A DNA stretch of 64,000 nucleotides. It comes from Ectocarpus siliculosus (taxonomy: Eukaryota > Sar > Phaeophyceae > Ectocarpales > Ectocarpaceae). A model generated the notes under the pieces. That model saw only the letters and a list, made by a program, of their open reading frames with translations, was not told where the DNA came from and made no database searches. Of this stretch, positions 1-64,000 are shown piece by piece. Position numbers and translations under genes: made by a program. Position 1 is the first letter of the stretch, and every line of letters starts with the position of its first letter. The DNA lies in NCBI GenBank assembly GCA_000310025.1, contig FN648462.1, positions 55,801 to 119,800 of the forward strand, in the 5' to 3' direction.

Positions 1-93
1 GGGGAGGGCCCTGAGAATTTTCCAATCTTGCCCGGGGGGGGCCGGCCCCCGCGTGTGGGTTTATTAAGGAGGGGGGGGGGGGGGGGGGGGGGG

Positions 94-933
94 TACTCAT
101 AGTCGTGCATGCCGTAGTCGTTAGACCATTGACCTCGCATCCCTACAAAGCCGGGACGGAGCACGCCGGGTTCTCACCGGACCAGGCTCAGGACAGGGAG
201 GGGGTCTAAAAGCTGCATTGTCACTTCTTGCATGTTTTTCTACGAGTGCTCTGTCGACCACGACACGGTCCTTTCGAAATGCCGCACTGCTCTTCACCGC
301 TTTCTTGGCAACCTCTTCGATATTCAATGCAGGGGGTTGTTTGTTGTACGTAGGACGTTTGTAGAACGGTTTCACGAACAATTTGCTCCGAAGAAAAACC
401 GCAGCAACAACTAAGAACATCACTACCAAATGGATGGCAGGCAAGGGCAAGGCGGCGACGTCTAGGGGGAGGGGATCGGGGACACGTATGTACGACGATG
501 AGGAGGAGGAAGAAGAAGATTCGGACGATGGGCGGGACGTACGGAAGCGCCCGGCAGCGTCGCAGGTACAGGTGGAGTACGGAGAGGGTGTACTCATAGC
601 CGTGCATATGCCGTAGTCGTTAGACCATTGGCCTCGCATCCCTACGAAACCGGGACGGAGCACGCCGGGTTCTCACCGGACCAGGCTCTCACATCACCAA
701 GCGCGAAGCGTTCGTGAGGTATTCGGCGAGTCGCATGGAGGGTACTCTTCTTCCTGCTACATACGGGTGTTCGGCATCTTGTGCTTACTTCCGGAGGAAG
801 GGGGAGGAGCGTACTCATGTTTTGCATGCCCTACTGCTGTAGCTGTAAACCACGCGTTCCTCGACAGGACGGAGTACTGCTCCCGCTGGACCGATCACCG
901 ATGGCGAATCGTTCCTTGCTACTTTGCCAGCGT
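94..933 (-). repeat. C-tailed repeat units at the window's left end
   Basis: Read on the minus strand, three units of the dispersed C-tailed family are present: 94-190 (ending GAGTA and a 23-base C-run, 71-93), 591-800, and a second-subfamily unit 812-933 (with GCATGCAAAACATGAGTA). Positions 191-590 between them are unique and contain a weak open frame. A further G-run and ACTCATTT-like end near 934-995 may be a degraded fourth unit. Confidence 0.75.
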
Positions 934-3307
934 GGGGGGGGGGCAATTTTTTGCGTTTCACGGGGCGGGGGAGAGGGGACTCATTTCTTCGCGTTCCACG
1001 GGGCTACCACGGATCCTATCGGTCACGTTTGTCCACCATTCTCAAACGTCCTTCCTTCAAAATAGTTCATTCTTACGCAACAAAACCACGCTGGTAAGTA
1101 TCATACAGGTGGCGTGGTCGATAACATCAAATTTGAAGTGTTGCTTGCCTGATTGTTCTCCAAACCGCCGTGGTATCGCTCATGTTTTTAGTCAACGTAC
1201 CGGCGATCGAGAGTCGTTTTTTCTTGTCCTACCTCTGGTCTCCACTCCACCCCTCTCTCACCCCCGCAACTTTCCCTGTTCTCCCGTCCCTTTTTGTTTT
1301 GTTCTCCTCTCCCTTGTTTGTTGTCTCCCTCTGCCCAGGGGTCAACGCCTGGCCGAGGCGGCAAGCGCTTGCACCGCAGCATCACCGAGGATAGCAGCGA
1401 GTCGGAATAGTATTAACAAAAATCGGAACGGTTTTCAATGCGAAGACAACAACAACATAAGCACATGGGGTTCCGCTTTTGCGTTGTTGACGTTTTCGCA
1501 AAAGTGTCGTTGCGTGCCAGTGGTTTGTTTCTCCTCTCGGAGACGGTGGGATGGCTGCCGCTATACTCTCTGATGTGGTACCACAGGAGATGGGGTGATC
1601 GGCTTTTGATGGTGGGGAGGAGGTGATTCCCGGTTGAACACCGCACGATTCATGACGACAAGCTGTGTACGCGTGTTGCGTGTTGCTGGTGGGGGCGACA
1701 GAAGCAGTAGCAGTGTGTGGGAGAGACGAGCAGGAACATGTTGAGTCTCCACGTGCGGCGTCTTGGCTGCTGCATCTGCCGATGCGTCTTCCCATCTTCT
1801 GCCTAAAGCAGAAAATCGTGCTTTCCTCTCCTCTCTCAAGATACATTGGTCTTCTGCCCTCTCTTGAGGGTGTGTGGTTTCGACTCTGGTTCGGACGAGA
1901 GGCTGGGACTCCTCCTAGGATGCCGGGGGCGCAGCGGCGTGGTGACAAGTAGGGGGGCCGGCACTATGATGACCGCGTGGTCGTTGATCGGTCCCGCAAT
2001 CACACAGCTGTGTGCGGCGGGGTTTTATCGTCTTTCCCGATGGCGTTACGTTTTCGTGTTTGTTGTTAAACCGGGGAACCGTGGTGGTAAGTTTTTTGTC
2101 TTACGATCTGATCTTGGTCATGTATTGTGGAGGAAATGTTATCTGTTTCTGACCCCCTGCCGTAGCTCCTGTGGAGAACACAACACCGGCGTGAAAAGGG
2201 TAAGAGATTTCTGTGGCACCCTATCGTGTTAGCTCAGTGGACCACGCCATATCGCTGTGCTGCAGGTACACACGTGGTGGATCTTCATGCGACTACACAG
2301 GCCCGATGATCTTCGAGGAAGGCTATGCATATGGTAATCAGACTTGCAATGCCAACGGAAACACGAGCTTGCTCTGGGCAAACGATGATCAACAAACGTG
2401 TCCGTCCATGTTTAGTGTCGGAAAATCCACAAGAAGCAGCCCCTCGGTGGTGCTCGTGTTTCCGTCGGCGTGACCTTTCTCAGGTGTTTAACTGACGTGC
2501 TGTTGCGTCGATTCCATGTTTGTGTTTGGGCTATGGTTGAGACATGGGACATGAGAAGGGAAGGAGTACCACACACAAAACCAACACGCTTCTTCGTGTG
2601 AAAGTCATCCGTCCCGATCAGAATCGACGTTGTTGGCGATGCATGCGTTGCATAGACGAGAGGGCACCCTCTCGCTCATGACCTACCTCCTCTTCCCTTC
2701 TTTACTATTCTTCTCGTGGTCAAAAGCTATACATGTATGTAGCGAGCGCACGTCTACCGATGATACAGGCCGAAACGAAAGGGTAAAAAAAAAAGGGCAC
2801 CTCCGCGGGGAGAGCTTGTGGCTGTTGGGTTTGTTGCTCCAATGCATAACATGAACGTGGCCCCTAGCCAATCTCATTTTTTTCGTACGAAAACACAACG
2901 AACTCATCTCGATTCCAAGGGTAAAAAACAGTTCGAGATCATTTAGCCATGAATTCGTAGAATTAGCCAGTCTACAAGTTTGCTTCCTTCAGGCCCTTCC
3001 TTTCTGTTGCGATCGGGGAAAGCTCACAAGGCTGCCTTGCCCGATCCCCCAGGGTCGTACCTAACGCAAATCATTAATCTCCCACGTCCACGTCGTGCAT
3101 TGATCTCAGAACTCAACACACGCTTCAAAACAACTCTCCTATCCCCCCACGGCGCTGTTTCGAAAGGCAAGGACTATAGAACGGCTTTTCGCCAACATCT
3201 CCTACACACAAGCTTTACATTACTTACGTACACAAAGACGCCTTACACAAGAACACGAGGTGCCGGATGATCAACACTGTAGACTGCGCACAAAACACTT
3301 AAGTCTA
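934..3307. other. No gene recognised
   Basis: Beyond the repeats at the left end, only open frames with random-looking codon use are seen. An open stretch at 2264-2473 is preceded by a CAG, but it lacks the G/C-rich third positions of the real exons here. Confidence 0.5.
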
Positions 3308-6300
3308 TTAGGCGCGTTTCTCAGCTCGCCACTCCGACGACCATACAGAGACTGCCCGGCTAACGTTCTCCAAGATTTGGTAGCCCAGCAGCAAGAGGCA
3401 CCCCAAGGAGAAACCCAGCAGCCCCCCTGCGCACATCGGTAGCGGCCACGCCTGCAAGAAAGCAGAAATGTTGTTGTTGTAACTTTTTTTAACTGTTGTT
3501 GTTACCGCAATGACCTTGTTGTTGTCGTTGTTGTCGTCGTAGTCTTCGTCACCGTAATGCTGGAATGCTGCTGTCGCTGCTGCTGCTACCGTTGGGATAT
3601 TAATCATCGTCGTTGTTCTTGTGGTCTTTCGCCGCCTTTCATGTTCAATTCAAACATACCAAGAACGGCCACCCCGAACTCCCTCACGCAGCACGTCCTG
3701 TTTCGCTCGGAACCCCCTCACCTCACGCGGAGAAAAACACGCCACGCAAACATCACAAATAAACGCAGAGCGTACCTGAATCACAAAGGGTAGCCAACCT
3801 ACCCCACGCGTAAACGAAGCAATTGGGTGCAGTCGGCAAAACCTAATGGCGGCTGTTGTTACCTGCCATGGCTGCTCCCAATCCAAGCACAGCGGTATGG
3901 CCCCTAACCAAGCTCCAAGCACGCAGCATGCCGCTGGAACCATCGCACCCAGCTCGTGCAAGGCAGGCCTAAAAAAAGGGGAGGGGGGGGGGGGTACTCG
4001 TGTAGGCGCATGCCATCGTCGTTGGAGCATTGACCTCGATTTCCCTACGATGCCGGGACGGAGCGATATGCCGGGTTTTGGCAGTCCTTCACTATTTCGG
4101 CCCCCTTCCATAGGTTGGTTGTTCTTTGAATAAACGTATACATATATATGTATTTGCTAAAAATAGGTTTAGCGTCTTGCGAGATTTAGGCGCGGCGGTG
4201 TGCAAGAGGGAGAGGTGCCCTCTAAATCGTACGTACCTAGTGCCGCGGAGAAAGGCGGCGAAGGCCTCCAAGGGTCGGTGGCTCGTAACCGACACCGGGA
4301 GCGACGTGAAAGACGACATGAGAAGCGAGAACGCGGCCGTCTCGGGAGCGCGCCTGAAACGGACGCGTTGAAGCACGAACGAAAAAAAACTAAAAAATTA
4401 CAACTGACACGTAGGAAAAGTGAATTGGACATGAATAGGGGAGAGAAACAAACACTTGACGCGCGTCGCGGTTGTTGGGGGGCCGGGATAAAAGCCACAG
4501 GAAACAACCAAATGGATGCTAGAAATGATTTGTTGGCAACGTACACAGGGGTAACAGGAGCCTGCATGCAAAGCTACTGTACAGGGTCGGTCGGAGTGTC
4601 TATGAGGCTCCCTGGAGAACAGGGAAGGAGAAAATGGTGCAGTGGAAGCGGTTGAGAAGGAGGAAAGGACCGCCTTCGCGGGAAACTAAGGACCGCCTTC
4701 GCGAGAAAGTAAGTTAACGAGGAAATAGAACAGTGAGGAGGGGGTACGCAGACCGTATTCCCTAACCCTAACCCTGACCGAACTTCCCCGATTGTATGCT
4801 TTATCCAACACGTTTGCTGAATACAATACACCCACAAAGAAGGCTGCTGAGGAGAGGCGACGACAGGCGGAAGGAAGTGGACGGCAGGGACAATTGCGCT
4901 GCCAGCAAGGTGATAGATAAGCAAGGATCACAAAAACTCACGCACACTGGATACTCCTGGTCCGTCTTTGCTCTATCATGGGAGAACGTCAACAACAACA
5001 ACAACGTGAATATTTTTCTATATTTTTTTCTCTTTTTGGAATTGTTTTCGTACCGAAAGATTGGAGCGCCCAGCACGACCGCCACGGTGTGGATGACGGC
5101 CGCCCCCACCGCGAAGCCCACCGCTCCGCTAGACAAGCGCCGCCCCTGTAACAGCCATCGTTCGTGTCAACCGGTATTATCAAGTTGTTGTCTTCACGTC
5201 GCAAAAAGAGCCAATCAGGCTGAAGAGGTCATAGCTTTGGGTGGGGGTCCTAGCTTTGGAGGTCCTATGCATACGCTATAGAGGTCCTATGCACACTCAC
5301 ATTATAGCACAAACCTATCTCAAAGTGTGCCATAAAAAACGTCGTACATCAACAGCAGCCCCGCCGTTCAGCTTGATGGGGGCCAAATCGTGTCCGCGAA
5401 GTTAAAAAAGCACGGCTAGAGCAGAAAGAGTAGTACGAAAAACTCTCGTCTCCTACGACTCCGTCCGTCCCACCCTGTAGCTACTCAAGAGTTGATATTG
5501 TTCCACCCCGTACCTCCACTCGCATATCACTCAAGGAGACCCCTCCCCCCACACACGCACGCACGGCGGAACCCCCCCCGGGCTTGCCACCACGAAGATG
5601 GTGGCACAACCGCGAAAGAACGCTGTTTCACGGTTTCTCCAAGAGTAGCCGGGACGGTATTTCTCAATCTCGAAAGGAAACCGTGGTTGACGTGCGCGTG
5701 ACACCTTGTGGGGGAAGCGACTTACGGGGCCCCTCCCCTGCCCCCTCCTCCATGCGTGAACGCCCCCCCCCCCCGAACACAGTTTGACCAGCACAAGGGA
5801 GAGAGTATTGCCGCAGCCTTTGGAAAGGGATGCTCGCGTCTGTAGTTGACTACAAGAGACACCATGATACAACAATACGAGGATGCAGGAACCACCGTGC
5901 AGAACGAAGATCCATCCTGTTCCAGGAAGGGTGCTGAAATAGCCGTCTAGTGGATGACAAACCCACAGAATGGTGATCTCCTTGACCCCCCCCCCCCGAG
6001 TGCGCCCCCCCCCCCTCCTGCCACCGTCTTTCAAGCACCTTTGGCAAAGTGGGAAGGGACGATTGGCCATCGGTGATCGGGCCGTTGGGAATAATGCTCC
6101 GTCGTCTTCTCGAGAACGCGTGGTCAATCGTCTAACCGCTAAGGCATGCAAAACATATGAGTATGCCCTCCCCCCCCCTTCCCAACCCATTGGTCAATGG
6201 TCTTTGACACTCACGATCCCATCGCCCAGTCCACGGTGCTGTTCGGCACTCGCTGCCTCCATCCTCCTCCTCCTCCTCCTCAGCAGCGCCATGGTGGACG

Positions 6301-6327
6301 CCGCCGTGGCCGTCACGACAGCGGTGG
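3308..6327 (-). CDS. PIGF: PIG-F-like GPI ethanolamine-phosphate transferase subunit (5' partial)
   Basis: This is a polytopic ER membrane protein. In the known family, PIG-F partners PIG-O/PIG-G to add ethanolamine phosphate to GPI anchors. Coding exons with matching phases are 6215 to about 6327, 5054-5145, 4237-4353, 3863-3968 and 3308-3451, ending at TAA 3308-3310. The family signature is seen as the strings VVLGAPIF, FSLLMSSFTSLP and GAWLGAIPLCLDWEQPWQ, followed by a last hydrophobic helix (GGLLGFSLGCLLLLG) and a basic tail. The 6215 exon (hydrophobic stretch then an arginine run) fits the family layout, but its 5' edge (acceptor CAG at 6328-6330) is a guess. The first transmembrane segment and start codon were not found. 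The 268-bp intron at 3969-4236 holds a C-tailed repeat that forms the acceptor's pyrimidine tract. I am confident in the C-terminal four exons and less so in the N-terminal one. Confidence 0.72.
3983..4085 (-). repeat. C-tailed repeat unit at an acceptor in the PIG-F-like gene
   Basis: This is a divergent unit ending CGAGTA plus 12 C (G-run 3983-3994 on the plus strand). It carries the family words GCATGCC, CATTGACCTCGATTTCCCTACGA and GGGACGGAGC. It lies in sense with the host gene, with its C-run 13-25 bases from the AG at 3969-3970. Confidence 0.75.
6035..6178 (+). repeat. C-tailed repeat, second subfamily
   Basis: The unit ends GCATGCAAAACATATGAGTA followed by a C-rich run to 6178. It shares CGATTGGCCATCGGTGATCGG and AATGCTCCGT with copies near 812-933, 31449-31555 and 52044-52160. 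C-runs at 5989-6012 precede it. It is antisense to the PIG-F-like gene and lies just after the donor at 6214. Confidence 0.7.
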
Positions 6328-8097
6328 CTGCGGCCGCGCACAGCACCCGCGGGGCTGGGGAGGGAGGCTCTTCGTGGGGAAAGTCTCGGCGAGGCCTGTG
6401 CGTACGTGACGGGAAGACAGGGAGCAAAAAAAACACAACGTGCAAATTTACGTCCTCGGAGTCGAGCAGACGGTGGGCTGCTGTGGTGTTATCTGGAAGG
6501 CGTTCAGTCACTCATTCAGTGATTGTATGCATGTTTTTCTGAAGAAACGTTACGGATACTCGAAGGAGGGATGTTCCGTCAAGATTTTCGGGTGAATGCG
6601 AACCGAACACACACACACATGTGTGTGTGTGTGTGTGTTTTCGTCCTATTTGTTAAGGCGACAGTCCCCCCATTTTTCGTGGTAAGACGTGTACTGCGCT
6701 CTTCAGTTTATGTAGAGTACTACACTTCTCAGTGTATTCTTCCGTACTACTACAAACCATCCAGGGTCACACATGGAACGTGGTTATCGGAGCAGCGTAC
6801 ACCAGATGCCTTGCGGCTAGAAGTAAAGCTATGTTAGGCCTTGCTACATCGATACAGAGGTTGTAGCGCAAGGGCTTAGGCGTACAACGTTCCAAGCAAC
6901 CCGCACCAAGAACACAATGTCGCGTCTCGCGTCGCCATGGTCACAAGGTCCAACATCGCACCAGCACCTATACACACCAGTTGTGATGACGGTGGAAAAA
7001 ATCCCGCACTGCTGCTGTGTGGGCGCCCAGGTTGCAGCTGTGTAACGTGTCCAGGTGTGTGCGTGTGCGGTAAAGAGCGGTTCTGTCTTGTCCTATGCAT
7101 ACTGTAGTATGTACACCTCGATGTGTCCAAATTGGACAGCTTTGACTACCGGATCACAGGCGCTGAGTACGGAACAGAGTTGGGACATGTGCATTCCGTA
7201 TCGCAGCAGCAGAAGGAAAAGTGCCGTACAATATACAGCAGTCCTTAGTATATACACTTCGAAGTACGGTGCGTCTACCACTGCTGTTGCTTCCGATGTC
7301 GCAGAGGAGTACTGGGGAGGCGGTGTTCGGATGTGTCGGAACGACGGTGCACGAGAAAAGATGGGTTTCGAAGGCAGAGATATCCAAGAGAAGCTTGTGC
7401 AGTGGCGCCGTCGGATTCAACGGTTTTTCACAGCAGCAGCAGCGTTGTTGGATCGCTCAGTCAACTATTTATGCGGCGCACGGGCGTAAACAAGAACTTC
7501 CGATCCCGCGCGCTTTTAGCTACAGCAAGTGCGTTGTTGATGCACGATGACAAAAATGACGGCTTGCTCTGCACTCACCGCCCCATCCATCCATTCCCCA
7601 CACAAAACCTCTCTAACGTACGCTCTCTACCGAGGTCCTCCTGCTTGCTAAGCCAGACTCCCATGTGTACGGCGTCTGCTGTTGGGTACTGTGTAATCAT
7701 TGACGTTTTTGACCCGGTGGCGACAGAAAGACATGGGCGAGAGACAGGGGTTGGATGCGAGACACTCACGCGGCCAGAAGCGGAAATATGGGCGAGAAGC
7801 TGACCCAAGCTAGAACCAACTCCAGTGCCAGGATTCCATGGTAGCCGAGGCAAGCAGGCATCGCCATACCGCTCACACGACACAGAGGGGTGTGGTGTGC
7901 GCAAACAAGAGGGCGCGAGATGCGGCGAGATTACAGTACGAACCACGAAAAAAAAAAAATGGGGCGCAGTGCTCTTGGCTTTTGTCGACGTTTTCGTCAT
8001 CGTCCGCTTGTGTGTGTTCGCTGCACGCCTCCCTCGGGCATAACACGGGCTCACACCTGTACTGCTGAATGCTCGGAGTTGCCATCGGCTGTGGACG
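6328..8097. promoter_or_regulatory. Spacer upstream of the divergent PIG-F-like and LRR genes
   Basis: The missing first exon of the PIG-F-like gene should lie here or just inside. A TG/AC run is at 6608-6639. No promoter motif can be named. Confidence 0.4.
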
Positions 8098-11000
8098 ATG
8101 CAAAATGACGCTTCTCCCGAAAGAAAAATATCCTTTTCGGAAGAACAAGATCCTGTCGTTACAACCATATCCAAGAAACCAGTACAAGCACAGGTCGTCG
8201 ATGAGGCGGCCGCGCTGGCGGCGACTGGAGAACACCGTCTCGAGGGCATTCGACAGTTAATCATGAGAGGAATGAGGCTGACCAGTTTTGAACCTTCGTG
8301 TGCAGCAAGGCTTCGAAGCCTTACGGTAAGTCAATATCAAGATGTGGGGACGTCGGGTGTAGCTGTGGTTTGACGGGCCATGGCTGCCTACAGTATCCAG
8401 TACAACCAACGGCTGTACAACATTACCTTTCCTTCTGGGTGGACCATTGCTCAAACAATCGGCAGCTCTGACATCGACACTCCTCTCTCCCGTTGATAGC
8501 TCGGTCAAACTTGTGTGCTTGTAGCATTCATCGGTGGATACGGTAAGTCTATTGTACAACTGTCGTCTACTTGTTTTTTCATGGAGGCACGACGAGAGCT
8601 CATCTGCCCCGACCTTTCTGATTTTCGGTAGTGTTAATTCACGCTCTATTGCACCAACTACGTACGCTAAGTACTGCTGTCGTTTCCCCTCTCCAAGCAA
8701 CTTCCCCAATAAACTGAGCTTGTCGTGGTGGGTTCTGCTCGGGTGCACTTGCGATCCACACGTATAATAGGTGCTATCTCTGTCCAACAACTCCCTGCGG
8801 GACCTGGAGAGCTTCCGGCCGCTGGTCAACCTGGTGGAAGTAAACGTCAACTTCAACGCCATTACCTCGCTCCACGGCTTGGTTTGCCCTAACTTACGGA
8901 GGCTCTACCTCAGCAACAACCTTATCGCCAGCACCGAGAGGTTCACGGTCTCCTACCCGAAACTACGGACCCTTTGCCTGTTCAAGAACATGCTGCCGAA
9001 CCTTGCGTCCGCCCTTGAGCCACTTCGGTAAGGGTTGCGCCTGGTTTCAATCTCATTGGACAGTTTTGGGTGTCATGATACAAAGAGACCTACATATCTA
9101 GAACACCAACCACGAAAATGATAGTAAATGCACGTCTAAACTCCCATGATAGACATCACTAGAGCGTACCTATAGAACAAACATGACCTCGTGTACACGG
9201 AAAGGATTTTCTGGGGGCTGTTGTGGAGGTCACGCCAAATACGCGCGCGACAAGCCTCTACTTTTTGCCAGACCTCTACGCATCAGTGCTGGCAATCGAC
9301 ACACACACGTCAACTAAGAAGGCTGCCAGCTGCAACAGGATGTGCGAACCGCCATAATACCCCGTCGACTGTTTCTCCACGCCGAGGGCAAGGTTGGACT
9401 CGCCCATGTCCCTCCTGCATAAAAGAACTGAGTCGAAGACATGAATATCATGTCGAATTGGGGTGGGGTCGGGGGTGCGTGGATGATGAGCAGGAGGAGC
9501 CTTGCAGACCTGAGGGAGCTCGACCTCGACGGAAACCCTTGCTCGCGTAGCCGAGGCTACAAGCACCGCGTCATCCGCTGCTGCCCTCGTCTGCGGGAGC
9601 TCGACGGGGAAGAGCTGGGCCAGCTCGATCGTGACTTGTCTGATCTCTTCTTTGAGGAGCAGGTGTGAGGTTCAACGGTGTTGGATCAGGGAAGAAGTAA
9701 TATGTCCATCGATGTTTGGGTGTCACCATGCAGGAACACTTGATGAGTCGTAACACATCCGTGCGTCCTTGAGCGGGCGCCTGTGAAGGGTAGTAGGACG
9801 GCTTTCTGGGCAACGCCTGGTTGCATGCATCATGCATGCTCCTCCAAGCGAAGCATTGAACCTTTGCGATCAACCTCGTGCGTCACTCTGCCAAAAACGC
9901 GTACAGAGGAACAATGCGGTGTGGGACCGAATGGGAGGTGTAAACGACGACGGAGAAGGATCCAGCCGTCACTGCCGCCCCGCTACAGCCCCGGCGACAA
10001 CTGTGTCGAGGAGATGGGCACGAAGCAAGGGAAATAACCCCAGCGGAGCAGCCAGGGAGAACCCGAAGCTGCTAGAAGAGGACGGCGAGGATTTGGGAGC
10101 AGCATTGCAAGGCTCCCTGAAGCTTGGGGAGCTGATGGATTTCGCTGGCTGCCTGCCTCCAGGAAAAACTCAGCTGCTCAGATCCGACAGGCTTAACAAG
10201 GACCCACAGGCACGGCCGTACCCTTTTTTTGTTGGAAAACATCCCACAGACCGTCGGCAAGCATATGCGGGCACACGAGTCTTTCTCCGCTGCGCACTTG
10301 ATCGGAATTTCGTTCGATAACCATAGTTGTGATGGGGGTATTCGCGGGAGTGTGGTCGATGGGCGGAGGCTGTTGCGTGTATCATGCAGGAAAACGTTTT
10401 GGCTGGAAGTCGTACAGTGTTCAGCCCCACCCTTGCCCACCACCTGCTTCACCGCGATCCCAAATTTATTATGTTGCAGCGACATGCTAGTGCCGTCTTA
10501 ACAAGACAACTTCTATATCCTGGAGTGGATGCCTGCAGAATCAAATCGACAAACGTGAATGCGACATGCTAGTGCCGTCTTAAAAGACAACTTCTATATC
10601 CTGGAGTGGATTCCTCCAGAAACGAATCGACAAATTTGAATGCAAAGGCCCCCACCTGATTGTTTTCCATGACCCTCTTCATGCACTTATTATTAGTGCC
10701 CTCTCTCTTTGAATCCGTGGTGGTCATGTCCACGGGTTCACGTGATGCTCGAAACAAACAACGCTGCCTTCATTGTTTTATCATGTTGGAACAAGTACTA
10801 CCGGTTTTGCAAATACCCCGCCCTTGCACTCAACCTGTACAGTAGCCGAGCAACCGCACCCCACCCATCAACGCCCCCCCCCCACCCCTAACCCATTGGT
10901 GCCGGCCTGCCTAGTCGTCGAACCTCTGGCTGCGTACCCCGTTTGTGGTAGCGATACCAAGGTCCGTTACGCTCGTGGTAGCGATGGCAAGGTCTGCGCA

Positions 11001-14000
11001 TATGGCGATACAGGGTACTCAACAAGTCTGCAATAATCTAAAAAAAGTCGACCGCATTCCGCCCCCTCCACCCCCCCTGCTGTTTGGAAACACCGAAACA
11101 TCCCGGAAACACCTATTATCTAATCGAGAAGCTCCTCAGCTACTTGGCGCAGGGAGTGCTCGCTGACCCCTGTGGGTCGCCTCGGGACGCCGTCGAGTCC
11201 CTCCGGCGGAAGGCCCTCGCCCGCTCGACGGAGACACGACGGCGTGCGACCGCCGCAGCAGAACAGCCTCTCGGAGAAGCAGAAGAGGAAGGAATCAGGG
11301 AGGGGGGAAAGGTGCCAGAGGAGGAAAAGGGCTTCGAGGAAACGGGCGGAGAGGGCGAGGGCGAGGGCGAGGGAGAGGGAGAAAGGCAGGGAGAGGGAAA
11401 GGGGGCGAGACAGGGAGAGGGAGACGGAAACGGAGAGGGAGAAACGGCGGTGGGGGCAGTGCAGGGCGACAGTGGCAGAAATGGACCCACTATCAGGGCA
11501 AGAAGGTCTCCGCCGGACACGAGAAGAGTACACAGCAGCGAAGGACCAACCAAAGAAGAGGCGCTGCCCACAAGCCCAGCGCGGAATCTGCAGCCGCAAG
11601 ACGAGCTGCCGCCGACCCTACCCTTGCCCCCTCCCCCTCTACCTCCTGCGAACGGCCTGGATCCTTCGGACCCTTACGCAACGATAAGGTGCTGCTTGCT
11701 TTGCGTTTTTGTGTGACGGTAAACGCATTCTTTGAGGGCTCTGTGAGAAAAAGCTGTGCACCCCCGTCCATGTTGTCTGTCGCTTCCTTTTCGTTCTCCG
11801 TATTCCTCCAAGTCATGCTTCGCAACAGCCTCCCGACCAACGAGGCTTGCGAGAAAAGCGGGGCGAGGTGTTTAGTGGAGCTAGAGTACGGACTGCCGTA
11901 CACGAAAACCATAAGGTTCTGCGCAAAACGGACATCAGGTTTCGAGTCGAGTTCAAGCCGTGGGTAATCACTCGTTTCGGGCTACAATATGTAACGAACG
12001 TCGGTTCCGCACGGAGTCCTGCGGCACTGCTTTTCGATCTTAATCTTCGCGATCGCCGCGCCAAGTTATGATCATGCCAGAGGTTCTATCATAAGCAAGG
12101 AACACGTGCGAGATCCGCAATAAGGCAGACTTCTCGAGGCTACAGCAGCACGCTTCGTTCTCCCGCCCCTCGTCCCCGCTCACATGTGCACACGATGCCC
12201 TGTATACTGAAAGTCCTTGCCATTCCCCCCCGATAGAAAAAGACGGGAAACCCTCCTCCAAGATAGTCTGTGAAGCCAGAGGAAGTGGAAAGAAAAAACA
12301 TCATGTTGTTAGTGGTGTACCAGAAACCAAAGTTATAGCGAAGACGCAAGCGCTTGTTCAGCACTCTTCAACGAGGAGAAGGGACGTTGGGCTGCCAGTA
12401 CTTCCAAGGGCGTGAAACACGACTACTCCCCCCCCCCCCCACCCCCCGATGGTGCGTCGCCGCCGTGTCACCGCGGAGCAGAAAGCTTCTCAAGCTCGTG
12501 GAAATCCTTCAGCTCGAACTCGCTCGCGACGACAACAACACCGAAGACCGCCGGTACCAGGAGGGAGCCTTTCTTTGCGGAGACCTCCGAAAAAGAAGCG
12601 GCCGCTACGCCGACGGCGACACCACGACTACTACCACCGACCACGCGAAGGGCGAGAACGCCTTCTTCTCCGACAAACGGCCTGGAAACCCTCGCACCCG
12701 CGACAGCACGGTGATTTGCGACGGCGGCGGCGGCGGTGGTGGCGGTTTCCCGTACTTGGGCGCGACGGGCCGGGAAGAACTCAGGCGGTTACGCCTCGAG
12801 AACCGAAACATGCACCTGCTCCTCGTGGAAAACCGGGAGCTGAAGACGCAAATCCGAGAGGAGACCGCCAACGCCGAGCTTGTCCAGAGGGAATTGAGAG
12901 ACAAGCTGGGTAGGGTTGAGGGGAAGCTGGACGAAGTTACCGGGGAGCTCGAGGCGGCAAGAGGGAGGCTGTTGCTGCTTCCGCCGGCGGTGGCGCCGGC
13001 GACGGTGACGGAAGAGGCGACAATTTCGAGGTAGGCCGTCAGAGATCGATCGGATGTTGGAGGTTTTGCTGTGTAGTACAGAGGGACGTTTGGTCCTTCG
13101 ACATGCTATACGCACTAATAGTAACACGATGCCACTCCCCCCGCGTTTCGGCTGCATCGTGTCTTCTTGTGGGCTCGCGAGAGGTACACTGGCGGACAAA
13201 ATCAAGGCCTCGAATCTTCGTTTGAATCACAAGCGAAACCCTCACAATTTCCATCCCATCCCATCCCTCGCCCTTCTCCGACGCGAACGCGTGCTGTTGT
13301 TGCTCTGTACCGCAACGCGCCGTCTCTTGGGCCCCTGCTGCAAAAGCCGGAGCAGAGGGGGCGATAGCAACACCATCATCCCGACTTCGGAGTTGTCTTC
13401 TTCTCCGACGATAGCGACAATGGACTCGGCCTTCGGCACCGACGTTTCAGTCGGCGATGATGGTGGTGGGGGTAGCGATGGTACTGGTAGGGGGGGGGGT
13501 GGATGCAGTTACAACAGTGGGGGTACCGGTAGGAGCAGGGTGACCCCGTTGGACTGGAGGAGGAGGCCCGAAAAGGCGGTATGCCCGACGATGCCGTCCA
13601 AGGACGACCTCGGTCAAAAACACGTCACTGCTACCAAGGGGATGGTGACGGCGACGAAGGGGATGGAGCAACGCGCGGCACAACAAGGTTCCCTCGAAGA
13701 ACAGCGTCATGACTACTACAGCGATGACGCTACGAACAGTGATGACGGTGATGGCGGCGACAAAGAGTTGGAAGAGCTATTCCGAAGGAACGAAAGGACC
13801 ATGCAACAGATTCGCTGCGACCTGAAACTGCTACAATCTGACAAAGAGATTGAGCTCGAGCATCACAACACCAACAACGCCAGCAGCAACGCCAGCAGCG
13901 ATGACAGCGACAACAAAGGTGAACTACAAGTCCACGAGAAACAACAACCACTAAAGGCTGGGGGAGGAACGGCGGAGACCGGCGTTGGGGAGCAACTTCC

Positions 14001-14460
14001 ATCTCGGAGAACGCCTACACAAGCGCTTTTACTTGGCGGAGACAACAGCCAACGTCGGGAAGGGATCATTCAAATCCCAGGGTCAATGCTACAACCTCCC
14101 CAAGGCGAAGTCTGGGAGAGAAACAGGAGGTACCCGTGTTCAGAGCCACCATCCGTTTCCGAGCTTTTGCTGCAGCTCCGGCACGACGATAACGTACGTT
14201 CTTCTTCTCCTGCGGTGCGGTGTAGCGAGGACGGCAATAGGAAGGAGGGGGATGTCGGCAACAACGCTACCAATAGCCCCCCCCATAGAGGACGGTCCAC
14301 GCTGCTAGGAGCAAGCAGCACAAAGGGATCGGACGAGGGAGATTCAACGAGGGGGGGGGGGGGCGGGGGCGGGGGGACGGAGGGTGTTGGTGACGCCGAT
14401 ACGAAGGGCGGGTTAATCACTCTGGTTGCCTCGAATGCCAGGGCGTTGCTCATGTCATAA
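8098..14460 (+). CDS. Leucine-rich-repeat and coiled-coil protein
   Basis: Phase-consistent exons are 8098-8325, 8771-9027, 9494-9662, 9907-10217, 11140-11688, 12482-13030 and 13356-14460. They give about 1055 residues ending at TAA 14458-14460. The second and third exons encode LRRs of the LxxLxLxxN type (VLSLSNN, LRRLYLSNN, LRELDLDGNP) closing with a cap-like end (HRVIRCCPRLRELDG). Exon 5 has an EG-repeat (11345-11450) and a proline tract. Exon 6 has a charged stretch predicted as coiled coil (about 12780-12960; LRLENRNMHLLLVENRELK). Exon 7 is low complexity and acidic. LRRs followed by coiled coil are common in centrosomal, ciliary and phosphatase-scaffold proteins, but I cannot name the orthologue. 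The ATG at 8098 is the first in frame. The 10217/11140 junction is the least certain because an alternative acceptor lies at 11128. Confidence 0.7.
10479..10641. repeat. Tandem duplication, unit about 82 bp
   Basis: Units 10479-10560 and 10561-10641 share GCGACATGCTAGTGCCGTCT and the stretch ending AATCGACAAA. They lie in intron 4 of the LRR gene. Confidence 0.85.
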
Positions 14461-17400
14461 CTCTTGTCTTTTGTCGTACACGCGATTTTTTTGTGATGGT
14501 CATAGACAGACGTGGTTGAATCTTTGTTGCCAACTGTGCGAACCGGAATAATACTTGTCGATGCAAATAAATGCCTTGTCGAGACGAAGCAGAACTTACA
14601 CCTCACCGTGCTTGATTGAGTTGATTGCCCCCCTCGTGGACCGCCGTGCACTGGGTGATGAAGCAGCCGTACCCGGTATCTATGTCGTGCACCGTTCGTA
14701 CCTGTTCGAAAGGGGGGCAAGGACGAGGCAGGGGACACAGGGCTACTCCTATGCCACAATTTTTTAGGGGTAGCAATGAAGAGTTGCTGCAGCCAGCCGA
14801 AGTGCACACTTTAACGCTTGAAACGTCCAACAACTTACTCGCCGTACACTTACACGGTATTCACAGCCTGGGGTATGGGGTGGGTGTGCAACCGACGTTG
14901 ATTGCAACAATTAGTCTAGACACAACTAATGCAACGCCCATCAGCGTGCCTACAGTGTACTTGTTGTGTTGGACCCCAACGAGAAGAAGAGAGGAACCGG
15001 CGAAGGCCACGACGCTACGTTGTTTGTCTGTCTGCAATCAGCAAGAAAAAGTGGAGAGAGTACAAGACCGAATCCCCAAAACGTTTCCGGGTGTTTTCTC
15101 AAGGGAATGTGGCGGAAGTAAGCCAACAAACACGCCGATCGAGGACTCTTCGAACGTTTTAGGTGCAAGAAAAACGTTGTCGACTTGATTCTCTTCTCTC
15201 GTGACCTGATCCAAAGCACCTCCTCCACACAAGAAGAGCTTGGTGTGTCGGCGGAGTACGAGGTGCGATAGAGCGGCGTGTGTGTATGATAGGACCCGTC
15301 TTTGTGCCGGGTAGCAACCCTGTGCGCTTAGCATGGTGGGGACGATTGACGCACGGGAGGATGTAGTCGTTTGAAATAAATGTGCTGAAACAGAAACAAG
15401 AGCTACAGCAGTACTACTGTCGCTAGCTGTGGTTCTTTACGTTTTATACGGAACGGTTTTTAATGTAAAGACAACACCAACAATGCCTATCATTGTTTAT
15501 GTGTGCAAACTTGATGGCCGTGACACGCCTTACATTGCGAGGCGACACCAACGGTCTCATCAAGAAGGCCTTCAGGGGGGACCCGCAACCGTCATAGTCC
15601 CCTCCCGTGCATCCTAAGGATTTGATCAGAAGTGGGTCGACAGCAGTGCCATATGTATGATGTGTATGATGCAAGGTCTCCACACCCATTGAGCAATCCC
15701 CCCATCCGTTTTACTTCGACGATGTTGCCAGATTGGGTCGAAAGGGAGGACACAGCCGTGAAACGACACAACAAAACCATTACTCCCGAACCAGGCAGCA
15801 GGTGGAAAACTATGTAACTTGGGGGTGGGGTTCAAGTTTCAGCAAAAGCTGCTTTGATCTTCCGCTTGCGAAAAAAACAGTGCGGCGCCGGGTCGATTTT
15901 GATCCGCACAAGACCGGACGACTTAAGACGGCAGCGACACCAAGACTCGAAACTTGGGCTGAAGAGCAGCCCTCTGCACCACGATCAGATCCACAGACCA
16001 GACAGGTCAACCATGGAACAACTAAAGAAGTAAAATGGTCCGTGGCATCCGTCACACCGTGAGCCACCCTGATTTCGAACGAGTGAGACCAACGGCTGGA
16101 ACACCACCAAAGATTGGATTCGTTCAGGCATGTTCCTCAAGAAAAAAATTGGCGGCTGACAAGAGAACATCATCAAATGTCGTGTCAGGGGTCACCCCTC
16201 AGAGTGTCATTTGTGTGTTCTGTCCATATATATCCCCCAGCAAGGGTAGATGCCCCAATGCGACCGAATTCTCGACACGTCGCGACAGGCATTGCCCACC
16301 TTCCAGCGTACATGTACGCAGAGAAAAATCGTAGTGGGAAAACTATACAAACTCCGGGAGTAGTGAAAAGTGGCGCGTTCTCGTTCAGTCTTTGCATCGA
16401 GCCCTCAGCGGCACAAAAAAAAACAGGATAAAGCAAAGGTGGGTCGCAAAGAAATACTACGCCTTTGACCACCGAAGCAATGGTACCACTGAAACTACCA
16501 CCATCATCTCCCTTCGAAAAGCAAACTTTATTCTACCTCTACTATCGAGGGGAAATGAGACGACCCCCCCGCTGTTTCTAAACACCACCTTTCTCTATCC
16601 CCGCCCGTCCCCCTCCCAAATTTGTTCAAATTATCGAAAACAAGCCAAGAGAAGAATGACAGCAGCGGAGCTGAAAACCTTTTGGTGCACCCGAGACAAA
16701 GGGTGAGCAGTCAGACAAAGACAGACAGACAGACGTCTCGTGGAGAGCATTAACACAGAGTCGTCTTTAAAACCACCGTCGTTCCGGTTCAAAACCCATT
16801 TCAACCTGGCACTGACATGCGGAAGGGCGGCGACGGAAGTGACCCGTTCCGTCAACGGGAAATCAATCCGTTAATACACCAACCGCATCCGAACTCAAAG
16901 CATGCAACCGCCTCTCGAAGGGGAGGGGGAGGGGGAGGGGGGGGGGGGCACAAACAAAAAGACCTCTCAGAAACAGCTATATACTCAAAAAAACTAGCTG
17001 TCGACAAATGCGACCCTCGCTCCTTGCCCTTCCACCCCTAGCGCGGTTGCTCCTTTGCGCTGCCAGCAGCCTTCCAACAAAGAAGGAAGATAACCACGGT
17101 GTGATGCAAAAATCGCCACGGAGTGATGAGAGAGCTTTCCTTCGACAAGTCAAAAAGCTTCTAAGTGCTGCCTTCTGCGATGACCGGGACAACACATGCG
17201 CGGAGGGAGGAAAAAAACACGGACGCCCCGAGAGAGGACAAAAAAAAATGGTGTGAGAATCGCAAGCAACGGGCGCTTTGATCTGACACGAAGTAACGCC
17301 ATGCGTGCAACCTTTCGCCCCACGGCAGCAGGTACTCGGAGTTCCGCGATTCGACTGTACATGATGAGCACTTCAAAATCACGGACTAGATCCGGATCGC

Positions 17401-17958
17401 GCGGCTTTCACACGTAGGACCACCGTCAAATCTGCATCGCAGACAACGATCGAAGTACTGTACTCGCACCAAATAATCGCATGTGTCGTTCGTGATCCCG
17501 GGCGGAACAAACCCAACATAATGTACGCTGCACACTTACCCTTTGGATGGTACGCCAAGTGTCGCGGCGAAGAAAAACAGCGTCAATCATGTGACAGACT
17601 AGACACAAACCATCCCAGCATCCCCCGTTTGTGTGCCATCGGTTTGCGACTCTCCTACGGCCCTCCCACTCTACCGCCACACACCCCGAGTCGCAGCTCC
17701 ATGTACACACCCAGGAATGACCACACACGTACCAAATACATAGTGGCACGAGAGGAAAGGGCAGGCTATTTTTGAAATCTTGAAAGCTCCTACAACAGAA
17801 CGGTAGGGGTGGTGGAAGGTCGTCAATGCTATTGAGAGCGAAACACAATCCTGCATTCCAGTTTATATTTCCTCGACTCACGCATGCCCCCCCTTATCAT
17901 TCCTCTTTCGTCCACGCTCACCTCGTCAGCGGAAGCTCCCATCCCCGTCTTGATCCCA
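14461..17958. other. Convergent 3' spacer, no gene recognised
   Basis: This lies between the ends of the LRR gene (plus) and the light-harvesting gene (minus). It contains a G-run at 16920-16948 and no open frame with coding character. UTRs must occupy the edges. Confidence 0.5.
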
Positions 17959-20900
17959 TTAGAGGGGGTTGAAGAAGTAGCCGGCCTTGGCCACGCTGTC
18001 GGGGGTCGAGAACGCCTCGCCGAGCTGGTGGAGGATTCCCTGGCCCTGGACGAGGGTCTGGAAGTACATTCCCGTGATGCCGATCATGGCGGTGCGGCCG
18101 TGCTTGATCTCCTGCAGAGTTGGGGGAGAGGGAGAGGATCGGGGTTGGTTCAGAACACCAGGGCCTCCCATGTGAGTTGGGCTTGCAGCACTGTGGCCAT
18201 GTAACAAGAAGATACGAGTTCCTCGTTCAGACTATCCATAAATGATGCGGTCAGGCATTTCCATCGATATTTCACATTAGTGGATGACAGCGGGACTGCC
18301 CTTCAGCCAGATTAGGGGGGTTGGAAATTCAGCATAGATTTGGTCAAGTCTCATCCAGCGAGATTTCACGCTGCGCGTGATGCAGTCTTGCTAGTCGCCG
18401 AAAAAATATACAGCCACTCGTTACCGTTTGATAGAAACAGAGTTTGTTGGACAAATATGTTGGTTTCCTCGTGCACCTTGTGCCTCTGTACAAGCGTACA
18501 CCTATTATAAAACAAAAATATACGCTGCACCACCAAATATTGATACTTTCGAGTTTGGCTAGGGCGCTACAACCCGTGGAGTTTCACGTACCGAACAAAC
18601 ACTGTAGTTTCCACATTGGCGGAAGACAAGGCAACGTCGTGTCGTGGCGCCTGTGGTAATATAGGGGCCCCGGCGGTTCTTTTCAAAAGGTACTTCGTGC
18701 GGTGAGGAGGCGTAAAACTATTCGTACGGCGACGGCAATGGCCTTCGTCGCGACATAGGGTAGTTGTGAGGGGAAAACGCTTCACATTTGCTTTATGTGC
18801 ATGTATGGCTTCTGGTCGAAGCACTCTCAAGTAACGCCAAAAATAGTGCCGGTATAGTATTTTCGGTTCGCACTCGCTGAAATAACCAAAGTCGTTCTGT
18901 ACTTTGAATAGTGCCCAGTGTCCGCAAGAGTACGGAAATTTCTCTGGACACGATCAGCACTACTGCACACCGAACACATAAAACGAGGGTGATCGGGAAT
19001 GAAACAAGCGATGGCCATCAGGTGGTAAAAGATGGGGCGTTTACCAGCAAGAACCAAAGTGATGTGCACACAATTAACCGACCACACCATTACATGATCA
19101 TCACTACGCGTCTGGCCTTGCGACTGGTTATTATCGGACGCAAGTCTGTTCTTCATGTACCAGGTACTGTTTGTTTTGTATGCATACTTTAATGGAGACC
19201 GTCGCAGGATCGTTCGTGTCTAGCGGCGCATGGACACAGCTGTCAACCCGCATCAAATTAGGGTGATTTCATTATGTACTGATGAGTCCGCCTTGGGGTG
19301 ACGTGTAGTAGTGGAGAACGTCCTGCTTCAGCGCCATAGGTGCAAGTTAGCGCACATGCATACCATATTCAACTGCAACAATACAGCTCTCCACGTGCTG
19401 CTGTTGGTGTAATTATGGCTGAACCGACCAAGAATGCCACAGCAACCGTGGTACTTAAGAGAAGCAACGTCGTACCGAGGAGGGAAAAATGCAGAGGGCA
19501 CAGCAATGTTTCGTTCGTGCTGGACCTTACTGATGTTCACGTTGGTTTTGCCCTCCTCTCTGTTTAGATGGGGGGTGACGCATTGCGCATGTTTACCCGC
19601 GGTTGTGCCAACGGTTTGCGAGCCTGTTCACGAGGATCAACACAAAGCAGTTCGAAACCGAGCAAGTCACAGGAGGAGCGAGAAAGCTCAAGGTAGTCAC
19701 GCATGCGTCGCGCAAGACGCTCACACCACACCTCTATATTTTGTTGGGAACAGACGGTGTAAGTATGTGGAAACAAGAACACACGGAAAAAACAAAGGTG
19801 GCCCCCCCCAAAAAGCTCCTGCACAAAAAAAAGGTGAAATCGACAAGGAGAGAAGGAGTCCTGGCAGCAGCCGGCTTCACCACATGCATTGAGCAAGGCA
19901 TACGTATGTAGAGAACAAGAATGATACGAACACGAAACTAGCCCATGTTTGTTGGTCTGACTCAGCATGTACGCATGTTTTGCGCTCCTTGGTTGCATGT
20001 ATTATTCTCCATGGGCAATAAAAAACACACGTTCGAGAAAATTGCATGCAATGACGCAAACATGCACATGTATGTGTGGTGGCTCAAATCGATACCGTAC
20101 ATCCAAGGTAGTGCTTGAAAAGCCTTGCATGGACGTGAAAGTTGTCTCCGCTTCTATGCAGCACGAACAGAGCAGATCGACTGTGGGCTTCACTCAAGAC
20201 AGCACTAGGTTTGATCGACAAGGTAACCCTACCACCGCCTGGAGCCACACACGAGAGAGGCTGAATCAGCATCAGCATGTTCATTCAATTCCCTACGAAA
20301 AACCGGCGTATGGAGGGAGCGCCTACCGCCGCTGCCGTCTTCTCATGATGCATACATACGTACAAAATGCAGGAAAATGCCCAAACCACACGCTCATGAC
20401 GGGTCACACGAGTAGCCGGACACACACAAAGCAAAGCCTTCTCGTCATCGTCTTTACCTGCAGCTGCTTCTCCGCGTACTCCTCCTCGGTGTAGTTAAAG
20501 TTGAAGGGGTTCCAGCGTCCCTCTCCCTGGCCGAGCCCGATGTCTCCCGCCACCCCGCTGTCGCTCCTGATGCTCCTGTTGAGTCTGATGGTCTCGAGGA
20601 TGAGGATAGTCACCACGATCTGGATGCCTCCCGCGTTGGGGATGTTGTCGTACGCGAGGAGGGGGTTCATCTCGGCGAACCGGTCCGGGCCGAGGACGGT
20701 GTTGCCAGGGAAGTGGTAGATCTCGGGGAAAATCCACCCCGCGGCGGCGAGCATGGCGACGCGTCCGTGGGCCAGCTCGGCCTCGCGGTACCACTTGACG
20801 CGGGCAGCGGTGCCCGTGCCCTCTCCCTGCACCCACGAGGGAGGGTTGTTCGCGAACCCGGCGGGGTCGAAGCCAACGTCGCCCACCATCTCGCCGTCGA

Positions 20901-21075
20901 GGCCCTCCGGGTAGGGGTCGATGGGGATCGAGATCGACCTCTCGGGCGTTGCTGCCATGGCGAGCTTTGAGGGTGCGCTGCGCACGCCGGCGAGGGGCAG
21001 GGACGCTCCCGGCACGAAGGCCGAGGCTGGCGCCAGGGCGCACAAGGAGGTGGCTGCTGCGACGAAGGACTTCAT
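17959..21075 (-). CDS. Light-harvesting chlorophyll-binding protein, LHCR type
   Basis: This is a thylakoid antenna protein of the chlorophyll a/b/c-binding superfamily. Its two exons, 20458-21075 and 17959-18111, join in phase 0 and encode 256 residues. Residues 1-22 are a signal peptide ending in ASAFVP, the bipartite plastid-import signature of stramenopiles. Helix 1 (about 97-116) carries [12 protein letters not shown] and helix 3 (from 207) carries [11 protein letters not shown]. These two ExxxHGR/ExxHGR motifs bind chlorophyll and lock the helices together. A hydrophobic helix 2 lies near 150-166 ([15 protein letters not shown]). The [10 protein letters not shown] motif precedes helix 1, as is normal. 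The general look is closer to red-lineage PSI-type LHCR than to fucoxanthin LHCF, but that subfamily call is judgement. The intron is 2.3 kb and has nothing recognised in it. The 374-bp upstream spacer is shared with the DnaJ gene. Confidence 0.93.
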
Positions 21076-21449
21076 TGTGCTGTGGGTGAGATGGTTTGCT
21101 TTATGGAGTCCGGTGCAAACGCGTGGTAGAGTTGCGAGAGCGGGGCGGCTTGTGTGTTTGGTTCCAAGGAAACACGCACATGCTTGAGGTAAAGATATCT
21201 GCCTATATATTCAAGTGACAATATTCCGTTCAAAACTCAAGTAATTTGCAGCAGCCCCGGCAGAGCATAACGCCTGAGGTAGAACTCCTTCTTATTCCCA
21301 TACGCGTCCCCCCCCCATTGCTAAACTAAAGAGAGCTCGTTAGCTTTAGAGCTCGTGTGCTGGTGTGCTGCCGCTGCCAACGCCGTGTTGCAAAGTTACA
21401 AAGCTGACAAGCTCATGCCTGTCACCGAGAGTAGTGGACTTTGACCGTG
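21076..21449. promoter_or_regulatory. Shared 374-bp divergent promoter region
   Basis: This region separates the start codons of the light-harvesting gene (minus) and the DnaJ gene (plus), so it must hold both promoters and 5' UTRs. A TATATAT-like stretch is at 21204-21210. No other motif is claimed. Confidence 0.6.
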
Positions 21450-22772
21450 ATGGACCGTTTTTCTCGCGATAATGGCTCAAGTCGAAGACGAAATGGACAC
21501 AGCAGCGGTGCTGTTCGCAGCGCCATGATGGTGCTGATGCTGTTCACCCTGCTACTGCTACGACATACTTGCTCCGCTGCGGACGGCTTCTCGTCTTTCA
21601 GCTTTGGGGGCATGCCCAGTGGTTTCAATACCAGGGTGGACAATGAAGGCTACTATAAGGTGAGCGGGTCATGGTGTGCCCCGCACGGCTTCAACTTGGG
21701 TCTGTTGTGTTGGCGCACCACTCTCTCCGCACAACACGTGTGGTTCGGCCACACGAGCGGTGATGATGCAACCGCATCATGTTAATATACCACACACCAT
21801 CGACCTGTTCCGCGGCAGAGTTGCGCGAACCATCAGGCCCAACAGTAGCTAGCAGCAGAGATTTATTGTTCCTTTGGCATGATGGCGTACCGTTCAATGC
21901 GGGTGCACCCACTTTCGGTGGCAGAAACAGCCTTATGTTGGTGCCATACAGCAGAGTCAACGCTTGTCGCTTGTCACCCGACGCGGACGTTCGTCAAGGA
22001 CCTGCTGTATTTTCTTGTAGCTCAAGACAAGTTACCACTACACTCCACCGACTGCCGAGACCAGTTGATACATGCCTACGTCCATGAACTCCAGCAGAGA
22101 GACCATCGAGTATCGGCACATCTTGCCTAATTTACCATCTGTCAAGCAGCAGCTAACACGTGAAACAGCACGGCAAGGTGTGTGCACTGCCACGAGCTAC
22201 GGTTGCGACGAATACATACATCCCCTAACCCACACCCACACAGCAGAGATACTTGGTGCAGCACACACAGCAACGTCTTGGTTAGTGGTGTTGAATATTC
22301 GTTGTTGATCGGTAAAAATCGTCAAAACCCCATTGAGGGTTCGCGGGCTACCTACTTGACTGGACCGCAAAGCTTGGTGCAGTAGTTTACATTCCCTACG
22401 GTACGACCGATCGCTTGCCGCCTATGGTTACGCCGCAGATTTTGGAGGTGGGGAAGACAGTGGACGCGGGCTCGATCACCAAGGCCTACCGCAAGCTGGC
22501 GAAGAAGAAGCACCCAGACAAGGGCGGGGACCCGGAGGAGTTCAAGGCCCTGGCGGAGGCGTACGAGGTGCGACGCATTGGGCGTTGTTTTCATGGTTTC
22601 GTGAGGTACACGTACATAACGCTACTGGTGTTGGAAGAGCTAGGTTGCTGGTAGACGCTGCGATCTGTTTCAGTTCGACCCAACGGTGACAGCGAGACAC
22701 CAATGGACCGCACACGTTCCCGTGGCTCTGTGTAGGATGAAGAGGGGGGGAGGGAGGGAAGGGAGGTGGGGG

Positions 22773-22816
<44 letters not shown>

Positions 22817-25800
22817 AGATGGTAGAGAGAAGGTACTTGGTTCATCGAAAACTGGCCACGAGTAGCAGAGATCGCCCACCAACAACGAAATCGAACCTGT
22901 TCGGAATGTGAGGGGCTGCTGGCACCCGCCTCCTCGCCCAGCGCCATGCTTCTGTCGAATGCCTAACAGCATCAAAGACTCGGTTTGCTGCGGTGTCTCG
23001 AGCCGCATCACCCATCAAAATATATTGCGGTCACTTTCTCTCATAACATAACGTAACGATCAGGTGCTGAGCGATCCCGAGAAGCGGCGGCTCTACGACC
23101 AAGTCGGGAAGGAGGGGCTGCAGGCCGGGGGCGGGGGGGCGGGGATGGACCAGAGCAGGCAGCAGGCCGACTTGTTTCGGTCGTTCTTTGGGAGGTTTAG
23201 CCAACCCCAGGTAGGTGTGTTTTGCGATTCTGCGAATGTATCGTCCGGGGGTGGTGGTATCTAAGAACGCTGATTTTTCGGGGAGGGGGTGGGCGTGGTA
23301 CATATTGGACGCCATTTACTCGTAGTTTGTTTTGCGATTCTTCTCATTTTTTGTAGCTTTCGTGAATAGTGTCGAATGCAGATTAGTTTCCATTTTTTGT
23401 TTTTGTTCGGGGCGGGGGGGGGGGGAGGGGGCTTCATCGCGGTGTCGCCTACGGAACTTGCGAGAATATCGAGTTTTGGCGTCTCTCGCTTGGGGTGCTT
23501 GTCCACCACATTCTTTCGCGAAGCGCATGTTCACTACGCCCTAGCCGTGCCTGCCGTGTTTGTGCACCGGAAGAACGATTTTCGGGGCTCCCGTACCACA
23601 CGCCTTGCTCCCCACTCTCCTTCTGTAACCCTCCTTCTCCTTCTACTCCCCCCCCCCGGCCCATTTTTCTCCGCTGCCTCTTCTGTCTTGGATTCCCCCC
23701 TCACCTCATCGTCGGCGTTTTTTTTCGCTCTCCCTTAACGCCACCAACACCGCCACCAACAACTAAAACAAACACCGATGACGACAACAACGACGACGAT
23801 ACGCGCCAGCCTGTTCGGATGCGCGACGTTGTGTACGAGATGGAGGTTACCCTCGAAGAGCTTTGTAACGGCGGCGAGAAGAAAGTGAGGATCTGGAGCG
23901 AGGTGCCCTTGGAAGGGGGGCGCACGGAGAGGGTGGCCAGGGACATAGAGATTGGCCTCACGGCAGGGATGACTACGGTGAGCGAAAAGGCACCGTACTG
24001 CGGTTTTTGTTTAGGCTGCGGTAGACGGCACAACCCCGCGCAGGATAAACAAAGGAGACTTGTGTTTTCGAGGAGGCGAAGGGGCGGCACACTTTCCTTC
24101 GATGCAGGCGTCGAAAGTGCTGCGATGTTGTGTTTTGGCCAGTCTTTAGCGCTACACCACGCGTCTCGACTCAACGCGCCGTGTCTAAGCGGTAGGCGAC
24201 GGTGTATCGACATCTTGGGCAGCGGTCCAACGATGTTTGAAGGGTGCGTCCTCGTCCTCCCAGGTGTCTGTGCGTGCGCCGTGTGTGGTGCTCACAAACT
24301 ACGAGCAGTGCACCAAGACTCATAGATGAATGCGCGCCGCCCCTCGCTCGTGGACAAAGATGCTGCCGACTAAAAAGCGAATCTTCCCAAGGCCAAGGTT
24401 TTCCAGTAGGCGACGCAGCAGCAGTAGCCCATACACTCAACCGCCCGCCTCTTCCTCCTCTCCCGGTCGCGATCTCTTCTCTTTTGCCGTTTCCGCCAAC
24501 GAACGCCTGCACAAAGGGTACTCGAATAGTCATGGAGGGGGGGGTGGACCCCATAGAGGAGGGAATCCAGCCCGGGGATCTTGTGTTCGTGCTGAGGGAG
24601 ACTAGACATCGCACCTTCCGGAGACTGACGGGGGAATCGCCCCACCTCACTGCCGACATCACGGTGAGTTGTCTCTTACACCCAGCCTTTCCACACTTGT
24701 AGGGGTCCCATAGAAGTTGAGGGCACAGAAGTGGACGAAAGGGGTCTTAGTGCACTTAAGAGGGTCCAATAGAAGTTATGGCCACGGAAGTGAACGAAGG
24801 GGTCTCAGTGTTTGAGGGAGAAGACTGTTGAGGTTTGTGCTGCCTTGTTTTGAACAAAGCGGAAGCCGTAAAAGGGTTATACCTCCGGAGCATATGTCAC
24901 TCGGGTACTTCCATGGGAATGGGGCGGAAAGAGGGCGGTCTTTGTGAGCAAACGGGGGGATCTTGTTTCCGTCTCCAGCTACATGTGCTGCAGGCGGGGA
25001 GGGGAGTGCGCGGCGATGAGAGTGTCAGCCATTTTTTTTATCCGTTGTCGTTGAGGCACAGGCAAGCTATTGCTTCCTCTTGTACTCTACAACGTTTGCT
25101 CAACCACCGAACACGGATCCCTTTCTCCCGTCGCATACCGTATATGACACAAGAAAACACACCCCGGTGATAACATTTTGGAGTTTGAAAATATTATCAC
25201 TGGGTGTGGTATCCTGTGGGGGGTGTGTTATCTTGTGTACCCCGGGTGATAAAGTGCAGCTCGCAGGGGCCCCTAAGGGGGTGTGATAGCGCGTCCGAAC
25301 ACCCACAGCGTGTGTTTGGGGGTGTGATAAATGAGGGGGGGTGATAAAAGGGTGTGTGATAGCACGTCCGAACAGCCACAGCGTGTGCTTTGGGGTGTGA
25401 TAAATAAGGGGGCGTGATAGCCATGCCTGCACGTACACGTGCAGTGTAAGGACCGACCTAAAGGGGCGTGGAAAAACAAAGGGGCTCAACCGAGGTGACG
25501 AAACTCCTGAGCACATGACCTCGGCGATAACTCAACCCTCTCATCGCCAAAAAAAGTTTGACAAAATACGGGCTTGAATCGAGTAAGAAAAAAATTAAAA
25601 ATCGAAGGTACCTCGACCGATACGATGATTGGCGGTGGCCACAGACTGCGTGCGCCATCCTTCCTGCCCCCCTCACAAAAACGTTTGCTGCTGCTTGCCT
25701 TGCTGTGGGTACGACGAAAAGAGAGCTACGCAAAGACACCACGAACAAGAATCAACGACCACAAACCGCAAATTTACACTGAATACGAGACACACCAACG

Positions 25801-28800
25801 TTGCACTCCACGCGGCGAAGAAAACAGCCGACAGTTTCTTCACACCCGCTCAAAGACGACGGAAGGAACAGAAAGGCACGCCAGGAAAAACCCGAGGAAA
25901 CATGAGAAGGACACCACAAGCCATTTTCTAAACACCAGCATCGCTGCCGATGCCTCACAGCTCCTCGCCCTCGTCGCCGCTCACGTCCACCACCACCACG
26001 CCCGTGTCGTCATCATCGTCGATGTCCAACACCTCCAGCAAGTTCTCGCCTCCGGACGAGTCAGCCTTGTCCGTAGCGTCCGATGGCGCGCCGATGGGCT
26101 CCCCCTTGGCGTTGGTGCCGAGCTCCTTGCTGACCCAGGCCTCGTCTTCCGACCCGTCGACGGGCAGCAGAAGGCCAGCCTTCCTCCAGCTCGAGCGGAT
26201 TTCATCCGCGGTCAAGGCATCCCACGCCTTCTTGACCCACTGTGCGACCAAACCCCGCGAAGGGGGCTCCGGGTAGCCCCGGTCGTTGCGCGTGACGTCC
26301 TTGGAAGCCATGTGGTCGTCGTAGAGCCTGGACATGTTTTCCTTGAAGATCTTGTTGACCAGGCCATCGCACGGCTGGAGCTTTGGAGTCAGGCCTCCCG
26401 GGATGTGGAACAGCGTCGTGTTGGACTCCTCCATCGCCTTGGTAGACGCGTCCGTCTTGTGGACGGTGTAGTCGTCCCACGCCAGAAGCGTGTCAGGCTG
26501 ACGGTAGCCGCCCAGGCGGCCCTGCCGCCCCGGGCGCCGGTTCCACACCTGCGGCACCCACACGTCGTCGAACACCCGCTGGGAGTGCCATCCCTTGGGG
26601 TCCACGGCGTAGGCCATACCTCGCGGGTACGCGTAGGCCTTCCTGTCCTTGTAGTTCTTGAACTCGCGCTCGATGCTGTTGGCGGCGGGGGACTTTCCCT
26701 TCGGAGTGGGCTGGCCCTTGAAGATGAGGAGGGGCGGCAGCTTGCTACCGTCGGCGAACACGGTCAGGACCGAAGTGATGCGCATCTTCTCCTTGCCGCC
26801 GGTTTTGACTGGCGGGATTTCGTAGAACAGCGAAATCCGACATCAACGTGGGGTGCGTGGAAACGACTTTTGTTGCAAGATTCGGAAAGTGGCAGCAATG
26901 GTTGCAAAAAAACATGACCAAAATCAGAGAAAACGAAAAGAAAGAAAAGTATATGTAGATAGTTCCTCACAAAAAAAAGAGGGTGGCCCAAAAGAAGCGC
27001 TCACAGAGGAAAGGACAGGATTGCTACATTTTACGCAGTACGAGCAAAAACTAGGGCAAAACTAATGCTCACGTTCACAGTGTCCTTCCCCGGGCTCTCG
27101 ATCACGTAGGGGTTTCGTCCATGTTGCCGATCTGCGCCAAGGCGAACTTGAGACGCGGCGCCGGAGGAGCACCAGCGCCACTCCCACCCCCGCTGCCGCT
27201 CGCGCTGCCTCCCGCCCTTGCCGCAACCCCCAGGCACTCGACCCCGTCCGCAAGTTCGAGCGCGGAAGGCACGTCGTACTTCAGCCTCCTCCACTCCTTA
27301 ATCGCCTGCATGGCGACCAAAGGCCAGCCAGAAGGAAGTTTCTGGCCTTGCCGGGTGACAGCTCGCACAGAGAAGCGGTAGACCCTGAGAAACCTTCTGC
27401 ACCACTGGTTCTGCCTGTTCTTGTACTTGAGGGAGCCCTGGAGATCGGATGGCGCCGGCCTCTCCCCGAAGAAGTTCGGATTGAGTTCGACGGCCTTGTT
27501 CTTGATCATCTTCGATGAAACACGGGCGGAGATGCCGTCAGAACGCAGCTCGTTGATCCAGTCCACGACCTCACGCTCGGCCGCCGTGTGCATCCTGATC
27601 CGTCCGACGTTCAGCGACAAGCGGTTGTTGGCTTTCTTCTTGCGCTTCGCTCCTCCCTCGTACGTGTCCGCTTCCGCCAGCGCGGCTTCGTACTTGGCGA
27701 CGTTCTTGACCCACGCCGCCAACGTCGCCTTGTCGGGAATCTTCAGGATCCTGGACGCGTAGGTTATCCCAACAGTCCCGTTCGGCCCTTGCGCCCCCTT
27801 GATCTTCCTCTGTGAGTACCTCACCGCATCCACCTTAAACTTCAGAGGGTAGCGCTTCCTTTGGCTCCACCACCAAGCTCGGGGATCGGGAAGTCCGGCG
27901 GCTCCAACTCCAGCTGCCCTTTCTTCCTCTTGCCCTTGTTCTGTGCCGGCGTACCAAAGAGAACGCCGCCGAACCCATCTCCCCACTCTGTCTCTCCGGG
28001 AAACATCATGTCGCCGGATGCAGCATCGTTGGCCACCGGCGCTCCTCCCGCTGCCGGCGTTGCTGCTGCCGGTGCTGGAGCTGGTGCCGATGCTGGAGCT
28101 GGCGCCGGTGCTGCTCCTGATGGAGGCGCTCCGGGTGTGCCGCCCACCCTACAGAAGACAAACGGAGACAAATATGTGCGGGAAGGCACGCACGGAAACG
28201 TGTGTCGTGTGGGCGGAAACCAAAGCTGTTTCTTCACAAAGAGTATGCTGATTCATTTTTGGTCGACAAGGGCACCGTGTCCATTTTTCCAAAAACGTTT
28301 GGCGGTTGAAAGTACACTTTAGGGTGAACAATAAATGTGCAAAGCAGCACCATTGAAAATTAATCAGGGTGGTATGGAGATGCCAGCTGCAAACAAAGCT
28401 GCAGCATTTCCACGACACACAACGGCATGCAGGAACAAGAATCATACACAAAAAACAACTTAAAATGTGTACAATACCGACGAATGGCCATTAAAATGCT
28501 ACAAACGAAACAATTACGAAACGGGCACGCAACGACAGAATCATTTTCCGGGAGCATGTGGAAAAAAAAAAGCCACATGCACAAAAAAAAACTTACAAAA
28601 TGTGTGCCGGGAACGTGTGGTTAAAAAAGGGACTGCACACAAAATAACTCTCAAAATGTGTATGGGAACGTGTGGCGCAAAAAAAAATGAAAAAATTTCA
28701 CGAACCCTGGAGTGTGCGGGTGGTGCAAAAGCCAACCCACAATCGCACGTTTCGAGACCACACGCGGACTGATACTACGCCAAATCCACGAAGCACATGT

Positions 28801-31800
28801 ACACTCACTTGGATCGTTCTTCCGTGCCGACGGAAGTGCTGGGCTCCTGGTCCACCATGTCCACCACCAGCTGAGATGCTTGGCTGGTGCGCGTTGACTC
28901 GTCTGCTGTGGTGCTCGTACGTGCTGCTGAGAGCAAGAGAGCAACTGGCTGCTGCTGAGGCGATGCGGAGGCTGTCATGTTGGCGCCTGTTGCTGCTCCA
29001 GCTCCTGCTGCTGTTAGATCAGCAGGAGCAGGAGTAGGAGCCTCTTGCGTAGAGGTGTGCGCGGGCCCAAAGAAGGAGGTGATCTGCTGTGGCGCCTGCG
29101 CTGCTGCAGTCGAAGCAGTTGTCGAAGGAGCGGAGGTACTTGCGGCTGCATTCTGCTCTGCCTGCACGTTCATGTTGTTGGGGGTCTCCATGCGGGGTGT
29201 TTCCCCGCACACAGATGCCGTGGCTGTGTGTGTGATTGCCCAGGGCAGATGCTGTCACGCCGGTGATAAAGAAGGAGGGGCCCCGTGACTATATGCGGCG
29301 TAACTAAAAATATCACCGGGGTGTGTTATCTTATGTACCCCCGGTGATAAATCGATGGTTTGTCAGAAGCGCCCAAAACTATCACCGGGGTGTCGTATTC
29401 TGTGGGACTGTGCTTTCTTATGTAGGTGTGTTATCTTGTGTCATATACGGTATCCTTGACAGTGTACCAGAATCATCAAGAGAGCCCCTGGTGTTGTTGG
29501 TGTTATTGTTAATCAGTCAGGAAAGGGGCCGCTGTGACAGGGATTCGTGGCAAACTGTAGCTCTATATAGACGGCCAACAAGAATGCTCGCCCCCTCACA
29601 GATACTTTCGCCCTTTACCCGGCGTGCTGCCGATCGACCTTTGCACCCTATAATGCTACTTACCGGTCTATCATTTTCTCCACCACAACCTCCCGCTGAC
29701 GGCGTCGGCAACACACTGGTCTGGTGCCAGTCAACCCCGCTAGCTGACGCTTTACAGACGGCAAGACACCACTCCCGTACCCGAGGACACCCCCCTGCAC
29801 CAGCCTTACCCCTGACCCATGGGGCTTCGATCGCGTGGGACAAGAAAAATCCCCAAATGCAGCAGCAGATGGGCTGACCCCGGTCCCCAACTTCACATGC
29901 GATTGTGCGTTCGATTCGTGTGCAGGTAACTCTCGCAGAAGCGTTGACTGGTTTCGTGCGGCCGATCAGCCTCGTTGATGGCCGGACGGTTTTTTTCAAG
30001 AGCAAGGAAGGGGAGGTCATCTCGCCCGGGGCCGTCCGGAAGTTGCCGGTGAGGGAGTGACGTAGTTTTTCGAGCCGGCGGTGAGGGGGAGGGGGGGGGG
30101 GGGGNNNNNNNNNNNNNNNNNNNNNNNNNNNNNNNNNNNNNNNNNNNNNNNNNNNNNNNNNNNNNNNNNNNNNNNNNNNNNNNNNNNNNNNNNNNNNNNN
30201 NNNNGGTTTTTATTTTTTTCCCCCACACTCTCCCGTGGGGGGGGTGGGAAACACAGTGTTTGGGTGCCAGTCAACCCCGCTGGGGGGCGTTTTAAAGGGG
30301 CCAAGACCCCCCTCCCGTACCGGGGGACCCCCCCCGCCCCCACCTTTCCCCTGGACCCAGGGGGTTTGGTTGGGGGGGGACAAAAAAAATCCCCAAAGCC
30401 ACCGGCAGGGGGGCGGCCCCCGGTCCCCAATTTCACAGGGGATTGGGGTTTGGTTTGGGGGGCAGGAAATTTCCCCAAAAGGGTTGACGGTTTTTGGGCG
30501 GCCGTTCACCCTTTTTGAGGCCCGGCGGTTTTTTTTCAAGAGAAAGAAAGGGGGGGTCTTTTCCCCCGGGCCCTCCCGAAATTTCCGGGGGGGGGGGGGA
30601 AGTATTTTTGCGACCGGGGGGGGGGGGGGGGGGGGGGGGGGGCGGTGCAGGGCCTACAGGACCGGCGAAAGTAGGGAAGTTGAGATCACACGGCCTTACC
30701 CCCCCCCCCCTCCGGAAGTACGGGGTTGGGTTTTCGTCGCTTGGCAACGACGTTGTAAAAGAAGCCAATTCACTTCGTGAACTCGGCAACCAGGTTGCCG
30801 TTTTTTTTGTTTTTTTTACCTCTGGTTTTTTATTTGGCGGTAACCATAATGGTGGTCGAGTAGATCATGTTGTGCGGGGTGGAGAAACCTCACTCCGCGC
30901 AAGGGGGATGATCGCACCACGTTGTGTTAAATTGGTGAAGCATCCTCGAGGCAGCTACACAGTGCTTATAACTGTCTCTGGAAGTGAAAGCACCAGAAAA
31001 TAAATTAAGTCATACGCAGCTGTCATCCGTACGCAAGGAAGTAAGCACAAGATGCCGAACACCCTTAGCAGGATGCAGCTCACCCTTCATGCGACTCGCC
31101 GAATACCTCACGGTGCTTCGCGCTTGGTGATGTGAGAGCCTGGTCCGGTGAGAACCCGGCGTGCTCCGTCCCGGCTTTGTAGGGATGCGAGGTCAATGGT
31201 GTAACGACTACGGCATGCACGACTATGAGTACACCCCCTCCGGAAGTACGCACAAGATGCCGAACACCCTTGGCAGGATGCAGCGAATCCTCCATGCGAT
31301 TCGCCGAATACCTGACGACGCTTCGCGCTTGATGTTGTACGTACTACAGCCTGGGCCAGTGAAAACCCGACGTGCTCCGTCCCGGCTATGTAGGAATTCT
31401 CAGTCAATGGTCTAACAACTACGGCATGCATGGCTATGGCTATGAGTACCCACCTCCCCGCAAAGTAGGAAGGGACGATTGGCCATCGGTGGTCGGTCCT
31501 GTGGGAACAATGCTCCGTTCTCTCTAACCGCGAAGGCATGCAAAACATGAGAGTACACCCCTCCCTGTCGAACGTGTTGTTCAGGGCTGCGGCATGCCTG
31601 TCGGAGAACGACAGAAGGGAGACTTGTATCTCCGGTTCGTGGTGGAATTCCCGAGCGAGGAGGCTTCTGCAGCTTGGAGCGAGGAAGAGCGAAAATCCCT
31701 CCAGGACCTACTTCCCCCAAAACCTAAGTTTCCGAAGGAGAAGCCGGTATGTCTGCTATTTCTCTCTCTCTCTCTCTCTGTGTCTGTTCAGTGTCCCTCG

Positions 31801-32332
31801 GGGGGGGGGGGGATACGGACATGGGTTTGTAGGGGGTTAACTCTGATCGCCAACCAGCCCCCCCACTTGTTTGAAAACGCCAGGGCGAGGCACAAAGGAG
31901 AACGCACCTGTGTTAGGATAGTCAGCACTCATGCCCTTGAGCACAACTTTCTTGCCGTCTTCGCTTCAACAAGACGTTCCTCCGGTCTCTGCTCATCCAC
32001 GTTCTAACATCCGCGGTTCCAACTGGCCCAAAAGCGTACACACACTTGAAGAAATCAAGTTCTTGTACCACTATTTTTCGGCACTCCCTTTCGCCTCCTT
32101 TCGGTGCTGTTCTTTTGATGTTTTCCCCGATGCCCCCCGCTTGTGCTGTGCGCAGAATAACCCGGCCGTTGAGATCCTTCCCGCGGAACCGAGCGTGGCG
32201 AGCCGTTTCAAGGCTGGCTTGTACGATAAGCCACCAAGAGGCACGTCCCGAGGAGCGGGACAGGGGGGCCCGTGGGGTAGCGGTAGCGCAGGGGGGGGGA
32301 TGGGCAACCCGTTCGGCTTCTTTGGCCTGTAG
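21450..32332 (+). CDS. Secretory-pathway DnaJ/Hsp40 co-chaperone (type II)
   Basis: This is a J-protein that would stimulate an Hsp70/BiP ATPase. The exons are 21450-21659, 22439-22567, 23064-23210, 23810-23977, 24517-24663, 29926-30048, 31585-31746 and 32156-32332. All introns are phase 0 and the total is 420 residues. Residues about 25-43 form a hydrophobic signal ([16 protein letters not shown]). The J domain starts near residue 67 (YYKILEVGKT) with HPD at 95-97 and [18 protein letters not shown]. There is no CxxCxGxG zinc finger. Two C-terminal substrate-binding domains follow ([38 protein letters not shown]). The C-terminus is Gly-rich and ends NPFGFFGL, with no KDEL-like signal. Exon 5 uses an AAG acceptor. 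Intron 5 (5.3 kb) holds a pogo-like transposon. Intron 6 holds an assembly gap and an array of C-tailed repeats. Confidence 0.92.
22775..22816. repeat. (GA)n microsatellite
   Basis: A GA dinucleotide run lies in DnaJ intron 2. Confidence 0.95.
24700..24825. repeat. Degenerate tandem repeat, unit about 63 bp
   Basis: Two units share GGGTCC-ATAGAAGTT, CACGGAAGTG/CACAGAAGTG and GGGGTCT. They lie at the start of DnaJ intron 5, outside the transposon. Confidence 0.65.
25138..29450 (-). mobile_element. pogo-like (Tc1/mariner superfamily) DNA transposon in DnaJ intron 5
   Basis: The element is bounded by inverted ends of 26 bp that match at 25 positions. Each starts CCGTATATGACACAAGA read inward. 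It is flanked by TA on both sides (25136-25137 and 29451-29452), the target duplication of this superfamily. Subterminal copies of a GGTGTGTTATCTTGTGTA / CCCCGGTGATAA motif lie at 25219-25252 and 29270-29400 and are likely transposase-binding sites. The element contains one antisense transposase gene. A degenerate tandem repeat of about 75 bp lies at 25280-25413. The host intron is otherwise 5.26 kb, so the insertion makes up most of it. Confidence 0.88.
25955..29191 (-). pseudogene. pogo/Tigger-type DDE transposase, probably frameshifted
   Basis: The reading begins at ATG 29191 with a Ser/Thr/Ala/Gln-rich N-terminus (donor at 28808). It continues at 28148 with an Ala/Pro-rich acidic stretch, then a helix-turn-helix of the CENP-B/pogo kind ([14 protein letters not shown] ... 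[20 protein letters not shown]). The DDE nuclease follows. The first Asp is in NMDETP (27,115), the second in [11 protein letters not shown] and the third in [16 protein letters not shown]. The C-terminus is acidic and stops at 25955-25957. Two places need a change of frame without room for an intron: near 27,860, just before the HTH, and at about 27,108, just after NMDETP. There may also be an intron at about 27,070-26,810. The copy therefore looks inactive, unless the shifts are sequencing errors. Confidence 0.75.
30105..30204. other. Assembly gap (100 N)
   Basis: A round-number placeholder sits at the end of a G-run, inside DnaJ intron 6. Confidence 0.99.
30205..30640. other. Low-quality second copy of 29,690-30,090
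   Basis: The segment follows the same order as 29,690-30,090 (GGTGCCAGTCAACCCCGCT is kept, as is a smeared copy of the exon at 29926-30048). Most changes lengthen G, C or T runs, as poor Sanger base calls do. It is better read as an assembly artefact than as a gene duplication. Confidence 0.8.
30711..31565 (+). repeat. Head-to-tail array of three C-tailed repeat units
   Basis: The full-length unit is 30711-31238: it starts TCCGGAAGTACG after a C-run, has TTTTCGTCGCTTGGCAACG near its start, and ends GAGTACACCCCC. A shortened unit follows at 31239-31448, beginning again at CCGGAAGTACG. A second-subfamily unit (31449-31555) ends GAGTACACCCCTCCC. The array lies in sense in DnaJ intron 6 and stops 20 bases before the acceptor at 31584. 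Confidence 0.8.
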
Positions 32333-33276
32333 AGAAGAGAAACGGCATCATGCTGCGACTGCTGCTGCTGCCACTGCTGCTCTTGCTTCTTCTGTTTTTC
32401 ATGAACGGGGAAGTAATTTGCATACACCAGCTCGGCTCGATTGTGTGCTGGTTTTGGCTTGAAGCAATGCCTTTATAATAGGTGCTTGCCACGAGCATGT
32501 CATTTTGTCGTAGTTGTAGTTGTGCGCGTTGGTCATCATGTCTTCGCGTGACGGTAGCGTGCTTGAGAAACGTTGGTCTCCCGCTTGGCAGCAAGAAAAC
32601 ACCATCTTTTCGTTAACGTCGCAGTTGTGTTTTTGCACACCGTAAGTTTTTCGCCTTTGATGATGCCACCACCTCCGTGTGCTTTTTATCACTGTATCTC
32701 CTCCCCGACATCGACCCCGCGCGGGTGTCCGACACCAATCTTTCCCCACCAACTGGGTTCTGGATTGACTGTCGGCGATTTACACATCATACGCCAAAGA
32801 GGGTCTCGAGACTAGCAACACCAGCCCAGCTTTTCCGGTTCAAAGCGACCTGGCTTTTCTATCTTCATTTTATTCTCAACGCCTTCGGCAAAGAACCCGA
32901 CCAAGTGAAGGTATCCTTCTGACACACAACGCCCAGATAACCAGCGCATGCCGTATCAAGCAGCGACAAGCCCGCAAATATAAACCATGGCTTCTTCCTG
33001 CATCAATCTGTCACTATGATGATCGCTAACCAGGACCACGAACGAACCCCGCGACAACACCACCTACTAATAAGTGTCTTCATGTATTTTTCACCCATCC
33101 AAGGGAAACGTGCCAGCCGTGAACAACGCACAGACGCAACAACCACAACCACAGCAGGGGTAGCAGCAGCAGCAGCAGCAGCAATGTTGACTAGCAAAGC
33201 CGGGTGATAGGCAACCAAGCCCCTTGCTGTACGCACAGCGATCCATCGTTGGCTGGTCTCCTACAGTTTCTATGCC
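32333..33276. other. Convergent 3' spacer
   Basis: This lies between the stop codons of the DnaJ gene and the small plastid-protein gene. It includes a short AGC run near 33163-33183. No gene is seen. Confidence 0.6.
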
Positions 33277-36200
33277 CTAGCAGCCACGCCCTAAGTTTTC
33301 GCACATCGCTGCCCGGCGCCTGGCCTTGTCGTTGGCCTCGTCCTTCAGCCGCTGCTGTTTCTCCCCCTCTGCTGCCCTCGACTCCTGTTTTTGTTGTTCC
33401 CGGATTTCGTTGCAAATTCAAGGGTTGGGCAGAAGTAAGTCAAGGCGACTTCATAGAAAGGGACAAAACTTGGCGAAAAGAATTCAAGAGCGGTGCTGTC
33501 TGCCGATCGACAAGGCGAGCGCAAGCTGGGGGCACCCGCAGTGCTACAGCCAAGAATCATGCGGGAAACTTGGGGTACAACGAGAGGTGGCGACCAAGCG
33601 CCAGTCCCGCTAGATTTTGTTTTTTCGCCGGTCACAATTTCTTCTATTTTGGGTGTTATGTGGAGATGCCTATCCCTATACAACAGATCACAACCCGTCG
33701 AGGACGATTCCCTCTCTTCACCGTTGTAACACGTTATTTTTCCATCGCTGGCGGTACCTGACGTCGACGTTTTTGCCTCTGAAAATGACAAGCTCCGAGC
33801 GGGGATCACAGATAGAAGAACGCCTCTGCGGTGCGCGCCGCCTTGCGTGACGGGACAGGTGTTGTACAAGTCCTTCCCTCACGCTTACCACTCGCGAACA
33901 AGCACCTCATGCCTACTATGTACGGGCGGGAGAGCAATCGTCCAGCGCTTCGCAAGAAGCATAAAATGTACCCAGAGTTGTTCGCGCAAAATCTACCACA
34001 AAAAAAAAAAGAGGCACAGCAGTATACGACGTTCCAAGTGTCTGATCGCTTGTTTCGAAAGGGGGTGCTACAACAGCAGTCACACCGCGACGGAACCGAC
34101 TTACCCCGTAGGTCATCTGTCCCGACGAAGTCTTCCCGTTGAGCTTGGCCTGGATACGGTCGTGAACAACGAAACACGTTAGCCGAAGGAGCGCGATTCT
34201 GTCAGCAGAGGACCAAAGTAGCGGTGCTGTCATACACGCCTAACGCTTGTGCGCACGGGGATTGGTTGGTGGGAGGAGGGCTTAGATGTCTATGAGGGAT
34301 GTCGACCGCAGTGCTCATCCCCGATGCCATCAACCACAGCTCAGTCATCGATGGCACTTGGATGTTGTTGCACTTGGGGTGTTAAGGTGCGACTCATTGT
34401 TGACACGATGTGCAGCGCTTGTCGTCATCGCAGTCCCAAAAATGGGGATCTTTTGCCAACGATGCTGCTGCTGTTGCTTCTTCAGCATCAGCACCACCCA
34501 CGCTCGAGAAAACAACAGCAACTCCTTTCTGAACGTTACAACGACGCCTTCAAGCCCGAGACATCCAGCGAAGAAGATGCGCTTGCTATGGGATTCACGT
34601 GTTGCACAGACAGCTGAACGGTAGTCATATTTTCAGGTTACGGCGGGAGCTGCAACTCCCTAGAACAATATACTTACCAAGGGGATTATTGCCGTAGCGG
34701 CTCCTCCCCGAGCCTGAACGTCTTTCCAACAACTACCGTTCAGATCCTTGTACTCCAATCCCACAACATGCTGCTGTATAGGCGTACCTGCGCCGCGAGC
34801 TTCCTCTGAATTCTGGCCGCCTCCTCGGACAACGGTTCCCCCTCCGTGAGCTTGACGGCCCCCATGGGCGTAGGCGCGCCCCCGTCCAGATCTCCCAGTT
34901 GATCGGCTACCGCGGCTCCGGGCCTCAAGCCTCCCGTGACAATCCCCAGCCCCGCAGCGGCCGCGATTGTGCCGGCGGCACTGGACAAGAAATCACTGAA
35001 AAATAACAAAAAAAAAGTGCAGCCGGACAGCAGCAGCACAGAACCGGCCCACAGAGAGGAAATATTTCGTTAACAACGTTTACGAAAAAAGAAAAGGTCT
35101 AGGAAACACAGCTGTCAGCGGTGGATCCCATACTACACTCTATATAACAATCTGTGCTCGGCAGTGGCGATGGAATAAGAAACTGAGCCTCGATACGATT
35201 TCGACGTTGTTCATCTCCGGACCTGTTCGTTCTATAGCGCAAGCAGCGACGGCGGTGGTGGCTTCGGGTTACGGTAAATTCTAGCGTTGTTGGGTGCGGC
35301 GGTAGGCCCGCGGCACGATAATGTGAAACGGGGCACGCGTGCGATTGCCGACCCCCGCGCAGCTGCTGTAAGGTCTTGTACAAGCGACGTGCCGGTCGCG
35401 ATTTGCAGGCCTTTCGCTGGAATAGGTGGGCGTTTGGAGGGGGCGGAAATAGGGGCCAATCAACGGGAAGAGCGATGCGGTGAACGGAGTAGGGGTATTG
35501 AGTGGGGCGGGGTAACCAGACTCGGCATGCAACCGTTGACCACTCCTGTTCGGTCGGTCGCAACTAAAGAGAGAGAGAGGGGGGCCCTCCAAGAGACAAG
35601 CGCTCTAGCGTATGTAGCGGGGGTGAGGTGGGGTACGCCATTTGCCGCATTGTCACGAGGGCCCCCGCCTCGTTCTAGCCGTGACAGCGCGAACAATGGC
35701 GGCGGGTTCAAACAAAATGGGGGGTCAATCGGCGGCCTGGAGGGACGCTGCGCCTTGTTTATGTTACTTCTTGTTTCCGGTGGAAAAGAAGAGGGTGTGC
35801 TACTCCGTTGCAAGGAGGGTGGGGGCCCAGGGGAAGCCCTTATGTTTCGGCAGGTAACGCCGGGGGGTGCATGTTTGGGTCCGTGTATCTGCAAAAGTAC
35901 TCGACAAATAACTGGTCTTGACCCCCAAGCACTTTTACAAGCTAGTCAGCGTGACTAGTTCATTAGTTCATATTGGATTGATCTGACTACTCGATGATGG
36001 TTTGATTCGGCTTCTAAACTCGCACATGGCCATGCGAAAGCAGACGCTGGCTGTAAGCTTAAATCACCCATCGCTGCAGTCTAATGGTTTGATTTCGGCT
36101 TCTAAACTCGCACATGCTCCTGCGAAGACGACGCTGGGTGGAACCTTACATCACCCATCCATTCAGAAACGGTTCGATCGTCAAGTTGCGTATTTGTCGA

Positions 36201-37090
36201 TCACCGTACACAACACGGCATGCCGTGCTCGTGCATGAGAGCCCCCCCAACGTGCCGAGCGCACTGCGTCTGTTCGTGTCCAGACATCATCACATGTAAG
36301 CGATACCTTTTGTAATTTGGATAGAGTCACAAACCACTATTGAACCAGACCCTGAGACCCTACACTACAGCAGGTAAAGCTGCATGTTCTCTGTAGGTTT
36401 CGTCACACAGGAAACAAACTGCGAGGGTAACGGTTGCTGTTATAAATGCGTAGTGCACAGGACGGTGACAAAAAAGTACGTGTAACCCCGCGTCATGATC
36501 ATGAGTAAGATGTCGTCGGTTGCGTAAGATACCACACCTCCAGGACCGATTTTTCAAACCTCGCTTTCTGCTGGGCGAAAAGGATTGCCACAACAAAATC
36601 TCTATCGATGAGACAGTTCTAACGCCACCATTTTCGGCATCGCCACTGTGTGTTTGTGCTGCAGAGAAATCGGGCTTTGAAAAGCGGTCCCAGGGGGTAT
36701 GTTTTCTCATGCAACCTACGGGACAGTAGTCAGCAATGACGCGACAGGGGCACCCCGTCAGAACACCGCACGCAACAGGAGTTAGCACACAGCCGTACTC
36801 CCAGATGAGGCAAAGCACCACGTCACACCCAAGAGACAAAACCCACAAGCACTGCATCACTAATGAATCTACACTAGGTGTCTTTTGCTGCTGCGAGTCT
36901 AAGAGATTTGCTCGATCCTGGGCACACACCGACACACCTACCCCCGGTTTGACGGCCCTTCTTGAAGGGACATGAGCAACATGTCATTGCTGGAACTCGC
37001 TGGTGTGCATACTTTCAAACACGGCGACACCGCAACAAAGGCAGAGGAAGGCCCGACAACGCATAGCAGGGTGGTGATGAGGTACTTCAT
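33277..37090 (-). CDS. Small plastid protein with putative thylakoid-lumen targeting
   Basis: Exons 36942-37090, 34788-34995, 34105-34149 and 33277-33384 join in phase and encode 169 residues ending at TAG 33277-33279. The N-terminus is a signal peptide with a PSSAF motif (residues 14-18), the heterokont plastid-import type. A second hydrophobic signal follows at about 52-80 (SSAAGTIAAAAGLGIVTGG) and ends in AVA before D81, a likely lumenal processing site. The mature part is about 89 residues, charged and helical, ending DKARRRAAMCENLGRGC with two cysteines. I do not recognise the family. It could be an extrinsic photosystem subunit or assembly factor, which is inference from targeting only. 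The last two exons are short, so the 34105/33384 junction is the weakest. Intron 1 (1.9 kb) carries a tandem duplication. Confidence 0.68.
35997..36165. repeat. Tandem duplication, unit about 86 bp
   Basis: Two units starting ATGGTTTGATT and containing GGCTTCTAAACTCGCACATG lie in intron 1 of the small plastid-protein gene. Confidence 0.8.
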
Positions 37091-37348
37091 TCTTTGTAGG
37101 CGCCGATCTCGCTCTCGCTCTCGCTCTCGCATGTGTGGGTGATGACCGTTGCGTTGCCTGTGCTGTGATGCTCAGCATTTATCTCTGCGGAGCCCCTATA
37201 CCCCCCCCCCTCCGGATGAATGAAACGCGAAACGGCTAAAATTGCGCCGCGTCGCCGCGTCGACTGATGTCGAACTTGAACCGGTCGCCAATGAACGTAC
37301 CTCTGTACTGCTGTACCTCTTCAAAGAAACACCGCAGAGGGCGTGTGG

Positions 37349-37417
<69 letters not shown>

Positions 37418-37696
37418 AGAGGATCACATCCCTGTCAGGTTTTGGCACCCCAAGAACACGCTCAGTGATTCTGTACACACATGTATTCTGACAACAGCAG
37501 TTAGCCTCACCGGGGTCGTTGTCCGTATCTAGCTGGGCTCCATACTAAGTTACACCGAATCTACATACTGCGGTTGCAGCCTCAAGTGCTCCTTCTGCTC
37601 AGGCAGGAAAACTGGGCTGGCTCGCAGAAAAGCTACGCTCTTCCTTCCGCTACCAAACTCTGCTGGTAGATTCAAGAGGTCCCACCAGGCGAAGCA
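37091..37696. promoter_or_regulatory. Shared 606-bp divergent promoter region
   Basis: This separates the start codons of the plastid-protein and PH genes. It contains a C-run followed by TCCGGA (37201-37216), like the start of the C-tailed repeats, and the long TC microsatellite. Confidence 0.6.
37349..37415. repeat. (TC)n microsatellite in a divergent promoter
   Basis: An uninterrupted TC run of about 33 repeats lies between the start codons of the plastid-protein gene (37090, minus) and the PH gene (37697, plus). Confidence 0.95.
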
Positions 37697-40600
37697 ATGA
37701 ACCTTGCCTTAGCAGCATTCGGAGGCTACCCGGTGCCGACATGGGAGAGTCAGGAAGGCGCCCACACGCCGTCGGGGTCGAAGACGCCCATCATCATATG
37801 CGGATGGCTGCTCAAGATGAAGCGGGAGCACCGCAAATTTAGGTCGACCTGGAATAGGCGCTGGTTTACGGTGGAGGATGGGGCGTTCAACTGGTATAAG
37901 ACCTCAAGGTGAGACACCCCCCCGTACGTTGGACTACATGTGTGTTGTTGGGTTTGGCCCAGAGGAAAGTAGGCGGCAGGAGAAAGAGCTTGGCCATGGC
38001 TGCGATGGGGGGGACAAGACATGTAAATTTTCCTCTTTATATTTTAAGTGTTGAATTCGGAAGGGGTTGTGCTCATTCCCTGGCCCTCTCCGCTAGGTGC
38101 ATGTACAATGCTGTGCGCGCGTCGAAGCTAGACAACGGCGTCAGCTCTAGTATGTAGTGTGTCTCCTCGCTCTGGTAGTCTGTTTCCATTTTCTTTGCAA
38201 CCCCAGCCAAGGTTCGTCGAAGCAGCTGGCCAAAGAAAATAAAAGAAACTTCATTCGGCGACGTGCTTGTGTTGATGGGTTAGAGCGCCAACGATCCACC
38301 CGAATCAGTAGAGGAAGGTCGCGAGCGCTGCCCGTCTCATGCACAGCAGAACGTGCCGATCACAGCCTGATACCCATCGAAAACCAGGGAGGCGTGCAGC
38401 CCCTTCCAGGGCCACCTTCCTGGGAATTTTCCTCTGAAAAACAAGCGGATAAGAATAAAACATATTAAGAAAAACAAAAAAAGTGTTCCGCAGCACGCTG
38501 AACCATTTGCTGAACCATACGCTGTCTCCACTGGCTCAATGTATTTGCCCATCCAAGAAAAGAGAGACTCCTCACCCAACAAATCATCGAATTGCATACT
38601 CATATACTTACGGCCTTACAACGGATCCCCCCGGGGTGGGTTCACGAGAAAGCAGTGTCATCAAGGGGCGATGCAAATGAAAATTAAAGCGGGCAGCAGG
38701 ACCCGCAGTTGTGACGTTTCCGACACTCAAAAGCTGACACAGCTGACGTGTTCGCTGGCGTACGTGTTTTTGGCTTGAAGAGCCCAGCGAACCTTGACCA
38801 AACCCACAATATACAGATCTTTCTACATACAAGAGTGTTACGTAAGGAGGAAGAGGACCTACGAAGGCATGTCTCGTGCATAACGACAAACCGCTCTTCT
38901 CAGTAAGCGTGGTGCGTTTTCAATCACCGATCTCTGCCGAAGTTAAATATGTCTGGCGTGGGATTGTGTTCTACTTCTTGTAGGCTACCGCGTGCATGCA
39001 CTCCAAAAGATCTACAGTAAGCGAACAGTTGTTTCGAGTGATGCACGGAGACAAGGAAGCTCGATGTTTTGCGTGAGGTGTCGAGCAGCAGCAACCCTCA
39101 CCTAGTACAATGACAACGCATATTTTTTGCCAGTATGCGAAGCCCTGACGGGATATCCGGGTGACTCACAGAGGACCGCTAACCGGGCTAGGTGTTTTTA
39201 TAACACTTCCCTTTTGAGGATGATCTCATTACAAGTAGATAGGCTCCGTGTGATGGCAGATGAATGCTCGAGCAGAAAGAAGAAAACACCCCGGGTACAA
39301 CCGCATGGTGTGTTCGATGACTGGCTCCGATGTGTGCGATGACACCTAACTTTTTGTCTCGCCCGGTATGCTTTCAGTGCTTCTCGAACTCCTTGGTCTT
39401 GGAATGCCAACATCGACGAGGGCCATCTAATCAGTATATGGGCGGACAAGACAGTGTATCGTAAACATGAACAGCTAGCTCTCCCACCATTACATGAGTG
39501 GGAAACCAAGGCGTTCTGGGCAACAAGCAGACCATCCTACAATAGTACTTGTCAGGTCTATTTACCTCGGTGTGAGCCCGAAGCCTTAAACCTAATTCGT
39601 TCGCTGTTCGCGCCCAAGAACATATACACAACAGCGCCCTCAAAGTACCGATTGGGAGGACTAGCCTTCTCGACGGACACATGTATATGCACCACCGCCC
39701 AACCACGGTTCGATCCGCAAATCAACAACAACATTCACCAACCTCCTACAGCATAACACCCAATAATTTTCCGGCCTCGTTGTTCACAGTCCTGAAGGAC
39801 ACACACTAATTAATAAGCACACCCGCTCAACCTTCCGCAAATCTACAAATACAACACCCACACCTACTACACAGCTCTGACGCCTGCGGGAGGCTCTCGC
39901 TCCTGGACATCCAGAGCGTCCGGAGGTACGTCGGGACGGAGCACGGCAGCTACACCTTCGTGGTCCACGCGACGGACCGTGAGATGCTCCTCCGGGCGGA
40001 CAGCGCCAACGACGAGAGCAGGTGGATACGGGGCCTTACCCTCCAGACGGACCTGGTGCACGGAGGCACGTTTCAGGGCCCCCCCTCGGCTAAGAACAGG
40101 TGGGACAGAGACACGCGCGAGGGAGACACACGCACAAGCAAAGAGAGAAAACATGCTGCTGCCTTGTAAGGCCTGACACGATCGAGGAAAACACAGACAC
40201 GAGCACAAAAGTACAGGTACTGTCTTGTAGATCTTATCACCCACAGGGGAGGTATGCTGCCCGGGGAATCGTAGAAACACAGGCATCACCCCGCTAACGT
40301 TAAGGATTACTTGCCGTTTTATCCTGGACCCTCATGTATGGATAGAGATGCAGTCGTTGGGTTGTATTTACAAAACAAAAAATGAAGAGTCTCCTTATCT
40401 CAATCACTTGGGCTAGATAGTCTTCTCCAGCCATCGGGGTGGACGTGCGCACGAGAAGCTTCCGGAGACAAGCGCGGGGTGATTGATATCCGCAACCTCT
40501 CGGCGGTCTCCAGGCCCAGACAGATGCCCTCCCCCCCCACCCCCCGCGACGGCCGCGGCGGCTGCTTCCTTCCCGTGGTTGGCCGGAGGAGGGTCCAGAG

Positions 40601-41662
40601 CGGCAACACAGCTGGTGCCAGGAGGGGAGCTCAGGCCTTTGTATGTTTTTAACGTTCCGATTTCGAAGCCTGGGTCGGGGGCAGAAGGCTCGCGAGCCAC
40701 GCTCCTCGGCGAGGAGTAGGAAAGGCTTCGCCCCGTCCACACGCTTGCAAGCTTAGGGTGGAGCGTTTGGCCAGGTCGAGCACGAGATAAAAAGATTACT
40801 ACATGGGCCGCTGTAGCTCGTTGACTACGACGAGGGGTTCGAACAAAACCGAACCCACCCTCCCTTGAAACCGTTTCTTTTTTCCTTTTACCGCCGCATT
40901 ATTGCTCGCAGGCGACGGACGGTGCTCAAGTTGATGGGGGAGGGCTGCACGGGGGCCAACGTCGGTGACGGTAGAGGGGACGACAGCAAGACCACCGGGT
41001 GGCACCAAAAGGGGGATCGCGGTGGCGGCGGCGGCAACAGCCGGGAGGGAGAGTGGAAGGGGGAGGGAAGCCAGTTCCGAGAGATCAACAAGAAGATCAG
41101 GGCCCTCATGAACGACCACGATAACAGGGCCGGCGGCGGTGGCAGCAGCACCGGCGCCGCTGGGGACAACAGCAAGCCGACCAGGTTCTACTCCGAGCGG
41201 CAGCCCGCCCAAAAGTTCAAGATAACCCCCCGGGATCCGAGGGGGATCAGCATCGTCGGAGGGAGAGGGCTGGGAAAGTTTCCCGAAAAGAACGGAAGCG
41301 GTGGCGGCGGCGGCGGTGGCGATAACGGGACGGGGGCGAGGCGTTTTTCCACGAAGGTCGTGCCCATCTCGGAGCCGCCATCTACCCGTTCGCGCGTCTC
41401 ACAGCAGGAGGGCGGCGGCGGCGGCGGCGGCAGCAGCAGCAGCGTCAACGAGACCTCCTTAAACGTCAGCACCACCAGCACCATCAGCAGTAGGAGCAGC
41501 GGCAGCAACAGCCCCGAACACGGACGGTGGACGGTTGTCACCGGAGTCGGCGCGAGAGGCGGAAGTAGCGGCGGCGGCGGTGGCGGCAGCGGCAGATCAA
41601 AACCTCCCATGCCGAGCGGACCCCCTCCCACTAACGTCCGCGGGGTTCGCACCGCCAAGCTT

Positions 41663-41695
<33 letters not shown>

Positions 41696-42112
41696 ACCGG
41701 CGACCACGGGGCCCTCTCCGACACCGCGAGCTCCGACGAGAAGGACAACGTGAGAGGACACTGGAGATCGCGCAGCAGAGTCGTCGGGCGGAGGGCGGGG
41801 CACGAGGTCAGTCGGGGCAGCGGTGCGAGGAGATCGAAGCAGCACCGATATAGCGCGGGTGGCAACGGCGCCGGCGATGGCGGCGGTAGGCATGGTAGCT
41901 TTTCCCACCGCGGGACGGGGAAGAATGCCGAGGGGGCAGGAGGGCGGCGAGACCGGAACGATTTCGAGAGTCTGGACGATGTTTCCTCGTCGGAGGAGAG
42001 GTGAGTACCTTTTTCTGCCCCCCCCCTTCTCGACTACCGAGGAGAAAACTCCACGCACTGCATATCGTTGTAGGCGTTGAATGCTAAGTTTATACATTAG
42101 TACATCGTGGAG

Positions 42113-42145
<33 letters not shown>

Positions 42146-42328
42146 CAGAGAGAGAGGCAGAGAGACAGACAGAGACAGAGACAGAGAGACAGAGAGACAG
42201 AGAAAGAGAGGCAGAGACAGAGAGACAGAGAGACAGAGGGATAGGCATGCACACACACTCATCTTTTCATTGCTCAGCCGGTTAGCGCGGTCAATGCTCG
42301 TAAGAAACATTGAGAGAGGGGGGGGGGG

Positions 42329-42359
<31 letters not shown>

Positions 42360-43304
42360 GATGACGAACTCTGTTTTAGCGCTACTTGCCGCCGACCACT
42401 ACTGTCCCCACCCCTCGCACCGCGCGCACCCCCCGCAAGGCTGCGACCTACGCTTCTCCCAGTTCCCCAAAGCCCTCTAACCTGTACTAATGCTGTTTTC
42501 CTGTCGGAAACACAACGCTCGCATCGTTTCGACAGCAGCAGCTCCAGAACCCGAGGGGATCCGTTCATGGACGACTACATCTCCGCGGAAACGGGCCGCG
42601 GTGGCTCTACCCCCCGCGACCACCCCTCCGGGGCGGCCAACCGCTCGTCGACGGCGGCACCAAACAGAAAAAGAGACGCCAGCGCCAGCGCCAGCGGTGG
42701 CGGGAGCAGCAGGGGGGGGGATGCCGCAGACATCGACCAGTACCACCGGTACCCGCAGAAGAAGGAGCAGCAGCAGCAGCAGCAGCAGCACCGGTACGGG
42801 CGGCGGCAGCGGCGCCCCAGCCACGACGAGGTCACGTCCGGCAGCAACTTCTCTTCCTTCTCCTCCTCCTCCCCGCGTTCCCCCACCGCGGCCAGCAGCA
42901 GCGGGCAGAGAAGCAGGAGGAACGGGCGAAACTTCGACAACGACGACTTCAGCCGGGGGGACGGGGACGAGGAAGAGGAAGAGGTCTCCGTCGACAGGAC
43001 CAACTACTGGCTCCAGTCCGGGTACGCCGGCGGCAATGGCGCGGCGGGCTACTACGCAGCCACCGCCGGTTGCAGCGGAGGAGGAGGAGGAGGAGGCAGC
43101 GGCCACAGCGCTAGAGGTGCCAGCGGCGGCAGCGCCACTGCGGAGGACATGTCGTGGAACGCCGGGATGATGGGCGGGATGAGCTCGCGGTCTCGCGGGT
43201 CCTCGCGCGGCAACTCGGGCAACGGCAGCAGCGGGCGCGGCGGCAGCGGACTGCCGCGAAGGTACCTCACGGAGCAGAGCATGCTTCGCCAGCAGGGCTG
43301 GTGA
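37697..43304 (+). CDS. PH-domain protein with long low-complexity tail
   Basis: Exons 37697-37908, 39875-40099, 40912-42000 and 42536-43304 are all joined in phase 2 and give 764 residues. A pleckstrin-homology domain spans roughly residues 35-135: GWLLKMKREHRKFRSTWNRR, then WFTVEDGAFNWYKTS across intron 1, then YTFVVHATDREMLLRADS and the conserved helix tryptophan in NDESRWIRGL. PH domains bind phosphoinositides or proteins and bring proteins to membranes. The KxnRxWF basic pattern allows lipid binding, but this is untested. The remaining about 630 residues are Gly/Ser/Arg/Asp-rich with poly-Gly (41300-41700), poly-Gln (42767-42790) and acidic patches. They probably form a disordered tail with no second domain seen. 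The start is the first ATG of an open exon. Intron 3 is full of GA and GACA microsatellites. Confidence 0.8.
42112..42360. repeat. AT, GA and GACA microsatellite cluster
   Basis: An AT run (42112-42131), an imperfect GAGACA/GA tract to 42240 and a GACA run near 42329-42358 lie in intron 3 of the PH gene. Confidence 0.95.
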
Positions 43305-44886
43305 CGACGCGATCGATCGAGCTGGCTTCAAAGAGGAGCAAGAAAAACACAAACGACACATCTTACATTCGTTTAGTAGGGGAGGTTGGAAATATGTCAT
43401 CTTGGTTCGTCACAAATAATTGTATTGGATAAACTGGTATTGGTCATCTTGGTTCGTCACAATTTCTATTGGATAAAACTGTTGATTATTTTCGACTGCG
43501 TGGAAGACGATTGTGTAGCGACAGCACAAGCAAGCACGCTGTAGGCGGAGGAGGAAGTCTGCCTGTCTGTCGTACGCCCGACCGACGTGCATCGGCCGGG
43601 CCTTCGACAAAGCAAGAGAGATAAGCGCGAGACTTTTGAAGATTCAAGGCGTCCCCAGTATTTCTGTCCGCGGCAAAGCGCGGGTAAGAGGTACTTGTTT
43701 CTTTCTGGGGGTTTAGGCCATCTTTCATCGCCACCAGGTGTAGGTTTTTGGGTGGCAACACACGCTGTCTGCGTAGACGGTGTGGTTTTTGGGAATGTTT
43801 TACTGTGTGTGTGCGTGTGTATTTTTCTTGCATAGTCCATGTGTAGATACGTAAACAAAAGACTATCTATCCGTTCGAGATATTATGTACTACCACAAAC
43901 AGCAACCAGTCGGTCCTTGCGTGAACCTGCTTGACACTTTGCTGCGGGATGGGTGGGGAGGAAGCCGGGGCTGGCACGGTGGGTTTCTTTGTAGTTGGCT
44001 GGCCTGTTGCCCCTGGGAAGTTAGCACAGGCTGAATGAATGCTGCGGTAGGCACGTTGGTTGGCCCTGCTTCCGTGGAACATCAGGCGCAAAGATAAGCA
44101 CCGCGGGTGGGTCTGTCTGGTGTAGCATAGAAACCGTCAGCGACGGGATGACCACGCAAGAGCGAAGAGACGCAAGCACGGAACGTGACACGTTGTGAAC
44201 AAAAAAGTAATTCAAACGAAGATATTTTTCTTGCATTTGATGGCACGGCAGGGTGGGCAAGGCGAAACACAAAAACACAAAGAAAGCTACGTTGAAACCT
44301 ACTCTTGAATCCACCTCCTTACGCTGTGTCCCGCTGTATTTCGGGAAGAATGTCGAGCAGGGAATGCGCCTGACTGATTGAGCCCATACCATCAATCAGG
44401 CCACCACGTGACTTGAGTTGTAGGGGCGGCAAGAGGAACAGACGAAGGATCGCTGCATCGACAACAACAGAACAGAAGAAGTTGTTGTCCAGCAATAAAG
44501 ACCGATGTTGAACACATATATATATCAAGTTGTCCTGGTATTCGAGACAAAAAAAAACAAATAGTATGCATAGTCTATAGACTAATATGGGGGTTCGCGA
44601 GACGAACACAAATAGATACCGCAAACACAAGCTGCTCGCGTGAATGAATGCACGCAGCAATGTCTCTCACTCGTTTAACGGTTGCTTCTTAGCAGGTGAT
44701 CCTCCCGAAAACCAAGTGAAGATGCAGGGAGAGATAACAAAAACACAACTAACTAAGTTATCGTCAGGCTGTGATCCCGGAGGACTGACGATGACTGACT
44801 GTCTGTGTCTTCCATACTACTCTCGCTCGCTCGATTTCCAATCAATGTCAACATCAGATGTCGAGCTCTCTCTTTCTCTCTCTCTT

Positions 44887-45155
44887 GGCGTGTTCCCTCT
44901 CAACTCTTCACCCAAATCCCCACATTCATTCGAAGAGTCGTCCGCGGTTGATTTTCTCTCGATGAAATCAGTCATATGACCAGCGTGTTCCCTCTCAACT
45001 CTTCGCCCAAATCCCCACATTCATTCGAAGAGTCGTCCGCGATTGATATTCTCTCGATGGCGTGTTCCCTCTCAACTCGTCGCCCAAATCCCCACATTCA
45101 TTCGAAGAGTCGTCCGCGATTGATATTCTCTCGATGAAATCAATCATGACCAGCG
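44887..45155. repeat. Three-copy tandem repeat, period 95 then 77 bp
   Basis: Copies beginning CGTGTTCCCTCTCAACTC at 44889, 44984 and 45061 each contain CCCAAATCCCCACATTCATT and GAAGAGTCGTCCGCG. Neither period is a multiple of three, so this is unlikely to be coding. Confidence 0.85.
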
Positions 45156-46032
45156 CAGCGTCGGCGTCCCACGAAAGGGTACCCACCTCGCTCACCCTCC
45201 CTTTTCATGGCGCTCCCTACTGCTCGTCTGTCGGAAACTGCGACTCCCCCCGCCAGCAATAACGAGTGTCACTACGCTAACGACACCACTACTCACTGTC
45301 CACGACCAACCGTCAGACAGACCGAATCCTCGTGGTTCTAAGATCCCCCCGGCCCCGACAGAAGCTCGCCCCGCCCCCTCCCCCCCGGGAGAGAGAGAGG
45401 GCCTGGCGAATTGTTGTTCATGGTCGAGAGAGAGGCGGTGAAAAACATGAATGAATGGTGATGGGGAGCGGAAAGGTAAAGCGACCCAGGGTTGTGTTTC
45501 CTGCGAGCCAAGCCAAGCTTGAGCGCGCGAGTGCCACACCACTAGTTACCATGCAATCCGCCTCACGAGGAACATGTACGTTGTACATGCATAGAATACA
45601 CCTTGTGCAAGATCTCTACTTACTGCGAGCACGCCGATCCTTTCAAAACATGAACACGCAGTAGTAGTATTTATTACCTGCCCAACACAGCAATTACCGA
45701 AAATGCCATGTTGCACAAGTCGCTAAAGGGCTGGATAAATCTGGCGGCCTAAAACACGCGAGCACCGATTCTCTAATTTCATGAAAAATTGACTCTTCAA
45801 CGATGACGCCCCTGCACCAACTGGGGATTCCAAAGCGCCACAGAGAGTGGACAATTAGGAGCGCTGACGTTTGGGTCCACTGGCTGGTAACGGACAAAAA
45901 AAAAAGCCTGTTTCGGCTCCATGTGGGCTAAAGGGCGTGTAGCGGTAGAAGGAGACAAAAACACCCGTAGCGATCGTTTATTCTTAAACAGCGTATTCAA
46001 GGCTGTTCCAGTACATTACTCAGTTGGCGTTC

Positions 46033-46201
46033 GCCCCCCCCCCCCCGGCGATGCGACTCGCCGAATACCTCACGGAGTTTCGCTCTTGGTAATGCGTGAG
46101 CGAACCTGGTCCGGTGACGAAATCCGTCCCGGTCTCGTAGGAATGCGTGGTCAATGGTCTGACAACTACGACATGCATGGCTTTCATGGCTTTGATTCCA
46201 C
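46033..46201 (+). repeat. Truncated C-tailed repeat unit
   Basis: A 14-base C-run (46033-46046) is followed by the inner family sequence (GCGACTCGCCGAATACCTCACGG ... GGAATGCG ... GCATGGC). The distal end is diverged. It lies downstream of the dehydrogenase gene and antisense to it. Confidence 0.7.
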
Positions 46202-47025
46202 CCCAACGTCCAAAACAAGCATATGCTCCCTCCAACCGTGTTGGGGGCCTGGTAGCCGCGGAGCTTCTCTACCATCTGCTAGCGCTCGTCCCATGTACCC
46301 CCCCCCACGCAGGCAAAAAAGGCTACAAAACAAGTGGTGACATCTCATAACCGGGATGGTAGAAAACCCGCTGTTCTCCTCGTCTTCCTTGTCAATTCTC
46401 CCGCTCCCGCCGAAGCCTGCTTGCATTCGGATTTCGTTGTGTTGGGGGAGTCGGTGGTCGACGTGCGATTCTTGGGGGGGGATTGTGTTTTTTCTTCTCT
46501 TGAGGAGTGAGCTTCACCCCCTCTTTGGACATGCCTCTTTCCGCACCTCCAGTCAACAGCAGGGAGGGAGTGGCGTGGCAGAGAAGCCAAGAAAAGACGT
46601 GCAACAAGCTGTATTGCTGCTAATTGAACAAGCTGCATCCTGTATCCGCTTCTGTTGTCCCAAAGACAACATGAGTACTATACAACAACGCCAGGGTAGT
46701 TATCCGAAAAAAAATAAACTCCGTAAGCTGATGGCACTCTCCATTGCAGTGGGTAGTCGACACCCGCAAGCGCTATTAGAGTTGTGGCTGATGACAACCT
46801 GTTGACTGAACCGACTATGTTTGGGCGGGCACATTTGCATCATGGCCACCAAGCCATCCACCTCCCCCTGTACCAGCCGAGGACAAGGACAACACACGCT
46901 GGAGCTGACCTGACAAGAAGGACATCAAGCCGCCACGTGCCGAATACTCTATTATCCTATCGTTTCCTATGAATGTAAATAAAAGAGGGGGGGGGAGGCA
47001 CGAGACCTGGTAGAACTTCGCCCCC

Positions 47026-47125
47026 NNNNNNNNNNNNNNNNNNNNNNNNNNNNNNNNNNNNNNNNNNNNNNNNNNNNNNNNNNNNNNNNNNNNNNNNNNN
47101 NNNNNNNNNNNNNNNNNNNNNNNNN
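47026..47125. other. Assembly gap (100 N)
   Basis: A placeholder lies 3 bp beyond the stop codon of the dehydrogenase gene, so its 3' UTR is lost. Confidence 0.99.
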
Positions 47126-47128
47126 TCA

Positions 47129-50100
47129 TCATGCCTCCACCTTGTCAAACTGCACGATGGTCTTGGCGGGCTGTCCCTCGTGCGCGATCCTACCAAGTGC
47201 AAGCGCGCGAGGGATGGGGTTGGGGGGGTGGGGGTGGTGGTGTCCTCATAGTCGTGCATGCCGTAGTCATTAGACCATTGACCTCGCATCCCTACAAAGC
47301 CGGGACGGAGCACGCCGGGTTCTCACCGGACCAGGCTCTCATATCACCAAGCGCGGATGGGGTGTGTGGGGGGAAAACTCATGTAACCGTCGTCGCTAGG
47401 CCATTGACCTCGAGTTCCTGCAATACCGGGCCGGAGCGATATTTTCGACATACACCATTGTTGTGAGACCATTGACCAGGCGTCCTCGAGAGGACGGATC
47501 ACTGCTTGTTCCCACAGGACCAACCATCTTGGGGCATGCGTGTCAAGTGGAAACCCGGCACTAGCCAGAGGCGAAGTTGGGGGTTGGGGGAGAACAATCA
47601 TCCTGACGCTTTGTGGAGACACATCGTTGGATTATTGAGAGAGGGGACCCCTGTGGGGTCATCGATCAGGCTGAGAGAGAGACCCCAACTCACCGGTAGA
47701 TGGTTGTCAGGAGCGGGAACTTCCGGGCGCACTTCTTCTTCTTGATCACGCCGAACGCTTCGACCGCTGTGCTGGGCCCCTGCAGCTTCATGCCCCCCAA
47801 TTCCTCCGCCTCCAGCTGCTCCCAAGAGCGCTTACCGCTTTCGCGGGCGAACATCTCCGCGCATCTTCGTTCCCCAAGCGCAAAAAAAAAAGACAGAAAC
47901 AACAAAATAGAACGGGTAGTCTCTGTTTGATGGTGTATGTATGTTTCCTAAAAGAGAAGCGAAAATTGTCGTAATGTTACAAGGCCAAAACGCGTTCATC
48001 ATGGCCACCTCGCCCTATAACCCTTTTACGACACACAGGAAAATCGGAGCTGAGAAAATATCACAAAAAGATAAAAAAAGCGCCTGCTGATTGGACGATG
48101 ATTGACGGTCCCTGACCTGCACACATGGAGAAATCAGCGTCCGTAGCGTCCCCACCTGAACCGTCTCTACTCTTAAAGGCCCTATCAAATGGCCCCTCAA
48201 ACCCGATCGTAGCGAGGGGCCATTTGATAGGGCTTTCAAAGAACAACTGGCGAGAGCGCGGTAAACTGAGCACAAAAGGAGGTTTTTCAAGATACTGTTC
48301 TAGAGAGAAAGCGAGACCCCGGCGTTTCAAGCTCCAGGATGCCCGGGTGCCCCTTTCGTCGGTGGGTGGAGTGTTCCTTCGAGTTAGGCCCTGGAAGCGC
48401 TTTTTGCCCAAGCACAGAGTCTGACGCGGCGCAATGACGATTTTCCTGGACGCGTATGCATACGAGAGTTCGTGTTCGATGCCGCCATGGCGGTAGGAGC
48501 GGGCTCATGCCTGCACGACACTCCGCCAACGGCTCTACCAAGAGGTTTGACGCGCGATCAGCGCGTCCAAGCCGCGAAGGAACACCCTGGGCTCTGCGGA
48601 GTCTATCTGGCGGAGGTGATTGCTGGGTGTGCTTGGGCAAAAAGCGCTTCCAGGGCCTAACTCGAAGAAACACTCCACCCACCGATGAAAGGGGCACCCG
48701 GGCATCCTGGAGCTTGAAACGCCGGGGTCTCGCTTTCTCTCTAGAACAGTATCTTGAAAACCTCCTTTTGTGCTCAGTTTACCGCGCTCTCGCCAGTTGT
48801 TCTCTAAATTCCCTATCAAATGGCCCCTCGCTACGATCGGGTTTGAGGGGCCATTTGATAGGGCCTTTAAGAGTAGAGACGGTTCAGGTGGGGACGCTAC
48901 GGACGCTGATTTCTTCATGTGTACAGGTCAGGGACCGTCAATCATCGTCCAATCAGCAGGCGCATTTTTTTCTTCTTTTTTAAACATATTTTTGTGATAT
49001 GTTGTCAGCTCCGATTTTTTTCCTGTGCGTCGTAAAGGGGTTAACCCCCTGCCTGAAAGTCATCCCTACGGAAACCACGGAGCCTCCTCAAATGCCCCAC
49101 AAGAGATGCAGGTATTTTAGTATAAGTTCTGGCAGCAGTGCTTTAGGTCGTGTAGCACGAGCGTTTTCGTCCTTGCTGGCTGTCGTCACTCACCGGCAGC
49201 CAAAGACTTTTCGGCCACTCAGAGTTCACCCACACCGGTGAAAAATGTGCGGGCACTCACCTCTTTCTCTGTGTGTTTGTAACAGTTCTCTCTCTCTCTC
49301 TCTCTCCATCTATGACAGAAACAGTTATTTCAGAACATATACTCACTGAAAGGCTACCCGTTCGAGATAACACCACAGCAGTCGAAGAGATGATGATATA
49401 GCAATACTTCCAATGAATGGGGAGAGGAACTGCTGGGGTGCTCTGCTTCTCTGTTTCAAGCCTATACACAGCAGGCGCTGGTACAAACAACAAACAAAAA
49501 TAGCTATCTAGCTCGCTGTGGTGGAAGGCTAGCTGGAGACTCACTTTCTGTTGCGGCTGGCGCCATAACAGGTCGTCATCAAGTCCCCTATCCCGCAGCT
49601 CTCTAGGAACGCCCTCGAAGAGGCCGTCGCGTCGAAGGCGCTCGCGTCGCAGCGTAATCTGCCGCCGGCCGAGGACGTCCATCGACAGCAACCAACCACG
49701 ACGGGGGATGGGACCGGAAAAATCAAGGAGGCGTTATTCCCGTTTTTTCACAACGCGAACCATGACTCTTTCGTTCTCTTGGGAGTAGCCTTGATGAGGC
49801 CATTCATCGATAGCGATCACACGGGGGAATGTGACAATGGGACCGGAACACACAAGGAGGCGTTATTCCCGGTTTTTCACAACGCGCAACCCCGACTCGT
49901 CGTTTTCTTGCGAGTAGCCGTAATGGGGGTCGTGCTAAGAATCCCAACGTTTCGCTCCCATGGCAAAAAAAAACCAAAAAAACATGCATCTCATAGTATC
50001 CCTTCACATGCATCTCCCGCACTACCGGAACCTTACTGGCACACGTTACTTAGCATATCTCCGTTTGACTCTTGAAATATTCTACGCATCGCTCTCGCAC

Positions 50101-53100
50101 ACTCGTACACGCATATGCAAACGTACCTCTGTGCGAAGACCTGCATCTCGGCGAGGCCTGTGCGGACGATAGCCGCCTTGGTGTTTCCCCCGTACCCCAG
50201 GCCGTCGCAAAAGGCCGCCCCTAGCGCCACGACGTTCTTCAGCGCGCCGCACAGCTCGACCGTGGCTGAAGCGTTTCGCACCACCTGTCCAGGTCAAAAA
50301 TGAGAGATAAAGCGCGGGGGGGGTGGGGGGGGGGTCGGCACATTGGTTCGCGTTCGTAGGCCTGTGCGTTCTGATTTTCAATGCTCCCATCTACGGCCGG
50401 ACAAGCGCACCGTCTCTGTCCCCACGCACGAAAAAACGCAACATTCAATCGAAACCCCGTACCCAGTTCATCATGATACGCCATGTTTGCAAATTTTCGC
50501 AGTCGGTGGTAACTGTAGCCTCGTTCCTCACCGTAACGCGGAACGTAGGGCGGTTGAAGAGGAGCCTCAGGGTGTCGGTGTCGGCGTCAGCCGTTACCGA
50601 AAGTCCCGCCGCTCTGCAAGACGCGTAGTCCTCGTCGGCAAGGCCCAGCTGCATGAAAAAAAAAAAAAAAAATGAATCAACGTTTTTTTTCTCGAGCGGG
50701 GTACGTATGGTGTACAAGTAGCGACAACCTCTCAGGGGACAATACCGACCCCTGTCAAGCCTAAAATAGTAGCCCTGAGGGCTATGGATGGGTATCAGAA
50801 CTAGTCCCACTCGGCATTTTGATGTGACGTACACTCTTGACAGGAGGTGAGAAAACATCAAGATCAGCGGGGAGGGGCCAGTAGAAGAGGAAGAGAGGTG
50901 GAATGGAGGGGGGGAGAAACAAAACCAAATCTCCCCAACACCAGGAAATTGTACCGAGTAAGTGGCGCCGTGTCCGCTCGTTAGCTCGTTCGGCTTGTGG
51001 AGGCTGGCGGCAGAGACTTACCGCAAGGAGGGCCCCTCGCTTTCGATCAAACGGAACTTCAGGCCATTCTTACAAGCTGCTTAGAAGATATGCACCGCAC
51101 CAGAACAATCTTTTCCGTTCAAGATAACTATTTAGCCGTTCGAAGAGATATGCTGAAGGCGTTGCATAATCTACAGCACAAGCGTGGGCTGAGGGGCACC
51201 TGCTGGGAAACTGCACTTGTTGACGTTGTTTTGAAGTCTCAACACTGAACAGGCGGTGATGCCAGCTGGAAAAAAAAACTTGTAGGCGAGGAAAACAAAA
51301 TGAAGAGATCATCCCTACCGTAGACTCGCAAAGCTCATCGCGGGCGACCTCGTTCGCGACGTTGGCCCCCATCAACACGCTCACGGGCACGGCGCCGCAA
51401 AGGCCCTCGCGGATGTGATCCGAGATAAGCTTGAGCCCGTCGGGCCCCTTGTCCACCCCCTTGATGAGCGAGACCGCTCGGATCCTGGCGCAAGCAATTT
51501 GTCGGGGGGGGGGGGGGTACTCATAGTCGTGCATGCCGTAGTCGTTACACCATTGACCTCGCATCCCTACGAAGCCGGGACGGTGCACGTCGCGGTATCA
51601 CCGGACCAGGCTCACATCACCAAGCGCGAAGAACCGTGAGGTATTCGGTGAGTCGCATGAAGGGTGCGCTGCATCCTGCGAAGGGTGTTCGGCATCTTGT
51701 GCTTACTTCCTTGCGTACGGATGACAGCTGCGTATGACTCAATTCATGTTCTGGTGCTTTCATTTCCAGAGACAGCTATAAGCACTGTGTAACTGCCTCG
51801 AGGATGCTTTACCATTCTGCCTCGAGGATGCTTTACCATTTTAACACAGCATGGTGCGATCATCCCCCTTGCGCGGAGTGAGGGTTCTCGACCCCGCACA
51901 ACATGATCTACTCGACCACCATCATCATGGTTACCGCAAAAAAAAAATAACAAGAGGTAAAAAAAAAACGGTAACCTGGTTGCCGAGTTCACGAAGTATT
52001 CATGTTGTGCATGCCATAGCGGTTAGACCATTTGACCATAAGGGGGGTTACTCATGTTTTGCAAGCTACTGAAGTTAGACCACGCGTCCTCGAGAGGACG
52101 GAGCATTGTTCTCCCACAGGATCGATCACCGACAGGCCATTCGTTCCTTGTCGGTGGTTGCGTTTACCATTCGATCGCACAAGACAACGACCAAGATACC
52201 CGCGGGATACCGACCTGGATTAGAGCACAAACTAAAAGTTTCAACTACGTACACAGAAACAATATCAGGAGCAAAAGTTCCAGCAAGCACGTCTTACCTG
52301 CGGCCGCCCGGTGCTACACCTGCGGTGCCCCCGCTCTTGGTTAGTCCAAGCGCCTCGGCCACCGTCGGTAGAACCCGTCCCAGGAACTGCGCAACGTTTC
52401 GTTCGTTTTGTCGTAGTTTGGTGTCTTCATAAGAAAGGGTCATGACATCGTTCGTAAATGTGGCGGTTGTCGTTGTTGACACTCAAGTATTCTTGGCAAG
52501 TTGACGGACAGGAGCGAGAATGGTAGGAGCAGGGGGGCGACGCCGATTCGCGCGTGTGGTTTGTCGCTTCATGTCTACAACATGGTCACAACGTTTGTCG
52601 GACTTGTTGTACAGCCACGTTTTCCATTTTACGCAGCCGCTCGTCGCGAGGTTCACGAACGAACACGTTTCTCTGGGACGAATGACGTCATAGCGTCTTC
52701 CGCTCAATTGCGCCCCCCTCCCTTGCGCTCGTTAATGTCTTTTTTGTTTCTACAAACTTTTGTTCCGGCCTCCGGGATCAGCGGACCATCAAATCAAAGT
52801 TACATACGAAGGGCCTCCGAGTAGTACGTAGTGTGGCCACGACGGTGTTTCGCGGTCCGATCCTGCTTCGATCCATACTCTCTTCTTTCGTCTCTTTCTC
52901 GTGCTCTTTCACTCTCTCTGTCCCTGTCTCCCTCTCTCTGTGTCTGCATCCCTAGCTCCCTAGTTTCTTGTCCCTCTCCCTGCCCCCCCCCCCCCCTCCC
53001 CCTCACCAACAAACAAAAAATAACCCAAAGAACTCCCCTGCGTACATGTATCCAAACACAAAGCCGACCCGACGCAGACCTGGTGGGGCAGCACGAAGAT

Positions 53101-54072
53101 GAGGATCGTGGCGTCCTTGACGGCGAGGGCGAGATCGCCCTCCGCGACCAGGTTCTCGGGAAGCTTGACGCCGGGCAGGTACTTGACGTTCTCGTGCTCC
53201 TTGTTGATCACCTCGGTCAGGCACGCCTCCACGCCGTTGTGGGAAACCTTCTCGGGGAAGACCCACTGGCGGATCTGGTGCTCGAAACCCTCCTGCCCGC
53301 CACCGCCGCCGCCGTTTGGGAGACAAGAAAAAAAAAAAACACAGGAGGATGGAGGGAACGTTACGAGGTGGCGGCGACGGTGGCCCGCGAGAAAAGAGCG
53401 AAAAGGGGCAAAGGGAAGAGAAAACACGGAAGATAATTGACATATTATTTAGTCATGTGCTTGGCCGCCATTGCTCCCGCCCGTGACGTAGTTCTAACAG
53501 TGGCTTTCCCACTGCTCTGAATCTGGCACACGAAGGCAGGAATTTGGGCCAGGCGCGAGTATGTTGAAGCGTGTTCGCGCGAAAACTCACAATCAGGGCC
53601 AAAACGGCGGCCCCCAAGAACGACCCTCACGGAACAGGAGTTCCAAGCCAACAAGCATGCCTCTACACACCTTCCAAACAGGGGGTCCCACGCAAAAGAA
53701 GAAAGCCTCCGTCAACGTCACCCACCAAACCAGACCGCGGTCCACAACAAAAATATGTTCCCGGTTAAACATGTTTCGTGATGTGAACCGCACCTCTTCG
53801 TCCCTAATCTCCACCAGTTTTCAACACACAACCGTTACAGGTTACAAACCTCGGCACCACACACCCAACGCGCAATCAACCATAGCCTCCGTTACCTGCT
53901 CAATCACATTCCGGCCGACGATGCGGGCGATGGCAGATCCCCAGTTGCCGCTGCCCACGATCGCCACGCGCTCGGGCGCCGCTCCCCCACCCCCCCCCAA
54001 CGGCTGCCGCGAAGCCCCGCCCAGGTCGGCGTCGAGGAGGCTCTCGCAGCTAGTCATTGACCCCATTGACAT
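47129..54072 (-). CDS. Glycerol-3-phosphate dehydrogenase [NAD(+)]
   Basis: The enzyme interconverts dihydroxyacetone phosphate and glycerol-3-phosphate using NADH. The nine exons are 53896-54072, 53080-53292, 52298-52386, 51319-51484, 50532-50648, 50127-50284, 49545-49658, 47694-47864 and 47129-47189. All phases agree and give 421 residues, with TGA at 47129-47131. The Rossmann motif is [16 protein letters not shown] (GxGxxG at 40-45). Family blocks follow: [74 protein letters not shown] with its lysine, [16 protein letters not shown] and MKLQGPSTA. No organelle signal is obvious, so it is probably cytosolic. Exon 3 adds a Gly-rich loop relative to the animal enzyme. Exon 8 uses an AAG acceptor. 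Introns 3, 7 and 8 hold mobile elements. The last exon lies 3 bp from an assembly gap. Confidence 0.94.
47215..47530 (-). repeat. C-tailed repeat units in the last intron of the dehydrogenase gene
   Basis: One good unit at 47243-47355 (GTCGTGCATGCCGTAGTCAT ... GGGACGGAGC on the plus strand) has a G-rich run at 47215-47242. A diverged unit lies at 47377-47455 and a fragment of the second subfamily (CGTCCTCGAGAGGACGGA) at 47456-47530. They fill much of the 504-bp intron, in sense with the gene. Confidence 0.7.
48018..49043. mobile_element. Foldback element with arms of about 400 bp in the G3PDH gene's intron 7
   Basis: The left arm (48018-48416) and right arm (48628-49043) are near-identical inverted copies. 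They differ at a few bases and in the A/T-runs near the ends. A loop of about 211 bp separates them. The outermost sequence is TAACCC ... GGGTTA, and a TA target duplication is possible but unclear. Each arm contains its own 19-bp inner palindrome around a 15-base spacer (CCCTATCAAATGGCCCCTC ... its complement). The loop has no convincing protein. This is typical of a non-autonomous foldback or MITE element mobilised in trans. Confidence 0.85.
49700..49930. repeat. Tandem duplication, period about 130 bp, in intron 6 of the dehydrogenase gene
   Basis: Two units share GGGACCGGAA, AAGGAGGCGTTATTCCCG, TTTTTCACAACGCG and GAGTAGCC. Confidence 0.8.
51504..52160 (-). repeat. C-tailed repeat array in intron 3 of the dehydrogenase gene
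   Basis: A near full-length unit spans 51518-51997, with a 14-base C-run at 51504-51517 and an internal 25-base duplication near 51800-51841. It is followed by fragments at 51998-52043 and a second-subfamily unit at 52044-52160. The array occupies most of the 813-bp intron, in sense with the gene. Confidence 0.8.
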
Positions 54073-55634
54073 CTGGATGGTGGTGGTGTTGTTGGGTAGA
54101 AATAGGGTATGAGTGCACCGAAAAACGCTGCAAGCTAGGTTCAAAGGGTGTGACAGCAGTAGGGGTTGCAAAAAGAGAGCACGCCGGGTTTCATTTTGGG
54201 TGTTGCGCACGAAGCCCCGGACATCAACTGAAATAATGTTTTCGGCTCTCAACCTGTTTCTCTGCAGCTATGCCTGCCTCTGTTAGGCATTGGTTCCTGG
54301 GTGACCCGTCGAAAACGGGTGCCAAAGAGCGCACCAACGCGCTGATCATCGCCATACATACGCAGCGGTCACGACAGCCTCACGAGATACCTAACCCAAG
54401 CACGACCTATCTAACAAGCGCCAGACGAGAGTCTCTCAATGTGTCAATGTTGCGGCAGGTCTCTGTTTTTTTTTGGGCTGGCTCTCCACGTGTGGCCTGT
54501 CGGACGAAACGTACGTACGTGTCACAGAGAGGTATGCCCACGGTAGAGCATGTACCAGCGTACCAGCCCCAACCATGAGAGCCTACCTATGCTATGTACG
54601 CCGTATTGTTCTTTCCCTCTTTAGCGGCCACGACAGTGGGCAGGGTCGTTCTGCATTGAACGCGCACACAAGCCTGAAACGCAAAAGAAGGAATTCGAAA
54701 CCTGGAAAAACAAAACGAAAAGCTACCTGTCGATCTTTCTTTGCTCGACATAAAAAAAAAAAGAAAAGAAGAGTCGCAAGCGCAATCTTTAGTCTCAGTG
54801 GACTACAAGTTCATCTGACGAGCCCCCGAGACTGATTTCGAAACAAAACACAAAAATACATAGCAAGAACGACGACAAACCACAAGCTGCTGTCTAGGAA
54901 TAGCTACAACAACGGGAGCCGCACGCAGCAGAAGCGCCCTCTCCACACCCATCACCACGCAAGTGCGATGCGGTTGCTCTGCTGATCTGTACCCCTAACC
55001 CGCGGTGACGCGGTGGCTATTCGTTCGAGCATACAACACACGTGCAAAGAACAAATGAGGCGTGCACACGCGAAACCCTCCCCCCCCCCAGCCATGATCC
55101 CACACGCTTCCGCCCAGCCCGGCACCAACATGAGCAGTGCACAGACGCGGGGCCGAGAGCCGGTCGCTCGAAGAGGGCAGAGGGGGCGCGCACAAGATGC
55201 AAGATCAGCGTTCATGTGCGCGCCGCATACGGGTGGTGACGTGTCCTTTGTCCATTTTCTAATTTCTAACGTTTCATTCTTCGTTCCCTTTCCTCTCTCT
55301 CTCACCGATTCATCCGCATGGGCAGACGCGATTCCCGCTCCGGTATCAGCCATGACTTGTAGCGAGGTGTATGGGCGATCGTATGCAGTGTTGTTTGGAG
55401 GAGAGGGACGGGCTTGTGTGGCGCGGAAGGAGGACAAGCTGTTCGAGAACTAAAAACTTTTGGATGAGATCTCCGAGTGACGAGGAAAGAAAAACGGAGA
55501 TCCTCTTCGGAGATCCTCTTCGGTTAGGCCGCACTGTCGACCGTCCACGGGAGTCCGCAACGGCAGAGACGGCGATGCATTAGTGGGCAACCCGAGGCAG
55601 CGAGACAAGAGGGGAGCGCCTGTTCCCCGATACG
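54073..55634. promoter_or_regulatory. Divergent spacer between the dehydrogenase and SMYD-like genes
   Basis: Both start codons face outward from this 1.56-kb region, so it holds both promoters. No motif or further gene could be supported. Confidence 0.5.
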
Positions 55635-56767
55635 ATGTCTTTGGCGTCGACAATCGAGGTTCGTGCAGCCGGTGCCGCGGGGAACGGGTGCTTCGCGACG
55701 TCTAGGCCCGGAGGAGGGCTGATCAGGGCCGGGACAGCTGTGCTCCAGGGAGCGCGGCCCATGGTGTGGGCGTTGAAGGACGAGCACGAGGGACGCAACT
55801 GCAGGTCGGCTGCTCTCCAACTGCTTGTGTCCACTTTTGTGGCGCCCCCGTGAGGGCGACCTGCTTTTTGGCGTGCAATGACCCTGCTCACCCCGGTCAC
55901 AGCAGTAAACGGCACAACAAGCGTTGATGTATGGTGCACAGCAGTGTTCATGTTTTACCGTGGGACGAAAAATGTTCATGTTTCCTGAGGCGCGGCGTTT
56001 GTTCCTGTTGGCCATGTTTGATTTGTGACCAGCAGTGTGTGACCTCGCAGCAACGCATGGAACACGTGGGTGTCGATGCCGGAGAGAATAGACTCGATGC
56101 TTCCTGTTTAAAGTTGCAATTTTGTTTCCTCCTCCTCCTCCTCCTCCTCCTCCTCCTCCTCCCCACGTACTGCCGTGTGGTTGGAGGCAAGGGCACCAGC
56201 CCCCGCCTCTGTGGTACTGCTGTCGTACTGGTGATTGGCCGGGTGTGTACATAAACGCGTCGTTTTCGGGGACGCGCTGCTGCACGAAATCCCTTTCGTT
56301 TCGTGTGTCGATACGCCCGGCCTGGCGGCCCTGTGTCCTTTGTCCTGCACGAAGAAATCTGCCGGGTGTTGGCATGGGCATTGACCTTCCGTCTCGAATT
56401 TTTTCATGTTCGTTGTATGCAGGTCGCCCCGGTGGTCTAGTTGGTATCCTCGAAACCTTCTAGAGGTCAGGTCAGGGGTTCGAATCCCGGCGTAAGCGAG
56501 TTTTTCTTGCAAAGTGAGTTTTTCTCTCGCTTCCGCTTCTGGCCTAGTGGATAGCGCTAGTTCGTGTGTACACAGAGGGAAGAGAGTGCTGAACTCTTCT
56601 CTCATTAAAAATTGAAGGCAAAGTACCGCAGGAGGGGAGGGTAGAGAGAGGCTCTTCTGTGTGACCACGGGTTGGAGTAAACGGCACTAGTGCTGTGAGC
56701 GCTGATTTGAAGTGAAGAAAAAAAAGGAAAAAAGAAAAAAGAAAAAAAAAAATCCGCCAAGAATAGC

Positions 56768-56812
<45 letters not shown>

Positions 56813-59800
56813 ATAATGTGCGTGTAACATTGAGTCCCCCTCCCTCGACCCCTCCCTCGATCTCGGCTTCTTTCCGTCGCCTCCGATGGCCGTCAACGAT
56901 GCCGCCGCTCTGGACACCGAACCAAACCGCAGGCGCTGTCTGCAGCCCTCCCACCTGTCACCCAGACTCGTGCCCGAGGCGACACCACAAGGAGGGACGT
57001 CTCCGCCTCACCCTCGCAGCTGCGCCAAGTGCCTAAGATCAGTCCTGTGCTCTCGGTGCATCACCGCGGCCGACTCAGCTGAGGTTGGTGGTGATGGTGG
57101 TGGGTGCTCTCACGGAAGCCTGGAGTGTGATGCCCTGGTGCGTCTGTCGGCTTTGCAACGCGAGCAGCCGGACCTGGCCAGCTCCCTGCTGGGTGGCAGC
57201 ACGGTTTACCTCAGGTGGGCGGCCCTCTTGGCTTGGTTTGTTTTTTCTGAACATCGACCTCGCTTCCCGACTGGCCAATTCAATTTCGAAATTACAACGT
57301 CACCCTGCGTGGGGGACGGGGGGGGGGGGTGTACTCATAGTCGTGCACGCCGTAGTCGTTTGACCACTGACCGCATCCCTACAAAGCCGGGACGGAGCAG
57401 CGTCGGGTTATCACCGGACCAGGCTGTAGTACATACAACACCAAGCGCGAAGCGCCGTGAGGTATTCGGCGAGTCGCATGAAGGGTGCTCTGCATCCTGC
57501 TAAGGGTGTTCGGCATCTTGTGCTTACTTCCTTGCGTACGGATGACAGCTTCGAATGACTTAATTCATGTTATGGTGCTTTCACTTCCAAGAGACAGTTG
57601 TAAGCATGTTGTAACTGCGTCGAGGGTGCTTGACCATTTTAACACAAGTTGGTGCGATCATCCCCTTCGTGCGGAGTGAGCGTTCTCGACGCCGCACGTT
57701 ACACACGTTATAATCCAATCGACAACCATTATGGTTACCGCAAAAACAGAACAAGGAAGAAAGAAGAGGTAACCTGGTTGTCGAGATCATGAAGCGATCG
57801 GCTTGTTTTACAACGTCGTTGCCAAGCGACGAAAACCCGGCGGGACGGAAAAAAACAAAAATCGCAAAAATGTTTAGCCTTGGTTAAGGAACAGTATACA
57901 CGTCTCAAATGGATCACCACACACAACGGCAGGCGCTTCGACGTGGCAGGTTTGTAGCAATGCGCTTCGGGCGCAGTTTGGGATATTTCCGGCCACTGTT
58001 TCCTGGCGACAACCGCATCATATAATGATCCTCTACCTTCCGGCAATCGCCAATCCTACAACAGCGCCCCTTCCGCGTAGAACGCCCCAAACCCGCATGC
58101 CAGCGGCACTGGTCTAGGCGTCGTGCTGCTTCTGGCGAACGGTGTATTAGTGGCGAAAAAGAAATCTTCTGGGCAGGTGTGTCTGTGTCGTCCATGCTGT
58201 GCTCACCTTCTCGGACACTCCTCGATCCCGGCAGGCTTCTTTTGCAGCTGCTCGCCATGCGCTCGAGGGAGCTCGGAACGAACTCAACTGCAGGGTCGGC
58301 GGCGGCTCGGGCGGGGGATGCGACGGTGAGTAGACAGCACCGGACGGTAGCTCGTGTTGCGGGTCGTGTTTGGATTCGGAGTTCGTGCTTGTTTCAAGTT
58401 TAGACCGGCGGCGGCATATCCGTATCGGTGTCAATTTTCCTGTTCTTTTTTGTCGAATACGAGCAAGATCGTTGGTGGTGCCCCGGCTCGAGCCACAACC
58501 AGCACACCGACACCCTGCCAACCCTTTGACTTATTTATGACCCCCCAAAAGCTATCGCCAACATCACCAGGCGTACCTTAGCGACATGGACGATCTCGAA
58601 GACCACCTGGACGACCTCCTCGACGGTGGCGAGATGGAGGCTAGGATGGGAAACACAATTGGAGCCGCTAGGCTGGTGGCGCCGGCGGCTTGGAAGGCGA
58701 ACCAGGACGTCTGCTCCGAGTTTCTCGGGAAGCTGTAAGGAAACTCCGAGGGGTGATAAAGAAAGCTTGCCATCATCACCAACCAACCACGTGTTTAGTA
58801 AACCAAGCATTGAGACGCCTCCGGTTGAGTCGTGCCGCACATGTGCGCCGCGGGAGGTTTCGATGCGTCCAGTTATTTGCAGAAGATGACGGCCGATCGA
58901 CGGCACCGTCGCTCTCGTATTTCCTCGGGACATCGGCGGTTCTCGAGACCGTCGCTTTCAACAAACAAAATAGAAATGAGACTCTCGACCGCGAAGCGCG
59001 TTCAAAATGCCCCGATACATTTGCATTGCACCACACCTATTTCGGCCGATATGGGCGTACGTTAGTTTGTTGTTTCCATTGTTTGTCTAGGGATGCATGC
59101 TCCCACGTCGCTACGGGTAGCACTTGTACAAAAAGCCTATCCCATGCTTCCCCCAATGGTCAAACGCCCGAGGCAACCTCCCCCCCCCCCCCCCCAGGAG
59201 GCGGCTCGTGCTATGCCTCCCGGAACCCCCTCTCCTGTCCCGCCCAAAACGTGGAAAATACCTGGGCCCCCGTTATGCCCCGCCCTTGCGACCAACAATT
59301 GCCAAGATGAGCGCTCATCCTGCGGCGTCTGCTCCCTCGAACTGCTCGTGGAGCAGGGAACACCCCCCCCTCCCCTCAAGCTTTCCCATCCCCACGTTCG
59401 CAGGGCACCCCTTCCCGCCCGAAACGGACCCCTCCGACAACGAACTCCCTGCACATCCTTAGGTACTGCAACTCCATGACGATCGGGAAAGCGGGGTTTT
59501 CCGCGCCTCTCGCCGGGTGGGGTTACTGGAGCGGGATCCGGGGCTGCCTGTACTCGGACTTCGGGGTGGGCCTGTACCCGGCGGGCGCCATGTTCAACCA
59601 CTCGTGTCGGCCCAACTGCTCGTGGCGCACCAACCGCTCCGGGGAGCTGTGCGTGGTTGCCGTGGAGGACGTTCCTGCCGGCTCCCAGCTGTTCATCTCG
59701 TAAGGGGCGGTACATGTACCGAGTTTTCGTTGTGAGGAGGGGGGCGTGAGTTTTGGGATGTGGTCGGGTTTTTAGTCAGTTTATGGGCTGTAGGATTGGT

Positions 59801-62592
59801 TGTGAGGGGGGGGGGGAAGAGGCGGGTGTAACATGGGTGCGAGAGGACGCTCCGAAGGAGAGGGAGGGTATTGTGTTTTGACCTCGGGGAGCTGTCCTAG
59901 GGATGGAACATAGAAAAATAGAGCCCTCCTGCTGCCCACACAACGAGTCTCTTGATTGTGCTGCCCTGTCTCGATTTTCTCTGCCCTGATGTCTCTCTCA
60001 GCGTCTCGCCACCATTCTCCAATGCCGGTTGTTTGCGGCGGGTTGAACTCCACCTTCACCACAGATTCTCTCCCTCGCTGTGCCCCCCCGCCCCCCCCCC
60101 CCCTTCTGTCGTAACCTTGCCTTCGTGTCCCCTGCGGACAACACACCCACACGTAAAATGCAAACGTATAGCTACGTGGACATCTTGCAGCCTTGGCCGG
60201 TGAGGCAAGACCTCCTCCGCTGCCACTTTTTCTTCGAGTGCGCCTGCCCGCGGTGCTGCCGCAGTCCCCCCGCGCCGCCAAGGAGAGCGGTCCGAAGCGC
60301 CAGGAGCAAGACGGGAGGCAGTGGTAGCGATACGGCGGACCCTTGCAGCGGGGGTGGTTATTCCAGTGACACGATCTACGGAGAGAGTCGCGACAGGGAG
60401 GAGATGGTTTCCGGGGCGTGGGTCTGCCCCAAGAGAGCGTGCTGCGGCAACGGGAGAGTGCTACCGCCGTTGTCGACGGCAGGGAGAGGCGGTGCTGCCG
60501 GTGGCGAGGCACAGCTTGAAGTAAGGCCGCATGGATGGGGGGCGCAGCAGGCGCGCTGCCGATGCGTAGACTGCGGGGGCGTTACGGGGGAAGCGTACTT
60601 CGACCGATGGACGGAGCTGCTGCGGGCGAAACAGACGGCGGCGGACGACGACTTGGCGGGCGGGAGGGTGCGGGAGGGGAGAAGGAAGCTCGCCGACCTG
60701 CAGGTGAAATGGGTCCCGTCAGGAGAGAAGAGAGAGAGGGGGAGGGAGGGAGGGAGAGTGAGAGTGAGTGAGACCGAGTGAGACCGAGTGAGACCGAGAG
60801 AGACGGAGAGAGACGGAGAGAGATAGAGAGAGGGAGACAGGGGGAGAGGGAGACAGAGAGAGATACACACACAGACAGAAACAGACGGGAAAAGAGAGAG
60901 GAGAGACAGAGAGAGGCAGAGGGAGAGAAAGCGAGGGGATAGGAAAGAGAAAGAGCCAGGTTGAAGACTCAGGGGTTCAAGGAAAAGCCCTTCCCCCCGG
61001 TAGTCCATGCAGTTGATAGCCTCGAAAGCATCCCAGCGGCTAGGTTAGCAGTTCGAGTTTCGGAGAGTGTGAGTCAGGCTGAGTTCTTTCCCGCCTACTG
61101 ACCTTACCACCAGCTGCATGCGTTCGCAAAGAATCGTGGAGAGAAGAAAAATTGGCGACTCACTCTTCTAGCGTTGAACAACTGTTGTCCGTGTAGCCCC
61201 CACAGATCGGAGCTCTCCAGTTTAGGAGGCAAGAGCAGCGGGGGACGAATGTGAAAGGGTTTGTGCAGTGCCTTCTTGACGACCAGTGGACGGGATCACC
61301 CGAAAGGGGGTACTGCACGTAAAACTAGTTCTCGTGTGTGTGTTGCGGCGGCGCCATCACCTGGTTCTCTCATTACGAAACCCTCACAAGACTCAGGGTT
61401 TGATTGGTGCGGAGGGTGGTCGTACTGCAGCCCTCCTTTCACTCGCCATCTTCGCCGTACACACGGAACGAGACGGCCCGCTGGTGCGAGGAGGGGCCAC
61501 GATTTGGCGACCACGCTGCTGTTGTTGCTCTTTACGAAACCCTCCCTTCCTTTCTTCCTTCCTTCCCCCTCCCTTTTACCTTCCTCCGGTCCACAACTCC
61601 CGCGGTAGGTCTTGTGCGAGAGGCGCCTCTCGCCCCACAACTCCTTCTCCCTGGGGGTGCACTGCCGACTGTCCTTGGCCGCAGCCGTCGACAGGGACTG
61701 GCCGACGACCATCGCGCACGCGGAGCGTGCGCTGGGCTGCATGCGGAGAATCGCCTCTGAGATCGAAGGAGGAGGAGGAGGAGGAGGAGGAGGAGGAGGA
61801 TTGTCGGCCGGGGCGATCGATAGAGGCACGTGCGTCGGCGAGGAGGGTGGTGATGGTATTCGTGGCGGACGTGGAAGTGATGACAACCGTGGTGGTGGTG
61901 GTCGCGTCAGCAAGCGCAGAAGGGGCGGCGGTGACGAGAGGGACGGTGGCAGTTTCACGACTGCTGTGGTGTCTTCGGAATGCCCTCTCCTTGCTACCGC
62001 GGTGAGTGCGCGCGTGCGTGATATTCGTCTTGTTTGTGGCACCGACCGCCCTTACGGGGTGGCCGATCGTGTGACGCCATTTTTCGTGGGACCAACGATA
62101 TGGAGGGGGTTATTGTAGTGTGCGTGAGCTCTTCAGAATTATTGCAGGAGGCGTCCAGCTGAGCTCCCTAGGCACGCACGTCCACTGCCGGTTTCAATTC
62201 TTCAACCCACAAACAGGAACACCCAAATACGTGGCATGTGCGTGTTTGCACAGTAGTACTTGAGAGTGTTTTGCAAGTGTTCCGCAGACGCGCGGAAGAA
62301 TCACCCCCCTCCTCCTAATCGAAAGAGACCCAATTGCCAGCCATCAAGATCCTACCACGGGCAAACACCGTTAGCGATCCCGTACGTGCTCTTGATACTG
62401 CGGATCGTCCGTTCTGATTGACTCCAGATTTGGGAGGCGATCCTCGTGGAGGTGCTGGACCGCGTGCTCCCCTTAGCAGGGCGACACTGCGAGACAGAAC
62501 TACACAGGGCGAGGGTCGCTTTCGCCGAGCGGGTGGTTGGCGTGCTGGGGTTGCGTCGCAGCAGCCTTGTGACCCTGCCTGGTGAATCATGA
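55635..62592 (+). CDS. SMYD-like SET-domain lysine methyltransferase
   Basis: Exons 55635-55804, 56933-57214, 58235-58325, 58571-58734, 59463-59699, 60172-60703, 61609-62001 and 62428-62592 match in phase and give 677 residues. The first exon holds the split N-terminal SET part (GAAGNGCFATSRPG ... RAGTAVLQGARPMVWAL). A cysteine-rich MYND-like insert follows (GRNCRRC, CAKC, CSRC, CSHGSLEC). The core SET part is in exon 5 with VGLYPAGAMFNHSCRPNCSW (NHSC at about 281). Then come the substrate tyrosine region SYVDILQPW and the post-SET cysteines FECACPRCC. The C-terminal exons form the helical TPR-like region. SMYD enzymes methylate histone or non-histone lysines using S-adenosylmethionine. The NHSC motif, tyrosine and post-SET cysteines are present, so activity is plausible. 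A GGA-repeat codes poly-Gly at 61768-61799. The MYND zinc ligands are irregularly spaced, so that part may be degenerate. Confidence 0.9.
56418..56753 (+). repeat. tRNA-derived SINE-like element
   Basis: A pol III A-box-like stretch (TGGTCTAGTTGGTA, 56432-56445) and a perfect B-box (GGTTCGAATCC) sit at tRNA-like spacing. The acceptor stem does not pair, so this is not a working tRNA gene. A second A-box-like stretch (TGGCCTAGTGGATAGC) follows about 60 bases later. The unit ends in an A-rich tail (56715-56753). It lies in intron 1 of the SMYD-like gene, in sense. Confidence 0.5.
56770..56810. repeat. (CT)n microsatellite
   Basis: A CT run directly follows the A-rich tail of the SINE-like element. 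A CTC triplet run also occurs at 56131-56162. Confidence 0.95.
57317..57840 (-). repeat. Full-length C-tailed repeat in intron 2 of the SMYD-like gene
   Basis: The G-run at 57317-57329 and TACTCATAGTCGTGCACGCC start the copy on the plus strand. It extends to the TTGCCAAGCGACGAAAACCC end at about 57835. It aligns along its whole length with the copies at 30711-31238 (inverted) and 51518-51997. It is antisense to its host gene. Confidence 0.8.
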
Positions 62593-64000
62593 GCGAGGCT
62601 CTTAACCTTGCGCAGGAAGACCTTCACATGCATCCCGTACGTATGGATGCCTCCGTACCGCTCTTACTCTTTGTCTGTGTCTTAGCCTTTTCGAAACGGC
62701 GCCTTTGACATCAACCTTGGACACGCGTTTTTACATTTCGGCCGTAGCACGCACGTTCACGCCGAAGAACTGATTTGGTATCGGTCCTACCGCCGCTTGG
62801 TCGTATTCTCTTTGAGTCAGATCTGCATGGTCTGCAAGGTTCCAGTAAGCGTCGCGGCTTTTGCGGAGTAGGAGAAGACCTTGGTGGGATTAGGATACGC
62901 CAGGTTTGTTTTCGTTTGGAGGCATTTTTGGAGTCCCACCGCGGAAGGCTCGTGTGTAGATCTTACATTTTTTTTTTTTGAGGCTCGATTTCTTCACTCC
63001 TGGGTTCTCAAGTACGGGCGCGTTCTGTATGCCCTATGAAGGACACACTTTCCCACGGCTGTTCTGCCCTTCCCTTCGCGGCTAACTTGTCAACGGCGTA
63101 TGGCTACAAACGTCACCGAACACGATGCGGCAGCAGCAGTATTTAGTGGTGTCCACAGAGAGAGATGGCGAAAAACTATCTTGCTTCTAGTGTGCTGCCA
63201 TGCTTCCCCCCTGTCAGTTTCATTGCCCTCGAATGTTGTCTTGCACCATAGGCTAACCCGGGCCGGTCCCAACTTTCGTCGCACAACAAGAAACTATCTA
63301 CTCTTTTTTTTGAGCCACAACGAATCCAAAATAGTCTGACATAGCTTTAAGGAAAAAATAAATACACGCACAGAAAGACTACCCATTCGAGATATACCCA
63401 CAGTCGAACGGGATGTGGTGGAGTCTAACATAGATTATTAGCAATGAATCCTAAGCGTCAGCGAACACTACGTGTACCTGTGTTCCAAAAATAGTACAAT
63501 GTCGACTTGAACAATAAACATTCCAAGTTCCAAATGGAGACTGGGATCCCCGGCTCTCGTCTACAGCAGTCTGCTGTAGAGTCTAGAGGCAAGCAATTTC
63601 ATCTCATTTCTCAGTCTCATCGGACTTCTGCACCACTCCGACAGCAGAGCCGGGGTCATTGCCCACCTTGTTCGACCTTGTTTGATTGTGTTGCCATACC
63701 GCTACCTCTGTTGCCCGTAGTTTGTCTGTTGCCCTCAGTTTTGTGACATTACCAACAAGCATACCCACGAGGTAGTCCGTTGGGGGGCGAACGCTATATG
63801 TGCTATGTACGTACGAGGTATGTACGAAAAGCAGCACCCGACTAACACCTTGCAAGAATAGCCATCTTCATGTACGCTACACCATGATACGGAGAATCGG
63901 GTGTACAGCAGTGTACAGACAGGGATGCAACCACAAACGCGTGGAGGAGATTTGGTTGTGCTGCTGCTGCTGCTGCTGCTGCTACCAGGCTAAATACCAA
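62593..64000. other. Right-end flank, no gene recognised
   Basis: Downstream of the SMYD-like gene. It contains a copy of a dispersed repeat of about 75 bp (63376-63450, also at 49349-49420) and a GCT triplet run at 63960-63983. If the strand alternation continues, a minus-strand gene should end beyond or near the right edge. Confidence 0.45.

Follow-up and report, generated by a model that had tools for sequence, protein, structure and literature searches.

A SINE-like retroposon of Ectocarpus siliculosus shares its 3' end with a partner LINE and appears to insert into C-runs

The dispersed repeat family found in this region of the Ectocarpus siliculosus genome consists of SINE-like, non-autonomous retroposons about 515 bp long, to which the copies seen add zero to two further 5' modules of about 67 bp. 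Very probably, a partner LINE supplies the reverse transcriptase that copies the family at C-runs, with duplication of the target run. The observations underlying this reading are a 3' end shared with the LINE, a fixed 3' and a variable 5' boundary, the presence of the C-run in both duplicates, filled and unfilled paralogous sites, and same-strand chains. An earlier note on this DNA knew of no standard class with such a layout; in our reading the family falls into one, the LINE-dependent retroposons, and shows their 5' truncation and target-site duplications.

The window, i.e., the whole 64,000-nucleotide stretch analysed, corresponds to positions 55801-119800 of one contig, and genome-wide counts refer to the 189.46-Mb, 492-contig assembly. 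In this assembly the EsV-1-7 cysteine motif PF19114 had 880 candidates, and all 150 scored passed the cut-off, versus none in 14 control genomes; as the domain is described as having proliferated in brown algae (PMC12477816), this fits a brown-algal source. BLAST returned 17 rows of the family in the window, 10 SINE-type and 7 LINE-type, one of the latter overlapping a SINE-type row, which bears out the description of a dispersed repeat family. The features are the following (L007 is the full-length reference copy; ref denotes reference positions):

71..189, minus strand: SINE-type 3' fragment (ref 419-515) with a G23 run, a C-run on the sense strand; 99% to L007
590..792, minus strand: SINE-type copy, aligned from ref 320; 90%
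810..943, minus strand: partner-LINE 3' end (ref 3633-3753; match 810-929) with a G10 run; 82%
3983..4077, minus strand: diverged SINE-type 3' fragment with a G12 run; 81%
6005..6178, plus strand: partner-LINE 3' fragment (6036-6163) between C-runs at 6005-6015 and 6170-6178; 89%
30706..30722, plus strand: left copy of a 17-bp target-site duplication, CCCCCTCCGGAAGTACG, with its partner at 31234-31250; direct reading
30723..31233, plus strand: nearly complete SINE-type copy from about ref 13, without the first bases of the 5' module; 95% to L007
31234..31250, plus strand: right copy of the 17-bp duplication, CCCCCTCCGGAAGTACG; direct reading
31242..31459, plus strand: older SINE-type 3' half (ref 320-510); 83%
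31460..31565, plus strand: partner-LINE 3' fragment (match 31460-31556); 77%
46034..46177, plus strand: diverged SINE-type fragment after a C13 run; 78%
47233..47521, minus strand: one-strand chain of a SINE-type 3' fragment (47242-47355), a SINE-type piece (47387-47437) and a LINE piece (47463-47521); by alignment
51504..51997, minus strand: SINE-type copy from ref 64, with a G14 run at 51504-51517; by alignment
52002..52149, minus strand: a pair of 3' fragments of the partner LINE, immediately 5' of the preceding copy and on the same strand; by alignment
57318..57838, minus strand: SINE-type copy from ref 20, with a G12 run at 57318-57329 and the flanking repeat CCGTCCC on both sides; by alignment

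These assignments modify the earlier picture in several points. Some of the pieces, namely those at 810-929, 6036-6163, 31460-31556, 47463-47521 and 52002-52149, derive their match from the partner LINE, at its 3' end. The three copies formerly regarded as full-length begin at positions 13, 64 and 20 when aligned to L007. TCCGGAAGTACG had been taken as a start shared by the units. It was rejected in this role, and also as the start of a short subfamily: CCTCCGGAAGTANGCACAAGATG occurs only twice in 189 Mb, both times in this window, versus 792 + 739 occurrences of GGAAGTANGCACAAGATG, and CCGGAAGTAC is present twice in the window, both on the plus strand. At 30706-30722 and 31234-31250, TCCGGAAGTACG is a 17-bp target-site duplication, whose two CCCCCTCCGGAAGTACG copies flank the element at 30723-31233; the C-run upstream of the older piece at 31242..31459 is the target of that insertion. 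Six open reading frames of at least 50 aa lie over this copy.

Other features of the window were also recorded. A nested inverted repeat at 48073-48970, in which a 211-nt centre is enclosed by arms of 214 nt (97% complementary) and 142 nt (96%), is perhaps a foldback element. The region 29665-30640, which includes a 300-nt repeat (29665-29964 and 30205-30504) only 74% alike and an N gap (30105-30204) followed by abnormal G/C homopolymers, is probably poor-quality assembly. A tandem repeat with units of 77-95 bp, 81-98% alike, occupies 44886-45160.

Complete copies begin with a C-run followed by GGTGTTTGCC, in the layout C-run, GGTGTTTGCCATCGGG...AACAAGCC, and in some of them additional modules of about 67 bp, with C-runs in between, stand upstream of this 5' end; L011, for instance, has two. 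Such modules could not be recognised from the window, the only material of the earlier note. Among the 22 complete copies of the listing-order sample described below, extra modules were absent in 10, single in 4 and double in 8, a count that covers 650 bp upstream of the tail, would therefore miss higher numbers, and as scripted misses one L076 module through its spacing cut-off. The module motif GGTGTTTGCCATCGGGNTTGGG occurs 693 + 640 times in the genome. Oriented copies end constantly in GGCATGC...GAGTAC(A/G/C) and a C-run. A query of 490 bp from the window gave at least 49 genomic matches, from 40 scored among 2874 candidates, and the 3' motif (run omitted) was present in 28 of the 30 loci retrieved by this body query. 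Genome-wide, the motif GCATGCN{3,24}GAGTACNCCCCC was found 1405 + 1303 times, versus 0 + 0 for its reversed control, and exact SINE 3' 19-mers number at least 1789 in 189 Mb, 1497 of these 1789 being followed by NNCCCC. Thus, both the 3' end and the C-runs at the family edges, the latter also seen in the window, were correctly recognised in the earlier note. A third 3' variant, GCATGCGTTTACA...GAGTAC, observed in L072, L083 and L090, suggests a further family with the same tail.

To keep good cases from being favoured, 60 of the 2708 ends carrying the 3' motif were taken as listed, contig C1 contributing its first 40 and C2 its first 20; this listing-order sample is selected by the motif and its 3'-side C-run and by nothing on the 5' side. 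By best match, 48 are SINE-type and 12 LINE-type, and some of the weakest matches are related 3' variants such as GCATGCGTTTACA. On the practical side, 13 of the 60 copies adjoin assembly gaps (N within 60 nt of the 3' end in 6 and of the 5' break in 7), so that copy counts are probably too low; the L026 copy also lies beside a gap, and contig C9 terminates a few bases beyond a family C-run.

Since the sample was chosen by its 3' motif it cannot test the 3' end, and the window rows were used instead. All 10 SINE-type rows end at ref 496-515, i.e., within the last 19 bases, and they start at 13, 20, 64, 320, 320, 372, 402, 419, 436 and 446. Among the 48 sampled SINE-type copies, 22 are complete and 26 begin internally, at 109-471; in 5 of the latter the start is an assembly gap, leaving 21. 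Varying boundaries had been put forward as grounds for discarding the family: the 5' end does vary, but the 3' end is fixed. This combination of a fixed 3' end and variable 5' truncation, which characterises retroposons, is what target-primed reverse transcription is expected to produce. The complete copies are 89-97.5% identical to L007, suggesting that the family may have been active fairly recently.

The same boundaries bear on a DNA transposon remnant, either a MITE or Helitron-like, which would suit a short, abundant element. Nevertheless, both the 5' end and the duplication length are variable, the 3' end is that of a LINE, and no terminal inverted repeats were found in L007, the one copy scored (end-inversion score 6.0 versus a shuffled mean of 5.9). 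Ends of the MITE/TIR type were consequently rejected, in agreement with the earlier remark that no inverted ends are visible, and we give this explanation almost no credence.

The partner was found by searching the genome for RVT_1 domains (150 scored of 1041 candidates; 30 loci retrieved, L031-L060). Seven of these loci form a group with a 756-bp reverse transcriptase match, and in six of them (L047, L054, L057-L060) the 3' end of the repeat lies about 1.1 kb beyond the reverse transcriptase, whereas the seventh, L049, holds 1307 N. The six LINE copies terminate in GGTCTAACCGCTAAGGCATGCAAA(A/G)CAT(A/G)AGAGTACG and a C-run, a tail motif present 158 + 163 times in the genome. One copy has a 1247-codon open frame running from an assembly gap to a TAA within the shared tail. 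The protein, P0001, contains Exo_endo_phos (59-284) and RVT_1 (626-877) domains; it aligns best, among solved structures, with LINE-1 ORF2p (E 8e-28), and also with R2 (E 8e-15). Its endonuclease is of the APE type. Another LINE copy, L063, spans 4.8 kb including a 2043-N gap and has a C-run plus GGGCGAATTC on both sides; a further candidate, L064, ends before any tail and was excluded. When compared with the LINE references, the SINE matched at its 3' end only (positions 466-502 of 515, 84%, followed by GAGTAC), so that it is not a simple internal deletion of the LINE. A 3' end common to the short element and an autonomous LINE is the trait that defines SINE/LINE pairs.

The family appears to land in C-runs, with a strong though not absolute preference. 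The flanks were readable in 30 truncated copies (21 SINE-type and 9 LINE-type). Of these, 23 have a run of at least five C in the 25 nt that precede the 5' break and none has a run of at least five G, against a background of 4.1% of random window 25-mers with a C-run. An insertion point in a defined repeat, as in site-specific LINEs, was thus observed in 23 of 30 copies, and the paralogues of L031 described below carry the run at an unfilled site; the 7 copies lacking the upstream run argue against a C-run target. The window holds 49 C- or G-runs of at least 8, of which 9 have a copy no more than 25 bp away on the agreeing strand; no run has a wrong-strand copy that close. The other 40 have no recognised agreeing-strand copy within 25 bp, targets being therefore plentiful elsewhere.

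The C-run stands on both sides of the insertions because the target-site duplication includes it; this duplication consists of the run plus 0 to about 15 bases and thus has the variable length typical of retroposons. Clear duplications include C-run+ATGGTCGACAT in L108, C9A7(G/T)ACCATAC in L093, C10AATTTAGCG in L015 and C7TACACAGCG in L011. A first test, in which C-runs were collapsed, gave a weak signal (mean 11.9 versus 11.2, 26 of 30 loci usable; score of at least 16 in 5 of 26 where 8.6% was expected), and was replaced by a test anchored on the C-run. In the 47 of 60 copies retained (gaps or short flanks excluded the other 13), the matched extension past the run averaged 2.23 nt, versus 0.73 in 2000 shuffles (sd 0.20, maximum 1.51). 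At least 10 matching bases were found in 6 of the 47 copies, versus a shuffle mean of 0.185 (maximum 3), although, of these six matches, the one in L069 may come from a neighbouring module and the one in L097 falls in a (CCCCA)n repeat. Zero bases matched beyond the run in 25 of the 47 copies, so in many cases the duplication is read from the run itself.

An RNA that ends in a C-repeat, inserts without specificity and brings the C-run with it would offer another source for the runs. Such a tail has a precedent of sorts in the family-specific 3' repeats of green-algal RTEX elements, which are not poly-C in the part of Table 3 of PMC3747384 concerned, and the 3' run is the longer one in L116 (5' 5, 3' 15), L031 (10 and 15), L013 (14 and 19) and L097 (5 and 7), as well as in the window copy at 57318-57838. 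However, in the 13 clear-duplication copies tabulated (L069 omitted), the 3' run was not systematically longer: besides those 4, it was equal in 3 (L093, 9/9; L011, 7/7; L015, 10/10) and shorter in 6 (L071, 13/11; L108, 10/8; L121, 12/10; L125, 16/13; L017, 12/5; L063, 10/9). Moreover, a run contributed by the tail only would sit between the duplications, whereas here it is inside both; it is also found upstream in 23 of 30 truncated copies, and the unfilled paralogues of L031 described below have it in all 20 cases. We therefore consider a poly-C tail by itself an unlikely origin. Of the three options once offered for these runs, a target preference and a duplicated target are both retained, while a long, separate poly-C tail is not needed in the 13 copies. 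A few C's at the end of the RNA, aiding priming, are nonetheless likely.

Insertion at C-runs with duplication of the run is also consistent with paralogous sites in a second, abundant LINE group, which has a reverse transcriptase match of about 860 bp and several internal C-runs. The sequence GCCAATT-C-run-AACGCT-GCACC, or a close variant, is present in 21 of the 30 loci L031-L060 and is simple in 20 of them, with one C-run and one AACGCT or variant. In contrast to these 20 paralogues, L031 reads C10-AACGCT-AAGTAC-C15-AACGCT. This would be the expected product of a very short insertion, comprising the last six bases of the family, with duplication of the run and six bases, although a 6-nt insert that is one base off GAGTAC is too short to be assigned beyond doubt. 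At L096, the C-run that separates two modules of a SINE contains a LINE, and the SINE halves on either side both remain.

Another family member was found within about 100-120 bp in 12 of 97 flanks (43 upstream, 54 downstream), and in all 12 it was on the same strand, substantiating the head-to-tail chaining reported earlier. The 12 flanks represent 10 separate events, as L096 counts twice and L113 and L114 share a junction; one L076 match, its own 5' module, was left out. The chance of a neighbour is about 0.1-0.2% per flank, by arithmetic from about 2700 ends in 189 Mb. Both the excess of chains and their single direction are explained if the target is strand-specific and each insertion renews it. 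Head-to-tail chains and C-run-separated 5' modules could also be produced if C-runs recombined or were amplified, carrying satellite-like units with them by homology or slippage and without retrotransposition. Against this stand the dispersed copies with differing flanks, the series of 5' truncations with a fixed 3' end, and duplications that reach past the C-run, and we judge such spread very improbable.

For retroposition at C-runs, a model can be drawn by analogy with L1, with C/G replacing A/T. The LINE endonuclease would nick a genomic C-run at its edge, on the G-strand, and the exposed 3' end of the G-run may then pair with the C-ended terminus of the SINE or LINE RNA, the short element being presumably mobilised in trans. 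Reverse transcription would proceed toward the 5' end, often halting early, and cleavage of the second strand would occur 0 to about 15 bases beyond the run, thereby duplicating the run and those bases. A C-run would thus remain on each side of every insertion and offer a new target on the same strand, so that head-to-tail chains would follow. Whether the two elements form a self-seeding pair is, in our estimate, evenly balanced: a C-targeting, APE-type and probably RTE-X LINE and its rider, in which each insertion duplicates its landing pad on the same strand, the C-runs of the modules also serve as targets, as at L096, and C-runs may join the G-ended 3' end of the cDNA to the target. If so, insertion would create insertion sites and build one-way arrays, which target-renewing insertion would explain. 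A LINE endonuclease that selects G/C-runs, together with a C-ended RNA, would be a simple system in which to study target choice.

Regarding transcription, neither a Pol III promoter nor a small-RNA head, both belonging to the strict definition of a SINE, was found in the copies scanned. Pol III boxes, which the earlier note proposed to look for, are represented in L007, the copy scanned, by two A-box-like matches and no B-box. Rfam gave no matches in the whole window and five in four complete copies, none at gathering score, with no credible small-RNA head; a tRNA scan returned no genes. Counting against the retroposition model, no conserved RNA fold of the 3' end was found: a consensus fold of 14 3' ends contained zero pairs, and single folds of three tails (z 0.5, 0.7 and 1.4) and of one module were no better than shuffles. 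Sense-strand T-runs of 4-14 are present within the first 250 nt of all 22 complete copies, and reach at least 6 in 21. Such T-runs terminate Pol III transcription; transcription by Pol II, perhaps starting in the 5' modules, therefore seems more likely, as judged from sequence features.

The 5' modules recall the monomer arrays of mouse L1, which are tandem 5' modules in varying number. Those of the Ectocarpus element vary in number likewise, but they are about 67 bp long and separated by C-runs. Mino, Kibi and Waldo are LINEs specific for microsatellites. Others are Togen, which inserts at (TG)n, and some HERO families (PMC4640811), and the Ectocarpus LINE resembles the members of this class described there in that its insertions lie in a simple repeat; it differs from Togen and HERO, as portrayed in those passages, in its homopolymeric C-run target, its APE-type endonuclease and its SINE-like partner on the same target. 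No C-run-targeting LINE was found in the titles and abstract openings of a PubMed Central subset. With the SINE/LINE pairs treated in the relevant sections of PMC3747384, the Ectocarpus pair has in common a LINE-shared 3' end, 5' truncation and duplications, but no credible small-RNA head was found in four copies, and Pol III transcription is unlikely. In passages of PMC2887409, RTE elements are said to insert without sequence preference, and in lepidopteran RTE the tail lies between the duplications; unlike the former, the Ectocarpus family appears to prefer C-runs.

The closest known counterpart is RTEX-N1_Ec32 of Ectocarpus sp. 7 (Dinatale et al., 2025; PMC12477816), given in the sections describing it as a non-autonomous element of about 600 bp with more than 6000 copies in a 200.2-Mb genome, whose 3' end is conserved with RTEX-1/RTEX-2_Ec32 and whose 5' origin its authors left undetermined; they placed it with the LINEs as some classifications demand a Pol III promoter for SINEs. 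The present family likewise combines a 515-bp body plus modules, at least 1789 exact 3' ends and a 3' end shared with a LINE encoding endonuclease and reverse transcriptase, and an autonomous partner with an APE endonuclease and a reverse transcriptase, as belongs to RTE-X and RTEX-N1_Ec32, was observed. From its size, abundance, partner and host, compared by description, the family is very probably RTEX-N1_Ec32 or its ortholog. In contrast to those sections of the published text, which offer no target or explanation of C-runs for this very abundant repeat, our analysis accounts for it and describes a C-run target, duplications and 5' modules; what it seems to add to them is the C-run target itself, a duplication that includes the run, same-strand chaining and 5' modules separated by C-runs.
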